Origin: Terrabacter sp. Root85 | GTDB taxonomy: Bacteria; Actinomycetota; Actinomycetes; Actinomycetales; Dermatophilaceae | Direction of reading: 5' to 3' | NCBI RefSeq assembly: GCF_001429185.1 | Contig: NZ_LMIW01000001.1 | Span: 833,490 to 897,489, forward strand | Length of the DNA: 64,000 nt | Part shown: positions 1 to 64,000 of the stretch, one piece after another | Layout of the letters: every line of letters starts with the position of its first letter | Numbering within the stretch: position 1 is the first letter of the stretch | Position numbers and translations under genes: made by a program | Notes under the pieces: generated by a model | What the model was told of the DNA's origin: nothing | Seen by the model: only the letters and a program-made list of their open reading frames with translations | Database searches by the model: none

Positions 1-184
1 GAAACCACCCCCGCCACACCGGCTCACCCTGGCCCCCGACCCCCACCAACCGGACGGGTCAGACGGGTCGGACGGGTCAGACGAGCCGGACCGCCGCAGA
101 CCACCAGCCCGACTCGGTCGCCGCTATCCCGCGCCCTCCGGTGGCACGCTGCACCTGCACCTCGTCGACTTCACCCCGACCTGA
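1..184 (+). CDS. C-terminal end of an unidentified protein (partial)
   Basis: A frame is open from the left edge to a TGA at 182-184 and gives about 60 residues. A perfect 9-bp tandem repeat (GACGGGTCN, 53-79) encodes a DGS-DGS-DGS linker. After it come a basic stretch and a plausible beta-type ending, LHLHLVDFTPT. GC use at third positions fits coding sequence, and no other frame looks better. The family cannot be named because the body of the protein lies outside the window. It could also be a chance open frame in GC-rich DNA. Confidence 0.4.
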   Translation, partial: KPPPPHRLTLAPDPHQPDGSDGSDGSDEPDRRRPPARLGRRYPAPSGGTLHLHLVDFTPT

Positions 185-229
185 GGGCGCGGCCGCCTGA
201 CGCGAACGGGGCTCAGGCCCACATCGGCA

Positions 230-1105
230 TCAGGCCTGTGTGGCGCCGATCCCCTCAGCGGCCGTCACGTCGGTCCGCTCCACGACGCGTCCTCGGACGA
301 ACCACACGAGGATCAGGCCCGCGACGATGATGATGAAGCTGAACGACCCCGCGACGGTCAGCAGGGTGTTCTGGGTCCCGTTCGTGCCCACCTCGTCGAT
401 GCCACCCGTCGACAGCAGGACGAAGGGGTCGGTCAGCCCGTGGAGCACGATCGCCGGGATGATCGATCGCGTCACGCGCATCGTGAGGTACATGCAGACA
501 CCGAACCCGAACGTGTAGGCCATCGTGACGCCCACGGTCGAGACCGCTTGACCGCTCAGCAGGTTGACCGAGTGGAGCGCCGCGAAGACCAACGAGGAGA
601 CGAGCGCCACGACGCGCTCCGAGTGACCCGCATCGCGCAGCATCTTGACCGCGATGCCGCGCGTCAGCACCTCCTCGACGAGTCCGACGAGCAACCCCGT
701 CACGATCGTGAGCACGATGACGGCGATGCCGTACTTCCCGTAGTCCGGGCCGATCACGCGCAGCACGATGGGGATCGTGACGAGGATCGGGCCCAGCCAC
801 ATCCACCGCGACCCACCGATCGGCTGCGGGCCGAAGATCTCGCGCGTCCAGCCCATCGCCCACAGGAAGACGCCGAGGACGACAGCGCCGACGATGAGCG
901 CGAAGGTGACGTCGACGAAGACGCTGCCGACGGTCGTCAGCAGCTCCTCCTCACTCTGTCGGGCGAAGACCCTCGACGCGAGCAGGCCCGCGCCGAGGTA
1001 GATCGCAAGGTAGACGACGACGAGGGGGAAGAGCCTCCAGAAGCCGCCCCGGTCGAAGAACGAGCGCAAACGGCCCCTGAGTGCTGTGGCTGAGACGTCG
1101 GACAT
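230..1105 (-). CDS. CPBP family intramembrane metalloprotease
   Basis: The product is 291 residues with about eight hydrophobic segments. It carries the CPBP (Abi) signature in order: EEVLTRG (EExxxR), then FAALHSV (FxxxH), then a third conserved block, VLHGLTDPF. Known members are membrane-embedded glutamic proteases related to Rce1, and substrates here are unknown. The chosen ATG (1103-1105) follows GGGGAG and GAGG purine runs; an in-frame ATG 13 codons upstream has no better ribosome site. It is transcribed leftward, divergent from the acetyltransferase beginning at about 1323. Confidence 0.85.
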   Translation of the reverse strand: MSDVSATALRGRLRSFFDRGGFWRLFPLVVVYLAIYLGAGLLASRVFARQSEEELLTTVGSVFVDVTFALIVGAVVLGVFLWAMGWTREIFGPQPIGGSRWMWLGPILVTIPIVLRVIGPDYGKYGIAVIVLTIVTGLLVGLVEEVLTRGIAVKMLRDAGHSERVVALVSSLVFAALHSVNLLSGQAVSTVGVTMAYTFGFGVCMYLTMRVTRSIIPAIVLHGLTDPFVLLSTGGIDEVGTNGTQNTLLTVAGSFSFIIIVAGLILVWFVRGRVVERTDVTAAEGIGATQA

Positions 1106-1322
1106 GTGGACCTCAACTCCCCTGTCGTGCGATGAGGCTGACACGTCGGCGGGTCAGCGAGTCACCACGATCATCACCCATCGCTCTGCTCGATGCCATG
1201 CGGGTTCGTCACGCCGCGGCGCCTGCGTGCGCCATACTCCCCACGCGACAGGGGACGAACCGACGCGGTGGGTCGACGGTAACCTTCACCGCTACGGAGC
1301 ACGGCAGAACGTTCTCCGCGAG

Positions 1323-1775
1323 ATGACCGCGGCAGACGTACCGGCGGTCGTCGCGGTCCAGGAGCCGGGCGCGGTCCTCGGGCTGGCCGACGTCTTCTCG
1401 CAGGACGAGCACCCGTTCCCACGGGAGGCGATCGCCGAACGCTGGCTGCGTGAGATCGACCTCCCGGGGACCGACTGCTTCGTGGTCGGGCGCGACGACG
1501 CGGTCGCCGGTTTCGCCGCCACCCGTGGTGACGAGTTCCTGCACTTCGGCATCGCCGTCGAGCACTGGGGCACGGGCCTGGCCACGCTCGCGCACGACGA
1601 CGTCCTCGACCACCTGCGTGGCGGCAGGGTCACGCAGGCCCGGCTCCGCGTCTTCACCGGCAACGGCCGAGGACGCCGCTTCTACGAGAAGCACGGCTGG
1701 CGGCCGACCGGCGAGCGCAGCAGGAGCTCGTTCGCGCCCTGCCCCGAGCTCCTCGGCTACTCGCGTCACCTCTGA
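1323..1775 (+). CDS. GNAT family N-acetyltransferase
   Basis: The 150-residue protein has the GNAT fold order: an N-terminal strand with MTAADVPAVV, a beta-bulge region HFGIAVEHWGTGLA equivalent to the acetyl-CoA loop, and the closing block NGRGRRFYEKHGWRPTG typical of single-domain GNATs. The acetyl acceptor is not predictable. The ATG at 1323 is the first start giving a normal family length, but no clear Shine-Dalgarno precedes it. The frame stays open upstream, so the true start could be earlier. Confidence 0.7.
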   Translation: MTAADVPAVVAVQEPGAVLGLADVFSQDEHPFPREAIAERWLREIDLPGTDCFVVGRDDAVAGFAATRGDEFLHFGIAVEHWGTGLATLAHDDVLDHLRGGRVTQARLRVFTGNGRGRRFYEKHGWRPTGERSRSSFAPCPELLGYSRHL

Positions 1776-1847
1776 GAGCGCCCGACCGCCCAGGTCGAGT
1801 ACGCATACGGACGCGGTCCACGACAGTGAGCCGCGAGGATGGCGCCC

Positions 1848-2240
1848 ATGGGCGCGGCAGAGTCGGCGGAGGGCCGGTGGGGACTCAGCCTGCCGTGGTG
1901 GTCACTGGCCATCGGCGTCCTGACGACGGCGTTCCTGGTCGGTCTGGCCTTCGCGCTGCTCGTCATGCACGCCCTGACCTTCGGCTTCACCTCCGTCGCG
2001 GGGCTCGGTTCGGTCGACGAGCCGGACGTCGACCGCTACGAGCTGGCGCTGGCGGTCGGCATCGGCACCAACGTCTTCGGCGCGCTGGGCCTGTCGCGAC
2101 TGGCCCTCCGGACGCGGGCCGCCGCGTGGCCCCGGGTGCTGACGGCTCTGCTGATCGCCGTGGTCACCGGTGCGCTGGCCACAGCCGGGATGCTCGCAGT
2201 CCTGGGGATCGACCCCCTGCTGCTCGTCGACGGCCTCTGA
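1848..2240 (+). CDS. Small integral membrane protein, unknown function
   Basis: The 130-residue protein has about three or four hydrophobic helices: SLAIGVLTTAFLVGLAFALL near residue 20, a middle helix with GIGTNVFGALGL, and VLTALLIAVVTGALATAG near the C-terminus. No domain is recognised. The ATG at 1848 has a GAGG ribosome site about eight bases upstream; the ATG at 1839 directly abuts that site and is less likely. It is followed by a leftward membrane-protein gene, so the two converge with a 19-bp gap. Confidence 0.6.
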   Translation: MGAAESAEGRWGLSLPWWSLAIGVLTTAFLVGLAFALLVMHALTFGFTSVAGLGSVDEPDVDRYELALAVGIGTNVFGALGLSRLALRTRAAAWPRVLTALLIAVVTGALATAGMLAVLGIDPLLLVDGL

Positions 2241-2259
2241 CGTCGAAGCACCGACAGCG

Positions 2260-2601
2260 TCAAACCTGGGGGTCGACGTCCGCGGGGTCGTGAGCCGTCC
2301 TGCCCTCGTCACGGCCTGCGGCGCGCCGGTCACGACGGCCGCGGACGACGGCGATGACGAGGCAGGCCACCATGCCGAGGAGGAAGAGAGGCAGGGCCGC
2401 CAGGTAGCCGAGGAAGAGGACGGCGTCCGAGGGAGCCGGGGCGCAGCCGAAGCCGAGACCCGTGCACTGCCCCGAGGCGTTGTAGTCCGGGAGCGTCAGG
2501 TGCAGCACGAGCACGAGGACGGCCGGGACGATCCAGAGCAGGCCGAGGGCGACGATGTACGGGCGAACGCTGCGTGGCTCCACACCCCCACCCTCGCCCA
2601 T
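2260..2601 (-). CDS. Small membrane protein, unknown function
   Basis: The product is about 113 residues with two strong hydrophobic stretches, IVALGLLWIVPAVLVLVLHL and VLFLGYLAALPLFLLGMVAC. A short extracytoplasmic loop with two cysteines (QCTGLGFGCAP) lies between them, suggesting a disulphide-bonded hairpin outside the cell. A charged, Arg-rich cytoplasmic tail follows. The start at 2601 is the ATG nearest the first helix; an earlier in-frame ATG would add 26 polar residues. No family is recognised. Confidence 0.55.
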   Translation of the reverse strand: MGEGGGVEPRSVRPYIVALGLLWIVPAVLVLVLHLTLPDYNASGQCTGLGFGCAPAPSDAVLFLGYLAALPLFLLGMVACLVIAVVRGRRDRRAAGRDEGRTAHDPADVDPQV

Positions 2602-2736
2602 GACCGCCGGCCGCGCATCGTCGCCCCTCCTCAGCGCCGCCGACTTCCGCCTCGCGTCGACGACGCCGAGCGTCCGCATCCGCTCCTACGGTGACGGCAT
2701 GGCCACTCACTGGACCTCGGCTGCGTCGCCTGACGG

Positions 2737-3045
2737 TCACAGCTCCTTGCGGAAGTGCACGTCGGCCGCGTCCGCCGTGGGTACGCCCTCCCAGCGGAAG
2801 ATCTCGCGATAGCCCTGCTTCTCGTAGAAGCCGGGAGCCTGGAACGTGAACGACGTGACGAAGACGTGGCTGCAGCCACGCGACCGCGCCTCGGACTCGA
2901 AGTCGGCGAGCAGTCGCTCCCCGAGCCCGGTCCCGCGCACGTCCTCACGCACCCAGGTCATGCCGATGCCAGCCGCGACACCCCAGGTCCAGCCGCTGAC
3001 GCCGGCCGCCAGCTCCCCCGACGCGTGTTCGAGCTCCGCACCCAC
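2737..3045 (-). pseudogene. GNAT acetyltransferase, N-terminal half frameshifted
   Basis: The C-terminal half of a GNAT protein is clear. It shows TWVREDVRGTGLGERLL (acetyl-CoA loop RGTGLG) and the closing motif APGFYEKQGYREIF, ending HFRKEL. Only a weak internal GTG is available as a start. The sequence immediately upstream on the same strand carries apparent N-terminal pieces in other frames: VVLDVP in one frame near 3205, SGDIRDA in a second near 3185, and DRVVGAEL in the frame of the intact part. That pattern suggests two or more indels, so the unit probably once ran to about 3215. Sequencing error is an alternative. Confidence 0.5.
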
Positions 3046-3222
3046 GACCCGGTCGCGGGCACGTGGCCCTCGATGGTCGAGGGCAGCGACACCGGGTGTT
3101 GCCGCCGATGACGGAGTAGTCGCCGGTGCGGGGCCGACGCCGCACCGGTGCTGCCGGACCAGCCGATGATGCGTCCCTGATGTCCCCCGACGGGCACGTC
3201 GAGCACGACGACGGCGCGCCAG

Positions 3223-4065
3223 TCAGAGGCGCGCGATGACCTCGTCGAGCATCGTCTCGGTGAGCTTGCCCGTGAAGGTGTTCTGCTGGCTCACGTGGTA
3301 GCTGCCGACGAGTCGCACCCGCCGCCCGGTGTCGGTGGCCAGCACGGCCTCGGCACCGTGGCCGAACCTCGGCTTGGGTCTCGGCACGTCCCACCCCCGG
3401 CGGCGGGCCGCCCCGAGCGCCGCGTCCCAGGCGATGGACCCGAGGGCGAGCATCGAGCGCAGCCGCGGCTCGGAGAGCTCGAGGTCCCGGTCGAGCCACG
3501 CCGCGCACGTCGCCTTCTCCTCGGTCGTGGGCTTGTTGGCGGGCGGGGCGCACCGGACGGCGGCGACGATGCGCAGGCCCGTCAGCACGAGCCCGTCGCC
3601 CGAGGCCACCGACGTGGGCTGGCTCGCGTACCCACCTCGGTGGAGGGCGGCATACAACCAGTCGCCGGAGCGGTCGCCGGTGAACATCCGACCGGTCCGG
3701 TTGGTGCCGTTGGCCGCCGGGGCCAGGCCGACGACGAGCACCTCCGCGTCCGGGTCCCCGAAGGAGGGCCCGGGGCGCCCCCAGTACGGCTGGTCGGCGA
3801 ACGCCGCGCGACGTCCCGCCGTCGCCACCGACTCCCGCCACGCGACGAGCCGCGGGCACGCGCGGCACACGCTGATGCGGGCATCGAGCTCGCGTATGCC
3901 GTCCGCACCCGTGGCTAGTCGGCGCACCTGCGCAGGGGTGGCCGCGACCGGTGTCTCGGACGTGGCCGGGTCACCCGGCCAGCCCGAGCCCGCCGGCACC
4001 GGCGACAGGAAGAGGCCGCCGGTGACGGGGTGCTGGGCCGGGTTCGGCAGGTCGGCGGGGCACAT
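3223..4065 (-). CDS. Uracil-DNA glycosylase, family 5 (UdgB-like)
   Basis: The 280-residue enzyme has the family-5 UDG signature: the active-site motif [19 protein letters not shown] in the middle and the closing motif [15 protein letters not shown] near the C-terminus. Cysteines for the 4Fe-4S cluster include CRACPRL and the later RCAPP/TCAAW pair. Such enzymes remove uracil and other deaminated bases and start base-excision repair. The ATG lies exactly six bases after TAGCGT (minus strand, 4072-4077), so the mRNA is probably leaderless. The Prim-PolC/LigC-like fusion at 59 kb could act in the same repair route, which is inference. Confidence 0.9.
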
Positions 4066-4071
4066 GGCCCC

Positions 4072-4077
4072 ACGCTA
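4072..4077 (-). promoter_or_regulatory. -10 hexamer of a leaderless promoter for the UDG gene
   Basis: On the minus strand the hexamer TAGCGT is followed by six bases and then the ATG of the glycosylase gene. That spacing puts the transcription start on the start codon. No clear -35 element is visible. The same arrangement recurs at several genes in the window. Confidence 0.5.
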
Positions 4078-4102
4078 GGCCGACCCGGCCCGCCCGTAGG
4101 TT

Positions 4103-4624
4103 CTAGGACTTGGTCTTGATCGGTGTCCCGGCGGCGTCGAGCACCCACCACACGTCCTTGACCGCCTGCCCCGTCACGTCACCGGGCTTCGTGTCCTTGG
4201 CCCAGTAGTAGAGCGGCCATCCACCCAGGGTGAGCTGCTTCTTGCCGTCCGGCGTGTCGATCGCAGCGACCGTGCCGGTGACCCCGGACGCCGTGGGCGC
4301 GGCCGCACCCATGAGGGCCGGTGGCCAGGCCGCCAGGCACTGACCCGTGCAGGCGCTCGTCGCGCCACCCTTCGTGTCCTTGTCGAACATGTAGAGCGTC
4401 ATGCCCTTGCCGTCCGTCACGATCGTCCCGAGGGACGAGGTCGCCGTCTTGAGCTCGGCGACCTCGGCGCCGCCACCTCCGGCCGGAGTTCCGGCGGACG
4501 TGGAGGCCGACGGTGACGGGGCTGCCGGGCTGGCAGGTTCGGGAGTCGACGACCCACAGGCCGTCGTGAGCACCAGGACCGCGGCGGCGAGCGCCGTCGT
4601 GCTGATGGATCGGGTTCGCATCAT
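4103..4624 (-). CDS. Secreted lipoprotein with COG4315-type repeats
   Basis: The 173-residue precursor has a lipoprotein signal (MMRTRSIS, hydrophobic core, lipobox LTTACG with Cys near residue 23) and then a Ser/Pro/Ala linker. The mature domain holds the COG4315 pattern: DGKGMTLYMFDKDTKG, the disulphide-capable pair CTGQC, AAWPPA and GWPLYYWAKD. Such proteins sit on the outer face of the membrane, and their function is poorly known. A good GAGGAGG ribosome site precedes the ATG. The gene diverges from an ECF sigma factor and carries a matching GAACC-N16-CGTA promoter, so it is a likely target of that sigma factor. Confidence 0.88.
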   Translation of the reverse strand: MMRTRSISTTALAAAVLVLTTACGSSTPEPASPAAPSPSASTSAGTPAGGGGAEVAELKTATSSLGTIVTDGKGMTLYMFDKDTKGGATSACTGQCLAAWPPALMGAAAPTASGVTGTVAAIDTPDGKKQLTLGGWPLYYWAKDTKPGDVTGQAVKDVWWVLDAAGTPIKTKS

Positions 4625-4668
4625 GATGACCTCCTCGATCTCGACGCCCGGGTGGCGTCCATGTCGGA

Positions 4669-4693
4669 TACGTCTCCCGGCGTGAGACGGTTC
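4669..4693 (-). promoter_or_regulatory. ECF-type promoter of the lipoprotein gene
   Basis: Read on the minus strand, GAACC (4693-4689) is followed by 16 bases and CGTA (4672-4669). This is the classic ECF architecture (GAAC-type -35, CGT-type -10). It lies 45 bases upstream of the lipoprotein start and matches, base for base in -35 and spacing, the promoter on the opposite strand. Confidence 0.65.
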
Positions 4694-4708
4694 AGGGGTT
4701 GACAGAGT

Positions 4709-4733
4709 GAACCTGACGCGCCGCGCAGGCGTC
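4709..4733 (+). promoter_or_regulatory. ECF-type promoter of the sigma/anti-sigma operon
   Basis: GAACC (4709-4713), a 16-base spacer and CGTC (4730-4733) lie 38 bases upstream of the sigma-factor ATG. The same -35 and spacing on the opposite strand drive the divergent lipoprotein gene. This indicates autoregulation by the encoded sigma factor. Confidence 0.65.
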
Positions 4734-4771
4734 TCTGGACGGTGGAGCACCAGTGAGGAGGTGGCTGCGGG

Positions 4772-5260
4772 ATGCCGCTGGACGACGAGGCGGTCGCTGA
4801 GATCTACCGCGAGCACGGGCCGATGCTGCGACGCGTCGTCTGGCGCGCGACGAGCGACGCCAACCGGGTCGAGGACATCGTCCAGGAGGTCATCCTGCGC
4901 GTGTGGAAGCAGGCGCCCGAGGCCGACAACCTGCGCGCCTACCTCATCACGACCGCCCGCCACCTCATCGTCGACCAGCACCGTGCCGCCGGCCGGCGCC
5001 CCCAGCAGGCGCAGCTCGTCGACGTGGCCGAGGCGGACTCCGCCCTCGACCGCGCCCTCGACCAGGTGCTCGTCGAGGAAGCCCTCGGCCGCCTCCAGAC
5101 CAACCACCGAGAGATCGTGCGCTACCTCTACTTCGAACGCCTGACCGTCGCCGAGACCTCCACCCGCGTGGGGGTGCCCGAGGGCACCGTGAAGTCGCGG
5201 GCCTACTACGCCGTGCGCAACCTGCGCGTCATCCTCGACGAGATGGGAGTGACGAGATGA
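4772..5260 (+). CDS. ECF RNA polymerase sigma factor
   Basis: The 162-residue protein has region 2 (IYREHGPMLRRVVW, then EDIVQEVILRVWK with the -10 recognition helix) at residues about 10-75. Region 4 (LPxxHRE-like TNHREIVRYLYFERLTVAE, then VPEGTVKSRAYYAVRNLR) lies at about 105-158. A GAGGAGG site lies upstream. The stop overlaps the anti-sigma start (ATGA), giving translational coupling. The promoter region on both strands carries GAACC-N16-CGT elements, so it probably activates itself and the divergent lipoprotein. Family SigK/SigL-like is a guess from the lipoprotein partner. Confidence 0.9.
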   Translation: MPLDDEAVAEIYREHGPMLRRVVWRATSDANRVEDIVQEVILRVWKQAPEADNLRAYLITTARHLIVDQHRAAGRRPQQAQLVDVAEADSALDRALDQVLVEEALGRLQTNHREIVRYLYFERLTVAETSTRVGVPEGTVKSRAYYAVRNLRVILDEMGVTR

Positions 5261-5949
5261 CCACCGGATCGGACGACCTGCACGTGCTGCTCGGCGCGTA
5301 CGTGCTCGGTGGCCTGTCCGACGACGACCACCGTGCCTTCAGCGAGCACCTGCGCTCGTGCCGGCAGTGCCAGACCGAGCTCGGCCAGGTCTCCGGGATG
5401 CCGCGTCTGCTCGACCTCGCCGGCCCCGAGGGCGGGCCGCACCTCAGCGACACCCCCGTCGCCGTACCCGCTCCCCTCCTGACCGACCACGACGACGAGC
5501 ATCTCGTCACCCTGCTCGGTGAGGTCGGCCGACGCCGCCGCCGACGTCGGGCGTGGATGTCCGTCGTGGCCGCCGCGGCCGCGGTCGTGCTCTTCGCCGC
5601 CGGCGCCTGGCTCGGTCCACAGCTGCTGACACCCACCACGCCGACACTGCCGACGACGCACGTCGCTGCGGCCGCCGTCGCGGGCAGCCAGGTCCGGATC
5701 GACATCGCCCTCGTGACGCGCGGCTGGGGGACCCAGCTCGACGTCAACTGCGAGGACATGCCGACCAACGGTGAGCTCGCCCTCTGGGTCATCGACCGGA
5801 GCGGCAAGGCGACGACCGCCGCGTCGTGGCGGGCGACCCCCGCCGGCTACTCCCGCGTCACGGGCGCGACGGCCTTGCGACCCAACGAGATCCAGGCACT
5901 CGAGGTGCGCACCGGCACCGGCAAGGTGCTCGCCGAGGCCCGCACGTGA
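5257..5949 (+). CDS. Membrane-anchored zinc-finger anti-sigma factor (RskA-like)
   Basis: The 230-residue protein begins with an anti-sigma domain containing a zinc motif (HLRSCRQC, H-x3-C-x2-C, near residues 30-37). A single membrane helix (MSVVAAAAAVVLFAAGAWLG, about residues 100-120) comes next. The external domain has RskA-type ending GELALWVIDRSGK and ALEVRTGTGKVLAE. It would hold the co-transcribed sigma factor at the membrane until regulated proteolysis. The ATG overlaps the sigma stop codon by the ATGA arrangement, with GGGAG about six bases before it. Confidence 0.88.
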   Translation: MTTGSDDLHVLLGAYVLGGLSDDDHRAFSEHLRSCRQCQTELGQVSGMPRLLDLAGPEGGPHLSDTPVAVPAPLLTDHDDEHLVTLLGEVGRRRRRRRAWMSVVAAAAAVVLFAAGAWLGPQLLTPTTPTLPTTHVAAAAVAGSQVRIDIALVTRGWGTQLDVNCEDMPTNGELALWVIDRSGKATTAASWRATPAGYSRVTGATALRPNEIQALEVRTGTGKVLAEART

Positions 5950-6088
5950 GCCGGCCGACCTGACGGCCCGGGCACGCCCGAAGAGCACGCCTGAGGGCCC
6001 GGCTCGCGACTGATCAGGTCTGCGATCCCGGGCCCTGATGGCGGTTAACGTACCTCAACGGGCCAGCCGCCCAAGCGATTCGGGGTGT

Positions 6089-6117
6089 GGTGCGGGGCAG
6101 CCCCCCTGCCCCGCACC
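6089..6117. terminator. Bidirectional transcription terminator
   Basis: A perfect 12-bp stem, GGTGCGGGGCAG (6089-6100) and CTGCCCCGCACC (6106-6117), encloses a CCCCC loop and is followed by GTTT. It lies between the rightward anti-sigma gene and the leftward sugar-utilisation operon, so it can end both transcripts. The remaining part of the 220-bp gap shows no gene. Confidence 0.7.
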
Positions 6118-6169
6118 GTTTCCCCTGACACTCAGAGCCTCTTCAGAGGTGGTTGATACACCGCAGACC

Positions 6170-7204
6170 TCACAAGCCGGACGGCAGCCGCGTCGCCGGC
6201 GGCGTGACCGAGACCTTCTTCCCGGCGACGGTGACCTCACTGAGCCACATCGTCCGGCCGGGCACCTCCGAGCCGATCGAGTCGGGCGCCCACGCGTGGT
6301 AGACCATGAGCACGCGCCCGTCCTTCTCGAGGAGCGCGCAGTGGCCCGGGCCCGCCGCGACGTCGCTGCTCGTCAGCACCGGATCGGGGTCCTTCGTGAA
6401 GGGCCCGGTCGGGGACGCCGCCGTGGCGTGCCCGACGGCGTACCGGTCGCTGCCGTAGTCGTTGGCGGAGTAGAAGAGGTGGAAGACGCCGTCCCGCTCC
6501 CACACGAAGGGCGCCTCGACGAGCTGGCCCTCCCATGGGAGGTCCTGTCGGATCAGGCGTCTCGGCTCGCCCTCGAGTCGCAGTCCGTCGGCCGACAGTC
6601 GCTGGACGGAGATCCACGTGTCCCTGCCGACGGCGTTGCCGTCGTTCTTCCAGTAGAGGTATGCCGTGCCGTCCGACGCGACGAAGGGTGACGCGTCGAT
6701 GGAGCCGCCCTGGTCCTGCTCGCAGACGAGGGGCTTGCCGCTCGTGTCGCGGTACGGGCCCTTGGGGTCGTCGGCGACGGCGAGACCGATGCACTGGATG
6801 GCGGGGTCCGGCGCCATCGTCGTGTAGTACATGACCCACCGGTCGCCGAAGCGGTGCGCCTCGGGCGCCCAGACCTTGCCGGGTGTCGTCCACGACGCGA
6901 GCTCGGGCAGGGCGTCACTGCCCTGGGTCCACGTGGCGAGGTCGTCGCTGACGAGCGTCTGGACGTTCATCCCGTTGCCGTTGGTGGCGATGGCCACCCA
7001 GCCGTCGCCGTCCGGGAGGATCTGCGGGTCGGGGAAGTTGCTCGGCCAGACCGGATTGGTCGCGGCCGGTGCTGCCTGCGTGGCGGGGGTGGTCACGGTG
7101 CCTCCGGGATTGGTGGACAGGCTGGTCGGGGCCCCGCCCCCGCACCCGACGAGGAGCACGGCTGCGAGGGCGACGGTGGTGGTGCGGATGAGGGTGCGCC
7201 TCAT
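6170..7204 (-). CDS. Glycoside hydrolase family 43 lipoprotein
   Basis: The 344-residue precursor has a lipoprotein signal peptide (MRRTLIRTTTVALAAVLLVGCG, lipobox LVGC). The five-bladed propeller shows GH43 landmarks: NFPDPQILPDGDGW with the general-base Asp, KVWAPEAHRFGDRWVMYYT, and LVEAPFVWERDGVFHLFYS with the acid Glu. It ends with GPGHCALLEKDG. Such enzymes release arabinose or xylose from oligosaccharides. Its ATG overlaps the stop of the upstream GH43 gene (ATGA), making it the last gene of the arabinan operon. Confidence 0.87.
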   Translation of the reverse strand: MRRTLIRTTTVALAAVLLVGCGGGAPTSLSTNPGGTVTTPATQAAPAATNPVWPSNFPDPQILPDGDGWVAIATNGNGMNVQTLVSDDLATWTQGSDALPELASWTTPGKVWAPEAHRFGDRWVMYYTTMAPDPAIQCIGLAVADDPKGPYRDTSGKPLVCEQDQGGSIDASPFVASDGTAYLYWKNDGNAVGRDTWISVQRLSADGLRLEGEPRRLIRQDLPWEGQLVEAPFVWERDGVFHLFYSANDYGSDRYAVGHATAASPTGPFTKDPDPVLTSSDVAAGPGHCALLEKDGRVLMVYHAWAPDSIGSEVPGRTMWLSEVTVAGKKVSVTPPATRLPSGL

Positions 7205-9522
7205 CCGGCGCCCGGGTCGGCCGGCCAGCTCGACGCGTAGAACCGCAGGTGGTCGACCTCGGCGGTGACCGCCGGGCTCGCCCCGCCGTGCGCGACGAGC
7301 CCGATGCGCGGGTGGGTGTCGGTGCGGAACGTCCACGTCGCTCCCCACGTCCAGTGCACGCCGTCGCGGCTCGTGCCGGCCCGGTAGAGGTGCTCGCCGG
7401 CGGCGTTGCGGTGGTGGGCGAGCCGCAGCCACAGCGTCGTCGCCGACGTGCCGATGACGGCACCGCCGTAGCTCGTCGGCCCGTCGGGAGCGGCCGGGTC
7501 GGCGGCGGTCTCCCGCCCGAACTCGGTCTGCCGGGTGTTCCAGATCGCGACGTTGGAGAGGCGCGCGAAGTCGTCGTCGTCCTCGTAGGCGACGAGACCG
7601 ACCTGCTGGTAGTTGCGCACGGTGCCGACGCCGAGGTCGAGCGTCGTCCTCGCCTCGGCGATCCAGTCGCCGTCGCCCGGGGTGTCGTGGAGCAGGACGC
7701 TCGCGGTGTTGCCGCCGCCGACGAGGTCGGCGCCCTCGACCGGCCAGCGCAGGCTGCCGCCGGAGACGGTGACGGCCGGGTTGCGCCGCACCCACGTGAA
7801 GCCGGCGAGGCTCGGGTCGTCGAACTCCTCGGACTCGAGCAGGGCCCCGGCCACGGGCACGGGCGCGAGGCCGGTTGCGTCCGTGGCTGCCGGGTTGACC
7901 ACGACGTTGTCGACGACCGCGTTGCTGCTGCTGAGGCGTACGGGGGCGGCGGCGGGCCTGGTGTCGCCGGACACCTGCACCCGGGCCACGACGTCGGCGA
8001 GGTCGCTCTCGGTCACCTCGGCGGTGAGCCCGTCGGCCGTCGCCTCGACGGTGAGCGTGCGCCACGCCCCGGTCGGGAGCGGGGACAGCGCCGTCGTCGA
8101 CGAGCGCACGGTGCCGTCCCGCTCGACCTGGGCCGTGAGCCGGGCGCCCTTGGGGTCGAGCGTGACCTTGACGGCGGGGTCGCGACCGAGCAGGACCCGG
8201 AGCGGCTCGGTGCCGCGGTGGTCGAGGCGCACGTGGATCGGGCCGGTCGGGGCCGAGGCGGTCGTCGAGGCGGTGCCGTGGACGAGGGCCGTCCGCCCGG
8301 CCACGGGATCCGTCGGCCCCGCGCCCAGACCCCTGAAGCCGCTCGCGGACGGGTCGGTCGGTGTGACCCCGAGCCCGGAGGCCAGCGACGGCGCCGGCTG
8401 GGGCGTGTCCGAGGGTCCGGCGCCCGCACGGGTGCGCGGCCAGCCGTCGACCCAGTCGAGGCGGTCGAGGAGCATCGGTCGACGGTTGATGCCGAAGGTC
8501 GTCGTCAGCCAAGGGTTCGTCCGGTCGATGGCGTGGTAGGCGATGAAGTCGCGCCCCTCGGCATCCGTGACGACGGCGTGGTGGCCGGCGCCGACGAAGC
8601 GGTTGCCGTTCTGCGTCAGGACCGTCGTGCCGCCGACGCGCGACGTGAGGAGCGAGGTGCCCTCGGCGTCGACGAACGGCCCGAGCGGCGACCGCGAGCG
8701 ACCGGCGAAGACGGAGTAGCCCGTCGTCGGACCCGCGCAGCAGTTCGCGGCCGAGCCCATGAGGTAGTAGAAGTCGCCGTGGCGCACCACGTAGGAACCC
8801 TCGTAGCGGTTGTCGACGGCGACCTGTGTGGCCGGGCCGACCGGGGTCAGGCCGTCGGCCGACATCCTCGTCACCCACAGGCCGCCGAAGTAGCTGCCGT
8901 AGTAGAGGTAGCGCTGGCCGTCGACGTCCGTGAAGCCCGCCGGGTCGAACGTCCAGAGGAACCCGCCACCCGACGCCGGCCGGGGTGGGACGGCCGGCGC
9001 GGGGGCGGGAGTCCAGGGACCTGCCGGGGTGGGCGCCGTCGCCGCACCGATCGCGGAGTCGTCACCGGGGTTGAGGGTCGTGTCCGTCACGGTGAAGTAG
9101 AGGACGTACCGTCCTGCGACATAGCGGATGTCGGGCGCCCACAGGCCCGACGTCGCGGTCGCCCACGAGGGACGGTTGCCCGCGTCGAAGACCGTGCCGA
9201 GATACTCCCAGCTCGACCAGTCTCGGGTGCGCGCCACGTGGATCGCGCCCGGTGCGTCACCCGCGCGCAGCGGGTCCGACGTCGCATACGCGTACCACCA
9301 GCCGTCGCGTCCGCGGATGACGGACGGGTCGGCGAAGGTGTCCGAGAACGCGTCCGAGACGGCGTTGTCGTAGGTCGATGGGGCGGCAGCGGACGGCATC
9401 CGACCGGCCGACGCGGAGGCCGCCGGGACCGCGGCGCTCACACCGACGGCCGTGACGAGTGCTGCGAGACAGGCGGTTCCGCGCCGCAGGGCACGGTGGC
9501 GCAGGGAGGTCAGGGGACGCAT
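7201..9522 (-). CDS. Secreted GH43 arabinan/arabinose-releasing enzyme with C-terminal beta domain
   Basis: The 773-residue precursor has an Arg-rich export signal cleaved near ASASA. The GH43 propeller (about residues 55-360) contains FADPSVIRGRDGWWYAYAT, SGLWAPDIRYVAGRY and DNRYEGSYVVRHGDFYY, covering the usual Asp, Asp and Glu catalytic positions. A second part (about residues 420-765) looks like a concanavalin-type or DUF1349-like domain (SEEFDDPSLAGFTWVRRNP, RNYQQVGLVAYEDDDDFARL), probably for substrate binding. It follows the permease gene by nine bases and overlaps the next gene by four. Confidence 0.87.
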   Translation of the reverse strand: MRPLTSLRHRALRRGTACLAALVTAVGVSAAVPAASASAGRMPSAAAPSTYDNAVSDAFSDTFADPSVIRGRDGWWYAYATSDPLRAGDAPGAIHVARTRDWSSWEYLGTVFDAGNRPSWATATSGLWAPDIRYVAGRYVLYFTVTDTTLNPGDDSAIGAATAPTPAGPWTPAPAPAVPPRPASGGGFLWTFDPAGFTDVDGQRYLYYGSYFGGLWVTRMSADGLTPVGPATQVAVDNRYEGSYVVRHGDFYYLMGSAANCCAGPTTGYSVFAGRSRSPLGPFVDAEGTSLLTSRVGGTTVLTQNGNRFVGAGHHAVVTDAEGRDFIAYHAIDRTNPWLTTTFGINRRPMLLDRLDWVDGWPRTRAGAGPSDTPQPAPSLASGLGVTPTDPSASGFRGLGAGPTDPVAGRTALVHGTASTTASAPTGPIHVRLDHRGTEPLRVLLGRDPAVKVTLDPKGARLTAQVERDGTVRSSTTALSPLPTGAWRTLTVEATADGLTAEVTESDLADVVARVQVSGDTRPAAAPVRLSSSNAVVDNVVVNPAATDATGLAPVPVAGALLESEEFDDPSLAGFTWVRRNPAVTVSGGSLRWPVEGADLVGGGNTASVLLHDTPGDGDWIAEARTTLDLGVGTVRNYQQVGLVAYEDDDDFARLSNVAIWNTRQTEFGRETAADPAAPDGPTSYGGAVIGTSATTLWLRLAHHRNAAGEHLYRAGTSRDGVHWTWGATWTFRTDTHPRIGLVAHGGASPAVTAEVDHLRFYASSWPADPGAG

Positions 9523-9531
9523 ACGGACTCC

Positions 9532-10359
9532 TCAGCCCTTGACGCCGCTGCTGGCGACGCCCTCGATGACGTAGCGCTGCACGAAGACGTAGAGCGCGAG
9601 GACGGGGATCGCGGCGAGCATGGCGCCCGCCATGACCACGGGGTAGTCGATCGTGTACGCGCCCTGGAGGCGACTCAGGCCGGCGGGCAGGGTGAGCCGC
9701 TCCGGCGAGAAGAGGACGTAGATCGGCCAGATGAAGTCGTTCCAGTTGGCGAGGTAGCTGAGCACGCCGAGCGTGACGAGCGCCGGCCGCGCGTTGGGCA
9801 GCACGATCGACCACCACGTGCGGAAGGGCCCAGCGCCGTCGAGCCGGGCGCTCTCCTCGAGCTCCTTGGGCAGGCCCATGAAGAACTGCCGCATGAAGAA
9901 GACGCCGAACGCACCCGCCGCTCCGGGCACGACGAGCGCCCAGATCTGGTCGAGCCAGCCGAGCTTGTCGAGGAGCAGGAAGTTCGGCATGAGGAAGATG
10001 AACCCCGGCACGAAGAGGGTGAGGATGATGGCGCCGAAGATCGCCTTCTTGAAGCGGAACTCCATGCGAGCCAAGGCGTAGCCGGCGAGGGAGCAGACGA
10101 CGAGGACGAGCGCGGCGTGCATCGTCGCGGCTGCCATCGAGTTGAGGAACCACCGCAGCACCGGGCTGGCAGCGTCCTGGAAGAAGAGGACGTCGAAGGC
10201 GCGCAGGCTCCACTCGGACGGGAAGTACGTCGGCGGCACGGTGCGCGACTCGCTCTGCGACTTGAACGCCGTGAGCAGCACGAGCAGCAGCGGCCCGATG
10301 AAGATGACGCTGAGCACGCCCATGCCGAGCCAGAAGAGTGGTCCGTTGCGGCGCTTCAC
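9532..10359 (-). CDS. Sugar ABC transporter permease (MalG type)
   Basis: The 275-residue protein has six membrane segments and the binding-protein-dependent transport EAA loop, ESARLDGAGPFRTWWSIVLP, which contacts the ATPase. Its GTG start overlaps the stop of the upstream permease gene (GTGA), so the two half-channels are translationally coupled. With the adjacent binding protein it should import arabinose-containing oligosaccharides. No ATPase gene is present in the operon. Confidence 0.9.
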   Translation of the reverse strand: MKRRNGPLFWLGMGVLSVIFIGPLLLVLLTAFKSQSESRTVPPTYFPSEWSLRAFDVLFFQDAASPVLRWFLNSMAAATMHAALVLVVCSLAGYALARMEFRFKKAIFGAIILTLFVPGFIFLMPNFLLLDKLGWLDQIWALVVPGAAGAFGVFFMRQFFMGLPKELEESARLDGAGPFRTWWSIVLPNARPALVTLGVLSYLANWNDFIWPIYVLFSPERLTLPAGLSRLQGAYTIDYPVVMAGAMLAAIPVLALYVFVQRYVIEGVASSGVKG

Positions 10360-11327
10360 GACTTCTTCTCCCTCAGGGCCCAGACGTTGACGAGGGAGAC
10401 GAGGGCGAGGAAGACCGCGAGGACGTAGCTCATCGCCGAGGCCTGGCCCATCCGGTACTGCGAGAGGCCGAGGTCGGTGATCTCCATGATCGCCGTGCGG
10501 GTCGAGTCGCCCGGTCCGCCCTTGGTGATGAGGTAGCTCTGGCCGAACATGTTGGCGCTGGCGAGCACCGTGGTGACGACGACGAAGACGAGCACGGGCC
10601 GCAAGCCGGGGATCGTGATGTAGCGCAGCTTCTGCCACGCCGTCGCCCCGTCGATCTCGGCCGCCTCGTAGTGCTCGGCCGGGATGTCGGCGAGGCCTGC
10701 GAGGTAGATGACGGCGTTGAAGCCGATGGTCCACCAGACGGTGACGGCCGCGAGCGAGATCCACGCCCACGGCTGCTCGGTCGTCCACGCCGTGTCGCCC
10801 GGCAGGCCGAGCGCGGAGAGCACACCGTTGACCATGCCGAACGACGGGTCGAGCAGGTAGCGCCACATGAGGCCGACGACAGCGACCCCGAGCACGAACG
10901 GTGCGAAGAAGACGGCCCGGAAGAACGTGCGTCCGGGGAACCGACGGTTGAGCAGGATCGCGAGCAGCAGCGGCAGCACCACGAGGAACGGCACGCTGAT
11001 GACGACGAAGATGCCGGTCGCCTTCATGCCGTTCCAGAACGGCTCGAACTGCGGCGACCCGCTGTCGAAGAGGTCGGCGTAGTTCTGGCCCCCCACGAAC
11101 GGCTTGTTGGGCAGCAGGAAGTCCCAGTCGTGCAAGGAGATCCAGATGCCGAGGAGGCCCGGGACGGCGACGAAGGTGATGAAGAGGAGCAGGAAGGGCG
11201 ACAGGAAGAGGTAGGGAGTCCACCGGGACCCGTGGATGCCGGATGTCGCTCCCCGGGAGCGACGCCCACCCGGCGCAGGCGTCGCTCCCGAAGGCGGTCT
11301 CGTGGGCTGTGTCGTGGTCACAGCCAT
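10356..11327 (-). CDS. Sugar ABC transporter permease (MalF type)
   Basis: The 323-residue protein has a Pro/Gly/Arg-rich cytoplasmic N-terminus and six hydrophobic helices. Its EAA loop YEAAEIDGATAWQKLRYITI is near residue 230. It pairs with the downstream MalG-type permease. It starts four bases after the stop of the binding-protein gene, within the operon led by GH51. Confidence 0.9.
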   Translation of the reverse strand: MAVTTTQPTRPPSGATPAPGGRRSRGATSGIHGSRWTPYLFLSPFLLLFITFVAVPGLLGIWISLHDWDFLLPNKPFVGGQNYADLFDSGSPQFEPFWNGMKATGIFVVISVPFLVVLPLLLAILLNRRFPGRTFFRAVFFAPFVLGVAVVGLMWRYLLDPSFGMVNGVLSALGLPGDTAWTTEQPWAWISLAAVTVWWTIGFNAVIYLAGLADIPAEHYEAAEIDGATAWQKLRYITIPGLRPVLVFVVVTTVLASANMFGQSYLITKGGPGDSTRTAIMEITDLGLSQYRMGQASAMSYVLAVFLALVSLVNVWALREKKS

Positions 11328-11331
11328 GGCG

Positions 11332-12696
11332 TCAGCCGCCGTACTTCTTGGCGTTGGCCTCGAGGATCTTCGTCGCGCGGCCGGCTGCGTCGGACAGGAC
11401 CGTCTTCGGGTCCTGCCCGCCGAGCACCGCGGCGTTGACGGCCTTGTCGAACTCCGGCATGGCGTCGCCGATGCCGGCGACGGCCGGCGTGAAGTGCAGG
11501 TCGTCGATCTGGCTGGCGAGCGTCGCCTGCTCGGTCAGGGCCTTGAACTCGGCCGACTCGCGGACGGAGTTGCGGGCCGGCACCTGGCCGCCCTTGGCCC
11601 ACTCGAGGCTCTTCGTGCTGATCCAGTTGAGGAAGACACGGGCCGCGACCTGCTTGTTCGGGTCGGGCGTGCGCATCGTCGGAAGGACGAACTGGTGGGA
11701 GCCGGCCCAGGCGGCCTTGGTGCCACCGATGTCGGGCAGCGGCGCCACGCCCCACTGCAGGCCGGACTTCTCCTTGAGGGTGTTGATCGTCCAGATGCCG
11801 TTCCAGTTGAAGGCGGTCTTGCCGTTCTGGAGCGCGACGATGTCGGCGTCCTGGGCGATCTTCCCGGCCGAGTATCCCTTCGTGACGAGGTCCTGGAACC
11901 ACGTCAGCGCCTTGACGCCGGCGTCGTCGGCCCAGAGCACCTGCTTGCCGTCGTCGGAGAAGAGCGAGCCGCCGAACTGGTAGATGAGCGACTGGATCGA
12001 CAGGCCGCCGGTGAAGGGGAACGGGCTGGCCCAGTGGCCCTCGATGCCCTTGCCCTTCATCGTCTCGAGGGCCGCCATGTAGTCGTCGGCCGTCATCGGC
12101 GGCTTCTCGGGGTCGAGGCCGCCCTGCTCCATGACGCTCTTGTTGTAGAAGAAGCCGAGCGGGTGCACGTCCAGCGGGATCGAGTAGCGCTTGCCGTTGT
12201 AGACGCCGGCCTTCCACGGCACGGGCGCGAAGTCGCTCTCGTCGAGCTTGAGGGCGGTGGCGACGTCGTCGAGCGGCTGGACGACGTTGCGTGCGGCGTT
12301 CGTCGCGACCGAGTCGACGTGCATGATGCCGATGTCGGGGCCCTTGCCGGCCGCGACGGCGGCCGGGAGCTTGGCGTAGTAGTCGGCCCACTGCATCGTG
12401 TTCATGCTGACGGCGATGTTGGCGTGCTCCGTGTTGAACTGGTCGACGAGGCGCTTCATGTACGGGCCGTCGCCACCGGTGAAGCCGTTCCAGAACTGGA
12501 GGGCCACCTTCGGGCCGCTGTAGCCGGTCGCTCCCCCGCCGGCCGACACGGCAGGAGCCTGGCCGGGGACGCCGCTCGAGCCGGAGCCGCATGCGGCGAG
12601 GCCGGCCACGCCGGCGATCCCGAGTGCTCCCGACAGGATCGAGCGCCGCGAGAGCGGGGTGAGGGGTGACTGGGGGCGGGGCGTGGTGTTCGTCAT
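11332..12696 (-). CDS. Sugar ABC transporter substrate-binding lipoprotein (Tat signal)
   Basis: The 454-residue precursor starts with a twin-arginine signal (SRRSILSGALGIAG) and the lipobox LAACGSGS. The mature part is a type-1 extracellular solute-binding protein: ALQFWNGFTGGDGPYMKRLV, LPAAVAAGKGPDIGIMH, and aromatic ligand-binding residues such as AFNWNGIWTI. Its ATG overlaps the stop of the GH51 gene (ATGA), and GAAGGG serves as ribosome site. The GH51 and GH43 neighbours suggest the ligand is an arabino-oligosaccharide. Confidence 0.9.
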   Translation of the reverse strand: MTNTTPRPQSPLTPLSRRSILSGALGIAGVAGLAACGSGSSGVPGQAPAVSAGGGATGYSGPKVALQFWNGFTGGDGPYMKRLVDQFNTEHANIAVSMNTMQWADYYAKLPAAVAAGKGPDIGIMHVDSVATNAARNVVQPLDDVATALKLDESDFAPVPWKAGVYNGKRYSIPLDVHPLGFFYNKSVMEQGGLDPEKPPMTADDYMAALETMKGKGIEGHWASPFPFTGGLSIQSLIYQFGGSLFSDDGKQVLWADDAGVKALTWFQDLVTKGYSAGKIAQDADIVALQNGKTAFNWNGIWTINTLKEKSGLQWGVAPLPDIGGTKAAWAGSHQFVLPTMRTPDPNKQVAARVFLNWISTKSLEWAKGGQVPARNSVRESAEFKALTEQATLASQIDDLHFTPAVAGIGDAMPEFDKAVNAAVLGGQDPKTVLSDAAGRATKILEANAKKYGG

Positions 12697-14228
12697 TGAA
12701 CGGTCCCTTCGGAGAGTCGGATGCAGTGCCAGGAGATGGGCGGCAGGGTTGCCGTGAGGGTGGTGCCGTCGGTGCCGTCGACCGCCGCGTCCCCCGGGCG
12801 CGGGGTCACCCGGTCGGGGTGGTCCTCGGTGTTCGTCGCCGAGGGGTCGTCGTCGTGCACCTGGAGGTGCTCGACGAGGGCGTATGCCGTGGGGTGGCCC
12901 CCCACGGCGGCCGCGACGTCGAGCGTCAGCTCGGCCGTCTCGGTGCGGCTGCGGTTGACGACGAAGACGGTGAGGTCTCCGGTGTCGGGGTCGTGGGTCG
13001 CGGTGACGACGAGCGCGTCGACGGGACCGAAGGCCTGGGTCGGGGTCGCGTCGCAGCGGACGGCGGGGCGCAGCACGGTGCCCCGGGCATACCTCGCCGT
13101 GAGCGCGAAGGGGTGGAAGATCGTCTGCTTCCACGCGGCGCCGCCGGGGCGGGTGGCGATGGGAGCGATGACGTTGACGAGCTGCGCCTGGCACGCCATC
13201 GAGACGCGATCGGTGTGCTGCAGGAGGGTGATGAGCAGGCTGCCGACGACGACGGCGTCGGTGACGTCGTAGACGTCCTCGATGAGCTCGGGTGCCTCGC
13301 GGATCTCGAGGGAGCTCTCGCCGTGGAAGCGCTCCTGGAACCACACGTTCCACTCGTCGAAGGAGACCATGATCCGCTTGTCGGAGCCCTTGACGGCGGC
13401 GACGTGGTCAGCCGTCGCCACGACCGACTCGATGAAGCGGTGCATGTCCTCGCCGCTCGCGAGGAAGGAGTCGACGTCGCCGTCGACGGGCTCGTAGTAG
13501 GCGTGCGCCGAGACGTGGTCGACGAGGTCGAAGCAGCGCTCGAGGACGACGCGCTCCCACGTGCCGAAGGTCGGCATGCCGCGGTTGGACGAACCGCAGG
13601 CGACGAGCTCGAGGCCGGGGTCGACGCGGCGCATGGCGCGCGCGGTCTCCTCGGCGACCCGGGCGTACTCCTCGGCGGTCTTGTGGCCCATCTGCCACGG
13701 GCCGTCCATCTCGTTGCCGAGGCACCAGACGCGCACGTCGTGCGGCTCGGGGTGGCCGTTCTTCGCCCGCTGGTCGGGCCACGAGGTGCCGGTCTCGGCG
13801 TTGCAGTAGAGGAGCAGGTCGATGGCCTCCTGCACACCACGCGTGCCGAGGTTGACGGCCATCATCGGCTCGACGCCGACGCCGCGGGCCCAGTCGACGA
13901 AGTCGTCGGTGCCGACCTGGTTCGTCTCGACGGAGCGCCAGGCGAGGTCGAGCTGCGTGGGACGGTCGGCCTTGGGCCCGACGCCGTCCTCCCACCGGTA
14001 GTTCGAGACGAAGTTGCCGCCGGGGTAGCGCACGACGGTGACTCCGAGCTCGCGGACGAGCTGCGCGACGTCGGTGCGGAAGCCCAGCTCGTCGGCATCG
14101 GGGTGGTCGGGCTCGTAGATGCCGGTGTAGACGCACCGGCCCATGTGCTCGACGAAGGACCCGAAGGTCCTCGGCCGCACGGGCCCCACCGTGAAGGCGG
14201 GGTCCAGCCGCACCGTCGCTCGTCCCAT
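12693..14228 (-). CDS. Alpha-L-arabinofuranosidase, GH51
   Basis: The 511-residue intracellular enzyme shows the GH51 order: RTFGSFVEHMGRCVYTGIYE at the N-terminus, RYPGGNFVSNYRWEDG, the acid/base VWCLGNEMDGPWQMGHK and the nucleophile region VSFDEWNVWF. A C-terminal beta-sandwich follows. It releases arabinose from imported oligosaccharides. No signal peptide is present. The ATG at 14228 has an ideal AAGGAGG site. It is the first gene of the operon, directly downstream of two LacI-type operator repeats. Confidence 0.93.
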   Translation of the reverse strand: MGRATVRLDPAFTVGPVRPRTFGSFVEHMGRCVYTGIYEPDHPDADELGFRTDVAQLVRELGVTVVRYPGGNFVSNYRWEDGVGPKADRPTQLDLAWRSVETNQVGTDDFVDWARGVGVEPMMAVNLGTRGVQEAIDLLLYCNAETGTSWPDQRAKNGHPEPHDVRVWCLGNEMDGPWQMGHKTAEEYARVAEETARAMRRVDPGLELVACGSSNRGMPTFGTWERVVLERCFDLVDHVSAHAYYEPVDGDVDSFLASGEDMHRFIESVVATADHVAAVKGSDKRIMVSFDEWNVWFQERFHGESSLEIREAPELIEDVYDVTDAVVVGSLLITLLQHTDRVSMACQAQLVNVIAPIATRPGGAAWKQTIFHPFALTARYARGTVLRPAVRCDATPTQAFGPVDALVVTATHDPDTGDLTVFVVNRSRTETAELTLDVAAAVGGHPTAYALVEHLQVHDDDPSATNTEDHPDRVTPRPGDAAVDGTDGTTLTATLPPISWHCIRLSEGTVQ

Positions 14229-14268
14229 GCGCTCCTCCTTGACCGTCGGCGTCGGGTCGCACCGTGAT

Positions 14269-14283
14269 GTACAACGGTTACCC
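14269..14283. promoter_or_regulatory. LacI-family operator, copy 1
   Basis: GTACAACGGTTACCC is an imperfect inverted repeat (GGTAAC half-site opposite GTTGTA). It lies 41 bases upstream of the GH51 start. A near-identical copy lies 35 bases away on the same strand. The divergent LacI-family gene supplies the obvious regulator. Confidence 0.65.
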
Positions 14284-14303
14284 ATTTGCATCTGGGCTGA
14301 AAA

Positions 14304-14317
14304 TTACAACGGTTACC
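14304..14317. promoter_or_regulatory. LacI-family operator, copy 2
   Basis: TTACAACGGTTACC repeats the core TACAACGGTTACC of copy 1. The two sit in a patch of unusually AT-rich sequence between the divergent GH51 operon and the regulator gene, so binding could control both directions. Confidence 0.65.
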
Positions 14318-14452
14318 GAAAAGTGTCCAGAGGTGTCCCGAGGTCATCACGCAGCGGGTCCCCGGGCGCTAGCCTGTTCCTCGACGGGGGCACACGGGTG
14401 CACTCAGGGGCAGTCAGGAGCCGGACAGGGCTCCGCACGGACGGAGGCACGG

Positions 14453-15490
14453 TTGGCGGCGCGGCTGCGGGACGTGGCGGAGCGTGCGGGAGTGTCGGTC
14501 AAGACCGCCTCCAACGTGCTCAACCACCACCCCCACGTGAAGGCCAGCACGCGCGAGCGCGTCGAGGCCGCCATGGCCGAGCTGCACTACCGCCCCAACC
14601 TGTCGGCGCGCAGCCTCAAGCACGGCCGCGCCGGGTTCCTCGCCCTCGCCGTGCCGGCGATGGACTCGCCCTACTTCGCCGAGCTCGCGGCGCGCATCAC
14701 CGAGGAGGCGGCCGCCCTCGGCTTCATCGTCCTGCTCGACGTGACGGGAGGCGACGCCGACGCCGAGCGCGTCGTCCTCGAAGGTATGCGCTCGCACGTC
14801 ATCGACGGCGTCATCTTCTCGCCGCTCGCCCTCTCCCCCGACGAGATCAGCCGGCGCGCTGACATCCTGCCCATGGTGCTGCTCGGCGAACGGCCCGTCC
14901 CCACGGGCTTCGACCACATCGCGGTCGACTCCGTCGCTGCCGCGAGAGCTGCCACGGAACACCTTGTGGCGCAAGGACGCCGGCGCATCGCAGCCGTCGG
15001 GCGCGAGACGATGAGGGGCACCGCCTCCGCTCGTCTGCGCGGCTACCGCCAGGCGCTCAAGGGCGCCGGCCTCCCCTACGACCCCGACCTCGTCATCGGC
15101 GTGCCCCACTTCGAGCGCGCCGACGGCCACGCCGCGATGCAACGGCTGCTCGCGCTGCCCGAGCCTCCCGACGCCGTCTTCTGCTTCAACGACCTCATGG
15201 CCATCGGCGCCCTGCGCGCCTGCGTCGAGGCCGGCGTGGACGTGCCGGGCGAGGTCGCCATCGTCGGGTTCGACGACATCGCCGAGACCCGCTACTCCAA
15301 CCCGACGGTCACGACGATCTCGCCCGACCTCACCGGCCTGGCGCGAGCCGCGCTCGAGCTGCTGTCACGCCGCATCGACGGCGAGCGCGGTGACGCCGAG
15401 GAGGTCGAGGTGGCGTGGACGCTCGAGGCGCGCGAGACGACGCTCGGGGTCCCGGCCCGTCGGCACCGCCCGGCGGCGACCCAGGGCTGA
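14453..15490 (+). CDS. LacI family transcriptional regulator of the arabinan operon
   Basis: The 345-residue protein opens with a LacI helix-turn-helix (LRDVAERAGVSVKTASNVLN, residues about 5-25) and the hinge helix region YRPNLSARSLK. A periplasmic-binding-fold effector domain follows (DSPYFAELAARITEEA, VPGEVAIVGFDDI). The start is taken as TTG at 14453, because GGAGG lies five bases before it and it places the HTH at the N-terminus. An upstream open stretch lacks a ribosome site. The effector is presumably an arabinose-derived sugar (inference). Confidence 0.88.
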   Translation: MAARLRDVAERAGVSVKTASNVLNHHPHVKASTRERVEAAMAELHYRPNLSARSLKHGRAGFLALAVPAMDSPYFAELAARITEEAAALGFIVLLDVTGGDADAERVVLEGMRSHVIDGVIFSPLALSPDEISRRADILPMVLLGERPVPTGFDHIAVDSVAAARAATEHLVAQGRRRIAAVGRETMRGTASARLRGYRQALKGAGLPYDPDLVIGVPHFERADGHAAMQRLLALPEPPDAVFCFNDLMAIGALRACVEAGVDVPGEVAIVGFDDIAETRYSNPTVTTISPDLTGLARAALELLSRRIDGERGDAEEVEVAWTLEARETTLGVPARRHRPAATQG

Positions 15491-15504
15491 GCCGGAGCGC
15501 TCAG
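15487..15504. terminator. Possible hairpin terminator between convergent genes
   Basis: CTGAGC (15487-15492) and GCTCAG (15499-15504) form a short stem spanning the ten-base gap between the LacI gene and the convergent secreted-protein gene. The stem is only 6 bp and lacks a T run, so the call is weak. Confidence 0.3.
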
Positions 15505-16199
15505 TCGGCCGAGCTCGACGTCGCCGCAGCCGGGTCGGCCAGGGCGGCCGCGGGGGCGGCCGACGGAGGCTGGACCGGGAGCGTGACGCGGTAGGTCCGG
15601 GTGACGCTCGTGCCGACGCAGGGGGTGGAGGCCCTGGCGTCCGTGCCCGCCTTGCCCGTGGCGCCCGCGGCGCCCGCGGTGCTCGCGGTGCTCGTGCCGC
15701 TCGTCGTCGTGTAGCTCGCCGTGACGTCGGCCGTGACCACCTTCGCGGCAGAGAAGGCCGGCACGAGGAAGCGCACGGCGGTGTAGTCGTGGACGGATGC
15801 CGCGAGACGGTCCTGACGGTAGAAGGAGGAGTAGCCGCCGGTGTTGACCGGGTAGCCGACGTCGGCACCGTCCGCCGTCACCGTCACGGCCACCGAGCAG
15901 ACGGGGGCGTCCGTCGTCCACGGGATCCGCACCCACGACTGCTGTCCGGCCACGACGGCGCCGAGCGCCCGGGTGACGGGCCGCAGGCCCGTGGAGACGC
16001 TGGCGTCCACGAGGTCGCTCTCCGCCGCTAGAGGCGTGACCGGCGCGGCCGGTGCGCTGCTCACGGCCGCCGCTGCGCGTGGCGCCGGCGTGGGCGCCGG
16101 TTCCATCGACTGGGCCCCGAGGACGACGGCGCCGGCTCCCACCGCGACCAGGACGGCACGACCGAGCAGCGTGCGGCGCGCCTGGGCGGGGGCAGACAT
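15501..16199 (-). CDS. Secreted or membrane-anchored hypothetical protein
   Basis: The 232-residue protein has an N-terminal hydrophobic segment (RAVLVAVGAGAVVLGAQS) that could be a signal peptide or anchor. An Ala/Pro-rich linker and a beta-rich body follow, with a Cys pair (APVCSVAVTV and TPCVGTSV). A short collagen-like Gly-Ala tract (TAGAAGATGKAG) precedes the last strand. A GGAGG site supports the ATG at 16199. A GGCGCCGG/CCGGCGCC hairpin (about 16233-16250) lies in the upstream region. No family is recognised. Confidence 0.65.
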   Translation of the reverse strand: MSAPAQARRTLLGRAVLVAVGAGAVVLGAQSMEPAPTPAPRAAAAVSSAPAAPVTPLAAESDLVDASVSTGLRPVTRALGAVVAGQQSWVRIPWTTDAPVCSVAVTVTADGADVGYPVNTGGYSSFYRQDRLAASVHDYTAVRFLVPAFSAAKVVTADVTASYTTTSGTSTASTAGAAGATGKAGTDARASTPCVGTSVTRTYRVTLPVQPPSAAPAAALADPAAATSSSAD

Positions 16200-16341
16200 G
16201 GGCGGTCCTCCGGGGACGGTCGGTCACGTGACGGCGCCGGGACCGGCGCCGCTGCCCCAGTGTGTCGAGGTCGCCGCAAGGGCAGCCGCGATAAGCAGCA
16301 GGAATCCCGCAAGGTCGGCGCAAGAGCAGCCCGGACCGGCG

Positions 16342-16938
16342 TCAGTCCCTAGGAGCTGAGGCGCCGGATCCCGCTGCGCGAGCGGCCTGCTCGACGCGCT
16401 CGCGGTGGGCCGCCCATTCGGCCGCGTCGTCGCTCGTCGACACCGGGTCGTCGCCGACGACGCCGTCGACCTGCTCCCGGAGGATGTCGGCGTGGCCGAC
16501 GTGACGGTTGGTCTCGGTGAGGACGTGCACCATGAGGTTGAAGAGCATGACGTCCGGCCGGGGCCACCACGGCACGTGGCCGGGCGCGTCGATCGGCAGC
16601 GCCTCGATCGTCGCGTCGGCGTGGGCGCAGGCGCGGCGGTAGCGCTCGACGACCTCGGCCCGCGACTCGTCCACCCTGACCCACAGCTGGTCCCGGCTCA
16701 CGAAGCCCGGGTCGTCGAACTGCGGCAGCGGCTCGGGGAAGGGCCGGCCCACGATGCCGCCGAGGTAGCGCGCCTCGGACAGCGTGAGGTGCTTGACGAG
16801 GCCGAGCAGGTTGGTGCCGGTCGTCGTCAGGGGTCGGCGTGCGTCGTACTCCGAGACCCCGTCCAGCTTCTGCAGCAGGGACGCCCGGACCCATCGCAGG
16901 TTGTCGTGGAGGTACGCCTTGGCGAAGTCGTCGATCAC
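16342..16938 (-). CDS. DinB superfamily protein (DUF664-like)
   Basis: The 198-residue protein matches the actinobacterial DUF664/DinB-like family: DFAKAYLHDNLRWVRASLLQ at the N-terminus, NLLGLVKHLTLSEARYLGG, and NLMVHVLTETNRHVGHADIL. The histidines in KHL, HVL and GHAD form the usual three-His metal site of this four-helix fold. The role is probably a small-molecule thiol transferase or related activity, unproven. The GTG at 16938 follows GAGGCT by six bases, so it may be leaderless. A GTG 33 bases upstream is possible but lacks support. Confidence 0.78.
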   Translation of the reverse strand: MIDDFAKAYLHDNLRWVRASLLQKLDGVSEYDARRPLTTTGTNLLGLVKHLTLSEARYLGGIVGRPFPEPLPQFDDPGFVSRDQLWVRVDESRAEVVERYRRACAHADATIEALPIDAPGHVPWWPRPDVMLFNLMVHVLTETNRHVGHADILREQVDGVVGDDPVSTSDDAAEWAAHRERVEQAARAAGSGASAPRD

Positions 16939-16987
16939 GGGCCCAGCCTCGCACGCGGGCACCTCGCTCACCCGTCGTGCGGCGCGG

Positions 16988-17155
16988 TCACACGGATCGG
17001 AAGAACCGCAGGTAGAAGGCCCCGAACACGAGGACGATGCCCACGTTGACCATGAGCCGCGCCCACACGTGGTCCCGGAAGAAGAGGACGTCGACGGCCA
17101 CGACGACGGCCACCATCACGAGCGCGTAGAGCACGCCGAGCACGGGCCGTCCCAT
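16988..17155 (-). CDS. Small two-helix membrane protein (55 aa)
   Basis: The frame starts ATG at 17155 and ends TGA at 16988. It encodes 55 residues with two hydrophobic helices (VLYALVMVAVVVAVDVLFF, then LMVNVGIVLVFGAFYLRFF) joined by a short charged loop, RDHVWAR. A GGGGG run lies just before the ATG. Third-position GC and the clean two-helix pattern support a real gene. No function can be assigned. Confidence 0.65.
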   Translation of the reverse strand: MGRPVLGVLYALVMVAVVVAVDVLFFRDHVWARLMVNVGIVLVFGAFYLRFFRSV

Positions 17156-17165
17156 ACCCCCAGTC

Positions 17166-17849
17166 CTACTCCCGATGTCCGCCGGAAGCCATGAGGTATG
17201 CCGTCAGCTCGGCCGGGTGCGAGAGCGCGGCCAGGTGCCCGCCGGGCACGACGTCGATGTCGAGTCCCAGCCGGTCGCGCGCCACGCGACGCTGGAGGTC
17301 GACCGGGAAGAAGCGGTCGTCGGCGCCGGCGACGACGCAGATCGGCACGTCGGGCCAGGCGTCGATGGCGCACGGCGTCTCGAAGGCACGCTCGACCTCG
17401 GGACGCTGGTGCTCCTCGCCACTCGCCGCGACCGCCGGGTCGACGTCGTGGAGGAAGTACGTGTCGAGGTCGAACTCCTCGCTCCACCCACCGGCGCGGG
17501 CCGCCGCGACCCGGGCCTCCTCGCACCGCACGGCGTCCCACCACGCCCCGGCGGTCTCGCCCGGCAGCGGGACCATGGCGTTGAGCAGGACGATGCCGGC
17601 GACGGGCCGCCGCGCGGCCACCATCGGCACGGTGAAGCCGCCCATCGACTGCCCGACGACCACGACGTCGTCACGACCCTCGACCGCCGAGGTCACGAGG
17701 GCGGCATACTCCGGCAGCCCGGCGTCCGGGTCGTCGGCGGGCAGCTCGACGGCGACGGCCTCGTGGCCGGCGTCCTCGAGGAGCGGCACGACCCGGTGCC
17801 AGTACCAGGCGGCGCCACCGGCGCCGGGGACGAGCGCGAATGTGGTCAC
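17166..17849 (-). CDS. Alpha/beta hydrolase
   Basis: The 227-residue enzyme shows FALVPGAGGAAWYWHRVVPL at the N-terminus, the nucleophile elbow VVVGQSMGGF (Ser), the acid loop VAGADDRFFP (Asp), and the catalytic His in VPGGHLAALSHP. This resembles the pyrethroid-hydrolase/esterase group of small cytosolic hydrolases; the substrate is unknown. The GTG at 17849 gives the family's usual start (MTTF...) and lies seven bases after TAGCAT. An ATG three codons earlier is the alternative. Confidence 0.87.
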   Translation of the reverse strand: MTTFALVPGAGGAAWYWHRVVPLLEDAGHEAVAVELPADDPDAGLPEYAALVTSAVEGRDDVVVVGQSMGGFTVPMVAARRPVAGIVLLNAMVPLPGETAGAWWDAVRCEEARVAAARAGGWSEEFDLDTYFLHDVDPAVAASGEEHQRPEVERAFETPCAIDAWPDVPICVVAGADDRFFPVDLQRRVARDRLGLDIDVVPGGHLAALSHPAELTAYLMASGGHRE

Positions 17850-17902
17850 TGTCCACATGCTAGCCCTCGACGGCGCCCGTGGGGCCGTGCGATCGTGGCC
17901 CC

Positions 17903-18151
17903 ATGGCTGACGACCCCTCGATCCAGGACCGCATCGGCTCACTCATCGACGAGGAGCACCGGCTGCGCTCCGCCCTGCAGGCCGGCGACATCACCGTCGA
18001 CGAGGAGCACGCCCGACTGCGCAGCGTCGAGGTCGAGCTCGACCAGTGCTGGGACCTGCTGCGCCAGCGACGGGCGCGGCGCGAGTTCGGCCAGGACCCC
18101 GACGGCGCCGAGGTGCGCTCCGAACGCACCGTCGAGGGCTACACCGGCTGA
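17903..18151 (+). CDS. DUF2630 family protein
   Basis: The 82-residue protein fits DUF2630 along its length: DRIGSLIDEEHRLRSAL, EEHARLRSVEVELDQCWDLL, RQRRARREFGQDP and a closing VEGYTG. It is predicted to be a helical hairpin, soluble and highly charged. Function is unknown in all members. The ATG at 17903 is six bases after GATCGT, a possible leaderless arrangement, and it diverges from the hydrolase gene. Confidence 0.85.
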   Translation: MADDPSIQDRIGSLIDEEHRLRSALQAGDITVDEEHARLRSVEVELDQCWDLLRQRRARREFGQDPDGAEVRSERTVEGYTG

Positions 18152-18167
18152 CCGCCCCGAACACGCC

Positions 18168-19994
18168 TCAGATCGTGAGGCCGTGGCCGAAGGGGAAGAG
18201 CGCGTCGTCGTAGCCCGGCACGTCCTCGCCGTGCGCCCGCACCTGGTCCATCGACCGCGGGAGGTCGAAGGGCAGCCGCCCCTCGGGCGCGATGGTGCCG
18301 GTGACGGCGTCGAGCAGGGCGTCGTCGCTGCTGCCGTAGCTGCCGACGACGGCCGACGCGAAGCGCAGCAGCGGGGTGACGACGGCCGGCCGGTCGAGCA
18401 CGACGTCGACGACGAGCGGGCAGACCGCGGCGATCCGCTCGAGCCGGGCGACGAGGCCGGGCGGGAAGTCGAGCGAGCCCTGGTGGAACCACGACTCGAG
18501 GAAGAGGTCCGACCGCGGGTCGAACGGGGCGTTGAGCCGCACGACGGCGACGTCGGCGTCCTCGGGCCGGTCGACGAGCTTGCCGTGCCGGACGACCGCC
18601 TCGGGTGAGACGCGCTCGGCGTAGATGCGCAGGCCCTGCTCGAGCGGGAGCCGATCGTCCACGTTGTGCAGCACGGTCACCGAGCGGGCCTGGGCGGCAT
18701 ACCCCTCCTCGCGGAAGTCTCCCCGACCCACGGTCGTGGCGGCAGCGTCCTCGTCGACGTAGGGGTCGTCGAACAGCCCGAGCCGGAACTTGACCGCGAG
18801 GATGCGGCGCGCCGACTCGTCGACCCGGGCCTCGGTGACCCGACCCTGGGCGACGAGGTCGAGGAGGATGTCGACGCACTCCTCGCCGCCGAACTGGTCG
18901 GCACCGGCCTCGAGGATCAGCTCCATGCGGCCGTGCGGGTCGAGGTGCTCGACGCCCCACGCGCGCGCCGGGAGCACCTGGTCACCGACGTGGTTGTCGT
19001 TGACGAGCTCCCAGTCCGTGACGACGACGCCGTCGTAGCCGAGCTTCTCGCGGAGCAGGCCGGTGACGACCTGCCTGTTGTAGCCGAAGCCGATCGGCTC
19101 GATCTCGACGCCGTCGACGACGAGGTCGACCGGCATCCCGTAGTACGGCATGATCCCCGCGGTGCCGGCCTCGATGATCGGCGGGAACGGCTTGAGGTGG
19201 TCGGCGAATCGCCCACCGGGATAGACCTGCTCGCGGCCGTAGGGGAAGTGCGCGTCCTCGCCGTCCTTCTGCGGACCGCCGCCGGGGAAGTGCTTGCTCG
19301 TGCACGCGACACTGCCCGCACCGAGCGAATCTCCTTGGAAACCCTTGAGATACGCCACTCCGAGCTCGGTCACGAGGTCGGGGTCCTGGCCGAAGGTGCC
19401 GGCCTGGCGCGCCCAGCGCGGCTCGGTCGCGAGGTCGAGCGTCGGGTGCAGGGCGGCCCGGATGCCGACGGCGGCATACTCCTGGCGGGCGATGTCGGCG
19501 AAGCGCCGCACCGCGTCCGCGTCGCGCAGCGCCGCGAGCCCCAGCGGCTCGGGCCACTGCGAGAACGCGCCCGCGGAGAAGGAGACCCCGACGTTCTCGA
19601 TGAACGCGTGCCGCGGGTCGGTCGACACCGTCACGGGTATGCCGTGTGGCGTGCGCTCGGCGAGCGCCTGCAGCGCGTTGCTCCACCGGGCCGCCATCCG
19701 CGGGTCGGCGAGCGCGTGGACGTTGAAGTGGTTGAGGTGCTTGTCGAGCACGACCGTGCTCGTCGGCGACTTGCTGATGGTGCCCGGGTGCTCGAGCACC
19801 GTGCCGTCCGAACCGGCCTCGATGACGGTCTGGAACATCAGACCGACCTTCTCCTCGAGGGAGAGCCGGCCGAGCAGGTCCTCGACCCGCTCCTCGACGG
19901 TCAGGCGTGGGTCCTCGTAGGGATCCATCCGGCCGTTGCCGTTGAGGTCGCGGTAGGCGACGCCGTCCTCGGAGGTGGAGAGCTCGGGGCGCAC
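18168..19994 (-). CDS. Glycoside hydrolase family 3 beta-glycosidase
   Basis: The 608-residue enzyme has the GH3 barrel with the K-H motif (Lys234-His235 in SKHFPGGG) and the nucleophile Asp327 in GVVVTDWEL. A C-terminal alpha/beta sandwich domain ends GRLPFDLPRSM and DDALFPFGHGL. The N-terminus carries a calcium-loop-like DLNGNGRMDPYEDP segment. No signal peptide is present, so it acts inside the cell. It closes the second sugar operon, 39 bases after the PF10091-type gene, and probably cleaves imported beta-gluco-oligosaccharides (inference). The start is GTG. Confidence 0.9.
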   Translation of the reverse strand: MRPELSTSEDGVAYRDLNGNGRMDPYEDPRLTVEERVEDLLGRLSLEEKVGLMFQTVIEAGSDGTVLEHPGTISKSPTSTVVLDKHLNHFNVHALADPRMAARWSNALQALAERTPHGIPVTVSTDPRHAFIENVGVSFSAGAFSQWPEPLGLAALRDADAVRRFADIARQEYAAVGIRAALHPTLDLATEPRWARQAGTFGQDPDLVTELGVAYLKGFQGDSLGAGSVACTSKHFPGGGPQKDGEDAHFPYGREQVYPGGRFADHLKPFPPIIEAGTAGIMPYYGMPVDLVVDGVEIEPIGFGYNRQVVTGLLREKLGYDGVVVTDWELVNDNHVGDQVLPARAWGVEHLDPHGRMELILEAGADQFGGEECVDILLDLVAQGRVTEARVDESARRILAVKFRLGLFDDPYVDEDAAATTVGRGDFREEGYAAQARSVTVLHNVDDRLPLEQGLRIYAERVSPEAVVRHGKLVDRPEDADVAVVRLNAPFDPRSDLFLESWFHQGSLDFPPGLVARLERIAAVCPLVVDVVLDRPAVVTPLLRFASAVVGSYGSSDDALLDAVTGTIAPEGRLPFDLPRSMDQVRAHGEDVPGYDDALFPFGHGLTI

Positions 19995-20033
19995 GGGTGT
20001 GCCTTTCGTCGGTGCGGGAAGTTCATACGCGGG

Positions 20034-21659
20034 TCAGGCGATCGGGCTCGCGCCGAACTCCTCGACACCGATGACCGGGCGCAGGGCGCGCTCGACGGCC
20101 GTGGTGCTGAAGGCGCGACGGAGGACGTCGTTGCCGAGCACGTTGCCCGCGGCGCCCATGACCATGGCCTGGTCGAGCGAGAGGTAGCGGCGGGCGACGG
20201 TCCCCGACCGGACGGCCACGGCGTCGAAGAAGCCACCGCGGTCGTAGGAGTGGAAGTCGGCCTTGAGGTTGGCGAGGTTGGTGAACGCCTCGTCCGGCTC
20301 GTGCATCATCGCGAGGAACGCCGCGTGCGGCGTGACGACGCCGTCGCCGTAGGTCGGGCTCGGGTTCGTCGCCGCCCGGCAGTCACCGAAGCCGGGGTCG
20401 TAGTTCGTGCTCTCCTGGTCGGACATGTAGCCCGTCGGGTTGAGCCCGAGCGCGTCGACGCCGTACTCCCGGTAGCCGCCCTTGGGGTTGCTCGACGGGC
20501 TGAAGCCCCAGTAGCCGTAGCCGGCGTCGATGAGCCCGTGCTCCCGCTGCGCCCGGACGTGGAGCGGGTGGTTGCGACCCCACGATCGGGGCGCCCAGGC
20601 GGCCTCGTCGACGAAGACGTCGGGCATGAGCTCCTCGAACATCGAGCCGCCCCAGCCGGGCACGATGTGCATGCCGCGGTAGGTGTACGCACCCTCGTAG
20701 ACGTCGAGGCCGTAGTAGGTGCGGTTCTCGCCGACCGGCTGCATCTCGTGCCACGACCAGTCGCACGTCGCGGGGAAGGTGCGCCACATCGCGAAGTACT
20801 GCTTGGCCGGCACTTGGCCGGTGATGATGCCGAGGTAGCTCGTGATGCGGGTCTCCGACACCGTCGTGTCGTAGTGGTGCGTCGTGAGCCAGACGGGGTC
20901 GCCGCCGATGTGGGTGCCCTGGTAGGTGCCCCCGGGGCGACCGTCCTCGTAGGGGTAGAAGCCGCCGTGGATGAGGCCACCCGGACGCACCTGGTGCGCG
21001 GGGTCGCTGTTGTCGTTGTAGAAGGAGTCCCAGCGCATCCGGCCGAAGATCCTCTTGGCCCACGGAGCGGCCGCGGCGTCGGAGCCGGCGACGACGAGCA
21101 GCGCGGCGCCGAGCCAGCCGTTGTCGACGCTCGAGCAGAAGGGGACGACCTTGTCGCCCGAGTCCGGCCACGTGTGCAGCGCCTTGGCGGTCGCCTCGTC
21201 GTACCAGTTGTAGTACATGCCGCTCGGCGTGTGGTGCTCCATCCGCTCCACCGTCTTGAGCGTGCGGATGAGGCGGGCCGACGCCTCGCCACGGGTGATG
21301 ATGCCGAGCTCGCGGGCGACGACGGTCGACCAGAGGTAGCCACCGATGTTGGTCGGCGACGTGTAGCCCGAACGGTCGCCGGCGGCGAGCGACGCGGGGA
21401 TGTTGTCGGCCGGCAGACCGGTCCTCGGGTCGGTCATCGCGACGAGGCTGCGCCACGTGTCGGCCGCCCACGTGCGCACCGTGGCGCTCTCGAGGGAGCG
21501 GACGGCATTCGGGCCCGTCGACCGCAGGAAGGCGGGCGCCTGGCGCGCGCCGGTCGTCGACGCGGACGCCGACGGTGCGAGCGCGAAGGCGGCGACGGAG
21601 GCCGCGCCCCCGACGAGCATCGAGCGGCGGCTGGGGGTGTAGAGCTTCTTCTCGGACAT
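20034..21659 (-). CDS. Tat-exported glucoamylase-like/GH144-like protein (PF10091 type)
   Basis: The 541-residue precursor has a twin-arginine signal (SRRSMLVGGAASVAAFALAP, cleavage near SASAS). The body is an alpha/alpha-toroid protein with the PF10091 pattern: TSPTNIGGYLWSTVVARELG, GMYYNWYDEAT, SSVDNGWLGAALLVV, YGYWGFSPSSNP and DGVVTPHAAFLAM. Relatives include GH144 endo-beta-1,2-glucanases and cyclic-glucan-associated domains. With the GH3 enzyme and importer it suggests extracellular breakdown of a beta-glucan, possibly beta-1,2-linked. The substrate is inference. Confidence 0.75.
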   Translation of the reverse strand: MSEKKLYTPSRRSMLVGGAASVAAFALAPSASASTTGARQAPAFLRSTGPNAVRSLESATVRTWAADTWRSLVAMTDPRTGLPADNIPASLAAGDRSGYTSPTNIGGYLWSTVVARELGIITRGEASARLIRTLKTVERMEHHTPSGMYYNWYDEATAKALHTWPDSGDKVVPFCSSVDNGWLGAALLVVAGSDAAAAPWAKRIFGRMRWDSFYNDNSDPAHQVRPGGLIHGGFYPYEDGRPGGTYQGTHIGGDPVWLTTHHYDTTVSETRITSYLGIITGQVPAKQYFAMWRTFPATCDWSWHEMQPVGENRTYYGLDVYEGAYTYRGMHIVPGWGGSMFEELMPDVFVDEAAWAPRSWGRNHPLHVRAQREHGLIDAGYGYWGFSPSSNPKGGYREYGVDALGLNPTGYMSDQESTNYDPGFGDCRAATNPSPTYGDGVVTPHAAFLAMMHEPDEAFTNLANLKADFHSYDRGGFFDAVAVRSGTVARRYLSLDQAMVMGAAGNVLGNDVLRRAFSTTAVERALRPVIGVEEFGASPIA

Positions 21660-21691
21660 GGTGCAGTGCTCCTGTTTCCGGGGTGGGAGGC

Positions 21692-22606
21692 CTACTTGAG
21701 GCCGGTGGTGGCGATGCCCTCGATGAAGCGCTTCTGGAAGATGAGGAAGACGACGAGGATCGGGATGATGACGACGGTGGCGCCGGCGAGCAGCAGCCCG
21801 TAGTTCGTGCTGTTCTGGCCGGTCGAGTAGAGGGCCAGGGCCACCGGGAGGGTGTACTTGTCCTCGGACTGCGCCACGACGAGCGGCCACAGGAAGTTGT
21901 TCCAGCTGCCGAGGAAGGTCAGGATGCCGAGCGTCGCGAGCGCAGGACCGCAGAGCGGCAGGATGATCTTCCAGAAGATCCGCAGCTCACCGGCACCGTC
22001 CACGCGCCCTGCGTCGAGCAGGTCCCTCGGCAGGCCGAGGATGAACTGGCGCATGAGGAAGACGCCGAACGGGCTGACGAGGAACGGCAGGAAGAGGCCG
22101 GGCAGGGTGTTGACGAGTCCGGCGTTCGCGACGAGCACGAAGAGCGGCACGAAGGTCACGACGCCCGGGATCATGAGCGTGCCCATGACCGCGATGAAGA
22201 TCGCCTTCTTGCCCCTGAAGTCGAGCATCGCCAGGGCATAGCCGAGCATCGAGCAGAAGACGAGGTTGCCGGCCGTCACGACGACGGCGACGACGATCGA
22301 GTTCGTGAAGAACTGTCCGAAGTTCAGCTTGCTGAACAGCTGCGTGTAGTTGTCGAGTGAGGCGCTCTCGGGCAGCCACGTCGGCGGGATCTGGCGCAGC
22401 TCCCCCTCACCCTTGAAGCTGCCGAGCACCATCCAGACGAACGGTGCGATGACGGCGACGAGCGCGACGGTCAGCAGCACGTAGAGCCACCAGCGGCTGC
22501 CCTGGCTCGAGCCGACCATGCCGGACCCTGTCCTGCTCGCCTTCGCCTTCGGTGCCGGGGCCGGAGCGGTCGGCCCGGTCGGCCGCGGTGCGGTGTCGAC
22601 GGACAT
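21692..22606 (-). CDS. Sugar ABC transporter permease (MalG type), second locus
   Basis: The 304-residue protein has a Pro/Ala-rich cytoplasmic lead, six membrane helices and the EAA loop LLDAGRVDGAGELRIFWKII. It ends with the family's RFIEGIATTGLK tail. It begins one base after the MalF-type gene stop and precedes the exported PF10091-type gene by 32 bases. Confidence 0.9.
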   Translation of the reverse strand: MSVDTAPRPTGPTAPAPAPKAKASRTGSGMVGSSQGSRWWLYVLLTVALVAVIAPFVWMVLGSFKGEGELRQIPPTWLPESASLDNYTQLFSKLNFGQFFTNSIVVAVVVTAGNLVFCSMLGYALAMLDFRGKKAIFIAVMGTLMIPGVVTFVPLFVLVANAGLVNTLPGLFLPFLVSPFGVFLMRQFILGLPRDLLDAGRVDGAGELRIFWKIILPLCGPALATLGILTFLGSWNNFLWPLVVAQSEDKYTLPVALALYSTGQNSTNYGLLLAGATVVIIPILVVFLIFQKRFIEGIATTGLK

Positions 22607-22607
22607 G

Positions 22608-23618
22608 TCAGGTCCTCTCTCGGAGCAGGCGGAACTGCAGGGCCGTGACGATCGCGATGACGACGAAGATGATGTAGCTCATCGCCGACGCGAGACCGTA
22701 GTTGCCGAAGCCGAACTGCTGGTAGGTGTACATCGACAGCGAGATCGTGCTGTTGAGCGGGCCGCCCTTGGTCATGACGAACGGCTCCTCGAAGAACTGG
22801 AGGTAGCCGATGGCCGTCGTGACCATGACGAAGAGCAGGGTCGGTCGCAGCAGCGGCATCGTGACGTGGCGGAACCGCTTCCAGGCGTTGGCGCCGTCGA
22901 TGGCGGCCGCCTCGTGCAGCTCGGCCGGCACGGCCTGCAGCCCCGCGAGGAAGATGATCATCGCCGTGCCGAAGTTGCGCCACGAGGCCATCATGATGAG
23001 CGCCGGCATCGACCAGTTCGGGTCACCGAGCCAGTTGGGACCGGTGATGCCGAACCACCCGAGGGCGGTGTTGATGAGACCGCCAGGGTCCTGCAGGAGG
23101 AAGCGCCACACGACGGCCACCGCGACGATCGAGGTGATGACCGGCATGTAGAAGCCGAGGCGGAAGACCGCGCGGAAACGGGTGATCCCCTTGTCGAGCG
23201 CGACCGCAGCGGCGAGCGCCACGACGAGCGTCAGCGGCATACCGACGAGGACGAAGTACGCCGTGTTGGCGGCGGCCTTGCGGAAGGTCGGGTCCGACAA
23301 CGCCTTGGTGAAGTTGTCGAGGCCGACGATGTTGACGCTGAAGGGGTGTCGCAGGTCGCGGGCCTTGGTGTCCGTGATGCTCATGAAGAGCGACTGGACC
23401 ACCGGCCAGGCGGTGAAGGCGAGGAAGAGCAGGCAGAAGGGGATCGCGAGGATCCAGGCCGCCCGCCCCTCCCGACGGCGGGCCGATCCGACCCGGCCGG
23501 GGGAGCCTCCGTCGCCCGCCCCCCGGGACGACCCGTTCGCGGGTCGTCCCGGGGCGGTGACCGGAGGTGGCGTCACGGGTCCGGCGGGGGACCCGGTCGT
23601 GCCGGTCTGGGCGGTCAT
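22608..23618 (-). CDS. Sugar ABC transporter permease (MalF type), second locus
   Basis: The 336-residue protein has a Gly/Pro/Arg-rich N-terminal tail of about 50 residues, six transmembrane helices and the EAA loop HEAAAIDGANAWKRFRHVTM. It starts four bases after the binding-protein gene. It forms the membrane channel with the next permease. No ATPase gene is nearby. Confidence 0.9.
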   Translation of the reverse strand: MTAQTGTTGSPAGPVTPPPVTAPGRPANGSSRGAGDGGSPGRVGSARRREGRAAWILAIPFCLLFLAFTAWPVVQSLFMSITDTKARDLRHPFSVNIVGLDNFTKALSDPTFRKAAANTAYFVLVGMPLTLVVALAAAVALDKGITRFRAVFRLGFYMPVITSIVAVAVVWRFLLQDPGGLINTALGWFGITGPNWLGDPNWSMPALIMMASWRNFGTAMIIFLAGLQAVPAELHEAAAIDGANAWKRFRHVTMPLLRPTLLFVMVTTAIGYLQFFEEPFVMTKGGPLNSTISLSMYTYQQFGFGNYGLASAMSYIIFVVIAIVTALQFRLLRERT

Positions 23619-23622
23619 CGGA

Positions 23623-24909
23623 TCACATTCCCGTGCCGATGGACTCGGCCTGCTGCTGGGCCGTCTTGAGTCCGGTGGCCGGGTCCTCGCCGGTCTTGGT
23701 GACCTTCTCCATCTCGGTGTCGAGCCCCTTGACGGCCTGCTCCCACGTCGGGAACGACGGCGGCGCCTTGGCGGTCTCGAGCTGCTTGCCGAAGACGGCG
23801 AGCTTCTTGTCCGAGGCGAGCGCGGGGTCCTGCCAGGCGCTCTTGACCGACGGGAGGTCGGTCGAGATGGTGTACCACTTCGACTGGACCTTGGGGTCGG
23901 CGAGCCACTGGACGAACTTCCAGGCGGTGTCGCGGTTCTTCGTGTTCTTGAAGACGACGAAGTTCGAGCCACCGACGAACGACGACGACCCGGCCGAGCC
24001 GGCGGGGATCGGGGCGACGTTGTACTTGTCCTTGAAGCCGGCGCCGCCGACCTTCTCGACCGCGGACATCATCCACGGGCCGGAGATGAACATCGGGACC
24101 TTGCCGCTCGCGAAGTCGGGCTCGGTCGTCGGGGTCGCCGGGGCGCTCTTGTTGGAGATGCCGTCGGTGAAGTACGACTGGTAGTACTTCGCAGCCTTGA
24201 CCATCTCGGGGCTGTCGAAGTTGTACGCCTTGCCGCCGTCCTTCGTGAGGTCGGCGCCGTCGCTCCAGGCGAACGGCATGAGGGTCTGCCACGAGCCCTC
24301 GCCACCGGCCTGGAGGCCGATGCCGTACTGCGCGCCGGCCTTGGTCTGCATGGCCTTGGCCATGTCCTTGAGGCCCTGCGCGTCGGTGGGCACGCTGTCG
24401 TAGCCGGCCTTCTTGGCGAGGTCGGTGCGGTAGAAGAGCACGCGGGTCTCGACGTACCAGGGGATGCCGTAGGACGTGCCGTTGACCTCGGTGGTCTTCT
24501 GCGCACCCTCGAAGAAGGCGGACGTGTCGATCTGCGCCGGCGTCGGGTCGATGGCGTCGCTGCTCGCGAACTCGCCCATCCACGTGGTGCCGACCATGGC
24601 GACGTCCGGCGTGTTGCCGGAGGCGATCGAGGCCGTGAACTTGTCGTGCGCGGCATCCCACGGGATGGCCGTGACCTGGACCTTGACGCCGGGGTTGGCG
24701 GCCTCGAAGTCCTTCGTCAGCTTGGGCAGGTTGTCCCCCTCGGCACCCATCGCCCAGACGGTGATCGTGCCGGTGGCCTTGCCGGTGCTGACCGCGGCGC
24801 CTGTCTGACCGGCGGTGGTGCCGCCGTTCTCGGCGCTGCGACCGCAGGCGGTCACGGTGAGGGCCGCGGCAGTCATGCACGCGACCGTGATGGCTGTGGT
24901 GCGTCTCAT
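23623..24909 (-). CDS. Sugar ABC transporter substrate-binding lipoprotein, second locus
   Basis: The 428-residue precursor has a lipoprotein signal (lipobox LTVTACG, Cys22). The mature domain is a type-1 solute-binding protein: GTITVWAMGAEGDNLPKLTK, FTASIASGNTPDVAMVGTTW, YGIPWYVETRVLFYRTDLA and QWLADPKVQSKWY. The last two are typical of gluco-oligosaccharide binders. It is the first transport gene after the LacI regulator, with a 102-bp gap in which I see no operator or terminator. Confidence 0.9.
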   Translation of the reverse strand: MRRTTAITVACMTAAALTVTACGRSAENGGTTAGQTGAAVSTGKATGTITVWAMGAEGDNLPKLTKDFEAANPGVKVQVTAIPWDAAHDKFTASIASGNTPDVAMVGTTWMGEFASSDAIDPTPAQIDTSAFFEGAQKTTEVNGTSYGIPWYVETRVLFYRTDLAKKAGYDSVPTDAQGLKDMAKAMQTKAGAQYGIGLQAGGEGSWQTLMPFAWSDGADLTKDGGKAYNFDSPEMVKAAKYYQSYFTDGISNKSAPATPTTEPDFASGKVPMFISGPWMMSAVEKVGGAGFKDKYNVAPIPAGSAGSSSFVGGSNFVVFKNTKNRDTAWKFVQWLADPKVQSKWYTISTDLPSVKSAWQDPALASDKKLAVFGKQLETAKAPPSFPTWEQAVKGLDTEMEKVTKTGEDPATGLKTAQQQAESIGTGM

Positions 24910-25011
24910 CGGTGTCTCACTTTCTCGGGTGTCTCCGACATCGGTGTCGAGGGTTGGGGAGGAACGGACGGGGGCAGGGGGATGGCGGTGGAGGAGCCTG
25001 GCGGGTCGCGC

Positions 25012-26043
25012 TCAGCGGGTGGGGCAGCCGCAGGACCCGCGGATGACCACTTCCGTCCGCAGGATCTGCGGCTCGAGCCGCGGCAGTGCGCCGGAGACCC
25101 GCTGGTGCAGGCGCTCGGCGGCGATGACGCCGAGCTCGTGGACGGGCTGGCGCACGGTGGTGAGGCCGGGGCGCACGTAGCGGGACGTCATGACGTCGTC
25201 CCAGCCGACGACGGCGATCTCGCCGGGGACGTCGCGGCCGGCGTCCTGGAGGTGGCTCATGATCGCGAGGGCGAGCTCGTCGTTGGCGCAGACGAGGGCG
25301 TCGGCCTCGATCTCGCCGGCGAGGATGCGCTCGGCGACGGCCTCGCCCTCCCCCTCGCGGAACGGGACGCGGACGGGGGCTGCGGGCTCGAGGCCGCGCG
25401 CCCGGTGGGCGGCGACGAAGCCGGCGTGGCGCTCGGCGATGTCGGGTGCGCCCTCGGGGTCACCGACGAAGACGAGGCGCGTGCGTCCGTGGGCGAGCAC
25501 GTGCTCGGTGAGCTGCTCGGCGCTGTGGGCGTTCTCGGCGCGGACGCTCTCGATGCCCTCCTGGGGCGTGCCCGCGATGATGACGACGGGCTTCTGGCCG
25601 TGCAGGGCCCGGGCGACGGCGGGCGGCATGGCGGCCGAGCCGAGCACGGCGATGGCGTCGACGCGGGTGGCGAGCTGGCGCACGGCGCGAGCGAGGTCGG
25701 CCTTGCCGTCGGTGAGCATCAGGGTGACGCTCTGGCCGAGCTCGGCGGCCCGCGACTCGAAGCCCATGAGCAGCTCGGAGTAGTAGGGACCGGTGAGCTC
25801 GGGCAGCACAAGACCGTGTGCCTCGTGGTGGCGCACGGCGAGGCTGCGGGCGGCGCCGAGCGGCACGTAGTTGAGCTGGTCGACGGCGTCGAGGACCTTC
25901 TGGGCCGTCGTCGACGACACGGTGCCGGCGCCCTGGAGGACGCGGGAGACGGTGGCGATCGAGACGCCGGCGCGCTCGGCGACGGAGTAGATGGTGGCGC
26001 CCGCCGAGGCCGCGCCGTCCGGGTGCTTGCGTGCTGTCGCCAT
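25012..26043 (-). CDS. LacI family transcriptional regulator, second sugar locus
   Basis: The 343-residue protein has a LacI helix-turn-helix (TIYSVAERAGVSIATVSRVL) and the hinge YVPLGAARSLA. The effector domain has TGPYYSELLMGFESRAAELG and VPGEIAVVGWDDVMTSRYVRP. The tail GSCGCPTR is Cys-rich. The ATG at 26043 has GAGAGG upstream. The gene leads the operon it probably controls and is preceded by a perfect palindromic operator at 26116-26129. Confidence 0.9.
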   Translation of the reverse strand: MATARKHPDGAASAGATIYSVAERAGVSIATVSRVLQGAGTVSSTTAQKVLDAVDQLNYVPLGAARSLAVRHHEAHGLVLPELTGPYYSELLMGFESRAAELGQSVTLMLTDGKADLARAVRQLATRVDAIAVLGSAAMPPAVARALHGQKPVVIIAGTPQEGIESVRAENAHSAEQLTEHVLAHGRTRLVFVGDPEGAPDIAERHAGFVAAHRARGLEPAAPVRVPFREGEGEAVAERILAGEIEADALVCANDELALAIMSHLQDAGRDVPGEIAVVGWDDVMTSRYVRPGLTTVRQPVHELGVIAAERLHQRVSGALPRLEPQILRTEVVIRGSCGCPTR

Positions 26044-26115
26044 GGGTCCCACCTCTCGCGTCTCGTCGTTGAGTGATGTGTCGCGACCAGGCCCCTGACC
26101 GGGTCTCCCCGGCTC

Positions 26116-26129
26116 TGTAAGCGCTTACA
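26116..26129. promoter_or_regulatory. LacI-family operator (perfect 14-bp palindrome)
   Basis: TGTAAGCGCTTACA is a perfect palindrome with the central CG typical of LacI-family sites. It lies 73 bases upstream of the lacI-type start and is the only copy I found. It is therefore likely to give autoregulation and control of the whole operon. Confidence 0.75.
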
Positions 26130-26196
26130 TCTGCACCTCCATACTGCACAGGTCAGCGCGGGGGCGCAAGACCCGCCCCTCGCTGCGGACAGCCGT

Positions 26197-26238
26197 GAGG
26201 GGCCGGGCGGGCGTCGGTGACACCCCTCCCGGCCCCTC
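26197..26238. terminator. GC-rich hairpin, possible terminator
   Basis: An 11-bp stem, GAGGGGCCGGG (26197-26207) with CCCGGCCCCTC (26228-26238), encloses a 20-base loop. It lies downstream of the leftward flavin-type gene and upstream of the LacI operator. No T run follows on either strand. The rest of the 26130-26357 gap shows no gene. Confidence 0.45.
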
Positions 26239-26357
26239 GTCACAGGACGTCGCCGGCGCCGATCGCGTATGCCGTCACGCCCCGGCGGAGCAACCGCCAC
26301 GTCACCCTGTGGCTCGGGCGGGTTCGACTGTGCCACAAGTGAACTCGATATGCGCGA

Positions 26358-26888
26358 TCACTCGTCGGACGTGATCCACCGCCCGTCGAGCATCACGTCG
26401 CGGCCGCGCAGCTCGTTCTCCTCGCGCCAGGCCTGGATGCGGCTCGGAACGACCCGGAAGAAGAGGTATGAACCCGAGGTCTCCCGAGGGTCGAATCCGG
26501 TCCGCTGGGCGAAACGGTCGGCCTCCGCGGGCTCGAGCGCGGTGGTCGGGACCACCTCGACGGACCCGTCGACCATGACGACGTCACGCGTCGCGCCGAG
26601 CCCGATCCGCACCCCTGCGCCGGACGCCAGACCGCGTCCCGCGACGCTGCGCTCACCCGTCGAGAGCAGCATCGCGCGCCCGTCCCAGTCGAACGACAGG
26701 GGCACGAGGTGCGGTGCGCCGGTGGCGGGATCGGTCGTCGCGACCCAGCAGTCGATCTCCCGGCCCAGCAGCTCTCGGGTGTCCCGGACCCTCTGTGCGG
26801 TCGGTCGCGGCGGCCGAGGGGACGCGGGCACCTCGGCGGGCGGACGGCATACGCCCTCGGTGCTGTCGGGGACGTCGTCGGCCGTCAT
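26358..26888 (-). CDS. Pyridoxamine-phosphate-oxidase-fold (PPOX) family protein
   Basis: The 176-residue protein has a Pro-rich N-terminus and then a split-barrel flavin-binding fold: IDCWVATTDPATGAPHLVPL, FDWDGRAMLLSTGERSVAGR, GVRIGLGATRDVVMVDGSVE and ETSGSYLFFRVVPSRIQAW. Such proteins bind FMN or F420 and act as small oxidoreductases. Its ATG overlaps the stop of the upstream VOC gene (ATGA). The pair therefore forms an operon that appears to be driven by the ECF41-type sigma factor encoded next door. Confidence 0.75.
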   Translation of the reverse strand: MTADDVPDSTEGVCRPPAEVPASPRPPRPTAQRVRDTRELLGREIDCWVATTDPATGAPHLVPLSFDWDGRAMLLSTGERSVAGRGLASGAGVRIGLGATRDVVMVDGSVEVVPTTALEPAEADRFAQRTGFDPRETSGSYLFFRVVPSRIQAWREENELRGRDVMLDGRWITSDE

Positions 26889-27223
26889 CCCTGCATCACG
26901 CCGATCATGTTGCCGTCGGCATCGAGGAGCACGGCCACGGTGCGCCCGCCTCCGACGGCGGTCGGCTGCTGGTTGACGGTCGCGCCGGCTGCGGTGAGCG
27001 CGGCGACGGTCGCCTCGAGGTCGTCGACCGACCAGTAGGGCGTCGCGCCGGTCAGGCCCTTGCGGTGCCCGTTCGGGTCGAGGGCGATCTCCTGGCCGTC
27101 GACGGAGTAGCCGACGTAGTAGGACTCGTCGGTGTGTGGCTCGGTGCCGAGCAGGGTCGTGAAGACCTGCTTCGCGGCGGCGAGGTCGGCGACGGGGTAG
27201 ATGAGGGTGTTCACGGCGGACAT
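26885..27223 (-). CDS. VOC (glyoxalase/bleomycin-resistance fold) protein
   Basis: The 112-residue single-module protein shows NTLIYPVADLAAAKQVFTTL, YYVGYSVDGQEIALDPNGH and the C-terminal half-site AVLLDADGNMIGVMQ. It is the first gene of a two-gene operon with the PPOX protein. An AGGAG site precedes the ATG. Upstream on its own strand is an ECF41-like promoter (CGTCACA-N16-CGTC). Together with the divergent sigma gene this indicates regulation by that sigma factor. Confidence 0.85.
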   Translation of the reverse strand: MSAVNTLIYPVADLAAAKQVFTTLLGTEPHTDESYYVGYSVDGQEIALDPNGHRKGLTGATPYWSVDDLEATVAALTAAGATVNQQPTAVGGGRTVAVLLDADGNMIGVMQG

Positions 27224-27270
27224 CTTGGACTCCTGGTGAGTGATCGCGGTGGGTTGCCGAGCGGTGGTGG

Positions 27271-27297
27271 TGTCACATCCGGTGGCGCCGGCTCGTC
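27271..27297 (+). promoter_or_regulatory. ECF41-type promoter upstream of the sigma gene
   Basis: TGTCACA (27271-27277), a 16-base spacer and CGTC (27294-27297) match the published ECF41 consensus as I recall it (TGTCACA-n16-CGTC). It lies 38 bases before the sigma-factor ATG and predicts autoregulation. Confidence 0.7.
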
Positions 27298-27305
27298 AGT
27301 GCTAT

Positions 27306-27332
27306 GACGGATCACGACCGAAGGATGTGACG
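27306..27332 (-). promoter_or_regulatory. ECF41-type promoter of the VOC/PPOX operon
   Basis: On the minus strand CGTCACA (27332-27326) is followed by 16 bases and CGTC (27309-27306). The -35 overlaps the ribosome site of the divergent sigma gene, so transcription in the two directions could interfere. Confidence 0.7.
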
Positions 27333-27334
27333 AA

Positions 27335-28255
27335 ATGGACGACGAGACCCGCGAGCAGTGGCTCGCCCGCGACTTCGAGCAGCAGCGCCCACGGCTGCGG
27401 GCCGTGGCCTACCGCGTGCTCGGGTCCGCCGCGGACGCCGACGACGCCGTGCAGGAGGCGTGGCTGCGCCTCAGCCGCAGCGACACGACCGAGGTCACCA
27501 ACCTCGCGGGCTGGCTGACGACCGTCGTCGGGCGGATCAGCCTCGACATGCTGCGGTCGCGCAGCTCGCGCCGCGAGGACAGCTGGGACACCGGGCTCGC
27601 CGAGCTCGTCGCGGGTGGTGACGTGCGCACCGCGCTGACCCAACCGACGCGCCCCGCCCCCGATCCGGCGAGCGAGGTCGAGCTCGCCGACAGCATCGGC
27701 CTGGCCCTGCTCGTCGTCCTCGACACCCTCGCCCCGGCCGAGCGGCTCGCCTTCGTGCTCCACGACCTCTTCGGGATGCCGTTCGAGCAGATCGCCGACA
27801 TCCTCGACCGCTCCCCCGCCGCGACCCGCCAGCTCGCGAGCCGCGCCCGTCGCCGGGTGCGCGCCGCCGACGCGGACGGGTCCGGGCCGGCCCGCACCCG
27901 GCAGCGCGAGGTCGTCACCGCCTTCCTCGCCGCCGCACGGGGCGGCGACTTCTCCGCCCTGCTCGAGATGCTCGACCCCGACGTCGTGCTGAGCGCCGAC
28001 GAGGCAGCGGTCGCGATGGGCTCGCCCGACGTGCTCCGCGGGCCCGAGGCCGTGGCCCAGCGGTTCAACGGCGGCGCCAGGTCGGCACGGCTGGCCGCCT
28101 TCGACGGCGGCATCGGCGCCGTGTGGACGCTGCGGGGCGAGGCCATGGTGGCCTTCCGCTTCACGGTGGACGACCGCGACCTCGTCACCGGCATCGAGAT
28201 GGTCGCCGACCGTGCGCGGCTCGACGCGATGGAGATCTTGTTCCTGACGTCCTGA
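27335..28255 (+). CDS. ECF41-like (SigJ-type) sigma factor with SnoaL-like C-terminal domain
   Basis: The 306-residue protein has sigma region 2 (QQRPRLRAVAYRVLGSAADA, DDAVQEAWLRLSR), region 4 (LDTLAPAERLAFVLHDLFG, FEQIADILDRSPAATRQLAS), and a C-terminal SnoaL-like domain of about 120 residues (VVTAFLAAARGGDFSALLEM). In the ECF41 family that extension acts as a built-in regulator. The usual WLPEPL linker motif is not seen; the position reads SWDTGLAELV. A GAAGGA site lies upstream. Matched promoters on both strands tie it to the VOC/PPOX operon. Confidence 0.85.
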   Translation: MDDETREQWLARDFEQQRPRLRAVAYRVLGSAADADDAVQEAWLRLSRSDTTEVTNLAGWLTTVVGRISLDMLRSRSSRREDSWDTGLAELVAGGDVRTALTQPTRPAPDPASEVELADSIGLALLVVLDTLAPAERLAFVLHDLFGMPFEQIADILDRSPAATRQLASRARRRVRAADADGSGPARTRQREVVTAFLAAARGGDFSALLEMLDPDVVLSADEAAVAMGSPDVLRGPEAVAQRFNGGARSARLAAFDGGIGAVWTLRGEAMVAFRFTVDDRDLVTGIEMVADRARLDAMEILFLTS

Positions 28256-28284
28256 CCGGCGCGCGAGCCGTCCGGGAGGCGGAC

Positions 28285-28290
28285 TATCGT
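28285..28290 (+). promoter_or_regulatory. -10 hexamer, near-leaderless promoter of the patatin gene
   Basis: TATCGT is followed by seven bases and the GTG start at 28298. The spacing suggests a leaderless or nearly leaderless transcript. No strong -35 is evident. Confidence 0.45.
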
Positions 28291-28297
28291 CGAGGAC

Positions 28298-29311
28298 GTG
28301 GCTGAGGGGATGCGTGCAGCGGTCGTGCTCGGGTCGGGCGGGGCGCGCGGCTACGCCCACATCGGCGCGCTCGAGGTGCTCGCCGAGCGCGGCTTCGAGA
28401 TCGTGACGATCGCGGGCACGTCGATGGGCGCGCTCGTCGGCGGGGTGGCGGCCGCAGGGAGGCTCGACGCGTACACCGAGTGGGCCCGGAGCCTGACCCA
28501 GCGCGAGGTGTGGCGGCTGCTCGACCTCAGCATCACCTCGCCGAACGGCGCGATCCGGGCCGAGCGGATCATCGCGAAGGTCGGGGAGATCCTCGACGGC
28601 GCGACGATCGAGAGCCTGCCGATCCCCTACACGGCCGTCGCGACCGACATCAACGCGCGCCGCGAGGTGTGGTTCCAGCGCGGGCCGGTCGAGCACGCGA
28701 TTCGCGCCTCCATCGCGATCCCCGGCGTCATCACCCCCGCCGTCATCAACGGCCGGGTCCTCGTCGACGGCGGTCTCATCAACCCGATCCCCATCGAGCC
28801 GACCGCGGCGACCTCGGCGGACCTCACGATCGCCGTCTCCCTGTCGGGCATGCGGGCCACCGGCGGACCGACGACCCCCGTCAAGGAGTCGTCGGAGCCG
28901 GTGTCGCGCGAGGAGTGGACGACCCGGCTGCGGCGCAGTGCCGCCGAGGTGCTCGAGTCCGATCGGGTCCGTGCCATCACGAGCCGCTTCGGCGGGCACG
29001 CCCGCGACCACGACCACGACGTCGAGCACGACCAGCCGATCCCGCCGGAGGCCGTCGACCGGCTGGCGCAGACGCCGACCGATGCGCTCGTCGTCCGGTC
29101 GGCCGACGTCGGGCTCGTCGACCTGCTCAACATGTCGTTCGAGACGATGAGCGCCCTCATCTCGCGCTATCGGATGGCCAGCAACCCGCCGGACGTGCTC
29201 GTCACCGTGCCGTCCAACGCCGTGCGGACCCTCGACTTCCACCGGGCCGCGGAGATGATCGAGCTCGGTCGGCAGCTGACGACCGAGGCGCTCGACCACG
29301 CCGGCTACTGA
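28298..29311 (+). CDS. Patatin-like phospholipase (RssA/YlbK type)
   Basis: The 337-residue protein has the patatin oxyanion motif GSGGARGYAHIGALEVL, the nucleophile elbow IAGTSMGALVGG (Ser42) and the catalytic Asp157 in VLVDGGLINPIP. These form the Ser-Asp dyad of bacterial patatin lipases. The C-terminal extension is charged and His-rich (HARDHDHDVEHD) and may bind metal. No signal peptide is present. GTG at 28298 is chosen over ATG at 28310 because of the TATCGT -10 spacing. Confidence 0.88.
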   Translation: MAEGMRAAVVLGSGGARGYAHIGALEVLAERGFEIVTIAGTSMGALVGGVAAAGRLDAYTEWARSLTQREVWRLLDLSITSPNGAIRAERIIAKVGEILDGATIESLPIPYTAVATDINARREVWFQRGPVEHAIRASIAIPGVITPAVINGRVLVDGGLINPIPIEPTAATSADLTIAVSLSGMRATGGPTTPVKESSEPVSREEWTTRLRRSAAEVLESDRVRAITSRFGGHARDHDHDVEHDQPIPPEAVDRLAQTPTDALVVRSADVGLVDLLNMSFETMSALISRYRMASNPPDVLVTVPSNAVRTLDFHRAAEMIELGRQLTTEALDHAGY

Positions 29312-29345
29312 GCCTCGTCATGACCCGGCGGGTCGTGTCGCGGAT

Positions 29346-29365
29346 GGTGGGGTGATCACCCCACC
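29346..29365. terminator. Perfect 20-bp palindrome, probable terminator
   Basis: The sequence from 29346 to 29365 is its own reverse complement: GGTGGGGT, GATC, ACCCCACC. As RNA it forms an 8-bp stem with a GATC loop, 34 bases after the patatin stop and before the DNA polymerase gene. It could also be an operator for a dimeric repressor of the polymerase gene. Confidence 0.5.
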
Positions 29366-29428
29366 GAGCGCAGCACCATCACGCACGCCATCCGTCGGCC
29401 TGTCGGTGGCCGGGCGGAGACTGGGCCG

Positions 29429-30451
29429 GTGGTGATCCTGCACGCCGACGCCGACGCGTTCTTCGCCTCCGTCGAGCAGCGCGACGACCCGGCGCTGCGC
29501 GGGCGGCCGATGGTCGTGGCCCACGAGGTCGTCGCGTGCCCGTCCTACGAGGCACGTGCGCTCGGCATCCACGCCGGTATGCCGCTGCGGCAGGTCCAGC
29601 GCCGTTGGCCGCAGGTGCTCGTCACCGGCTACCGCGCGGAGGCCTACGAGGAGGCCTCCGTCCGGCTGTTCGAGGTGTTCCGCCGCTTCACGCCCCTCGT
29701 CGAGCCCGGATCGGTCGAGGAGGCCTTCCTCGACGTCACCGGACGCGACCGCGGCGATCCGCGCGGGATGGCAGTGGCCCTGCGCGCGGCCGCCCGCGCC
29801 GAGGTCGGGCTCCCGGTCTCGGTCGGCGTCGGGCGCACCAAGCTCATGGCCAAGCTCGCGAGCCGCCGCGCCAAGCCCGACGGCCTCGTCGTCGTCGACG
29901 CCGAGCTCGAGGCGCGCGTCCGGCCTCGTCTGCGCCTCGACGAGCTCTGGGGTGTCGGTCCGACGACCTACGGAAAGCTCCACGCCGCAGGGCTGTTCGT
30001 CGTCGCCGACCTCCACGCCCTCGACGAGGACGACCTCAAGCACCTCGTCACCACGGCGATGGCCCGGCGTCTCGTCTCCATCGCGCGGGGCACCGACGAC
30101 GCGACGATCCGCCTGCCCGGGCCGCGCAGGTCGGTCAGCGCGAGCCGGTCACTGCCCGCGACGCGGACCAGGTCCAAGGTCGTGGCGGTGCTCGACGGCT
30201 GCGTCGAGCGTGCCGTCGCGCGGGTGCTCTCGCTCGACGGGCCGCCGCGTCTCCCCCGCCGCCTCGAGGTCCTCGTCCGCTACGACGACGGCACCCAGGT
30301 GCTCCAGCGCGGCCCGCTCGCCGCCCCGTCGCTCGACCCGACCGTCCTGCGGTCCGCGGCGGGAGACCTGCTCGAGCGCACGGCCTACGAGTGGGACGGG
30401 CGCGGCGTGACGATGGTCGGCGTGACGCTGCCACTTCCGGCGCCGGCTTGA
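29429..30451 (+). CDS. Y-family DNA polymerase IV (DinB)
   Basis: The 340-residue protein has the Y-family layout: HADADAFFASVEQRDD with the first metal-binding Asp, SYEARALGIHAGM, and the second acidic motif GSVEEAFLDVTG. Helix-hairpin-helix DNA contacts (LDELWGVGPTTYGKLHAAG) and a little-finger domain follow. The second motif has Glu97 where most DinB proteins have Asp (SxDEAFLD), while the essential Glu98 is kept. Its role would be translesion synthesis. No LexA box is seen upstream. The GTG start lies six bases after GAGACT. Confidence 0.88.
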   Translation: MVILHADADAFFASVEQRDDPALRGRPMVVAHEVVACPSYEARALGIHAGMPLRQVQRRWPQVLVTGYRAEAYEEASVRLFEVFRRFTPLVEPGSVEEAFLDVTGRDRGDPRGMAVALRAAARAEVGLPVSVGVGRTKLMAKLASRRAKPDGLVVVDAELEARVRPRLRLDELWGVGPTTYGKLHAAGLFVVADLHALDEDDLKHLVTTAMARRLVSIARGTDDATIRLPGPRRSVSASRSLPATRTRSKVVAVLDGCVERAVARVLSLDGPPRLPRRLEVLVRYDDGTQVLQRGPLAAPSLDPTVLRSAAGDLLERTAYEWDGRGVTMVGVTLPLPAPA

Positions 30452-30484
30452 CCTCAAGGTGGCTCGAGGTCGCAGGATGACCGG

Positions 30485-31282
30485 GTGACCTCACCGACGA
30501 CGACCGACGCGCTGACGACGACCGAGGCGACGGCATACCTCCGGCGCATCGGCGCGGCCGCTCCCGAGTCCCCCACCCTGGCGGCGCTCGCGTCGCTCCA
30601 CCGGGCGCACCTGCTGGCCGTGCCGTTCGAGAGCCTCGACATCTCGCTCGGCCGGCCGATCCGCCTCGACAACGCGTCGCTGCTGGCCAAGGTCGTCGAC
30701 GCCCGGCGCGGCGGTTACTGCTACGAGCTCAACGGTCTCTTCGCCCTGCTGCTGCGCAGCCTCGGGTATGCCGTCGACCTCGTCTCCGCGCGCGTGACCA
30801 CCGCGGCCGGTGGGCTCACCGACGACTTCGACCACGTCGCGCTCGTCGTGTCGGGCGGCCGGCTCGAGGAGCCCGTGCTCGCGGACGTCGGGTTCGGCGA
30901 GGGGTTCATCGAGCCGCTGCCGTTGCGCGACGGCTTCGAGCGACGCGAACGCGGACACCTCGTAGGACTCGTGCGGCGCGACGACACGTGGGTCTCCCGC
31001 GAGCGCCGCGACGGCGAGGACTGGCGCGACTGCTTCGTCTTCTCGACGGTGCCCCACCCGCTGACCGACTTCGCGGCGCGCAACGAGTGGCAGCAGACCT
31101 CGCCCGACAGCCACTTCACGCGGTCCCGGCTCGCGTCGCTGCTGACGCCCACGGGCCGGGTCACCCTGAGCGGCGACCGGCTCATCACGACGACACAGGG
31201 CCGACGCGAGGAGACCGAGCTCGCCGACGAGGACGCCGTGCGCGCCGCCCTCGTCGCCCACTTCCTCATCCTCCTCGACTGA
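30485..31282 (+). CDS. nat: Arylamine N-acetyltransferase
   Basis: The 265-residue enzyme carries the NAT triad: Cys79 in RRGGYCYELNGLF, His117 in DDFDHVAL, and Asp134 in VLADVGFGEGF. It transfers acetyl from acetyl-CoA to arylamines or hydrazines; in mycobacteria the family is linked to lipid metabolism. The length is normal. The GTG at 30485 lies six bases after CAGGAT, a possible leaderless promoter, and 33 bases after the polymerase stop. Confidence 0.92.
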   Translation: MTSPTTTDALTTTEATAYLRRIGAAAPESPTLAALASLHRAHLLAVPFESLDISLGRPIRLDNASLLAKVVDARRGGYCYELNGLFALLLRSLGYAVDLVSARVTTAAGGLTDDFDHVALVVSGGRLEEPVLADVGFGEGFIEPLPLRDGFERRERGHLVGLVRRDDTWVSRERRDGEDWRDCFVFSTVPHPLTDFAARNEWQQTSPDSHFTRSRLASLLTPTGRVTLSGDRLITTTQGRREETELADEDAVRAALVAHFLILLD

Positions 31283-31340
31283 CTGACGCACCCCCTCGAC
31301 CTCGCTAGACTGCGACCCATTCGGTGGCCGAGAGGGTGAC

Positions 31341-32939
31341 ATGACGCAGAACCCCGCCCAAGGTTCGGATCCCGATGTGCCGGGGAGCCGCCGCCTGATG
31401 CTCCTGCTGGCCATGGCGATGTTCGTCCTCGTGGTCGACACCTCCTTGATGAACGTGTCGATCTCGGCGGTCATCACCGACCTCGACACGACGGCCAGCG
31501 GGGTGCAGTCGGCCATCGCGCTCGAGGCGCTCGTCTCGGCCGCGTTCATCCTCATCAACAGCAAGGTCGGCGACCTCATCGGCCGCAAGCGGGCCTACGT
31601 CCTGGGCCTGCTCGGATACGCCATCGGGGCGCTCGCGATGACGCTCGCCCAGAGCCTCACGGCGATCATCATCTTCTGGGCGATCATCGGGGGCCTGGGA
31701 GCCTCGTTGCTCCTGCCGGCGATGCAGTCACTGATCCACGGCAACTTCGCCGGGGCAGCCCAGAAGCAGGCCTACGCGCTCGTCGGGGCCTCGGCCGCCA
31801 TCGCCGCCGCGATCGGCCCACTGCTCGGCGGGTTCGTCACGACGTACCTGTCGTGGCGGGTCGGTTTCGCCCTCGAGGTCCTCATCATCGTCGTCGTGCT
31901 GAGCCAGATCCGGCTGGTCCGGGACGTCGAGTACACCGGTTCGCGCCAGATCGACGTGGTCGGCGCGATCCTGTCCGCCCTCGGCATGGGCGGGGTGGTG
32001 CTGGGCATCCTCGTCTGGCAGGAGGGGGGTCAGTACGTCGGCCTGCTCCTCGTCGTCGGGGCGACCGCGCTCGTGCTCTTGGCCCGGTGGCTCCGCCGGC
32101 GCAAGCGCGCCGGGCAGGTCACCCTGCTCGACCCGGACCTGTTCCGGCACCCGAACTTCACGGCCGGTGTCACGGGCCAGCTGCTGCAGCAGGTCACCCT
32201 GGGCGGCGCGATGATCGCCCTCCCGCTCTACTTCCAGATGACGCTGGAGTACAACGCCCTCCAGTCCGGCCTGTCGCTGGCTCCGCTGTCGCTGACGATG
32301 TTCGGGGCAGCCCTGCTGGCCGGACGCAAGGCCGGTGACCGGCGACCGGCCTCGATCATCCGCACCGGCTTCGTCCTCACGAGTCTGGGTGTCGCGATCA
32401 TCCTCCCGCTCGTGCCCCGCGCCGACAGCGCGTGGTACTTCGTGGTCCCGCTCGCGATCACCGGTTGCGGCCTCGGCCTCCTGGTCTCGCAGCTGAACAA
32501 CTACACCCTCGCCCCCGTCGAGGAGGAGCGCGTCAGCGAGGCCGCCGGCGTCAACTCCGCGGCAGGGTCCTTCGGGCTCTCCTTCGGTCTCGCGATGGCG
32601 GGCGGCCTCATGCTCGCTGCGCTGTCGGTCGGCTTCTCCCAGCTGGCGCAGAACAGCTCCGTCATCCCGGCCGCGCAGCAGCAGCAGATCGCCCAGGCCC
32701 TCGAGCACGACGCCGAGATCATGAGCAACACCCAGCTGGAGCAGCAGATCTCTGGCCAGCCGGCCGAGGTCGAGGCCGAGGTGCTGGCCATCAACGACGA
32801 AGCCCGCAACCGCTCTCTCCAGATCGCCTTGCTGGTCCCTCTCCTCGCCGGCCTGCTGGGTCTGGGCAACTCGTTCCGCATGCTGCGGTTGCCCGACCAG
32901 AAGCCGTCGACGTCACTCGACGGGCTCGACTTCGGCTGA
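31341..32939 (+). CDS. MFS drug/proton antiporter, DHA2 (14-TMS) family
   Basis: The 532-residue transporter has fourteen predicted membrane helices. Motif A-like loop SKVGDLIGRKRAYVLGL follows helix 2, with the DTSLMNVSISAVI segment of motif D1 in helix 1 and a motif-C-like GPLLGGF. A Gln/Glu-rich external loop (AAQQQQIAQALEHDAEI) lies before the last helix. Such proteins export drugs or quaternary compounds. A TAGACT -10 is about 30 bases upstream, and GAGAGGGTG serves as ribosome site. Confidence 0.88.
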   Translation: MTQNPAQGSDPDVPGSRRLMLLLAMAMFVLVVDTSLMNVSISAVITDLDTTASGVQSAIALEALVSAAFILINSKVGDLIGRKRAYVLGLLGYAIGALAMTLAQSLTAIIIFWAIIGGLGASLLLPAMQSLIHGNFAGAAQKQAYALVGASAAIAAAIGPLLGGFVTTYLSWRVGFALEVLIIVVVLSQIRLVRDVEYTGSRQIDVVGAILSALGMGGVVLGILVWQEGGQYVGLLLVVGATALVLLARWLRRRKRAGQVTLLDPDLFRHPNFTAGVTGQLLQQVTLGGAMIALPLYFQMTLEYNALQSGLSLAPLSLTMFGAALLAGRKAGDRRPASIIRTGFVLTSLGVAIILPLVPRADSAWYFVVPLAITGCGLGLLVSQLNNYTLAPVEEERVSEAAGVNSAAGSFGLSFGLAMAGGLMLAALSVGFSQLAQNSSVIPAAQQQQIAQALEHDAEIMSNTQLEQQISGQPAEVEAEVLAINDEARNRSLQIALLVPLLAGLLGLGNSFRMLRLPDQKPSTSLDGLDFG

Positions 32940-32955
32940 CGGTCGCGGGCCGGAC

Positions 32956-33366
32956 TCAGGCCCAGGCGTCCGGGGTCGGACGGCAGAGGCAGAACGGGTG
33001 GCCGGCCGGGTCGGCGTAGACGCGGAACCCGCGGTCCGGCGCCGGCTGCGGCGGCTCGACAGGATCGAGTGCCGTGCCGCCGAGGGCGAGCACCCGCTCA
33101 TGGGCGGCGGCGATGTCGGCGACGACGAAGTCGAGGTGCGCCTGCTGCTGGCCGCGGGGCCAGTCAGGAGACTCGTGCCCGGGTGCGAGCTGGGTCGCGA
33201 TGCGCGGGCCGTCCCACAGCACGTTGAACCAGTCGCCCTCGGGGTCGGCCTCCACTCGGCCGCCCAGGAGGTCGGCGTAGAACTGCGCCACCCCTGCCGC
33301 GTCCGCGCAGTCGAGCGCGACGCAGTCCCAGCCGATCGTCGATCCAGTGCTCTTCTCTGAAGTCAT
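32956..33366 (-). CDS. VOC family protein (glyoxalase-like domain)
   Basis: The 136-residue protein shows the glyoxalase-like pattern GWDCVALDCADAAGVAQFYA, then WFNVLWDGPRIATQL, HLDFVVADIAAAHERVLALG and a closing VYADPAGHPFCLC. Metal-ligand-like His and Glu positions are incomplete, as in many actinobacterial members. It converges on the exporter gene with a 16-bp gap. An inverted repeat CTGACG...CGTCAG (33387-33404) lies just upstream and could be an operator. Confidence 0.85.
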   Translation of the reverse strand: MTSEKSTGSTIGWDCVALDCADAAGVAQFYADLLGGRVEADPEGDWFNVLWDGPRIATQLAPGHESPDWPRGQQQAHLDFVVADIAAAHERVLALGGTALDPVEPPQPAPDRGFRVYADPAGHPFCLCRPTPDAWA

Positions 33367-33386
33367 GCCCACCACCCAACCACCGC

Positions 33387-33404
33387 CTGACGACAGTGCG
33401 TCAG
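33387..33404. promoter_or_regulatory. Inverted repeat upstream of the VOC gene, possible operator
   Basis: CTGACG and CGTCAG are separated by six bases. The site sits 20 bases before the leftward VOC start. The rest of the gap to 33648 contains two copies of GACAGAACGGGA-like sequence but no convincing gene. Confidence 0.3.
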
Positions 33405-33648
33405 ACCGACGGAGCGGAGGTCGACAGAACGGGAGCGACAGAACGGGATGGGCCAGGGCCCGACCGGCGGCACCCCGCGCGTGGCGGCGCACGACATCGC
33501 GGGGTCGGAGAGCGTCCGAGCGCGGGAGGCGGGCCGCACCTGGACTTCGCCCCAGCCTTCGCTCGCCTCCTGGTCCCGCCGAGCAGGGATCATCGCCACC
33601 GGAATGGACCCGGGACCATGTGGTGCACGCGTCCCGGCCCGTGCCGGG

Positions 33649-35193
33649 TCAGGGCCGTCGATGCTCGCGCGGTGGCTGCCAGATGACGTCGCTCGGCGTG
33701 ACGATCGCCGTCACCCCGAGCTGGTGGACGATCGTGTGGTGCCTCCCACAGAGGAGGGCACCGTTGGACAGGTCGGTCGTTCCGCCGTGAAGCCAGTGCA
33801 CCACGTGGTGGGCCTCGCACCACTGCGGAGGTACGGAGCACCCCGGGTAGCTGCAGCCGTGGTCACGCTGCGCCAGCGCCAGTCTCTGGGCGGGAGTGAA
33901 GTAGCGATCCTCGCGGCCGATGTCGAGCGACTGGGACGGACCGCCCAGCACCATCGGGATGACCTCGGCCTCGCAGGCCAGCCGGCGCACCGTCGCTGCG
34001 GACAGGACCTCGTCGTTGTCGGCCAGCCCGGCACCGCGCAGGCGGTCGAGCAACGCCTCCAGCGACATCGTGACCACGAGCTTCGTCCTCGGCGTTCTGG
34101 TGACGCCTAGGGGCGCCGCGACGGCGCGTCCGATCAGCTCGAGCAGGGCGTCGGCACGGCGCGTCGCCGCCGACCGGGGATCGACGGACCCGCGCTGGAC
34201 TCTCGCGCCGCCGTCCCCCGCATCGACGCCCCGCGCGCGTCGACCAGCCGCCCCACCAGCCGGCCCACCAGCGCCCTCGTCAGCCGCACCACCAGCGGCC
34301 TCGCCAGCCGCCCCACGCGCGGCGGCTGACCCTCGGCCGATCCGGCCAGATGATTCTCCACTGCCGGGCAGTGTGGGCCAACGACTCCAGTCCACATCAG
34401 GGCGCGGCCGCGCCAAGGCGTCGATCGCTGCGTCGACGATCGCCGAACCCTCGGGATCGAGTCTCCAGAGGTACTCCGTCATCCCGGCGCACCGGCCGAT
34501 CTTCGTCAGCGACCGGGCTGCGCGGAGGCGCTGATCATCGTCCTCGACCACCGCCGGTGGTCGAAGGCCCGCCCGGGCGTGCGATGCCAGACGCCTCAGG
34601 TCCTTGATGCCGAGCGCCGACGCGCCCTCGACCATCGCGTCGACCACACTGTCCACCTGGGCGACATCAGCACACTGGATGACGTCGTCGCGCAAGCGCA
34701 CGATGACCGCAGCCTTGTCGACCGAGATCGAGCCGTCGCGCACTCCTCCTGACAGTGCAGCCCACCGTGGCTCGTTCATGGCCGCGCCCACGGCGGTCAG
34801 AGCAGCCGACGCCCCTGCGGCCAAGCCGGGAGCGTGACCCGCGACCCAGTCGTTGCGGGAGAGCCCGGATCTGTCAGGCAGCCCTCGCGCGCTCACCTCG
34901 GCGGCCAGCACTGCGGACAGGTTGTGCGCCATCTCGCGCACGGCCTGAGCCTGCTCGATCGCGTCCCCGAGTCCCGTCTCGGCCATGGCCCACAGCGGCG
35001 TGCTGCGGGCGACCAGCCGGAGCTCCGCAGCCATGGCCGCCAGTCGTGCCGCGAGCCCCGGGAGGTCGGTCAGCCCGATCACCTCTGCGACAGCGGACTC
35101 CTGCTCGCCCACCGGACGCGCCGGCCGCTCGGGATGAGCGACACCGGCGCGGCGCGCGCCACCCCCGGGGCGCTCCATGGTCGATGCGGTCAT
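33649..35193 (-). CDS. DUF222/13E12-type HNH endonuclease domain protein
   Basis: The 514-residue protein has an N-terminal DUF222 region (about residues 45-400) like mycobacterial 13E12 repeat proteins. The C-terminal HNH nuclease module has GCSYPGCSVPPQWCEAHHVV, LSNGALLCGRHHTIVHQ, with two Cys pairs and the His-His metal and catalytic residues. An Ala/Gly-rich low-complexity insert (GAAGEAAGGAADEGAG and onward, about residues 290-320) interrupts DUF222 and is encoded by imperfect GC-rich repeats. These proteins are often multicopy, and a mobile-element origin has been suggested. Confidence 0.87.
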   Translation of the reverse strand: MTASTMERPGGGARRAGVAHPERPARPVGEQESAVAEVIGLTDLPGLAARLAAMAAELRLVARSTPLWAMAETGLGDAIEQAQAVREMAHNLSAVLAAEVSARGLPDRSGLSRNDWVAGHAPGLAAGASAALTAVGAAMNEPRWAALSGGVRDGSISVDKAAVIVRLRDDVIQCADVAQVDSVVDAMVEGASALGIKDLRRLASHARAGLRPPAVVEDDDQRLRAARSLTKIGRCAGMTEYLWRLDPEGSAIVDAAIDALARPRPDVDWSRWPTLPGSGESSGRIGRGSAAARGAAGEAAGGAADEGAGGPAGGAAGRRARGVDAGDGGARVQRGSVDPRSAATRRADALLELIGRAVAAPLGVTRTPRTKLVVTMSLEALLDRLRGAGLADNDEVLSAATVRRLACEAEVIPMVLGGPSQSLDIGREDRYFTPAQRLALAQRDHGCSYPGCSVPPQWCEAHHVVHWLHGGTTDLSNGALLCGRHHTIVHQLGVTAIVTPSDVIWQPPREHRRP

Positions 35194-35304
35194 GGTTCGA
35201 TCATACGTTCGACTGCCGACAGTGCTCGCCGACTGTCCACAGGCCCAGGGGCCCTCGACGATCCCCGTCCGCGCGAATCCGCCGGCACCACCGGGCTCGC
35301 GCCC

Positions 35305-36726
35305 TCAGCGGGTCGGCCTCGGCCAGACGAGGGTCGTCGAGGTGACGGGGCGCACCGTCGAGGTGGGACCGGATCCGGTGACGGTCACGGTGTGCGTGCC
35401 TGGGGGAAGGTCGTCGAAGGTTGCGACGCCGTGCCCCTTCCGCAGGGTCGGCTCGGCAGTCGCGAGCACCTTGCCCTTCGCGCTGCTGACCGTGATGGTC
35501 ACGGCCTTGCGCGGCGGGTCGGCGCCCGGGTCGTCCGACTCGAGGTCGAATGACACCTTGAGCGCCTGACCCTGCGTGACGAGGTCAGGCACGACGGCGC
35601 GGACGTTCGTGTCGGTGATCTCCCGCCTCCGGACGGGCTTGGCGCTGAGGATCTCCTGCACCTGGTCGAGGACGAGCTGGTTGCACTGGAGGTTGGTGTG
35701 CTGGTCGGGCACGCGGACCGCCAGGTTGGTGTCGAGCGCCTCGCCGAGACCGACGGCCCCGGTCAGCGGCACCGTGCCGTCGCCGAAGTCGTTGTCGGTG
35801 CCGAAGTCCTGGTAGGCCGTGGCCGTGCCGCCCGAGAGCTGGGCCGTGGTCGCGGTGGGCTGCCGGATGCCGACGATCATGTGGGCGGAGGTCCGGCTGT
35901 CCGGCCGGGCCGCCTCGGCGGCCTGGAGGTCGGTGTGGAAGGCCATCGCGTCGGCGACCATCGTGGTGCTGACGTTGGGCACCGACACCTCGGTCGTCTT
36001 GGCGTAGCCCCCGCCGTTGCCGATGCACGCGAACTCCGGCAGCAGCTGGAAGAGCGAGGGCATGCTCCGCGAGAAGTCCGTGAGGTCGATCGACAGCGGG
36101 CCGATGCCCTTCTTGACGCCGTTGACGAGCTGGGTCAGCGCGTCGGTCGCCCCGCGCCACGGCGTGCCGAGGGTGATGAGCTTGCGCGTCACCTCGGCGC
36201 CGCCGCACTTCTCGATGTACCAGCGGGCGACGAGGCCACCCATGGAGTGGCAGACGAAGACGACCTTCGCGTCGGCATACGCCCCGCCCTGCGCCCGCAG
36301 CTGCTCGAGCGCCGGCTCGACGACGGTCTTCAGGCGAGCGCCGTTGTAGCGGTTGGAGAGGCGCCAGTCGTACGCGTACGTGATGAGAGTGGCCGGCTTG
36401 CCGCCGGCGCCCCGCTGGTAGCCCTGCTTCTCGAGGGCGCCGACGAGAACGTCGTAGCCGCGGATCGGCGTCCAGATGCCCGGCAGGACGTGGACGTCGG
36501 GCATGAGCGCGACCGGTTCGACGCCGTCGCCCGGGTGGTCGTCGCCGATCCCCTCCGGCAGGACCTTCTTGAGGATCGACTGGCCGCCGGTCAGCAGCTT
36601 CCAGACGGCCCCGGCGCTCGGGGCCCAGATGAGGTTCTCGCTCGCCGGCGAGCCGTCGTCACCCCGGACCCCGAGCGTGCTGCCGGTGATCCCCGGAAGC
36701 ACCACGACCAGGTCGTTGCTCGTCAT
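35305..36726 (-). CDS. Lecithin:cholesterol-acyltransferase-like alpha/beta hydrolase
   Basis: The 473-residue protein begins LVVVLPGITGSTL, the oxyanion region of LCAT-like enzymes. The nucleophile elbow VFVCHSMGGLVARWY, the acid Asp in FGDGTVPLTGAV and a candidate His in VPDQHTNLQ follow. The last 120 residues are a beta domain with GTHTVTVTGSGP. No signal peptide is evident. Related actinobacterial proteins are annotated as esterases/lipases. The ATG at 36726 is preceded by GGTGGTGGG. Confidence 0.8.
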   Translation of the reverse strand: MTSNDLVVVLPGITGSTLGVRGDDGSPASENLIWAPSAGAVWKLLTGGQSILKKVLPEGIGDDHPGDGVEPVALMPDVHVLPGIWTPIRGYDVLVGALEKQGYQRGAGGKPATLITYAYDWRLSNRYNGARLKTVVEPALEQLRAQGGAYADAKVVFVCHSMGGLVARWYIEKCGGAEVTRKLITLGTPWRGATDALTQLVNGVKKGIGPLSIDLTDFSRSMPSLFQLLPEFACIGNGGGYAKTTEVSVPNVSTTMVADAMAFHTDLQAAEAARPDSRTSAHMIVGIRQPTATTAQLSGGTATAYQDFGTDNDFGDGTVPLTGAVGLGEALDTNLAVRVPDQHTNLQCNQLVLDQVQEILSAKPVRRREITDTNVRAVVPDLVTQGQALKVSFDLESDDPGADPPRKAVTITVSSAKGKVLATAEPTLRKGHGVATFDDLPPGTHTVTVTGSGPTSTVRPVTSTTLVWPRPTR

Positions 36727-36747
36727 GCGGACCCACCACCATCCTGC

Positions 36748-36790
36748 GTCGATGAACTGCGCCGGTGAACTGCGTCGATGAACTGCGTCG
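36748..36790. repeat. 13-bp tandem repeat, 3.3 copies
   Basis: Units GTCGATGAACTGC (36748-36760), GCCGGTGAACTGC (36761-36773), GTCGATGAACTGC (36774-36786) and a partial GTCG follow each other in the gap between the divergent LCAT-like and hemerythrin genes. Confidence 0.85.
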
Positions 36791-36922
36791 GACACTCCCG
36801 ACCAACCAACGGTGGCACCAGCAGGGCCCGCTGATACGCGAAACGGCCAAGCCCGCGACGGCATCGGGTATGGATGCGGCACAGTGGATCCGGAACCCGC
36901 CGGACGACAGAGAGGCCCTCCC

Positions 36923-37555
36923 GTGGACATCACCGACGTCATCCTCCGCCAGCACGACGAGCAGCGACGGATGTTCGCCATGCTCGAGGAGTGGCCGCGC
37001 GACGACCACGAGGGCCTCGCCGCCGTCTGGAAGCGGCTCGAGATCCTCCTCGAGACGCACGCCGAGGCCGAGGAGCTCTACTTCTACCCGGAGCTGCTGC
37101 GCATCGGCACGGGCGGCGCCGACGCCGAGTCCGTCGACGAGGAGGTCGAGGACGCCGTCAAGGACCACAACGACATCCGCAAGTCCCTGCGCAAGGTCGG
37201 GCGCTGCCGCATCGGGTCCGACGCGTGGTGGACGGCGGTCGTCGACGCCAACGTCCACAACAGCGACCACATGGGCGAGGAGGAGCGCCAGGACCTCGCC
37301 GACTTCCGCCAGCGCGCGAGCCTCGAGCTGCGCCACGAGATCGCGGTCCAGTTCCTGCGCTACGAGGCGGTCCGCTGGGCCGAGGGGATCACCCCGAAGG
37401 ACAAGGACCCGGAGCGTTACGTGGCCGCCAGGAAGACGACCAAGGCGTCGGCCACGGCGAAGAAGGCCGCCCGCGACGCGAAGAAGGCCGCCACGACCGC
37501 GCCTGCTCGCGCGGCCCGGTCCAAGAAGGCCTCCGCAGGCGCCTCCGAGGAGTGA
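36923..37555 (+). CDS. Hemerythrin-domain protein with basic histone-H1-like tail
   Basis: The 210-residue protein has an HHE/hemerythrin four-helix domain: RQHDEQRRMFAML, LETHAEAEELYFYPEL, AVKDHNDIRKSL and NVHNSDHMGEEERQDL, supplying the iron-binding His and Glu residues. The last 45 residues are Lys/Ala-rich (KTTKASATAKKAARDAKKA), resembling histone H1 tails, and could bind nucleic acid. The GTG at 36923 follows GAGAGG. The oxygen or redox sensing role is known for the family; DNA association is inference. Confidence 0.85.
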   Translation: MDITDVILRQHDEQRRMFAMLEEWPRDDHEGLAAVWKRLEILLETHAEAEELYFYPELLRIGTGGADAESVDEEVEDAVKDHNDIRKSLRKVGRCRIGSDAWWTAVVDANVHNSDHMGEEERQDLADFRQRASLELRHEIAVQFLRYEAVRWAEGITPKDKDPERYVAARKTTKASATAKKAARDAKKAATTAPARAARSKKASAGASEE

Positions 37556-38791
37556 CTAGCCGGTCAGCCGGTCCCGGCGGCGACGTTCGAGCCGGAGTGC
37601 GGCGAGGACGAGCACGCCGGCGACCAGCCCCCAGAAGGCGGCACCCACGCCGGCGACGGTGATGCCCGACGCGGCCACGACGAGGGTGACGGCGCCGGCC
37701 TCGCGGGTCGAGGCGTCGGTCAGGGCGGCCGCCGCAGCACTCGCGAAGGTGCCGAGCAGGGCGAGGCCGGCGATGGTCTCGATGAGGCCTGCGGGCGCCG
37801 AACGCGCTGCGGCCGTGACGATCCCGGCGAGCGGGCCGAAGGCGAGGTAGGTGACGCCGCACGCGACACCCGCGACCCAGCGCCGGCTGCGGTCCGGGTG
37901 TGCCTCGGGCCCGGCGGCGAGCGCCGCGGAGATCGCGGCGAGGTTGATCGCGTGCGCGCCGCCGACGGCGCCGAGCGCGCTCGCACCACCGGTGTAGAGC
38001 AGCGGACCGCGGATGCCGGGCCGGTAGCCGAAGGACGCGAGCACGGCCATGCCGGGGATGTTCTGGCTCGTCATCGTGACGATGAAGAGCGGGATCGCCA
38101 CGGCGAGAAGGGTCGTCGCGTCCCAGTTCGGCATGACGAGGACGACGGACGGGGCCGCCGCCCCGAGATCGAGCCGCCCGAAGACCCCCTGCACCGCCAT
38201 GACGACGAGGGCCGCCCCGAGCGCGCCGATGACCGCCCACCGCCGCGCGACCGCGACGAGGACGAGCCACGTCACCATGACCGGCGCGATCGCGGCCGGC
38301 GACGCGACGACCGCCCGGAACGGGGCGACGCAGAGCGTCAGCAGCACCCCCGCGAGCATGGCGCTCGCGAGCGGCTTGGGGATCGCCTCGACGACCCGCT
38401 CGAGCGGTCGCACGAGACCGCACAGTGCGAGCAAGAGTCCACAGACGACGAAAGCGCCCACCGCAGAGGCGAACCCACCGCTCGGCACCGCGGCCGCGGC
38501 GAGCAGCGCCGCGCCAGGCGTCGACCACGCCATGGTGATCGGCATCCGCAGCCGCCACGAGAAGAGCACGCAGCCGAGGCCCATCGTCACGCAGAGCACG
38601 AGCAGACCCGAGGCCGCCTCCTCCGGACCGGCGCCGACCGCCCGCAGGCCCGTCAGCACGACGGCGAACGAGCTCGTGAAGCCGACGAGCCCGCAGACGA
38701 CACCGGCCAGCACCGCGTGCGCCGTGGAGCCGGACGGGACGGGCGAGCCGGACGGGCCGGGCGAGCCGGACGGGCGGGTGTGCGACGTCAC
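37556..38791 (-). CDS. benE: Benzoate/H+ symporter, BenE family
   Basis: The 411-residue membrane protein has about twelve hydrophobic segments and BenE landmarks: GLVGFTSSFAVVLTGLRAVG, RMPITMAWSTPGAALL, EAIPKPLASAMLAGVLL and FIVTMTSQNIPGMAVL. The N-terminal tail has GSP repeats encoded by a 13-bp tandem repeat (about 38734-38778). The GTG at 38791 is eight bases after the stop of the phosphatase gene, so the two are co-transcribed. No benzoate catabolic genes are nearby, so the substrate is uncertain. Confidence 0.85.
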   Translation of the reverse strand: MTSHTRPSGSPGPSGSPVPSGSTAHAVLAGVVCGLVGFTSSFAVVLTGLRAVGAGPEEAASGLLVLCVTMGLGCVLFSWRLRMPITMAWSTPGAALLAAAAVPSGGFASAVGAFVVCGLLLALCGLVRPLERVVEAIPKPLASAMLAGVLLTLCVAPFRAVVASPAAIAPVMVTWLVLVAVARRWAVIGALGAALVVMAVQGVFGRLDLGAAAPSVVLVMPNWDATTLLAVAIPLFIVTMTSQNIPGMAVLASFGYRPGIRGPLLYTGGASALGAVGGAHAINLAAISAALAAGPEAHPDRSRRWVAGVACGVTYLAFGPLAGIVTAAARSAPAGLIETIAGLALLGTFASAAAAALTDASTREAGAVTLVVAASGITVAGVGAAFWGLVAGVLVLAALRLERRRRDRLTG

Positions 38792-38798
38792 CGGCGGG

Positions 38799-39599
38799 TC
38801 AGGGCAGGTGGGCGCTCGCGGCGAGCGCACGGCATACGTGGTCGTATGCCGTGGGGCTGCCGGCGGCGACGAGCCCCGGGGGCGCCATGTCGCGAGGTGA
38901 GTACGTGACGCCCGCGGTCGTGCCGAGCAGGCCGCCGGCCTCGGAGAGCAGGAGCGAGCCGGGCACGTGGTCCCACGGCGCGGCCTTGGCGTAGACGATG
39001 TAGTCGGCCGCGCCCTCGACGAGCTTGGGGTAGTCGATGCCGCACGACACCCACGTCAGGGTCATCGGCTCGAGGCCGTCGAGCGACTGGCCGATCCACG
39101 CGCGGCGGGAGGTGCGGCCGCGCAGGGCACCCTCGGGCGGCTCGGGGACCGTCAGGCGACGCGACCCCTCGGCGTCGTGTCGCCACGTGCCGGCCCCGCG
39201 CTCGGCGACGAAGCCGAGCTCGTGCTGCGGCTGCCAGATCCACGCCCGCACGGCCGCGCCGGCGACCGTCTCGGCGACCATGACGGCGTGGTCCTTGGAG
39301 CCGTGGACGAAGTTCTTCGTGCCGTCGACGGGGTCGACGGTGAACGCGTGGTCCGCGGCGGCATACCGCTCCATGAGCGCGGGGTCGCCCGCGAACGTCT
39401 CCTCCCCGAGCACGACGGCGTCGGGGTAGGCGCCGACGAGGGCTGCCGTGATGAGCACCTCGGCCTCGCGGTCGGCGTCGGTGACGAGGTCGCCGGGTCG
39501 CTTCTCGTGGATCTCGCCGGCGGCGAGCGCCCGGAACCGGGGGTTGATGACCTCCTCGGCCACGTCCTTGAGCAGGCTCAGCACCTCGTCGGTCTCCAC
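38799..39599 (-). CDS. Inositol monophosphatase family protein
   Basis: The 266-residue enzyme has the IMPase metal motifs: VVLGEETF (Glu-Glu), FTVDPVDGTKNFVHG (DPxDGTxxF) and PWDHVPGSLLLSEAGG. These define Mg-dependent sugar-phosphate phosphatases such as histidinol-phosphatase HisN and SuhB. The actual substrate cannot be told. The GTG start lies exactly six bases after TAGGTT (minus strand), so the mRNA is probably leaderless. Confidence 0.88.
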   Translation of the reverse strand: METDEVLSLLKDVAEEVINPRFRALAAGEIHEKRPGDLVTDADREAEVLITAALVGAYPDAVVLGEETFAGDPALMERYAAADHAFTVDPVDGTKNFVHGSKDHAVMVAETVAGAAVRAWIWQPQHELGFVAERGAGTWRHDAEGSRRLTVPEPPEGALRGRTSRRAWIGQSLDGLEPMTLTWVSCGIDYPKLVEGAADYIVYAKAAPWDHVPGSLLLSEAGGLLGTTAGVTYSPRDMAPPGLVAAGSPTAYDHVCRALAASAHLP

Positions 39600-39605
39600 G
39601 CCCCC

Positions 39606-39611
39606 AACCTA
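39606..39611 (-). promoter_or_regulatory. -10 hexamer of leaderless promoter (IMPase gene)
   Basis: TAGGTT on the minus strand is followed by six bases and the GTG at 39599. This matches the spacing seen upstream of the UDG, polyketide synthase, UbiA, sensor kinase and LigC-fusion genes. Confidence 0.5.
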
Positions 39612-39628
39612 GCGAGCGACGGTCGGCC

Positions 39629-41203
39629 TCAGCGGAGCGGTCTCAGGTGCTCGCGCACGTCGAGCCACCAGGCGAGGGTGGCGCGAGCCTGCTCGGCCAT
39701 CGCCAGCGGGTCGGGCCCCGGCTCGGGCAGGGCGTCGACGAGGGCGGAGACGAGGTCCTGCCGCCCTCGCATGCCGAGGGCGTAGACGAGGCCGCGGAGC
39801 AGCTGGACCTCGGGCTCGTCCCGGCCGGTGGCGACGATCTCGGCGATCCGACGGGCGACGGCCTCCTCGCGCTCGTCGCGACGCCGACCCCGCGGCTCCA
39901 TCGTGTTGCCGACGACGTAGCCCGCCTCCTTGGCGACATCGGGCGCCGAGGACGGCGAGAGCGCGACGCGCTCGAAGAGGTCGAGGTCCTCGACCTGGGC
40001 CATCCACGTCAGCACGGTCATGCTCTCGTGCGCCGCCACGGTGTCCTGGCGCGCGAGGGCGTCGGCGAAGGCCGCGGCGTGGACCCGGCCGATGATCCGG
40101 CTCTGCGGCGACAGCATGAGGATGCCGAGGGCGTAGGAGCGGTCCTCCTCGTTCGTCTCGCCGAGCGCCGTCTGCAGCAGGTCGCCGAGGATCGGCTCGT
40201 GGGCGGTCGCATGCCCTTCGGCTGCCTCGAGCTCGCCCCGGATGCGCAGGTGCGCCTCGCGGATCGCCTGGGCGGTGATGGCTCGACCGTTGCGGATGAT
40301 CGAGGCCGCGGCCCGACGGTCCTCGGCCGTGAGCCCCGTCGCGACGCGGTGGCCGTCGGGACCCAGCGTGCGCACGAGGTTGGCGGCGCCGCGGTGCACG
40401 AGATAGGGGTGCGAGGGGTCGCGCAGGTGGTCGACCGCGAGCCGGACCGCCTCGAGCCGGGTCTCGGGGTCGAGACCGGTGCCGCGCACGAGCGTCGTCA
40501 GCACGCTGAGGCAGGCCCGCAGCGAGCTGGCGTTGGTGGGCTCGCGCAGCTGGCCGACGAGGACGGCGTAGCCCCGCGGGGCCTCCATGAAGCGCAGCAG
40601 GCTCAGGGTGTCGACGTAGAACTGCGCGTCGGGGCGGCCCACGACCTCCGCAGCCAGCGAGGCGACGACACCGGCGCTGCGGGGGTGCCCGGCCAGGCGC
40701 GCGATGGCCTCGGCCCGCTGCACGTAGTCGAGGCCGAGCCCGAGGCTGACCTCCTGGAGGAGGCGCCGGATCAGCCCCTCCCAGTCGCCGGCCCGCACCA
40801 TCGCGTGCGGCATCCGTCCCAGGTGGTCCGAGAGCCGGTCCCAGTCGCCGCCGCTCATCCGCTCGTCGGCGAGCGCCCGCTCGAGCAGGACCAGGGTGGC
40901 GTCGACGTCGGGCGGGGTCGGCGGAGGGAGCGTGGCGGCCGGGCGCACGGGCTGGTGCGAGCGCGAGAAGAGGTCGACGGCGGCGAGGAGCTGGCCGTCG
41001 CGCAGGCCGAGCACCGTCTCGTAGCGGCGCACGAGCGACCGGGTCACCTCGACGCGGCCGTTCTCCCAGCGCCCGACCTGGGCCCGGTGCACCGGCTCGG
41101 CCCGACCCGCCCCCTGGGCGAAACCCGCAGCGCTGCGCAGGGCGGGGTCGGCGGCCTGCAGTCGGGCGTTGCGCAGCACCCACTGCACCTGTTCGTTCAG
41201 CAC
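39629..41203 (-). CDS. Large helix-turn-helix regulator with helical-repeat C-terminus
   Basis: The product is about 524 residues. The N-terminal 75 residues look like an XRE-type HTH (QWVLRNARLQAADPALR, AQVGRWENGRVEVTRSLVRR). The remainder is almost entirely helical, Arg/Leu/Ala-rich and HEAT/TPR-like, with repeated RLAVDHLRD-type helices. It resembles a family of large actinobacterial HTH proteins of unknown role. The GTG at 41203 is the likeliest start, but no ribosome site is visible and the frame is open further upstream. Confidence 0.65.
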   Translation of the reverse strand: MLNEQVQWVLRNARLQAADPALRSAAGFAQGAGRAEPVHRAQVGRWENGRVEVTRSLVRRYETVLGLRDGQLLAAVDLFSRSHQPVRPAATLPPPTPPDVDATLVLLERALADERMSGGDWDRLSDHLGRMPHAMVRAGDWEGLIRRLLQEVSLGLGLDYVQRAEAIARLAGHPRSAGVVASLAAEVVGRPDAQFYVDTLSLLRFMEAPRGYAVLVGQLREPTNASSLRACLSVLTTLVRGTGLDPETRLEAVRLAVDHLRDPSHPYLVHRGAANLVRTLGPDGHRVATGLTAEDRRAAASIIRNGRAITAQAIREAHLRIRGELEAAEGHATAHEPILGDLLQTALGETNEEDRSYALGILMLSPQSRIIGRVHAAAFADALARQDTVAAHESMTVLTWMAQVEDLDLFERVALSPSSAPDVAKEAGYVVGNTMEPRGRRRDEREEAVARRIAEIVATGRDEPEVQLLRGLVYALGMRGRQDLVSALVDALPEPGPDPLAMAEQARATLAWWLDVREHLRPLR

Positions 41204-41516
41204 GACGACGCCCGGGCACGGCGCCCTGTTGCGCGTGGCGCCCACGTGCGCAACGACGACCCGTCGCGGCGCCCGACCTTCGTATCGTGACACCTGGCAC
41301 CGGTGGGTCGGGGCGGGAGTCGAGGCCAGGGGGAGACTCCCGCCCCACCACCGGGCTGTCGCCGCATGAGCGTCGGGCATCGCACGCCCCGCTCGGCCCC
41401 TGTCTCCACGGCAACCCTTCCTCGCGTCGCGAGCCGGTCGGCTCCCACGCATCCTCCCCCGAGTTGCGATGTCGAGGGTTCACCGCAACGCGTGTTCGTG
41501 CGGGCCACCCATTGGG

Positions 41517-41605
41517 TACGGTAAGCCTCGGTACGCAGCCTGTGGAGGGGAAGCGGGCCTATGGACCGGGAGTCAGCACGCTGGCTCCCGGTCCTTCTTC
41601 TTCGG
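41517..41605 (+). ncRNA. Candidate small RNA with own promoter and terminator
   Basis: The 41204-41657 gap has no protein gene I can support. It contains a possible promoter (-10 TACGGT at 41517-41522, weak -35 near 41495) followed about 40 bases later by a strong intrinsic terminator at 41563-41594. The predicted transcript is about 75 bases and includes GGAGGGGAAG. No known RNA family is recognised. Confidence 0.4.
41563..41600 (+). terminator. Rho-independent terminator
   Basis: A perfect 10-bp stem, GGACCGGGAG (41563-41572) and CTCCCGGTCC (41585-41594), is followed by TTCTTCTTC. The T run orients it rightward. No annotated gene ends just before it, which is why a short untranslated transcript is proposed. 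Confidence 0.75.
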
Positions 41606-41657
41606 GGCGCTCGAATCGCGGGTGACGAGGGCGTATGCCGGCTGGCAGGCTGACGCC

Positions 41658-42866
41658 GTGACCGACGCCTCCCAGCCGCCCGCCGTGACCTCGCCCGAGA
41701 CCTCGCCCGAGACCCCGCCCGAGACCCCGCCCGTGACCCTGCTGACCGACGGCGTCGTGACCCTGCGCGCCCACTCGGTCGACGACGCCGACGCGATCGT
41801 CGACCAGAGCCGCGACCCGGAGAGCCTGCGGTGGACGACCGTCCCGAGGCCCTACGCGCGCGAGGACGCGCTCGGCTGGGTCGAGCACAACCTCAGCGCC
41901 TGGGGCGAGCCCCGGGGCACGCGGTCGTGGGCCATCGCGTGGACCGACGCGACGGGCACGCCCCGCTACGCCGGGACCATCGACCTGCGCCCCGGCGCCG
42001 CGCCGTCGGCCGGAGAGCTCGGCTTCGGGCTGCACCCGGACGCCCGCGGCCACGGGCTCATGTCACGCGCCGTCCGGCTCGTCGTCGCGCACGCCTTCGC
42101 GACGCCGGTCTGGGGCGCACCGGTGACCCGTGTCCACTGGCGCGCCGTCGTCGGCAACTGGGGCTCGCGGCGGACCGCGTGGTCCACGGGCTTCACCTTC
42201 CACGGCACGCTCCCGGGCAGCCACCCCGACCCCGAGGGCGGCACCGAGGCGCTCGACACGTGGACCGCCAGCATCACCCCGGGCGTCCCGCTCGAGCCGC
42301 AGGCGCCGTGGTTCGCCGCGGTGCAGATCGACGGCGAGCGCGTCCGGCTGCGGCCCTGGCGGGCCGAGGACGTCGACGCGATCGAGCCGCGCGACGACCC
42401 CGGGCACTGGATGCCGTCCCGGTCGATCCTGCGACCCGAGACCTTCCCGGCGTGGCTGCGCACCCGGCAGGAGCGGATGTCCGAGGGCACGGCGGTCGAC
42501 TGGTGCGTCGCCGACCTCAGCACCGACCGCGCCCTGGGGAGCGTCACCGTCTTCAGCCGCGGCGGGGCCATCACCGACACGGCCGAGCTCGGCTACCAGT
42601 TCTTCCCGAGCGCCCGCGGCCGTGGCGCCGCCAAGGAGGCGGCCCGGCTCGCCGTCGACCACGCGCTGGCCCCGGCGAGCGAGGGCGGGCTCGGCGTGCG
42701 GCGCCTCGTCGCCGAGACGGCCGCCGACAACGAGGCGAGCAACGGCGTGCTCCGGTCCGTCGGCTTCGTGGAGTTCGGTCGCGAGCACGCGGTCGACCGC
42801 GTGGCGGACGGCGGCTGGGGCGACGGCCTGCACTGGGAGCTGCTGCCGCCCGGCTCGACCGACTGA
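41658..42866 (+). CDS. Protein with two GNAT (RimJ/RimL-type) acetyltransferase domains
   Basis: The 402-residue protein has two tandem RimL-like modules. The first (about residues 35-215) has GELGFGLHPDARGHGLMSRA and a ThrxxxNxxS-like NWGSRRTAWSTGF. The second (about residues 220-400) has AELGYQFFPSARGRGAAKEA and AADNEASNGVLRSVGF. The N-terminus holds a 12-bp tandem repeat coding SPETSPETPPETPP. GTG at 41658 follows CAGGCT by six bases. The acceptor is probably a protein N-terminus or an aminoglycoside-like amine, not known. Confidence 0.85.
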   Translation: MTDASQPPAVTSPETSPETPPETPPVTLLTDGVVTLRAHSVDDADAIVDQSRDPESLRWTTVPRPYAREDALGWVEHNLSAWGEPRGTRSWAIAWTDATGTPRYAGTIDLRPGAAPSAGELGFGLHPDARGHGLMSRAVRLVVAHAFATPVWGAPVTRVHWRAVVGNWGSRRTAWSTGFTFHGTLPGSHPDPEGGTEALDTWTASITPGVPLEPQAPWFAAVQIDGERVRLRPWRAEDVDAIEPRDDPGHWMPSRSILRPETFPAWLRTRQERMSEGTAVDWCVADLSTDRALGSVTVFSRGGAITDTAELGYQFFPSARGRGAAKEAARLAVDHALAPASEGGLGVRRLVAETAADNEASNGVLRSVGFVEFGREHAVDRVADGGWGDGLHWELLPPGSTD

Positions 42867-42995
42867 GGCCACACGCTGGACCGAGGTGCTCACCCTGGAC
42901 ACGGGCGCCCCTGTCGGCGGCCGTTCGGGTATGCCACGGTTGACGAAGCGCCGCCGGCCAGCCACCGGGCGGCGCGCCTGACGGAAGGACACGCG

Positions 42996-43550
42996 ATGAG
43001 ACTCGGGCACGAGCAGGAGCTCGACGCACCGCGGAGCGTGGTCTGGACGAACTTCATGGACCTGCGCCGGATCGGCCGCTGCTTCCCCGGTGCCGAGGTC
43101 ACCGAGGTCGACGGCGACGACTTCGTCGGCGAGATCACGGCCAAGCTCGGGCCGCTCTCGATGTACTTCGACGGCACCGGCTCGATGGTCGAGCGCGATG
43201 AGAAGGCCGGACGAGCCCGCCTCACGGCCACCGGGCAGGAGCGTCACGGCCTCGGCAAGGCGACCATCGACATCACGCTGACGCTGCACCAGGTGTTGGG
43301 CGACGACACCCGCACCCGCGCGCACCTCGTGACCGACCTCGTCTTCCTCGGCTTCCCGATGGACTTCGGCACCGGCCTCGTCCAGCGCGCCTCCGACCCG
43401 CTCATCGAGCGCTTCCTCACGTGCATGTCGGTGTCGGGGCCGGTCCCAGATGCCGACGCGGACGACGACAGCCCGCTCGACCTCGTCCGCTCGGCGACCG
43501 ACCTCTTCGGCTCCTTCCGGCGCGACCGCCGCGAGCGCAAGCGGCGATGA
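42996..43550 (+). CDS. SRPBCC / CoxG-like protein
   Basis: The 184-residue protein matches the carbon-monoxide-dehydrogenase subunit G (CoxG) type of SRPBCC fold: HEQELDAPRSVVWTNFMDLR, CFPGAEVTEVDGDDFVGEIT, KLGPLSMYFDGTGSMVERDE and the central MDFGTGLVQRASDPLIERFL. The basic tail FRRDRRERKRR is unusual. GGAAGGA lies eight bases before the ATG. Its stop overlaps the next start by ATGA, so the two proteins are made together. No CO dehydrogenase genes are near. Confidence 0.85.
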   Translation: MRLGHEQELDAPRSVVWTNFMDLRRIGRCFPGAEVTEVDGDDFVGEITAKLGPLSMYFDGTGSMVERDEKAGRARLTATGQERHGLGKATIDITLTLHQVLGDDTRTRAHLVTDLVFLGFPMDFGTGLVQRASDPLIERFLTCMSVSGPVPDADADDDSPLDLVRSATDLFGSFRRDRRERKRR

Positions 43551-44578
43551 GGGTCGCCGTCGTCGGCGCGAGCGGCTACATCGGGTCCCGGCTCGTCCCC
43601 GAGCTGCTCCGCCGCGGCCACGACGTCGTGGCCACCCACCACCGGAGCCCGGCCACGGCATACCCCTGGTCCGGCGACGTCGAGTGGCGGCGGGTCGACG
43701 TGCACGACGAGGACCGCGTTCTCGAGGCGCTCGAGGGCGTCGACGCCATCTGCTACCTCGTGCACGGCCTCGACGCGGACGACTTCATGCAGCGCGACCG
43801 CCAGGCCGCCGACAACGTCGCGTATGCCGCTGGCGTCGTCGGCGCGGGCCGCCTCGTCTACTTCTCCGGCATCGTGCCCGACCTGCCCGACGACGAGCTC
43901 TCGGACCACCTGCTCTCGCGGCTCGAGGTCGAGGAGATCCTCGCGACGGCCGACTGCCCCGTGCTGACCCTGCGCGCGTCGATGGTCGTCGGGGCCGGGT
44001 CGACGAGCTTCGAGGTGATGCGCCAGATGTCGACCCGGCTCGGGGTCGTGCAGACCGTGCCGGCGTGGATGGGCAGCTCGGTCATCCAGCCGGTGGCGGT
44101 CGCGGACGCCGTCTGGTTCCTCGCCGAGGCGCTCGAGCGACCCGACGTGACGGGACACCTCGACGTCGTCGGGCCCGACCGGCTCAGCTACGTCTCGCTC
44201 CTGCGGACGTATGCCGCCCGCGCCCGACTGCTGCGCGTGCAGGTCCCCGTGTGGCTGGCCCCCGTCGAGACGGTCGCGCGCGTGGCCGGGGCCCTCGTCG
44301 ACGTGCCGAACGGGACGGTGGAGTCGCTCATCCCGAGCCTCGGGCACGACATGGTCGGTGAGCGCGACGCCGCCGACGTGTTCGGCGAGCCGCCGGGTGG
44401 ACGGCTCGGCGTCTCCGACGCGGTGACCCGGTCGCTCGCGACGACGCGGGCCGGAGACGGGGCCCCCGACGGGGCCGCGGTCGACGGCGACCCCCAGGCG
44501 CCGTCGGCCGGTGACCCGACGTGGTCCCGCCACCGGTCGGTCCTCGACTGGGCGTGGTCGACCGCCCGCGGGCGCTAA
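43547..44578 (+). CDS. NAD(P)-binding Rossmann protein (SDR-extended/NmrA-like)
   Basis: The 343-residue protein has the N-terminal nucleotide motif VAVVGASGYIGSRLVPELL, then ICYLVHGLDADDF, VYFSGIVPD and LTLRASMVVGAGSTSFEVMR. It is similar to NAD-dependent epimerase-like proteins that often carry a DUF2867 domain elsewhere. The C-terminal 70 residues are low-complexity. Translation is coupled to the CoxG-like gene. It converges with the SDR gene, overlapping its end by four bases. Confidence 0.85.
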   Translation: MRVAVVGASGYIGSRLVPELLRRGHDVVATHHRSPATAYPWSGDVEWRRVDVHDEDRVLEALEGVDAICYLVHGLDADDFMQRDRQAADNVAYAAGVVGAGRLVYFSGIVPDLPDDELSDHLLSRLEVEEILATADCPVLTLRASMVVGAGSTSFEVMRQMSTRLGVVQTVPAWMGSSVIQPVAVADAVWFLAEALERPDVTGHLDVVGPDRLSYVSLLRTYAARARLLRVQVPVWLAPVETVARVAGALVDVPNGTVESLIPSLGHDMVGERDAADVFGEPPGGRLGVSDAVTRSLATTRAGDGAPDGAAVDGDPQAPSAGDPTWSRHRSVLDWAWSTARGR

Positions 44579-45327
44579 CGGGCGATGTAACCGCCGTCGA
44601 TGTAGAGCTCGAGGCCGGTGACGAAGGCCGCGTCGTCGCTGACGAGGTAGGCCACGCCGGCCGCGATCTCGTCGGGCCGACCGAGTCGACCCATCGGGGT
44701 CAGGTCGATCATCGCCTGCTCGAACGGGGTGCCCCGCGCGCCGTCGAGGATCGGGGTGTCGATGAAGCCGGGGTGGATCGAGTTGACCCGCACGCCATCC
44801 GTGGCCCAGTGCAGGGCGACGTTCTTCGTCAGCGTCCGGACCGCACCCTTGGCCGCGTGGTAGGCGGGCGAGGTGCCGAAGCCGCCGCTCGTGCCGAAGA
44901 TCGAGCTGATGTTGACGACCGTGCCGTGGCCCGAGGCCTTGAGGTGCGCGGCGGCGGTCTTCATGCCGAGGAAGACCCCGGTCTGGTCGATGGCGATGGT
45001 GCGCTCCCAGTCGGCGAGGCTCGTCTCCTCGATGGGGGCGAGGTCACCCATCCCGGCGTTGTTGACGAGGATGTCGAGCGACCCGAACGCCTCGACCGCC
45101 CGGGCGACGGCGGCCTCCCAGTCGGCCTCGCTCGTGACGTCGTGCCGGAGGAACTCGGTTCTGGCACCGGAGGCCGTGAGCTCCTCGGTCGTCGTGGCCC
45201 CGAGCGCCTCGTTGACGTCGGTCAGCAGGACCGCTGCGCCCTCGTCGGCGAGCCGCCGCGCCGTGGCCTTGCCGATGCCGCTCGCCGCGCCCGTCACCAG
45301 TGCCACGCGTCCGTCGAGTCGCTTCAT
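44575..45327 (-). CDS. Short-chain dehydrogenase/reductase (SDR)
   Basis: The 250-residue classical SDR has cofactor motif VTGAASGIGKATARRL, DVNEALG for cofactor choice (Asp favours NAD), LVNNAGMGDLAPI, catalytic Ser in NISSIFG, Tyr and Lys in SPAYHAAKGAV, and IDGGYIAR at the end. It resembles 3-alpha/20-beta-hydroxysteroid dehydrogenases and glucose dehydrogenases, but the substrate is unknown. The ATG at 45327 has GGAG nine bases before it. Confidence 0.92.
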   Translation of the reverse strand: MKRLDGRVALVTGAASGIGKATARRLADEGAAVLLTDVNEALGATTTEELTASGARTEFLRHDVTSEADWEAAVARAVEAFGSLDILVNNAGMGDLAPIEETSLADWERTIAIDQTGVFLGMKTAAAHLKASGHGTVVNISSIFGTSGGFGTSPAYHAAKGAVRTLTKNVALHWATDGVRVNSIHPGFIDTPILDGARGTPFEQAMIDLTPMGRLGRPDEIAAGVAYLVSDDAAFVTGLELYIDGGYIAR

Positions 45328-45627
45328 GGTGATCACTCCAGTTCAGTTGTGGGGCAGGCGCTCCGCCTTCCCCTCCAGTCTCTGCCGGTGGCGCGGGGGA
45401 CGCAGTTCCCCACGTCACAGATCGGCCCACGTGACCGACGAGACACGGGCCTGGGGACGATCCTGACCAATGCCGACATGTCGGTCAGAGGGATCGGGAG
45501 GCCTGCGAATCAGGGTCGATCGGGGTCGATTTCGGGGTCGACCCCGGTTGCGGGAGACAGGCGCCGGGTATGACTGTGGATGCAGTGAGCCGACGAGGGT
45601 CGGACCAGTGCGAGATGAGGAGACACC
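45328..45627. promoter_or_regulatory. 300-bp intergenic region with two perfect palindromes
   Basis: No gene is evident. CCGACATGTCGG (45473-45484) and CGGGGTCGACCCCG (45533-45546) are perfect palindromes 12 and 14 bp long. GGGTCGA occurs three times between 45513 and 45541. The region separates the divergent SDR and Rv0909-like genes. These look like binding sites for dimeric repressors, for example TetR-type, but none is encoded adjacent. Confidence 0.45.
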
Positions 45628-45993
45628 GTGTCATTCGGTGAGCAGCTGAAGAGCAATGCGGACGAGGTCCACCTGCAGGAGAAGGCCAAGGACTTCGGCG
45701 ACGCAGTCGTCGAGATGGCCAAGGCCGCGATGTCGGTTGCCGCGAGCTACGCGCACGACAACCGGGGCAAGGTCGACGGGGCCCTCGACAAGGCCGAGGC
45801 CAAGATCGACGAGAAGACCGGCGGCAAGCACGCCGACACCGTGACCAAGGTCCGTGCCTCGGTCGACAAGGGCATCGACAAGATCGTCGAGCATCACGAC
45901 CAGGCGGCTCCTCCCACCCCCGCCGCCTCCGCCGTGCCCGACGACAAGCACAGTGCCTTCGACGAGGACACCCCCGCCGGCAACCCCACCTGA
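45628..45993 (+). CDS. Rv0909/MT0933-like antitoxin-family protein
   Basis: The 121-residue charged helical protein contains the MT0933-type pattern twice: RGKVDGALDKAEAKIDEKTGGKHADTV in outline (about residues 45-72), then VDKGIDKIVEHH. The tail is acidic and disordered. The family was named from the mycobacterial Rv0909-Rv0910 toxin-antitoxin pair. The toxin partner in that pair is an SRPBCC protein; here no such gene adjoins, although a CoxG-type SRPBCC gene lies 2 kb upstream. GAGGAG precedes the GTG. Confidence 0.75.
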   Translation: MSFGEQLKSNADEVHLQEKAKDFGDAVVEMAKAAMSVAASYAHDNRGKVDGALDKAEAKIDEKTGGKHADTVTKVRASVDKGIDKIVEHHDQAAPPTPAASAVPDDKHSAFDEDTPAGNPT

Positions 45994-46010
45994 GCCGGCA
46001 CCTCCCAGGG

Positions 46011-46045
46011 CCGTATGCCGCCGAAACCCCCTCGGCGGCATACGG
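46011..46045. terminator. Bidirectional terminator built from two GTATGCCG octamers
   Basis: A perfect 14-bp stem (CCGTATGCCGCCGA at 46011-46024, TCGGCGGCATACGG at 46032-46045) encloses a seven-base loop. It lies between the convergent Rv0909-like and DUF4097 genes. Each arm contains the octamer over-represented throughout the window. Confidence 0.7.
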
Positions 46046-46077
46046 CTTCGTCGTGTGCGGGTGCCGTGTCGGCCGCG

Positions 46078-47010
46078 TCAGCGTTGGTCGACGGAGATGT
46101 CGCCGGACCCGGTCCTGATTCGCAGCGTCGAGGTGCTGCCCGGGTTGGTCGGCACGCTCACCTCCGCGTCGCCGGACCCCGTCTCGGTGTCCACGGCATA
46201 GACGGTGTCCTGCGGCAGGCGCACCGAGACCTCGCCCGAGCCCGTCCTGACCGACACCGGCGAGGCCGCGGTCGCGAGCTCGACGTCGATGTCGCCGCTG
46301 CCCGCCTCGGCCGTGACCTGGTCGGCGCTCAGGTTTGCCGTCGCGATGTCCCCGGAGCCCGCCTTGAGCGTGACGTCGCCGAGGGAACCGGTCAGCGTGA
46401 TGTCGCCGGACCCGGTGTCGACCGTGACGTCGGCCGCGTCAGGGACGATGACGACGTAGTCCACCGAGCACCAGGCGACGAAGCCGTGGCACTCCGCGTC
46501 GACGGTGAGCGTCGACCCGGTCCACTCCTCTCGCGGCGTCGGCTCGCTCGATCCCGGACCCCACGACACGTGCCGGCCGACCTGCACCGTGCCCGCCCTG
46601 CCGCCGCCCTGGACCTCGATGTCGCCCGCCCCACCCTTGATCGTCAGGGCGCCGGCGGGTCGCTCGTAGGTCTGGTGCTGGTCTGCGCTGCGCCAGAGAC
46701 CGCCGGTGGCCGCGCCCCACGTCGTGGCACCGGCGGCGCTCGCGAGGACGAGGGTCGCCCCGAGCCCGGCGAGGAGCCACCAGGGGCGTGCCGTCGGGGT
46801 GGCGGGTCCGTCGCCGCTGCCGTGCGACCCGGCGGCCGGACCGACGGACGGCTCGGTCGTCAGGGTCGGGCGCAGCCAGGAGTCGCCGTAGGGCTCGGCG
46901 CCGCGCAGCGAGTCGCCGTGCACACGGTCGTCGGGGACGGACGTCGGCTGGCTCGTCGGCCGGTTCGGCGGCGGGTTCGTCGGCGGGTTCGTCGGTTCGT
47001 GCATGGACAT
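46078..47010 (-). CDS. DUF4097 beta-helix membrane protein
   Basis: The 310-residue protein has a Pro/Thr-rich cytoplasmic N-terminus, one membrane helix (WWLLAGLGATLVLASAAG, about residue 85) and an external right-handed beta-repeat domain. The repeat is marked by six GSGD/E turns: GSGDITL, GSGDIAT, GSGDIDV, GSGEVSV, GSGDAEV and GSGDISV, about 22 residues apart. This is typical of DUF4097, often linked to LiaFSR-like envelope-stress systems. It lies ten bases downstream of a LuxR-type response regulator, so it is likely co-transcribed with the two-component genes. Confidence 0.85.
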   Translation of the reverse strand: MSMHEPTNPPTNPPPNRPTSQPTSVPDDRVHGDSLRGAEPYGDSWLRPTLTTEPSVGPAAGSHGSGDGPATPTARPWWLLAGLGATLVLASAAGATTWGAATGGLWRSADQHQTYERPAGALTIKGGAGDIEVQGGGRAGTVQVGRHVSWGPGSSEPTPREEWTGSTLTVDAECHGFVAWCSVDYVVIVPDAADVTVDTGSGDITLTGSLGDVTLKAGSGDIATANLSADQVTAEAGSGDIDVELATAASPVSVRTGSGEVSVRLPQDTVYAVDTETGSGDAEVSVPTNPGSTSTLRIRTGSGDISVDQR

Positions 47011-47020
47011 GGTGGATCCC

Positions 47021-47662
47021 CTATTCCGAGAGGTACTGGAGCACGGCCAGGACGCGGCGGTGGTCGCCCGCCGTCGTCGGCATGTCGAGCTTGGTGAAGA
47101 TGGCGTTGACGTGCTTGGCGATCGCGCTCTCGCTGACCTGCAGGGCGCGGGCGATGCCGGTGTTGGAGCGGCCCTCGGCCATGAGCGAGAGCGTCTCGCG
47201 CTCCCGGTCGGTGAGTCGCTGCAAGGGACTCTTGTCGCGTCGCAGCAGCAGCTGGGCGACGACCTCGGGGTCGAGCGCGGTGCCGCCGTCCGCGACGCGG
47301 CGCAGCGAGTCGACGAACTCGTCGACGTCGGCGACGCGGTCCTTGAGGAGGTAGCCGACGGCGGAGGTGGTGCTGGCGAGGAGGTCGGCGGCATACCGCT
47401 CCTCGACGTACTGGCTGAGGATGAGCAGCGCGACCTCCGGCCACTGCGCGCGGATGACGAGCGCTGCGCGCAGCCCCTCGTCGGTGTGGCTCGGCGGCAT
47501 CCGCACGTCGAGCAGGGCGAGGTCGGGTCGGTGCCGCTCCACGGCGGCGAGGGCGGCCTCGGCGTCACCGACGGCCTCGACGACCTCGATGCCGTTGGCG
47601 GCGAGCAGCCGGATCAGCCCGTCCCGCAGCAGGATCGAGTCCTCGGCGATCACGACCCGCAT
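47021..47662 (-). CDS. NarL/LuxR-family response regulator
   Basis: The 213-residue protein has a receiver domain (VVIAEDSILLRDGLIRLL with the acidic pocket, LALLDVRMPP with the phospho-acceptor Asp near residue 53, YLLKDRV with the conserved Lys). A LuxR HTH follows (LTDRERETLSLMAEGRSNTG, VSESAIAKHVNAIFTKL). Its start overlaps the kinase stop by 13 bases. It probably controls this operon, including DUF4097. Confidence 0.92.
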   Translation of the reverse strand: MRVVIAEDSILLRDGLIRLLAANGIEVVEAVGDAEAALAAVERHRPDLALLDVRMPPSHTDEGLRAALVIRAQWPEVALLILSQYVEERYAADLLASTTSAVGYLLKDRVADVDEFVDSLRRVADGGTALDPEVVAQLLLRRDKSPLQRLTDRERETLSLMAEGRSNTGIARALQVSESAIAKHVNAIFTKLDMPTTAGDHRRVLAVLQYLSE

Positions 47663-48897
47663 GGCATCTCCGCCCTGAGCACGGTGGGACCGCCCGGCGG
47701 GCTGGTCACGGTGAGGGTGCCGTCGACTGACGCGACCCGGTGGGACAGCCCCGTGAGCCCGGAGCCCCCGCCGGTGGCCGCGCCACCCTGGCCGTCGTCG
47801 CCGACCTCGACGACGAGACGGTGGGCGTCCGAGGTGACCCGGACCGTGGCCCGCGTGGCACCGGAGTGCTTCGCGACGTTGGTCAAGGCCTCCGACACGA
47901 CGAAGTAGGCGACGGCCTCGAGCGTGCGCGGCGGACGCTGGGCCAGGAGCACGTGCAGGCTCGTCGGCACCGGCGCGCGGGCGACGATCCCCGACAGGGC
48001 CGCGTCGAGCCCTCGCTCGTCGAGCACCGCGGGGTGCAGGCCGCGGACGAAGCCGCGCAGCTCGGCCAGTGCCTGCTTCGCCTCGTCGTGCGCCTCCTCG
48101 ATGGCCCGCCGCGTCTCGGGCGGCGCGTCGGGCGCCAGCGCCGAGCGGGCCATCCCGAGGTTGAGGGCGAGCGAGGTGAGGCGCTGCTGGGCGCCGTCGT
48201 GGAGGTCGCGCTCGATCCGGCGGCGCTCGGCGTCGGCGGCGTCGATCACCCCGGCACGCGTCTGCTCGAGCGCAGTGACCCGCGGCGAGAGCTGCTCGCC
48301 ACGCGTCTCGCCGAGCATCGGCCGGAGGATCGCGAGGTCGAGCGCGCCGAGCCGGCGGGCCGCGTGCGGGGCGAGGACGATGAGACCGAAGCCGACGGCG
48401 GTCGAGACCCAGATGCGGCCGACCCCCTGGAGGAGGCCACCGGAGAGGGCGAGCACCTCGGGGCTGATCCGGGCCCAGAGCGGCGACGTCACGAGGACGA
48501 GGCCGCCGCCCCAGCAGGACGCGACGACCGCGGCCGAGGCCGCGAGCAGCGTGGGACCGACGAACGCGTGGTACGCCAGCTGCCGCCACGTCGACGCACG
48601 CCCCAGCCGGGCCAGCCAGCCGCGCCATCCCGGTTCGACGGGGTCGGCCGGCGCGTGGACGACGACACCGAGCAGCGCCGCGGCCCGCGCGCGGTGCCAG
48701 CGGCTCAGCCCCTCCGACACGAGCAGGAGGAGGGCGACGAACGCGACGCCGACGACGACGACGAGCAGTCCCGTCGCGAGGCCCGCGAGCGTCCACACCA
48801 CCGGAGCCGCCAGGGCACCGACGACCCCGCCGAGCACGACGTATGCCGTGTGGCGGGGTGCGAGGCGCCGCCCGACGCGGGCACGGATCGTGGTCAC
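47650..48897 (-). CDS. Sensor histidine kinase (HisKA_3 type)
   Basis: The 415-residue membrane kinase has two N-terminal hydrophobic pairs (about residues 15-65 and 110-190). The dimerisation/phospho-acceptor motif is ERRRIERDLHDGAQQRL. The ATPase domain has N-box VVSEALTNVAKHSGAT, G1 EVGDDGQGG and G2 GSGLTGLSHRVAS. The amount of extracytoplasmic sequence is small, suggesting intramembrane sensing of envelope stress. The GTG start follows TACCGT by six bases, consistent with a leaderless operon head. Confidence 0.92.
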   Translation of the reverse strand: MTTIRARVGRRLAPRHTAYVVLGGVVGALAAPVVWTLAGLATGLLVVVVGVAFVALLLLVSEGLSRWHRARAAALLGVVVHAPADPVEPGWRGWLARLGRASTWRQLAYHAFVGPTLLAASAAVVASCWGGGLVLVTSPLWARISPEVLALSGGLLQGVGRIWVSTAVGFGLIVLAPHAARRLGALDLAILRPMLGETRGEQLSPRVTALEQTRAGVIDAADAERRRIERDLHDGAQQRLTSLALNLGMARSALAPDAPPETRRAIEEAHDEAKQALAELRGFVRGLHPAVLDERGLDAALSGIVARAPVPTSLHVLLAQRPPRTLEAVAYFVVSEALTNVAKHSGATRATVRVTSDAHRLVVEVGDDGQGGAATGGGSGLTGLSHRVASVDGTLTVTSPPGGPTVLRAEMPCGS

Positions 48898-48903
48898 GCG
48901 ACC

Positions 48904-48909
48904 ACGGTA
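48904..48909 (-). promoter_or_regulatory. -10 hexamer of leaderless promoter (kinase operon)
   Basis: TACCGT on the minus strand lies exactly six bases before the GTG of the histidine-kinase gene. Confidence 0.5.
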
Positions 48910-49071
48910 GGGGTCGGCGGGCGCGCCGGACCATGACGTTGATGACCGACCGGGGGTGGAGAAAAGTACAGGGCGGTCCGGTGTCGTAGGGGCTGCCACG
49001 GGGAAGCGGTGTCCACCATGCTGGGAGTGAGGCCGGGTCCGCCCGACGTCCACCCACCCTCGGAGGCCACC

Positions 49072-49506
49072 ATGACGCAGCAACCCGACCAGCCGATCCC
49101 CCCGGCACCGCGCGAGATCCCGGCCGGCTGGTATCCCGACCCGGAGGGCAAGCCCCAGTCGCGCTACTGGGACGGCGACTCGTGGACCGACCAGCTCGGC
49201 CCGCTGCTGCCGCCCGCCCCGGCTCAGCCCGTCCAGGCCGCACCGTCCCTCGCGGCGGCCTTCGCGCCCGTGGCTCTCGACGCTGAGGGCCTGCCCGTCA
49301 GCGACCGGTCGCGGCTCGCGGCGGCGCTGCTCTGCTTCTTCGTCGGCGTCCTCGGCGTGCACCGCTTCTACGTCGGCAAGGTCGGCACCGGCATCCTCCA
49401 GCTCGTCACCTTCGGTGGGCTCGGCATCTGGGCGCTCATCGACTTCATCCTCATCCTCGTGGGGACCTTCCGCGACAAGCAGGAGCGGCTGCTCGTCAAC
49501 TGGTGA
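49072..49506 (+). CDS. DUF2510-TM2 domain membrane protein
   Basis: The 144-residue protein has an N-terminal DUF2510 motif (PAGWYPDPEGKPQSRYWDGD, binding-type WYPDP...WDG) and a Pro/Ala linker. The C-terminal TM2 domain has two helices joined by the usual turn (LLCFFVGVLGVHRFYVGKVG, GLGIWALIDFILILVG). It diverges from the kinase operon. GGAGG lies six bases before the ATG. Its role is unknown in most bacteria. Confidence 0.88.
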   Translation: MTQQPDQPIPPAPREIPAGWYPDPEGKPQSRYWDGDSWTDQLGPLLPPAPAQPVQAAPSLAAAFAPVALDAEGLPVSDRSRLAAALLCFFVGVLGVHRFYVGKVGTGILQLVTFGGLGIWALIDFILILVGTFRDKQERLLVNW

Positions 49507-49659
49507 CCGCACGACATGCCACCAATGTGCTTCTGCGTCAATCGAATTGAAGGCGCCCGCTCAACGTCCGTTTTGCCCGCGTCAGCCCGGGTTTGGTCTA
49601 GGTAGATCGACTCAACCCGGCCGTCCGGCGTATCTTCCGGCGGTCCTGCTCCTTCTGAG

Positions 49660-49681
49660 GTCTCGACAGTTCGACCTCAAG
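49660..49681. promoter_or_regulatory. Inverted repeat upstream of the DoxX-like gene
   Basis: GAGGTC and GACCTC flank a ten-base centre containing TCGA on both sides. The site lies immediately upstream of the AAGGAG ribosome site and could be an operator or a translation-control hairpin. The surrounding 49507-49692 gap is less GC-rich than its neighbours and includes the near-palindrome TCAATCGAATTGA. Confidence 0.35.
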
Positions 49682-49692
49682 GAGCAACCACC

Positions 49693-50244
49693 ATGTCGCA
49701 GTTCGTCCTCGACCGTCCCGGAGAGCCCGGGGCCCACCGATCCATCTCGTCCAGCCGCCTCGGATCCCTCCGAGGGACCGTCACCGGCGCAGCCACCACG
49801 GCCGTGGACCGCCTCCAGGCGTTCCTCGTGGCCTACAGCCTCCAGGCCCTGCGGATCAGCCTCGGGCTGGTCTTCCTCGGCTTCGGTGTCATCAAGTTCG
49901 TCCCGGGCCTCAGCCCGGCCGAGGCCATCGCCTCGGCGACGATCGACCGTCTGACGTTCGGCCTCGTCTCCGGCCACACCGCGGTGCTGCTCACCGCCGT
50001 GACCGAGACCGTCATCGGGCTGACGCTCGTCACCGGCAAGTTCCTGCGCGTCGGCATCGTCGTCCTCGGCGGAGCGCTCATCGGGATCATGTCGCCGCTC
50101 GCCCTCTTCACGGCCGAGCTCTTCCCGCACGGCCCGACGCTCATGGGCCAGTACGTCCTCAAGGACATCGTCCTGGCCGCCTCGGCCCTCGTCGTCGCCG
50201 CCTACGCCCTCGGGGCCCGGCTGCACGCCGGCACGGACGACTGA
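49693..50244 (+). CDS. DoxX-like membrane protein
   Basis: The 183-residue protein has four or five hydrophobic helices. The first contains ALRISLGLVFLGFGVIKFVPG, followed by SPAEAIASATIDRLTFGLVS, then VTETVIGLTLVTGKFLRVGI and SPLALFTAELF. This matches DoxX/DUF417-type proteins of the membrane. AGGAG lies nine bases before the ATG. A strong hairpin follows the gene at 50267-50309. Confidence 0.78.
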   Translation: MSQFVLDRPGEPGAHRSISSSRLGSLRGTVTGAATTAVDRLQAFLVAYSLQALRISLGLVFLGFGVIKFVPGLSPAEAIASATIDRLTFGLVSGHTAVLLTAVTETVIGLTLVTGKFLRVGIVVLGGALIGIMSPLALFTAELFPHGPTLMGQYVLKDIVLAASALVVAAYALGARLHAGTDD

Positions 50245-50266
50245 CCGGAACCGCGATCACGCAGCC

Positions 50267-50309
50267 GCCGCTGGGTGCACCCCGATGGTGATGGGGTGCA
50301 CCCAGCGGC
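50267..50309. terminator. 17-bp perfect hairpin, terminator or attenuator
   Basis: GCCGCTGGGTGCACCCC (50267-50283) pairs perfectly with GGGGTGCACCCAGCGGC (50293-50309) around a nine-base loop. It lies 22 bases after the DoxX-like stop and just upstream of the ribosome site of the next gene (ATG 50329). It may therefore end one transcript and shape the leader of the next. No T run follows. Confidence 0.6.
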
Positions 50310-50328
50310 CGAGTGAAGGAGCCCACCG

Positions 50329-50784
50329 ATGACCGCACTGACCACGAACCCCGCGCCGGCCCTCGGCGCACCCCGACCCCACCTCGTCGACGTCCCCACG
50401 GACCACCGGCTGCAGGCGCGCGGTCGCCGCCGCGACACGCACCGCTTCCCGGCCGCGACCTACCTGTGCCGCAGCGTCGCCCGCGAGGAGCGTGCCGTCG
50501 CCCAGCAGGCACTCGAGACGACGGACCGGTCCGCGTCGCGCCGGATCGGCGGCCTCGGGGGCGTCGTCGCCCTGCTCTTCACCGCCGCCCTCGTGGTGCT
50601 CGCGACCGGTCGTGCCGACACGCGGCCCGGCGTCCTGGCGCTCGTCGCCCTCGGCGGACTCCTCGTCGCCGCCATCGTGGCCCTCGTCGCGGTGCTGCGC
50701 AGCCACGAGCGCGAGCACGACGTCCTCGCCGAGCGGGTGCGGATGTACGACTCCCGCCTGCTGGAGCTGCGACCCCGACGCTGA
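50329..50784 (+). CDS. Hypothetical two-helix membrane protein
   Basis: The 151-residue protein has a basic, polar N-terminal half (RGRRRDTHRFPAATYLCRSV) and two hydrophobic helices (GGVVALLFTAALVVLATG and LALVALGGLLVAAIVALVAV). A charged C-terminal helix follows (LAERVRMYDSRLLELRPRR). GGAG lies nine bases upstream. No domain is recognised. It follows the hairpin described above. Confidence 0.6.
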   Translation: MTALTTNPAPALGAPRPHLVDVPTDHRLQARGRRRDTHRFPAATYLCRSVAREERAVAQQALETTDRSASRRIGGLGGVVALLFTAALVVLATGRADTRPGVLALVALGGLLVAAIVALVAVLRSHEREHDVLAERVRMYDSRLLELRPRR

Positions 50785-50804
50785 CCGTGGGGACGGACGG
50801 TCGA

Positions 50805-50810
50805 CATACT
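50805..50810 (+). promoter_or_regulatory. -10-like hexamer before the dienelactone hydrolase gene
   Basis: CATACT lies six bases before the ATG at 50817, the spacing of the leaderless promoters seen elsewhere in the window. The first base departs from TANNNT. Confidence 0.4.
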
Positions 50811-50816
50811 GACGGC

Positions 50817-51527
50817 ATGACCGAACACGTGACCATCACGACCGACGCCGGCGAGATGCCCGCGCACCTCTGGCTCCCGCCGAGCGGGCAGGGCCCGGGC
50901 ATCGTCGTGCTGCAGGAGATCTTCGGCGTCAGCGACTACATCCAGCGCCGGGCCGCCCAGCTCGCCGAGCAGGGCTACGTCGTCGTGGCACCCGAGATCT
51001 TCTGGCGCCTCGGCGTCACCTCGCCCGTCGAGGGCGAGGACGCGCTGCAGCAGGGCATGGGTCTCGTGCAGCGCCTCGACTGGCCGGCGGCCGTCTCCGA
51101 CGCCGCCGCGACGGTCGAGTGGCTGCGCGACCGTGACGAGGTCACGGCCGGTGTCGGCGCGGTCGGCTTCTGCTTCGGCGGCGGGCTCGGCTTCAACGTC
51201 GCCGGCCACCTCGAGTCCGACGGCTCGGCTCCGCTCGACGCGCTCGTCAGCTACTACGGCTCGGCCCTGCCGGGACTGCACGACGTCGTGACCGTGACCG
51301 CGCCGAGCCTGCACCACTTCGGCCTCGCCGACTCGTTCATCGACACCGAGACGGTGCGCCGGATCGAGGCGTCCGTGACCGTTCAGCCCGCCACCGTCTT
51401 CGAGACGTATGCCGGCGCCGACCACGCGTTCGACAACGACGACATGCCGTGGCACGACCCGGCGTCCTCGGCCCTCGCCTGGGCGACGACGAGCGAGTTC
51501 CTCCGCGAACGGCTGCCCGTCGACTGA
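50817..51527 (+). CDS. Dienelactone hydrolase family protein
   Basis: The 236-residue alpha/beta hydrolase has the DLH catalytic Cys in VGAVGFCFGGGLGFN, His in AGADHAFDN and Asp in HFGLADSFID, with the N-terminal IVVLQEIFGVSDYIQRRAAQ typical of the family. Members hydrolyse dienelactone in chloroaromatic degradation or other small esters. No aromatic pathway genes adjoin, so the substrate is open. Confidence 0.9.
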   Translation: MTEHVTITTDAGEMPAHLWLPPSGQGPGIVVLQEIFGVSDYIQRRAAQLAEQGYVVVAPEIFWRLGVTSPVEGEDALQQGMGLVQRLDWPAAVSDAAATVEWLRDRDEVTAGVGAVGFCFGGGLGFNVAGHLESDGSAPLDALVSYYGSALPGLHDVVTVTAPSLHHFGLADSFIDTETVRRIEASVTVQPATVFETYAGADHAFDNDDMPWHDPASSALAWATTSEFLRERLPVD

Positions 51528-51655
51528 GCATCTCCCTCTCTCTCCCGGAACGTCCTCGTCGAGCCGTGTCGAGGCCGCGCCGCGCCGATCGACGTGGGGG
51601 TGAGCCGGCAGCGAGCCGGGACCAGCCAACACCATCGAAGCCAGGAGCACCTCCC

Positions 51656-52003
51656 ATGACGCAGTTCCTTCTCTCCGTCCACCACCGCGGGGGCGACGCC
51701 ATGCCGTCCGAGGACGAGATCCAGCACATGTACGCCTCCGTCGACGCCTTCAACCGGAGGCTCCAGGAGACCGGGGCGTGGGTCCACGCCGGCGGGCTCA
51801 CCGACGTGAGCCAGGCCAAGGTCGTCGACGCGTCGGCCGGGGCGGGGTCGATCACCGACGGGCCGTTCAGCGAGGCCCGCGAGTGGCTCGGTGGCTTCTG
51901 GATCGTCGAGGCCGCCGACCTCGACACCGCGCTGGCCCTGGCCCAGGAGGGCTCGGCCGCGTGTCATGGTCCGGTGGAGGTCCGGGCCCTCCAGGGCGAG
52001 TGA
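51656..52003 (+). CDS. YciI/YCII-like protein
   Basis: The 115-residue protein shows the YCII pattern: QFLLSVHHRGGDAMPSEDEI, NRRLQETGAWVHAGGLTDV, TDGPFSEAREWLGGFWIVEA and ALALAQEGSAACHGPVEVRA. It is a small ferredoxin-like fold. These genes often neighbour ECF sigma factors, but none is adjacent here. AGGAG lies ten bases before the ATG. Confidence 0.87.
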   Translation: MTQFLLSVHHRGGDAMPSEDEIQHMYASVDAFNRRLQETGAWVHAGGLTDVSQAKVVDASAGAGSITDGPFSEAREWLGGFWIVEAADLDTALALAQEGSAACHGPVEVRALQGE

Positions 52004-52190
52004 CCTCGTACCGACCCGATGCGGACGACCCCGGGCACTGGGTGCCGCCGGGGCCGTTTGCGTGTGTTCGTGGTGGTCCGGCACGTGATCTCCCGGGCGG
52101 ACGTCCGCACACCGGGTGGGCGGGTGCCGGAGCGGGTATGGCCCCGTGGGCTGTTGCTGCAGCCCTGCCCGTGACCGTCGAGGAGTACCC

Positions 52191-52637
52191 GTGAAGCTGC
52201 ACCCGGTCGAGGCGGTGGCTCCCGGCCTCGCCGCGCGCATCGCGGGCGCCGAGCGCGGGGACGCCCGACGGTTCGCCTTCCGCGTCGCTCGCCTCGCGTG
52301 CGCGGTCGCGGGGGTGCACGACCGCAACGCGCTCGAGGTCGCCCGCGGGGGTCTCGAGCACTACCCGGAGGTCGAGGACCTCGTGGCGCTCTGGGACCTG
52401 GAGCGCGACCTCGACTCCGCCTGCGAGGCCCATCTCGGCACGCACCCCGACACGTGCAACCTCGACCAGCTCCGGCTGCACGACGAGTGCGTCGAGGCCC
52501 GTGCCGTCGCTGCCGTCATCGCCGCCCTCAAGCCCGACGCGCTCGTCGCCGCCCGGCAGGCCACCCACGAGGCATTCGCCGCCGGGTGCGAGGCCGCTGC
52601 CCTCGAAGCCCTCGCCGACCAGCTTCTCGTCAACTGA
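52191..52637 (+). CDS. Hypothetical helical protein
   Basis: The 148-residue protein is Ala/Glu-rich and predicted all-helical, with conserved-looking FAFRVARLACAVAGVHDRN, LWDLERDLDSACEAHL and THEAFAAGCEAAALEALADQ. There is no membrane segment or signal peptide. The GTG at 52191 has GAGGAG six bases upstream, which supports it over earlier starts. I cannot assign a family. The repeat array beginning at 52642 follows its stop directly. Confidence 0.6.
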   Translation: MKLHPVEAVAPGLAARIAGAERGDARRFAFRVARLACAVAGVHDRNALEVARGGLEHYPEVEDLVALWDLERDLDSACEAHLGTHPDTCNLDQLRLHDECVEARAVAAVIAALKPDALVAARQATHEAFAAGCEAAALEALADQLLVN

Positions 52638-52641
52638 CCCG

Positions 52642-52692
52642 ACGCTCACTCGAGTGAGCGCCCCGCCCCACTCGAGTGAGCGCCCCGCCCCA
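52642..52692. repeat. Palindrome-containing repeat, left copy
   Basis: Two direct copies of a 22-bp unit, CACTCGAGTGAGCGCCCC plus GCCC, lie at 52647 and 52669. Each is centred on the perfect palindrome CACTCGAGTG. An inverted version of the same pair lies at 53450-53498. Confidence 0.8.
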
Positions 52693-52713
52693 CGGGGCAC
52701 CACGGGGGCAGTG

Positions 52714-53409
52714 TCAGGCGTTCCGCCGACCCAGCCGTCGCGCCCACCGATAGGCGGGCTCGCGCACGGCGACGACCCAGGCCGGCGGGGAGGTGCCGGC
52801 GAGCTCGTTGACGATCGGGTCGAACCGCGTGGCGGCGTCAGCCTGCTCGAGGCGCAGCTGCAGGAGCCCCACCGCGCGCCAGGGGCCACCGTCGAGCGAT
52901 GCCGCCAGCTCGTACTCCCGCGGCACGACCTCGTCGCCACTGGGTCTCGCGAGCAGGGCGAGCGAGTGCTCCCCGGCCCTCGTCGGTAGCAGGGTCGTCA
53001 GTGATCGGCTCGCGGCCCACCGGACCGGACGCAGGACGTAGCGGCTGACCCGGCCCGTCCCCGTCGTGGCGAGGAGGAGGTCGGCGGGCCCACCGGACGT
53101 GCCGGCCGTCGGCAGCCGCACGGCGAGGCCACCGATGTCCCACCAACCGGGCCGGGTGCTCATGGCGCGCGAGACGCGGACCGTGCACGGGTGCACACCA
53201 CGGTCGACAAGCAGCGGGACCCCCAGGTGCGCGGCCGGCGCGTCGATGCGCAGCTCGGCGTCCCAGGTCCTCCCGACGGCATGGAGCGGCTTGCGTCCGG
53301 AGGCCCATGCGACGAGCCCGAGTCCCGCGGCGAGCACGACGCCGGCAGCGCGCTCGGGAGGGGTGGGCACACGAGGCGAAGCGGGTCTCGCGATGGAGGT
53401 GGTGGTCAC
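52714..53409 (-). CDS. Uncharacterised protein bracketed by inverted repeats (possibly catalase-superfamily-like)
   Basis: The product is about 231 residues. An N-terminal hydrophobic segment (AAGVVLAAGLGLVAWASG) is followed by a body with VRVSRAMSTRPGWWDIGGLA, DLLLATTGTGRVSRYVLRPV and FDPIVNELAG. These faintly recall small catalase-related actinobacterial proteins, though no haem ligands can be confirmed. GTG at 53409 has AGGTGGA just before it; GTG at 53418 is possible. It is flanked on both sides by inverted copies of a CACTCGAGTG repeat, suggesting acquisition or rearrangement as a unit. Confidence 0.55.
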   Translation of the reverse strand: MTTTSIARPASPRVPTPPERAAGVVLAAGLGLVAWASGRKPLHAVGRTWDAELRIDAPAAHLGVPLLVDRGVHPCTVRVSRAMSTRPGWWDIGGLAVRLPTAGTSGGPADLLLATTGTGRVSRYVLRPVRWAASRSLTTLLPTRAGEHSLALLARPSGDEVVPREYELAASLDGGPWRAVGLLQLRLEQADAATRFDPIVNELAGTSPPAWVVAVREPAYRWARRLGRRNA

Positions 53410-53449
53410 GAGGTCCACCTACCCAGCCGGAGGCGACTGCGCCGCCCCT

Positions 53450-53498
53450 GGGGCGGAGCGCTCACTCGAGTGGGACGGGGTGCTCACTCGAGTGGGGG
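53450..53498. repeat. Palindrome-containing repeat, right (inverted) copy
   Basis: Two more CACTCGAGTG palindromes lie at 53463-53472 and 53485-53494. Read on the minus strand, the surrounding sequence (CACTCGAGTGAGC, then CCCCG-type spacer, then CACTCGAGTGAGCGC) repeats the left copy, so the two blocks are inverted relative to each other. Confidence 0.8.
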
Positions 53499-54116
53499 TT
53501 GCGTCGTGTGGGAGGACATCGCGGGTGGGAGGTCGGCGGCGTCGCCGGTGGGCCAGGCCGCCGGATCGGGGCCGAGCGCGGCGAGCTCGGTCACCTGCTC
53601 GCGGCACCACGTCGACACCTCGCGTCGGCCGGAGAGGACGTCGGCGGCGAACTCACGCCACGGCACCCACTCGGCCGCCTCGACCTCGGCGGGGTCGTGG
53701 CCTGGCTGGGGTGCGACCCCGCTGACCCGGCCGACGAGGACCGGGCACAGCTCCCACTCGACGACTCCGTCCATCTCGGCGCGGTAGGAGAAGCGGGGCA
53801 GCACGAGGCGCAGGTCGTCCACGTCGAGGCCGAGCTCGTCGCGCGCACGCCGGCCGACGGCGTCCTCGACCGGCTCACCGGGCGCCGGGTGACCGCACGC
53901 AGAGTTGGTCCAGACTCCCGGGAAGGTCGCCTTGGCCAGGGCGCGCTGGGTCACGAGGAGCGAGCCGGCGTCGTCGAGGAGGTAGACGGAGAAGGCGAGG
54001 TGGAGCGGGGTGTCGGCGTGGTGGACCGTCGCCTTGGGCGCTGTGCCGATCGCCTCACCGTCCGGGGAGACGAGGACGACGAGCTCCTCGTCGGCGTCCG
54101 GCGTCACGACGGTCAC
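53484..54116 (-). CDS. idi: Isopentenyl-diphosphate delta-isomerase, type I
   Basis: The 210-residue enzyme has the Nudix-like IDI features: HLAFSVYLLDDAGSLLVTQR, the active-site Cys in WTNSACGHPAPGE and the Glu of VVEWELCPVLVG. It interconverts IPP and DMAPP. Its GTG overlaps the flavoprotein stop (GTGA). It is thus the last gene of the type III PKS operon, presumably raising prenyl-diphosphate supply for the UbiA step. The C-terminus overlaps the right repeat block. Confidence 0.92.
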   Translation of the reverse strand: MTVVTPDADEELVVLVSPDGEAIGTAPKATVHHADTPLHLAFSVYLLDDAGSLLVTQRALAKATFPGVWTNSACGHPAPGEPVEDAVGRRARDELGLDVDDLRLVLPRFSYRAEMDGVVEWELCPVLVGRVSGVAPQPGHDPAEVEAAEWVPWREFAADVLSGRREVSTWCREQVTELAALGPDPAAWPTGDAADLPPAMSSHTTQPPLE

Positions 54117-55234
54117 CGGCCGGGCCTCGCGAGCTCGTTGACCGCGCCGCGGAAGACCGGGGGCAGCGTCGCGGCGGCGGGGACGAGCAGCCGCCGGGTC
54201 CAGGCCGGTCGCGTGACCTGGACGAGCGCGTGGGTGAGCAGCGTGTAGCGCCGGGTGGCCGCACGCCACGACCGCTCGTAGGACTGCGGGTCATCGGCGA
54301 CGACCGCCGCGACCGCCGCCCGCGCGTGGGCGAGGCCGAGCGAGATGCCTTCTCCCGTCAGGGCGTCGACGTAGCCGCTCGCGTCTCCGGCGAGCAGGAC
54401 GCGGCCCTCGACGCGGTGTGTCGTGCGCTGGCGCAGCGGCCCCGCGCCGCGCACCGACGTCACGACCGGCGCCCCGTCGAGGCGGTCGCGCAGCTCCGGG
54501 AACTCGGCGAGGCTCTCGGACAGGGGGTTTCGCTGCTTGCTGAGCACAGCCACCCCGACGAGGTCGTCGGCGACGGGCGTCACGTACGCCTCCCCGTGCG
54601 CGCCCCAGTGCACCTCGACGTGGTCTCCCCAAGGGCGTATGCCGTAGTGCTGGCGCAGCCCGTAGCGGCGGAGCGGGCGCGTGTCGGCGGTCCGAGCGAC
54701 GCCTCCGCTCCCGCTCCCGCTCGACAGGCGGCGGACGGTGGTGTGGTCGCGGTCGAGCCCGAGGGAGCGGCGGGTCGGCGAGTGCAGCCCGTCGGCGGCG
54801 ATGACCCACGGCGCGGTGAGTGTCGGCCCCTCACCACCCGAGTCGTCGGTGCGCACGGTCACGGCGGTGTCGTCCTGCGTCACCTCGGTCGCGCCGAACG
54901 GGAGCACCTCGACGCCGGCGGCGGCGACGGCCTCGCTCAGGGCGGCGTGCAGGGTGGTGCGCCGGATGCCGCGGCCGGGACCGGCCGTGAAGTCCGCCTC
55001 GGCGACCCGGCCCCGGGCGACGTAGCGGATGCCGCGGAGGTCGTGTCCGTCCGGGTCGACCCCCAGGCCGGCGAGCGCCTGGAGACCGCCGGGCATCAGA
55101 CCCTCGCCGCAGGCCTTGTCGATGGAGCCGGCCCGCGGCTCGAGGACGACGGGAGACAGACCGGAGCGGACGGCATACAACGCCGTGGCGAGACCGACGG
55201 GTCCGCCGCCGATGACGATGACGTCGATACTCAC
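54113..55234 (-). CDS. FAD-dependent geranylgeranyl-reductase-family oxidoreductase
   Basis: The 373-residue flavoprotein has the N-terminal dinucleotide motif VIVIGGGPVGLATALYAVRS, the family signature ACGEGLMPGG, a middle APWVIAADGLHSPTRRSLGL and the FAD motif VLLAGDASGYVDALTGEGIS. Members reduce prenyl double bonds or hydroxylate aromatic rings. In this cluster either saturation of a prenyl chain or ring hydroxylation is plausible. The GTG start overlaps the methyltransferase stop. Confidence 0.88.
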   Translation of the reverse strand: MSIDVIVIGGGPVGLATALYAVRSGLSPVVLEPRAGSIDKACGEGLMPGGLQALAGLGVDPDGHDLRGIRYVARGRVAEADFTAGPGRGIRRTTLHAALSEAVAAAGVEVLPFGATEVTQDDTAVTVRTDDSGGEGPTLTAPWVIAADGLHSPTRRSLGLDRDHTTVRRLSSGSGSGGVARTADTRPLRRYGLRQHYGIRPWGDHVEVHWGAHGEAYVTPVADDLVGVAVLSKQRNPLSESLAEFPELRDRLDGAPVVTSVRGAGPLRQRTTHRVEGRVLLAGDASGYVDALTGEGISLGLAHARAAVAAVVADDPQSYERSWRAATRRYTLLTHALVQVTRPAWTRRLLVPAAATLPPVFRGAVNELARPGR

Positions 55235-55782
55235 GTCACGGCCCCGCTGGGGGCGTCTGCGGGAGAGGCGATCTCGCGGAGGGCGGCATTCTCGACGCGG
55301 ATGCGGACGGTGAGCAGCGCTGCATTCGCGACGGTGAAGACGAGCGCCGTCACCCAGGCGGTGTGCACGAGGGGCAGGGCGAAGCCCTCGACGACGACGG
55401 CGACGTAGTTCGGGTGCGGGATGACGCCGTAGGGCCCGCGGCGGACGAGCGGGAGGCCGGGCACGACGATGACCCGGGTGTTCCACTGGTTGCCGAGGGT
55501 CGTGATGCACCACCAGCGCAGGGCCTGGCTGGCCACGACGAGCGCGAGCATGACCCAGGCGAGGGCCGGGACGAACGGGCGGTCGGCGAGCCACACCTCC
55601 GCGACGGCACCGACGAGCAGCCCGGTGTGGAGCACGACCATGACGGGGTAGTGCGACTGGCCCCGCTCGACGCCGCCACGCGAGAACGCCCACGCCGCAT
55701 GGCGTTTCGACACGACGAGCTCGGCGAGACGCTCGAGCCCGACGAGCAGGACGAGGCCGGTGAAGAGCCACTGGGAGGTCAT
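55231..55782 (-). CDS. ICMT-type (isoprenylcysteine carboxyl methyltransferase family) membrane methyltransferase
   Basis: The 183-residue protein has four or five membrane helices and the ICMT C-terminal motif: RWWCITTLGNQWNTRVIVVP, RRGPYGVIPHPNYVAVVVEG and RIRVENAALRE. In type III PKS clusters such proteins O-methylate phenolic lipids. A strong AGGAGG site lies seven bases before the ATG. It is 12 bases after the PKS stop. Confidence 0.88.
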   Translation of the reverse strand: MTSQWLFTGLVLLVGLERLAELVVSKRHAAWAFSRGGVERGQSHYPVMVVLHTGLLVGAVAEVWLADRPFVPALAWVMLALVVASQALRWWCITTLGNQWNTRVIVVPGLPLVRRGPYGVIPHPNYVAVVVEGFALPLVHTAWVTALVFTVANAALLTVRIRVENAALREIASPADAPSGAVT

Positions 55783-55794
55783 CGGCGCCTCCTG

Positions 55795-56865
55795 TCAGTC
55801 GGCCGCGCGGAGCAGGACGAGCTCGAGGCAGAAGCCGGGGCCCATCGCCATGAGCACGCCCCACGAGCCGGGCTCGGGGGTGTGGTCGGCGAGGGTGTCG
55901 GCGAGCACGTGGAGCACGGATGCGGAGCTGAGGTTGCCGATGCGGTCGAGCGAGCTCCACGTGACGCCGAGCGCCTCGCGGTCCACCTCGAGGGCCTCCT
56001 GCATCGCCTCGAGGACCTTGGGGCCGCCGGGGTGGGCGACCCACCAGCCGATGTCGGCGCGGGTCAGGCCCTCGCCCGCGAGGAAACGGTCGACGTCGTC
56101 GCGGACGTTCTCGCGCACGAGGTCGGGGACCTCGGCGCCGAGGACGATGCGCAGCCCCGTCGCGCCGACGTCCCAGCCCATGGCGCGCTCGGTCCCGGGG
56201 TAGAGGCGGCTGCGGGTGGCGACGACGCGCGGCTGGCCGGGCGCGAGCGCGGCGGCGCGGTCGGCCCCCACCATGACGACCGCGGCGGCCCCGTCGCCGA
56301 AGAGGCCGCTGGCGACGAGGTTCGCGGTCGACCGGTCGTCGCGCTGGACCGTCAGGCTGCACAGCTCGACCGAGAGGAGCACCGCGACGTCGGCGGGGTG
56401 GCCGAGGAGGTAGTCGTGGACGCGGGCCACACCGGCGGCACCGGCGACGCACCCGAGACCGACGAGCGGGACGCGCTTCACGTCGTCGCGCAGCCCGATC
56501 TCGGCGGCGACCCGGGCCTCGATCGAAGGGACGGCGAGGCCGGTGATCGTCGTCGACACGATGAGATCGACGTCCCGCGGGGTGAGACCGCACGCCGCGA
56601 GCGCCTTGGTGACGGCGTGCGAGCCGAGCTCGGTGGCGACCCGGATGAACTCGTCGTTGGCCGCGCCGAAGTCCGCGAGCTGCCAGTAGCGCTCGAGCGG
56701 CAGGGCGAGGTGGCGCTGGCTCACCCCGGCGTTGGCGTGGAACCGCTCGAGGAGCGCTCGGTCGGACCCCGTCGATCCGAGCACGTCGGCGAAGGCCGCC
56801 GTGACCTCGTCCTGCGCGTAGCTGTGCTCGGGCAGGACGCCGCGGACGGCCGCTAGGTGGCTCAC
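55795..56865 (-). CDS. Type III polyketide synthase
   Basis: The 356-residue enzyme has the chalcone-synthase triad: Cys139 in [13 protein letters not shown], His278 in [11 protein letters not shown] and Asn311 in [23 protein letters not shown] lies at the C-terminus. It would extend an acyl starter with malonyl-CoA to an alkylresorcinol, pyrone or quinone precursor. The GTG start is six bases after TAGGCT on the minus strand. It heads a four-gene operon with ICMT, flavoprotein and idi and diverges from UbiA. Confidence 0.93.
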
Positions 56866-56871
56866 CCGGCC

Positions 56872-56877
56872 AGCCTA
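56872..56877 (-). promoter_or_regulatory. -10 hexamer of leaderless promoter (PKS operon)
   Basis: TAGGCT on the minus strand, then six bases, then GTG. The divergent UbiA gene has the identical hexamer and spacing on the other strand, so the two transcripts probably share control. Confidence 0.55.
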
Positions 56878-56945
56878 GGCGTCGCCGACGCACCCGGGGG
56901 CGACGTTGGACAGCGGCCGTCGGGGCGCTCGGCCCCGGGGACACC

Positions 56946-56951
56946 TAGGCT
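56946..56951 (+). promoter_or_regulatory. -10 hexamer of leaderless promoter (UbiA gene)
   Basis: TAGGCT (56946-56951), six bases, GTG at 56958. It mirrors the PKS promoter 69 bases away. Confidence 0.55.
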
Positions 56952-56957
56952 CGGCGC

Positions 56958-57764
56958 GTGGCGGTGCGGCGGATGGTGCGAGGACTGGCGCTCGCCTGCC
57001 ATCCGGGCCCGACCGTGGCCGTCACCGTGCTCACGGCGCTGCTCGCCTGGTCGGCCGGACACACGCTGGGTCGCGGCGTCCTCGTGACCACGGCCGTGCT
57101 CACCGGACAGCTGTCGATCGGGTGGTCCAACGACCTCGTCGACGCGCGCCGGGACCGCGCCGTGGGGCGCACCGACAAGCCCCTGGCCGCCGGCGCCGTG
57201 ACCGAGCGGGTCGTCCGGGCCGCCTGCGCGGCAGCCCTGGCCGCGTGCGTCGTGCTGTCGCTCGCGTGCGGCTGGGCCTCGGGCCTCGTCCACCTGCTCC
57301 TCGGCGTCGCGTCCGGCTGGGCCTACAACCTGTGGTTCAAGCGCACCGCGCTCTCCCCGCTGCCGTATGCCGTCGCGTTCGCCGCGCTGCCGGCCGTCGT
57401 CACGCTCGCCCTCCCCCACCCCGTCTGGCCGCCGGCGTGGGTGCTCGTGACCGGGGCGCTGCTCGGGGTGGGCGCCCACCTGCTCAACGCCCTGCCCGAC
57501 CTCGCCGACGACGAGGCGACCGGGGTGCGCGGGCTGCCGCACCGGCTCGGGGAGCCGGTCGTGCGGTGGCTGGCACCCGCGGTGCTGCTCGCGGGGTCGG
57601 TCGTGGCGGCATTCGGCCCCGGTCTCGACGCCACGGGGCTGGGACTGCTCGCGGCGTGCGTGGCCCTCGCGGTCGTGGCCGTCGTGGGGCGCGGGCGGCT
57701 GCCGTTCGTCGCGGCGGTGCTCATCGCCCTCGCGAACGTCGTCAGCCTCGTCGCGCGCAGCTGA
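56958..57764 (+). CDS. UbiA family prenyltransferase
   Basis: The 268-residue membrane protein has about eight helices and both Asp-rich motifs: GWSNDLVDARRDRAVGRTDK (NDxxD) and LPDLADDEATGVRGLPHRL (DxxxD type). It attaches a prenyl chain to an aromatic or quinone acceptor. Divergence from the type III PKS operon with a matched promoter indicates it prenylates the polyketide product. Confidence 0.92.
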   Translation: MAVRRMVRGLALACHPGPTVAVTVLTALLAWSAGHTLGRGVLVTTAVLTGQLSIGWSNDLVDARRDRAVGRTDKPLAAGAVTERVVRAACAAALAACVVLSLACGWASGLVHLLLGVASGWAYNLWFKRTALSPLPYAVAFAALPAVVTLALPHPVWPPAWVLVTGALLGVGAHLLNALPDLADDEATGVRGLPHRLGEPVVRWLAPAVLLAGSVVAAFGPGLDATGLGLLAACVALAVVAVVGRGRLPFVAAVLIALANVVSLVARS

Positions 57765-57776
57765 CCCTCGTCGCGC

Positions 57777-58178
57777 TCAGTCGGTCGGGGTGATCCGGAC
57801 GACGACGCGGGTGCTGTTGCCGCGACGCACGACCCACTCGATGGCCATGAAGATCCGGAACTCGACGCCGTACTTGCGGCTGAGCCTGCGGTTCACGGCC
57901 TCGGAGGCGGCGGAGTCGCGGATGATCTCGGCGCGGCCCTCGACGACGGGCGCGTCGGGCTTGACGTTGCCCCGGCGGTCGCACGGCTGCAGCGTGACGC
58001 GCGGGTCGTGGCGCAGGCGCTTGAGCTTGCCGGCACCCTCGGGGGTGCTGACGATCGCGGCGCCGGCGTCGGGCAGCACCCACACGGGGGTTGGGACCGG
58101 CTCGCCGTTGCGGCGGTAGGTCGTCAGCAGCACGAAGCGTTCGCCACCGAGGTTGTGGAGCGTGGGCGCCTGGGTCAT
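57777..58178 (-). CDS. PPOX class F420-dependent oxidoreductase-like protein
   Basis: The 133-residue split-barrel protein shows RFVLLTTYRRNGEPVPTPVW, IVSTPEGAGKLKRLRHDPRV, TLQPCDRRGNVKPDAPVVEG and EWVVRRGNSTRVVVRITP. These are typical of actinobacterial F420H2-dependent reductases of the PPOX class. It converges with UbiA (12-bp gap). No strong ribosome site is visible before the ATG. Confidence 0.85.
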   Translation of the reverse strand: MTQAPTLHNLGGERFVLLTTYRRNGEPVPTPVWVLPDAGAAIVSTPEGAGKLKRLRHDPRVTLQPCDRRGNVKPDAPVVEGRAEIIRDSAASEAVNRRLSRKYGVEFRIFMAIEWVVRRGNSTRVVVRITPTD

Positions 58179-58233
58179 GGGCAGGACGTACCCGCTCCGG
58201 GCGTGCCGCGAGCAGGGTGCCCCGGTCGGCACC

Positions 58234-58315
58234 CTGTGCATTGGGTCACCCCGTGACTCACGGCCGGTTCGTCCGGCTCCCGCAGACCTGAGTCACCCCC
58301 TGACCCAATGCACAG
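58234..58315. repeat. Long interrupted inverted repeat
   Basis: The left arm CTGTGCATTGGGTCA (58234-58248), then CCCC, then GTGACTC (58253-58259) is matched by the right arm GAGTCAC (58290-58296), CCCC, TGACCCAATGCACAG (58301-58315). This is a 15-bp plus 7-bp stem with a symmetric CCCC bubble and a 30-base loop. A smaller GGGTGCC/GGCACCC hairpin abuts it at 58215-58234. It lies between two leftward genes. Confidence 0.85.
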
Positions 58316-58348
58316 CGCAGCCGACGGCATGAGGCGCCGCGGGGGCCT

Positions 58349-59017
58349 CTACCCGGCGAGCTCCACGTCCGCCACGTAGGCGTCATGGTCGGAGAGGTGG
58401 CGACCGCCCGACTGCATCGACAGGCGCCGTGCCTCGCGCGTCAGGAGCCTGCCGCTGGGGACTGCGATGTGGTCGATCGAGAACAGGCCCTGGAGCCGGT
58501 GCGGCTGGGACGCGGTCAACAGCTCGGCTCCGAGCAGGGTCAGCCCGGCACGGATCTCCTCTCGACCGGCCAGGCTGCCAGCCGCCTCCGTGCCGTCGAA
58601 GGCGTGGTTCCAGTCACCACCCCAGACCGTCGAGGCGGCTGGCAGGGCAGCGACCAACCGGCCCACTGCATGCTTCGTGCGGCTCGCCGTGTCGTCGCCC
58701 TGCCACGGGTCCCCACCGCCGCAGGAGCGCCACGGCAGGACCGAGCTGCAGAACGTCAGTCCTCCGACGTCGGCACAGGCGCTGGCCGGGTGCGGGTCCT
58801 TCTTCCATGGCTTCGCACTGAGGGCCGTTCGCACGGCGACCGCTGCCCAGGCGCGCTCAGGAGCCATTCGGGCTCTCGTCGCGTGGATAGTGAAGCCCGG
58901 AAGGGTGGTCCTGGTCGGCATCTCCGTGAGAAGCCAGATGTCGCAGGCGGCGTCGGTCATCAGGGGCGCGTGCGCGTCGGACCACTTGCCCTCGAGATTC
59001 CACGTTCCCAGCCTCAT
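58349..59017 (-). CDS. Endonuclease/exonuclease/phosphatase (EEP) superfamily protein
   Basis: The product is about 222 residues with the EEP order: RLGTWNLEGKWSDAHAP (Asn), IWLLTEMPTRTTL (metal Glu), TVWGGDWNHAF (Asp, Asn), LFSIDHIAVPSG and GRHLSDHDAYVADVEL (final Asp-His). The family includes Mg-dependent nucleases and phosphodiesterases. The ATG at 59017 gives the common family start; an ATG at 59035 would add six residues. It diverges from the LigC-like fusion. Confidence 0.78.
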   Translation of the reverse strand: MRLGTWNLEGKWSDAHAPLMTDAACDIWLLTEMPTRTTLPGFTIHATRARMAPERAWAAVAVRTALSAKPWKKDPHPASACADVGGLTFCSSVLPWRSCGGGDPWQGDDTASRTKHAVGRLVAALPAASTVWGGDWNHAFDGTEAAGSLAGREEIRAGLTLLGAELLTASQPHRLQGLFSIDHIAVPSGRLLTREARRLSMQSGGRHLSDHDAYVADVELAG

Positions 59018-59135
59018 GTGGCCGACGCTAACCATGATCACCAGGGACGGTGGCCGTTCGTCGTGAAGCAGCACGCTGAAGGAGGCCGACACGAACTCGC
59101 CGCGGCGGAGCCCGGGCGCTGTCGTGGTGCGTGGC

Positions 59136-59141
59136 TACGAT
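59136..59141 (+). promoter_or_regulatory. -10 hexamer of leaderless promoter (LigC fusion gene)
   Basis: TACGAT is followed by six bases and the GTG at 59148, placing the transcript start on the start codon. No Shine-Dalgarno is present. Confidence 0.55.
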
Positions 59142-59147
59142 CGGCGG

Positions 59148-61349
59148 GTGAGCGCCAAGCCCGTCGTCGTCGAAGCGCCCAGTCCGTCGAGCCCGTCGGG
59201 CGTGCGGGAGGTCCGCGTCTCGAGCCCCGACCGGGTGCTGTGGCCGGCGTCCGGGATGGCCGACGGCCAGCCGGTGACGAAGCTCGACATGGCGCACTAC
59301 CTCGTCGCCGTCGCCGACCCGATGCTCCGGGCGCTCGGCGACCGGCCGGTGACGCTCCAGCGCTTCCCGGAGGGCATCGAGGGTGAGGAGTTCTTCTCCA
59401 AGAACCCGCCCAAGGGTGTGCCCGACGGCACGCGCACCGTCATGTGCACCTATCCGTCGGGCCGCAAGCACCCGCAGCTCGTCATCGACGAGATCGCCGA
59501 CGCCGTGTGGGCCGCGCAGATGAACACCATCACCTTCCACCCGTGGCCGGTCCGCACGGCCGACGTCGACAAGCCCGACGAGCTGCGCATCGACCTCGAC
59601 CCGCAGCCGGGGCGCGGCTTCAAGGACGCCGTCGAAGCCGCGGTCGCGCTGCGCGAGGTGATGGCCGAGATCGGGCTGACCGCGTGGGCCAAGACGTCCG
59701 GCAACCGCGGCGTGCACGTCTACGCGCGGGTCGCGCCGACGCACGAGTTCCTCGACGTGCGCCACGGCGTCATCGGCATCGCGCGCGAGCTCGAGCGGCG
59801 GCTCCCCGACCTCGTGACGACCTCGTGGTGGAAGGAGGAGCGCGGCGAGAAGATCTTCGTCGACTTCAACCAGGCCTGCCGCGACCGCACCATCGCCTCC
59901 GCCTACTCGCCCCGACCGCTCCCGGGCGCGCCGGTCTCGACGCCGGTGACGTGGGACGAGCTCGGGTCCGTCGACCCCAAGGAGCTGACGGTGCGCACCG
60001 TGCCGCAGCTCGTCGCCGACCGCGGCGACGCGTGGGCCGGCATCGACGACGAGCTGGGCGACGTCGCGGCCGCGATCGCCTTGTGGGACAAGGACGTCAG
60101 TGAGCGCGGGCTCGGCGAGCTGAACTTCCCGCCCGACTACCCGAAGATGCCCGGCGAGCCGCCGCGCGTCCAGCCGAGCAAGCGCCGCCAGGACAAGGCG
60201 GATACGGAGTACATGGCTCCCAAGGCGGAGCGTGACGCCGACCTGCGCACGACGTGGGGCATGCCGGTCGTCCCTCCCGTCTCCCCGATGCTCGCCAAGC
60301 CGGTCAAGGACTTCACGGCGGTCAAGGTCGATGTGCTCTACGAGCCGAAGTGGGACGGCTTCCGGTCGATCATCTTCCGCTCCGGCGACCTCGTCGAGAT
60401 CGGGTCGCGCAACGAGAAGCCGATGACGCGCTACTTCCCCGACGTCGTCGAGGCGGTGCTCGCCAACTTCCCCGACAAGTGCGTCATCGACGGCGAGATC
60501 GTCCTCGTCTCGCCCGAGTCCGGCGACCGGCTCGACTTCGACCTGCTCCAGCAGCGCATCCACCCGGCGGCCTCACGCGTCAAGAAGCTCGCCGCCGAGA
60601 CCCCGGCGTCCTTCATCGCCTTCGACCTGCTCGCACTCGGTGAGGAGTCCTACCTCGACAAGCCCTTCGCCGAGCGCCGGGCCGCGCTCGAGAAAGCCCT
60701 CGCCACGGCCGAGGCCCCGGTCCACCTGACCGCCGCAACCGCCGACCGCGACGTCGCCCAGGGCTGGTTCACCCAGTTCGAGGGCGCCGGGCTCGACGGG
60801 GTCATCGCCAAGCCGGTCGACATCGCCTACGAGCCCGACAAGCGCCTCATGTTCAAGATCAAGCACGAGCGCACCGCCGACTGCGTCGTCGCCGGCTACC
60901 GGGTCCACAAGAGCGGACCCGACGCCATCGGCTCGCTCCTGCTCGGGCTCTACGGCGAGGACGGGCAGCTCGCCTCGGTCGGTGTCATCGGCGCCTTCCC
61001 CATGGCCCGCCGCAAGGAGCTCTTCGAGGAGCTCCAGCCGCTCGTCGCCGAGTGGGACGAGCACCCGTGGAACTGGGCTGCTCCCACGGAGGACACCGGC
61101 GGCGTACGCACTCCGCGGTCGTCTGAGTACTCCCGCTGGAACAACCAGAAGGACCTCTCCTTCGTGCCGCTGCGGCCCGAGCGGGTCGTCGAGGTGCGCT
61201 ACGACCACATGGAGGGCACGCGCTTCCGGCACACGGCGCAGTTCGTCCGGTGGCGTGAGGACCGCACCCCCGAGTCGTGCACCTTCGACCAGCTCGACGA
61301 GCCCGTCAGCTACGACCTCGCCGACGTCCTCTCCGCCGGATCCGACTGA
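59148..61349 (+). CDS. Fused Prim-PolC-type polymerase and LigC-type ATP-dependent DNA ligase
   Basis: The 733-residue protein has an N-terminal LigD-type primase-polymerase domain (about residues 20-320) with metal motif RIDLDPQPG (Asp149, Asp151), TSGNRGVHVYAR and KIFVDFNQ (Asp239). A charged linker leads into an ATP-dependent ligase (about residues 375-725) with nucleotidyl Lys401 in YEPKWDGFRSI, RNEKPMTRYFPDVV, IDGEIVL and FKIKHERTADCVV. The ligase closely follows mycobacterial LigC, and there is no phosphoesterase domain. Prim-PolC and LigC are separate neighbours in mycobacteria, where they have been linked to base-excision repair. Confidence 0.88.
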   Translation: MSAKPVVVEAPSPSSPSGVREVRVSSPDRVLWPASGMADGQPVTKLDMAHYLVAVADPMLRALGDRPVTLQRFPEGIEGEEFFSKNPPKGVPDGTRTVMCTYPSGRKHPQLVIDEIADAVWAAQMNTITFHPWPVRTADVDKPDELRIDLDPQPGRGFKDAVEAAVALREVMAEIGLTAWAKTSGNRGVHVYARVAPTHEFLDVRHGVIGIARELERRLPDLVTTSWWKEERGEKIFVDFNQACRDRTIASAYSPRPLPGAPVSTPVTWDELGSVDPKELTVRTVPQLVADRGDAWAGIDDELGDVAAAIALWDKDVSERGLGELNFPPDYPKMPGEPPRVQPSKRRQDKADTEYMAPKAERDADLRTTWGMPVVPPVSPMLAKPVKDFTAVKVDVLYEPKWDGFRSIIFRSGDLVEIGSRNEKPMTRYFPDVVEAVLANFPDKCVIDGEIVLVSPESGDRLDFDLLQQRIHPAASRVKKLAAETPASFIAFDLLALGEESYLDKPFAERRAALEKALATAEAPVHLTAATADRDVAQGWFTQFEGAGLDGVIAKPVDIAYEPDKRLMFKIKHERTADCVVAGYRVHKSGPDAIGSLLLGLYGEDGQLASVGVIGAFPMARRKELFEELQPLVAEWDEHPWNWAAPTEDTGGVRTPRSSEYSRWNNQKDLSFVPLRPERVVEVRYDHMEGTRFRHTAQFVRWREDRTPESCTFDQLDEPVSYDLADVLSAGSD

Positions 61350-61374
61350 GCGACAGCGCGTCTCGGCCGATTCA

Positions 61375-61411
61375 GGTGCCGCGTCAGTGCCGCTTCGGTG
61401 CCGCGTCAGTG
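61375..61411. repeat. 15-bp direct repeat
   Basis: GGTGCCGCGTCAGTG occurs at 61375-61389 and 61397-61411, 22 bp apart, spanning the gap between the ligase stop and the end of the convergent gene. Confidence 0.7.
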
Positions 61412-61747
61412 GCGCGGCTGGCGAGGGCGGCGGTCGTGGTGTCGGTCGGCGGCCTCGCGCAGCTGGGACACGACCTTCGTCTCGGCGTCGTTGAGGGCGG
61501 CCTTGGTGTCGGTGAGGTGGGAGACGCCGATCACCGTCGGCAGACCGCTGATGCAGACCTCGACGGAGGTGTGCATGCCCGGCTGGCCGCGGTCCTTGAC
61601 CCGCAGCCCGATGTGGACCATCGACGGGTCGAAGCGCTCCAGCTGGGTGAACAGCTGGCTCAGCGCGTGCTCGATGAAGGGAAGGTCGTCCTCGTGGTAC
61701 CCGTCCTCGAGACGGACCCGATCCATGAAGAGGCTGGACGTGCTCAT
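61406..61747 (-). CDS. HPF/RaiA-like ribosome-associated protein (short form)
   Basis: The 113-residue protein looks like a single ribosome-hibernation domain: FIEHALSQLFTQLERFDPSM, VHIGLRVKDRGQPGMHTSVE, VCISGLPTVIGVSHLTD and AALNDAETKVVSQLREAADR. The long C-terminal dimerisation domain of actinobacterial HPF is absent. An excellent AAAGGAG site lies before the ATG. Assignment rests on fold-like pattern and is moderate. Confidence 0.5.
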   Translation of the reverse strand: MSTSSLFMDRVRLEDGYHEDDLPFIEHALSQLFTQLERFDPSMVHIGLRVKDRGQPGMHTSVEVCISGLPTVIGVSHLTDTKAALNDAETKVVSQLREAADRHHDRRPRQPRH

Positions 61748-61957
61748 GCCGAGCTCCTTTGCCGCGTGGGCGCCGGTGTCGACGTCCACCTCGATTCTAT
61801 CGAGCCGCCTTGGCGTCCAACTGTTCCGGACCTATGAGGGTGGTCACCACGAAGATGCGACACCGCCTCTCCGTGCCCCCAGCGCCTGACACGGCTGCGG
61901 ACGTATCGGGCCATGCCGAGTCCGTCCGCCGCCCCCTTTCCGGAGGACGATGGCGAG

Positions 61958-62959
61958 ATGGACGCGACCCCTGACCTCAGATCGATGATCATCGGCTTCC
62001 GGACGTCGGCGGCCGTCAGCACGGCCGCCGAGCTCGGGCTCAGCGACGAGCTGGCGTCCGGGTCGATGTCCCTGGCACAGCTCGCCGCACGCGTGGGGGC
62101 GGACGAGGACACTCTCAGCCGGCTCATGCGGATGCTCGTCGCACTGGGTTTGTATGCCGTGTCGACCGAGGGCACCTACACCGCAACGTCGCTCGGGGCC
62201 GGGTTGCGCACCGATGCCCCCGGCTCGCTGCGCCCCCTGGCCCGCACGATCCAGGACCCGGCGACGTGGGCGGCCTGGGGTCACCTCACCCACAGCGTCC
62301 GGACGGGCGACACCGCCTTCTCGGCCCTGCACGGTGAGGACGTCTGGACCTACCGGGCCTCCCACGCGCGGGCCAACGCGGTCTTCAACGACACCATGGC
62401 GGCTCTGACGTCGAGGGTGGCCACGGCGGTGGCGAGCTCATACGACTTCACGGGGCTGACCTCGGTCGTCGACGTCGGCGGCGGGCTGGGGGCGCTGCTC
62501 GAGGCCGTCCTGGCCGGCCACGAGCACCTCGACGGCACGGTGTTCGACCTTCCCCAGGCGCTACCAGCCGGGCCGCCCTCGACGGCGAGCGAGTCGGTCG
62601 CGTCCCGGTGGTCGGTCGCGGCGGGCAGCTTCTTCGACGCGGTCCCGCCTGCCGATGCATACCTGCTCAAGAAGGTGCTGCACGACTGGTCCGACACGAA
62701 GTGTGTCGAGATCCTGCGCACCTGCCGCCGCTCGCTCGCACCGGGCGGGGTGGTGCTCGTCGTTGAGCTCGTGCTCGACCGACCGGGCCACGAGCTCCAG
62801 TCGGCCCTGTCCGACCTCAACATGCTCGTGCTGCCGGGTGGGCGCGAGCGCACGGCGGCGGAGTTCGACGCGTTGTTCGTCGCCGCCGGCTTCGAGCCCG
62901 CGCGACTGGTGGAGACCGACGCCGACGTCGTGATCCTCGAGGCACGCACTGACCGCTGA
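61958..62959 (+). CDS. SAM-dependent O-methyltransferase (PF00891 type)
   Basis: The 333-residue enzyme has an N-terminal winged-helix dimerisation domain (AELGLSDELASGSMSLAQLA, LSRLMRMLVALGLYAV) and a Rossmann methyltransferase domain with SAM motif SVVDVGGGLGALLEAVL, KKVLHDWSDTKCVEILRTC and LAPGGVVLVVELVL. It methylates hydroxyl groups of small, often secondary, metabolites. ATG at 61958 has GGAGGA ten bases upstream; ATG at 61913 is the alternative. It may serve the polyketide pathway, but it is 5 kb away. Confidence 0.88.
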   Translation: MDATPDLRSMIIGFRTSAAVSTAAELGLSDELASGSMSLAQLAARVGADEDTLSRLMRMLVALGLYAVSTEGTYTATSLGAGLRTDAPGSLRPLARTIQDPATWAAWGHLTHSVRTGDTAFSALHGEDVWTYRASHARANAVFNDTMAALTSRVATAVASSYDFTGLTSVVDVGGGLGALLEAVLAGHEHLDGTVFDLPQALPAGPPSTASESVASRWSVAAGSFFDAVPPADAYLLKKVLHDWSDTKCVEILRTCRRSLAPGGVVLVVELVLDRPGHELQSALSDLNMLVLPGGRERTAAEFDALFVAAGFEPARLVETDADVVILEARTDR

Positions 62960-63028
62960 GCGCACTGGCCGGGAGCGGATCCCAGCCAATGTCCTGCGGA
63001 CGCGTGGCGTGAGCGGTTCCATGGGGTG

Positions 63029-64000
63029 ATGACGCAGGTGGGACTTCGCACCCGGCTGGGAGACGGCTTCCGGGCGAGAGCGCTCCGGGTGGGCACGTCC
63101 AACCTCGAGCGCGCCGTCAGGGTCGTGGTGCTCCTGGGTCATGCCTGGGCAGCACTGCTGTGCCTCATGATCGCCACCGGTTGGCGCGGACGCGCCGTGC
63201 TCAACGAGATCAGCGGGGACACGTACTGGCCGTGGCAGTCGATCGTCACCGTGGTTGCCCTGGGCGTGGTCATGGTGACGATCAGCATCGGTGCCGTACG
63301 CTCTGCCCCACGTCAGCGCGTCGTGCTGAGTGGCGCCGCACTGATCATCGCCCTCTTCACCATGGACGCCCTGTCCCTGGGGTCGGCGCGGCTGTGGCTC
63401 GTCGCACTCGGACTCGCTTGCACTGCAGCGGCGCTCACGCTGCCAGCGGGAGGGCGCAACCACGAGGCCGCGCGCTGCTCCCTGGCGTCCGCGCCTGCGG
63501 TCATGGCACTCGTCGCCACGGTCCGGAGCTCGGACGTCGACCAGGCGCTCGCCGCGATCCGAGGCCGCAGCCTCGCTCCGGCGGCGTCAATCCTCCTGTC
63601 GCTGCTGACGATCTTCGCCCTGGCTACCTCGGTCGAGGGGCAGCGGGAGCGCACCGGCCGTTTGCTGCGCTGGCGCGTCACCCGGCAGGCGGTGATCGCG
63701 GCGGTGGTCCTCAAGCTCCTGCTCCTCGCAGGGCTCTACCTCCACGTGACGGGTGGATTCCTCGGCGGAGAGGTCTTCTGGCGACCTCGCGTCGACCAGC
63801 CCCTGTCCTGGTTGCATGCCGCGCTCGTTGCCGGGTTGATGGTGTCCGTCGCCGCATGGAGTGCGCGTCGCCCCTTGGCTGCGGGCGGTTTCCCGCCGCG
63901 GCTCGCCGCTGTCTCGCTCGGCGTCGGCATCATGGAGGTGGCGGCCCTCGCGACGCTCGTCGCGATCACCGTGGTGGGGACCGTCGTGCCCTCGGCCGAC
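63029..64000 (+). CDS. Polytopic membrane protein, unknown (truncated by window end)
   Basis: An ATG at 63029 opens a frame that stays open through the last base (324 codons). Hydrophobic segments include VRVVVLLGHAWAALLCLMIA, QSIVTVVALGVVMVTISIGA, ARLWLVALGLACTAAALTLP and ILLSLLTIFALATSVEG. More helices follow near the end (VIAAVVLKLLLLAGLYLHV, LAAVSLGVGIMEVAALATLV). No domain is recognised. GGGGTG lies just before the ATG. The C-terminus lies beyond the window. Confidence 0.7.
   Translation, partial: MTQVGLRTRLGDGFRARALRVGTSNLERAVRVVVLLGHAWAALLCLMIATGWRGRAVLNEISGDTYWPWQSIVTVVALGVVMVTISIGAVRSAPRQRVVLSGAALIIALFTMDALSLGSARLWLVALGLACTAAALTLPAGGRNHEAARCSLASAPAVMALVATVRSSDVDQALAAIRGRSLAPAASILLSLLTIFALATSVEGQRERTGRLLRWRVTRQAVIAAVVLKLLLLAGLYLHVTGGFLGGEVFWRPRVDQPLSWLHAALVAGLMVSVAAWSARRPLAAGGFPPRLAAVSLGVGIMEVAALATLVAITVVGTVVPSAD

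What the first reader, a model, noticed from the sequence alone, without database searches (positions are those of the whole stretch)
1..64000. Octamer GTATGCCG is strongly over-represented in both orientations, in several reading frames and between genes
Reading both strands by eye I count about 34 copies of GTATGCC, of which about 32 extend to GTATGCCG. At about 72% G+C an octamer with five G/C and three A/T should occur about twice in 64 kb on both strands. Copies split roughly 19 to 15 between strands, so there is no strand bias of the FtsK-orienting kind. They occur in different codon frames: TAT-GCC and GCA-TAC, both rare codons here, and GGT-ATG-CCG, as in the polymerase gene at 29575 and the permease gene at 23237. 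They also occur outside genes (26266, 42928, the stem at 46011). This points to a DNA-level function such as recombination hot-spot, methylation target, uptake or nucleoid-protein site.
Basis: partly seen in the sequence, partly recalled or inferred. Interest (0 to 1): 0.7.

Follow-up and report, generated by a model that had tools for sequence, protein, structure and literature searches.

The report
Strand-read genome word with dialects
A soil actinobacterium and many of its relatives carry thousands of copies of one short DNA word, spaced regularly on each strand separately and swapped for a different word in some genera, which points to an unidentified machine that reads self DNA one strand at a time.

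Summary
Confirmed and extended. GTATGCCG occurs 32 times in the window (0.8 expected) and 2300 times in the 4.87-Mb genome, a Terrabacter (Intrasporangiaceae/Dermatophilaceae). It is not codon usage: 282 copies in sampled coding DNA against 15 after synonymous shuffling, and 3.5 times denser between genes. By my count 106 of 186 family genomes carry at least 400 copies; none of 229 genomes of 19 other families exceeds 177. Some genera lacking it use another word: GTACGGCG (10 of 186 genomes with 900 or more) or CGAAGGGG (19 of 49 tested). Copies on one strand avoid each other (34 pairs within 1 kb; strand-label shuffles 69.9 +- 5.9); opposite-strand copies do not. RecBCD is not needed (own genome lacks RecC). 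ComEC, Tad, DprA and AdnA are present with and without the word, and no residue of AdnA, AdnB, ComEA or ComEC clearly tracks the dialect. Best guess: a Chi-like end-processing signal, AdnAB the prime candidate; a strand-read DNA uptake sequence is nearly as likely.

The parts
3648..3655 (-). GTATGCCG, in gene, sense
3894..3901 (+). GTATGCCG, in gene, antisense
6659..6666 (+). GTATGCCG, antisense (GCA-TAC frame)
12882..12889 (+). GTATGCCG, antisense (GCA-TAC frame)
17196..17203 (+). GTATGCCG, antisense (GCA-TAC frame)
17702..17709 (-). GTATGCCG, sense (TAT-GCC frame)
18695..18702 (-). GTATGCCG, sense, in glycoside hydrolase family 3 gene
19472..19479 (-). GTATGCCG, sense, same gene
19637..19644 (+). 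GTATGCCG, antisense, same gene
23235..23242 (-). GTATGCCG, sense, GGT-ATG-CCG frame
26267..26274 (+). GTATGCCG, between genes
26845..26852 (-). GTATGCCG, sense, third frame
29577..29584 (+). GTATGCCG, sense, GGT-ATG-CCG frame, in a DNA polymerase IV-like gene
30531..30538 (-). GTATGCCG, antisense
30766..30773 (+). GTATGCCG, sense
36273..36280 (-). GTATGCCG, sense
38830..38837 (-). GTATGCCG, one arm of inverted pair inside a gene
38844..38851 (+). GTATGCCG, other arm of inverted pair
39359..39366 (-). GTATGCCG, sense
41633..41640 (+). GTATGCCG, sense
43656..43663 (-). GTATGCCG, antisense
43822..43829 (+). GTATGCCG, sense
44209..44216 (+). GTATGCCG, sense
46013..46020 (+). GTATGCCG, left arm of intergenic hairpin between convergent genes
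46036..46043 (-). GTATGCCG, right arm of intergenic hairpin
46008..46048 (.). hairpin built from the two inverted copies (17 pairs as RNA; 61-nt stretch -34.4 kcal/mol, z -4.5); no terminator-like T tract found
47389..47396 (-). GTATGCCG, sense
48841..48848 (+). GTATGCCG, antisense
51407..51414 (+). GTATGCCG, sense
54637..54644 (+). GTATGCCG, antisense
55171..55178 (-). GTATGCCG, sense
57365..57372 (+). GTATGCCG, sense
62152..62159 (+). GTATGCCG, sense

Best explanation
GTATGCCG is a self-DNA word read by a sequence-specific machine that looks at one DNA strand, so that copies in the two orientations serve two independent directions. Selection or biased recombination keeps one copy per roughly 4 kb on each strand. 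The most likely machine is a DNA-end resecting helicase-nuclease of the RecBCD/AddAB/AdnAB kind, for which the word acts like Chi: it switches the enzyme from destroying DNA to promoting recombination. AdnAB is the candidate, because nearly every genome of the family has an AdnA relative and the window's genome lacks RecC. Shown: enrichment, dialects, maintenance at one locus, and strand-specific spacing within about 1-2 kb. Inferred: that a protein reads the word, that it moves along one strand, that the outcome is recombination, and that it is AdnAB.
For: Same-strand pairs within 1 kb: 34 observed, strand-label shuffles 69.9 +- 5.9, lowest of 5000 shuffles 50. Same-strand/expected ratio within 1 kb 0.37; lowest of 226 control octamers 0.76. 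Opposite-strand pairs are near expectation from 250 bp to 4 kb (0.99, 0.87, 0.98, 1.07). Same-strand gaps over 10 kb: 3 and 3 against 10.6 and 9.3 for random placement. Neutral opposite-strand pairs fit a polar reader with one need per direction. A relative of AdnA matches in 181 of 186 family genomes; in the own genome two adjacent genes each carry a UvrD-type helicase and a PDDEXK nuclease domain, which is the AdnAB layout described in PMC13309787 (passage); the names AdnA and AdnB are mine from this layout, as no NCBIfam model passes its cut-off. Excess over synonymous shuffling, 282 against 15.2. In five close relatives at 83-93% identity 26 of 31 aligned sites are kept, where 28-63% of all octamers are kept. 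[quoted passage not shown]
Against: Known Chi is polarised with replication (PMC8022716, passages); here no clear polarity: halves of G103 83:77 and 90:102, its origin not located; agreement with GC-skew sign 133 against 149 in the own sample and 195 against 157 in G103 (summed), the latter a weak trend. In 400 kb of E. coli MG1655, Chi itself shows no same-strand exclusion under 1 kb (13 observed, 14.3 expected, 96 sites). AdnA and AdnB do not track the dialect: best site score 1.33 and 1.13, reached by 26.5% and 75.5% of label shuffles, and GTACGGCG-type G084 differs at only 3 of 247 and 2 of 298 columns invariant in ten GTATGCCG-type genomes. AdnA is also present in genomes without a detected word, such as G008, G114, G099 and G161. 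Exclusion is weak for CGAAGGGG in G093 and for GTACGGCG alone in G084. The largest gap on the - strand is not unusual (P 0.11). Intergenic inverted pairs and dialects are better known from uptake sequences.
Confidence: 0.4

Rival explanations
1. A DNA uptake sequence for natural transformation, of a new strand-read kind. A receptor of the competence machinery (ComEA, a Tad pilin or an unknown protein) prefers DNA with the word, and transformation spreads the word by molecular drive. Because Gram-positive uptake passes a single strand, only the strand carrying the word profits, so copies compete only with copies on the same strand.
For: Lack of clear chromosome polarity, intergenic excess, inverted intergenic pairs and genus-level dialects match USS/DUS as described in PMC1939737, PMC7811141 and PMC3630211 (passages; abstract of the last). 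ComEC in 180 of 186, Tad ATPase family in 184 of 186, DprA in 28 of 28 tested, ComEA- and ComEC-like proteins of full length in the own genome, below the NCBIfam full-family cut-offs. Words sharing part of their letters (GTATGCCG, GTATGGCG, GTACGGCG) look like DUS dialects.
Against: Known uptake does not depend on orientation (PMC1939737), so an orientation-blind receptor predicts that opposite-strand copies exclude each other too, which is not seen. ComEC, Tad and DprA are also present in genomes without a detected word. No ComEA or ComEC residue clearly tracks the dialect (best 1.14 and 1.48, reached by 48.5% and 8.5% of label shuffles). Type IVa pilus PilM matches in only 5 of 186 genomes. 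No member was shown here to be competent.
Confidence: 0.32
2. A strand-specific mark such as single-strand methylation or another modification, used for strand discrimination in repair or for self-recognition in defence, needing a site on each strand every few kb.
For: Strand-independent regular coverage; non-palindromic word. That such a mark would serve repair is inference.
Against: Recognition sites of modification enzymes are usually not enriched (recalled). No modification data were available, and no methyltransferase was looked for.
Confidence: 0.15
3. By-product of codon usage, codon pairs or mutation bias.
For: In genes most copies use TAT-GCC (172 of 282) or GCA-TAC (65 of 282).
Against: Intergenic density 1.30 per kb against 0.37 in genes and a synonymous-shuffle expectation of 15; half of all TAT codons (172 of 347) sit in the word; strand-specific spacing; related genera have other words.
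Confidence: 0.02
4. A chromosome-organisation site such as a KOPS-like, nucleoid-protein or SMC site.
For: Regular spacing on each strand.
Against: No clear polarity; orientation-dependent exclusion is not expected of a protein that simply binds a duplex.
Confidence: 0.06

Closest known systems
DNA uptake sequences of Neisseriaceae (DUS) and Pasteurellaceae (USS)
   Same: Thousands of copies, no clear chromosome polarity, excess between genes, inverted pairs between genes, dialects among related genera
   Different: Octamer core rather than 9-12 letters; an actinobacterium; spacing depends on strand; uptake role untested
Chi sites (E. coli GCTGGTGG and Chi-like motifs of other bacteria)
   Same: Non-palindromic octamer; spacing behaves like that of a strand-read signal; a RecBCD-type enzyme (AdnAB layout) is present
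   Different: No clear replication polarity; regular spacing not seen for E. coli Chi in 400 kb; RecC absent from the own genome
HIP1 of cyanobacteria (recalled)
   Same: Highly iterated octamer of the genome
   Different: HIP1 is palindromic; this word is not
KOPS/FtsK-orienting sequences (recalled)
   Same: Short non-palindromic octamers
   Different: No polarity of the kind that orients towards the terminus was found

Membership tests
DNA uptake sequence | Strong genome-wide excess of a short word | tested here: met
DNA uptake sequence | No chromosome polarity | tested here: met
   a weak trend in G103, 195 against 157; origins not located
DNA uptake sequence | Intergenic excess and inverted pairs | tested here: met
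   (9 of 11 neighbour pairs within 60 bp inverted in the own sample)
DNA uptake sequence | Competence genes present | tested here: met
   but also present in genomes without a word
DNA uptake sequence | Orientation does not matter | tested here: not met
   strand-specific exclusion, (indirect evidence from spacing; not checked on real USS or DUS genomes)
DNA uptake sequence | DNA with the word is taken up preferentially | not testable with these tools
   needs transformation assays
Chi | Over-represented short word read in one orientation | tested here: inconclusive
   over-representation met; strand-dependent spacing fits one-orientation reading but does not prove it
Chi | Polarised with replication | tested here: not met
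Chi | RecBCD with RecC (Proteobacterial type) | tested here: not met
   RecC absent from G000; 89 of 186 family genomes have it, with and without the word
Chi | A RecBCD/AddAB/AdnAB-type enzyme is present | tested here: met
   AdnAB layout
Chi | Reader residues change with the word | tested here: not met
   AdnA and AdnB, ten GTATGCCG-type against seven GTACGGCG-type genomes; low power
Chi | The word changes the enzyme or stimulates recombination | not testable with these tools
   needs biochemistry or genetics
KOPS / FtsK sites | Polarity towards the terminus | tested here: not met
HIP1 | Palindrome | tested here: not met
   sequence itself

The most novel reading that the evidence does not exclude
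The family shares one strand-read self-DNA recognition system with at least three dialects (GTATGCCG, GTACGGCG, CGAAGGGG), maintained independently on each strand by a reader that has not been described. As far as the searches show, this would be the first such genome word reported in Actinobacteria: either the missing Chi of AdnAB or the first strand-read uptake sequence of a Gram-positive.
Probability: 0.55. Interest if true: 0.9.

Novelty: new variant of a known kind. Interest (0 to 1): 0.78.

Why it matters
If it is the Chi of AdnAB, it answers a question stated as open in papers of 2016 and 2026 (PMC4824097, PMC13309787) and gives a tool for recombination in actinobacteria. If it is an uptake sequence, self-specific transformation exists outside Neisseriaceae and Pasteurellaceae, in a lineage with other pili.

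Tried and rejected
RecBCD as the required reader: rejected, RecC absent from the own genome and from 8 of the 9 genomes of its genus (own included), all nine rich in the word. T4aP as a marker: PilM in 5 of 186 only. Presence or absence of ComEC, Tad ATPase, AdnA and DprA (28 chosen genomes) does not separate genomes with and without the word. Residue covariation with the dialect: nothing clear in AdnA or AdnB (ten GTATGCCG-type against seven GTACGGCG-type sequences) or in ComEA or ComEC (eleven against six); ComEC came closest (8.5% of label shuffles reach its best site). The mixed genome G144, the weak G183 and two or three genomes with neither word (G011, G099, G161; G053, which has CGAAGGGG) were left out of that score; ComEC of G099 lay outside the fetched stretch. 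Terminator at the window hairpin: no terminator-like site found. CGAAGGGG as a ribosome-binding site: only 5 of 28 intergenic GAAGGGG copies in G053 lie just upstream of a called start. CGAAGGGG as a general word of RecC-bearing genomes: not enriched in RecC-bearing G103, G084, G114 or G008. De novo search for a replacement word in G161, G157, G114 and G008 found none standing out in 40-120 kb each. Literature: searches (643 papers hold the letters; 20 seen in the listing, none about a genome word by title) listed no report of this word; the library lacks most subscription journals. I could not test USS or DUS spacing by strand, as no Pasteurellaceae or Neisseriaceae genome was fetched. Genes were called with a simple home-made caller (from then on), not Prodigal.
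Full report
The observation. GTATGCCG occurs 32 times in the window on both strands, 0.81 expected from shuffles and 2.05 from an order-3 Markov model. Genome-wide there are 2300 copies against 237 for the reversed letters.

It is a DNA word and not codon usage. In 844 kb of the own genome (402 sites) 110 sites are intergenic, 193 sense, 89 antisense and 10 at gene edges; coding DNA makes up 90%. Density is 1.30 per kb between genes and 0.37 in genes; 282 copies in coding DNA compare with 15.2 +- 3.7 after synonymous shuffling. Of 347 TAT codons 172 lie in the word; 172 of 231 Tyr-Ala contexts that could hold it do hold it, as do 65 of 145 Ala-Tyr contexts in the other orientation. The core is the octamer, with weak preference for GGC before and T/C after it in the own genome and other neighbours in other genera.

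It is maintained. In the LeuS-ComEC region, summed over five close relatives (four named Terrabacter and Intrasporangiaceae bacterium URHB0013), 26 of 31 aligned own sites are intact, while 28-63% of all octamers are intact. In word-bearing but more distant Intrasporangium oryzae and Humibacillus xanthopallidus 2 of 4 and 2 of 4 are intact (30% and 36% of octamers). In Intrasporangium flavum, which has lost the word, 0 of 5 aligned sites are intact although 34% of octamers are. The sample is one locus, and the same own sites are counted in several relatives.

Distribution. I counted 106 of 186 family genomes with at least 400 copies in the table. Some genera and single species have almost none: G008, G084 and G114 have 37, 19 and 50 copies, while congeners have 394 to 3681. 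None of the 229 genomes of 19 other families of the order exceeds 177 copies; a few show ratios of about 3 to 4 to the reversed control at low counts (my reading of the table). The 229 were drawn from a larger group.

Dialects. A de novo screen for octamers in excess both in genes (synonymous shuffling) and between genes returned GTATGCCG first in the own genome, G103 and G079, and GTACGGCG first in G084. G084 holds 3117 copies of GTACGGCG and 19 of GTATGCCG. Ten of 186 genomes have at least 900 GTACGGCG: G002, G003, G012, G013, G015, G084, G088, G089, G090 and G144; the last also has 625 GTATGCCG. G103 also enriches GTATGGCG, 81 in coding DNA against 13.8. In G053 the screen returned CGAAGGGG and its one-letter shift GAAGGGGG. 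CGAAGGGG has 1198-2588 copies in 16 of 16 genomes of genus g27 and 2589-3180 in 3 of 3 of g36, and at most 315 in the other 30 of 49 genomes tested. That CGAAGGGG is a dialect of the same system is an inference from its behaviour, from exclusivity and from a shared preference for GGC before it, a trinucleotide common in such DNA. G161, G157, G114 and G008 gave no word.

Spacing depends on strand. In the own genome same-strand pairs are at 0.26, 0.22, 0.50 and 0.75 of expectation at 0-250, 250-500, 500-1000 and 1000-2000 bp; opposite-strand pairs are at 1.80, 0.99, 0.87 and 0.98. The first opposite-strand value reflects inverted pairs, several of which lie between genes (the window pair 46013/46036 folds at -34.4 kcal/mol, z -4.5). 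Shuffling strand labels over fixed positions gives 69.9 +- 5.9 same-strand pairs within 1 kb against 34 observed. In the 460-kb stretch the coefficient of variation of same-strand gaps is 0.60 and 0.63, against a mean of 1.03 and a minimum of 0.74 in control words; both strands merged give 0.82, no more regular than two independent strands (0.74 +- 0.03). Gaps over 10 kb are rare, though the largest - strand gap is not unusual. The effect is not confined to pairs within one gene. It is shorter-ranged in G103 and G079, present in G084 with GTACGRCG (13 against 24.7 within 250 bp; weaker for GTACGGCG alone) and in G053 with GAAGGGG (6 against 15.9 within 500 bp), and weak in G093. Opposite-strand copies 250-1000 bp apart: convergent 38 against 36 expected and divergent 28 against 36 in the own genome, 57 and 73 against 61.5 in G103, so no consistent depletion. 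E. coli Chi in 400 kb shows no exclusion.

What this says about mechanism. A reader that binds a duplex without regard to orientation predicts exclusion between all neighbours. The data instead say that copies on the two strands are independent, as for a machine that reads one strand or travels in one direction. Chi has that logic, but known Chi is polarised with replication (PMC8022716, passages), which is not clearly seen here. Uptake sequences match the other features, but known uptake is orientation-independent (PMC1939737, passages); an uptake sequence read on the entering single strand would also give the pattern. I therefore hold two main mechanisms and prefer the Chi-like one slightly.

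RecC is in 89 of 186 genomes and absent from the own one. ComEC is in 180 of 186, the Tad ATPase family in 184, an AdnA relative in 181, DprA in 28 of 28 tested, PilM in 5 of 186. The own AdnA and AdnB candidates each join a UvrD-type helicase to a PDDEXK nuclease domain. AdnA, AdnB, ComEA and ComEC reading frames were recovered in the genomes fetched for the comparison, except ComEC of G099, which lay outside its stretch, and none has a residue that clearly follows the dialect.

Site-poor DNA. The poorest 20-kb stretch of G103 (1 site) has 66% G+C and holds a Wadjet-type defence cluster, an OLD-like gene and a SNF2 helicase gene, as expected of acquired DNA; this is one island. The longest run free of sites in the 460-kb own stretch (10.3 kb) is a ribosomal protein operon: five of its genes tested match SecY, L6, L5, S3 and L16.

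Noticed in passing
G053 (L016, L017, L214-L220): Repeated words TGCCCGGGCA, CGCAACTGCC and ACCCGATAAA far above expectation, apart from the CGAAGGGG word; they look like parts of dispersed repeats.
   Followed up: no
G084 (L012, L221-L227): About 14 copies of a repeat containing CGAATCGGAT and GAATCCGATT in 160 kb.
   Followed up: no
G103 L069 4490-14171: Wadjet-type cluster (DUF3375, DUF4194, SbcC/MukB-like ATPase, JetD) beside an OLD-like gene in a stretch almost free of the word.
   Followed up: partly
own genome sample (584 kb): The palindrome AAGCGCTT is over-represented (26 counted over both strands, 3.6 expected at order 5).
   Followed up: no
family f1: RecC is very patchy: 89 of 186 genomes, with differences inside genera (present in G175 but not in the other eight genomes of its genus).
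   Followed up: partly
L082 66-966: Two short ORFs with IS4/5-type transposase domains at the end of contig C1, beside adnAB.
   Followed up: partly
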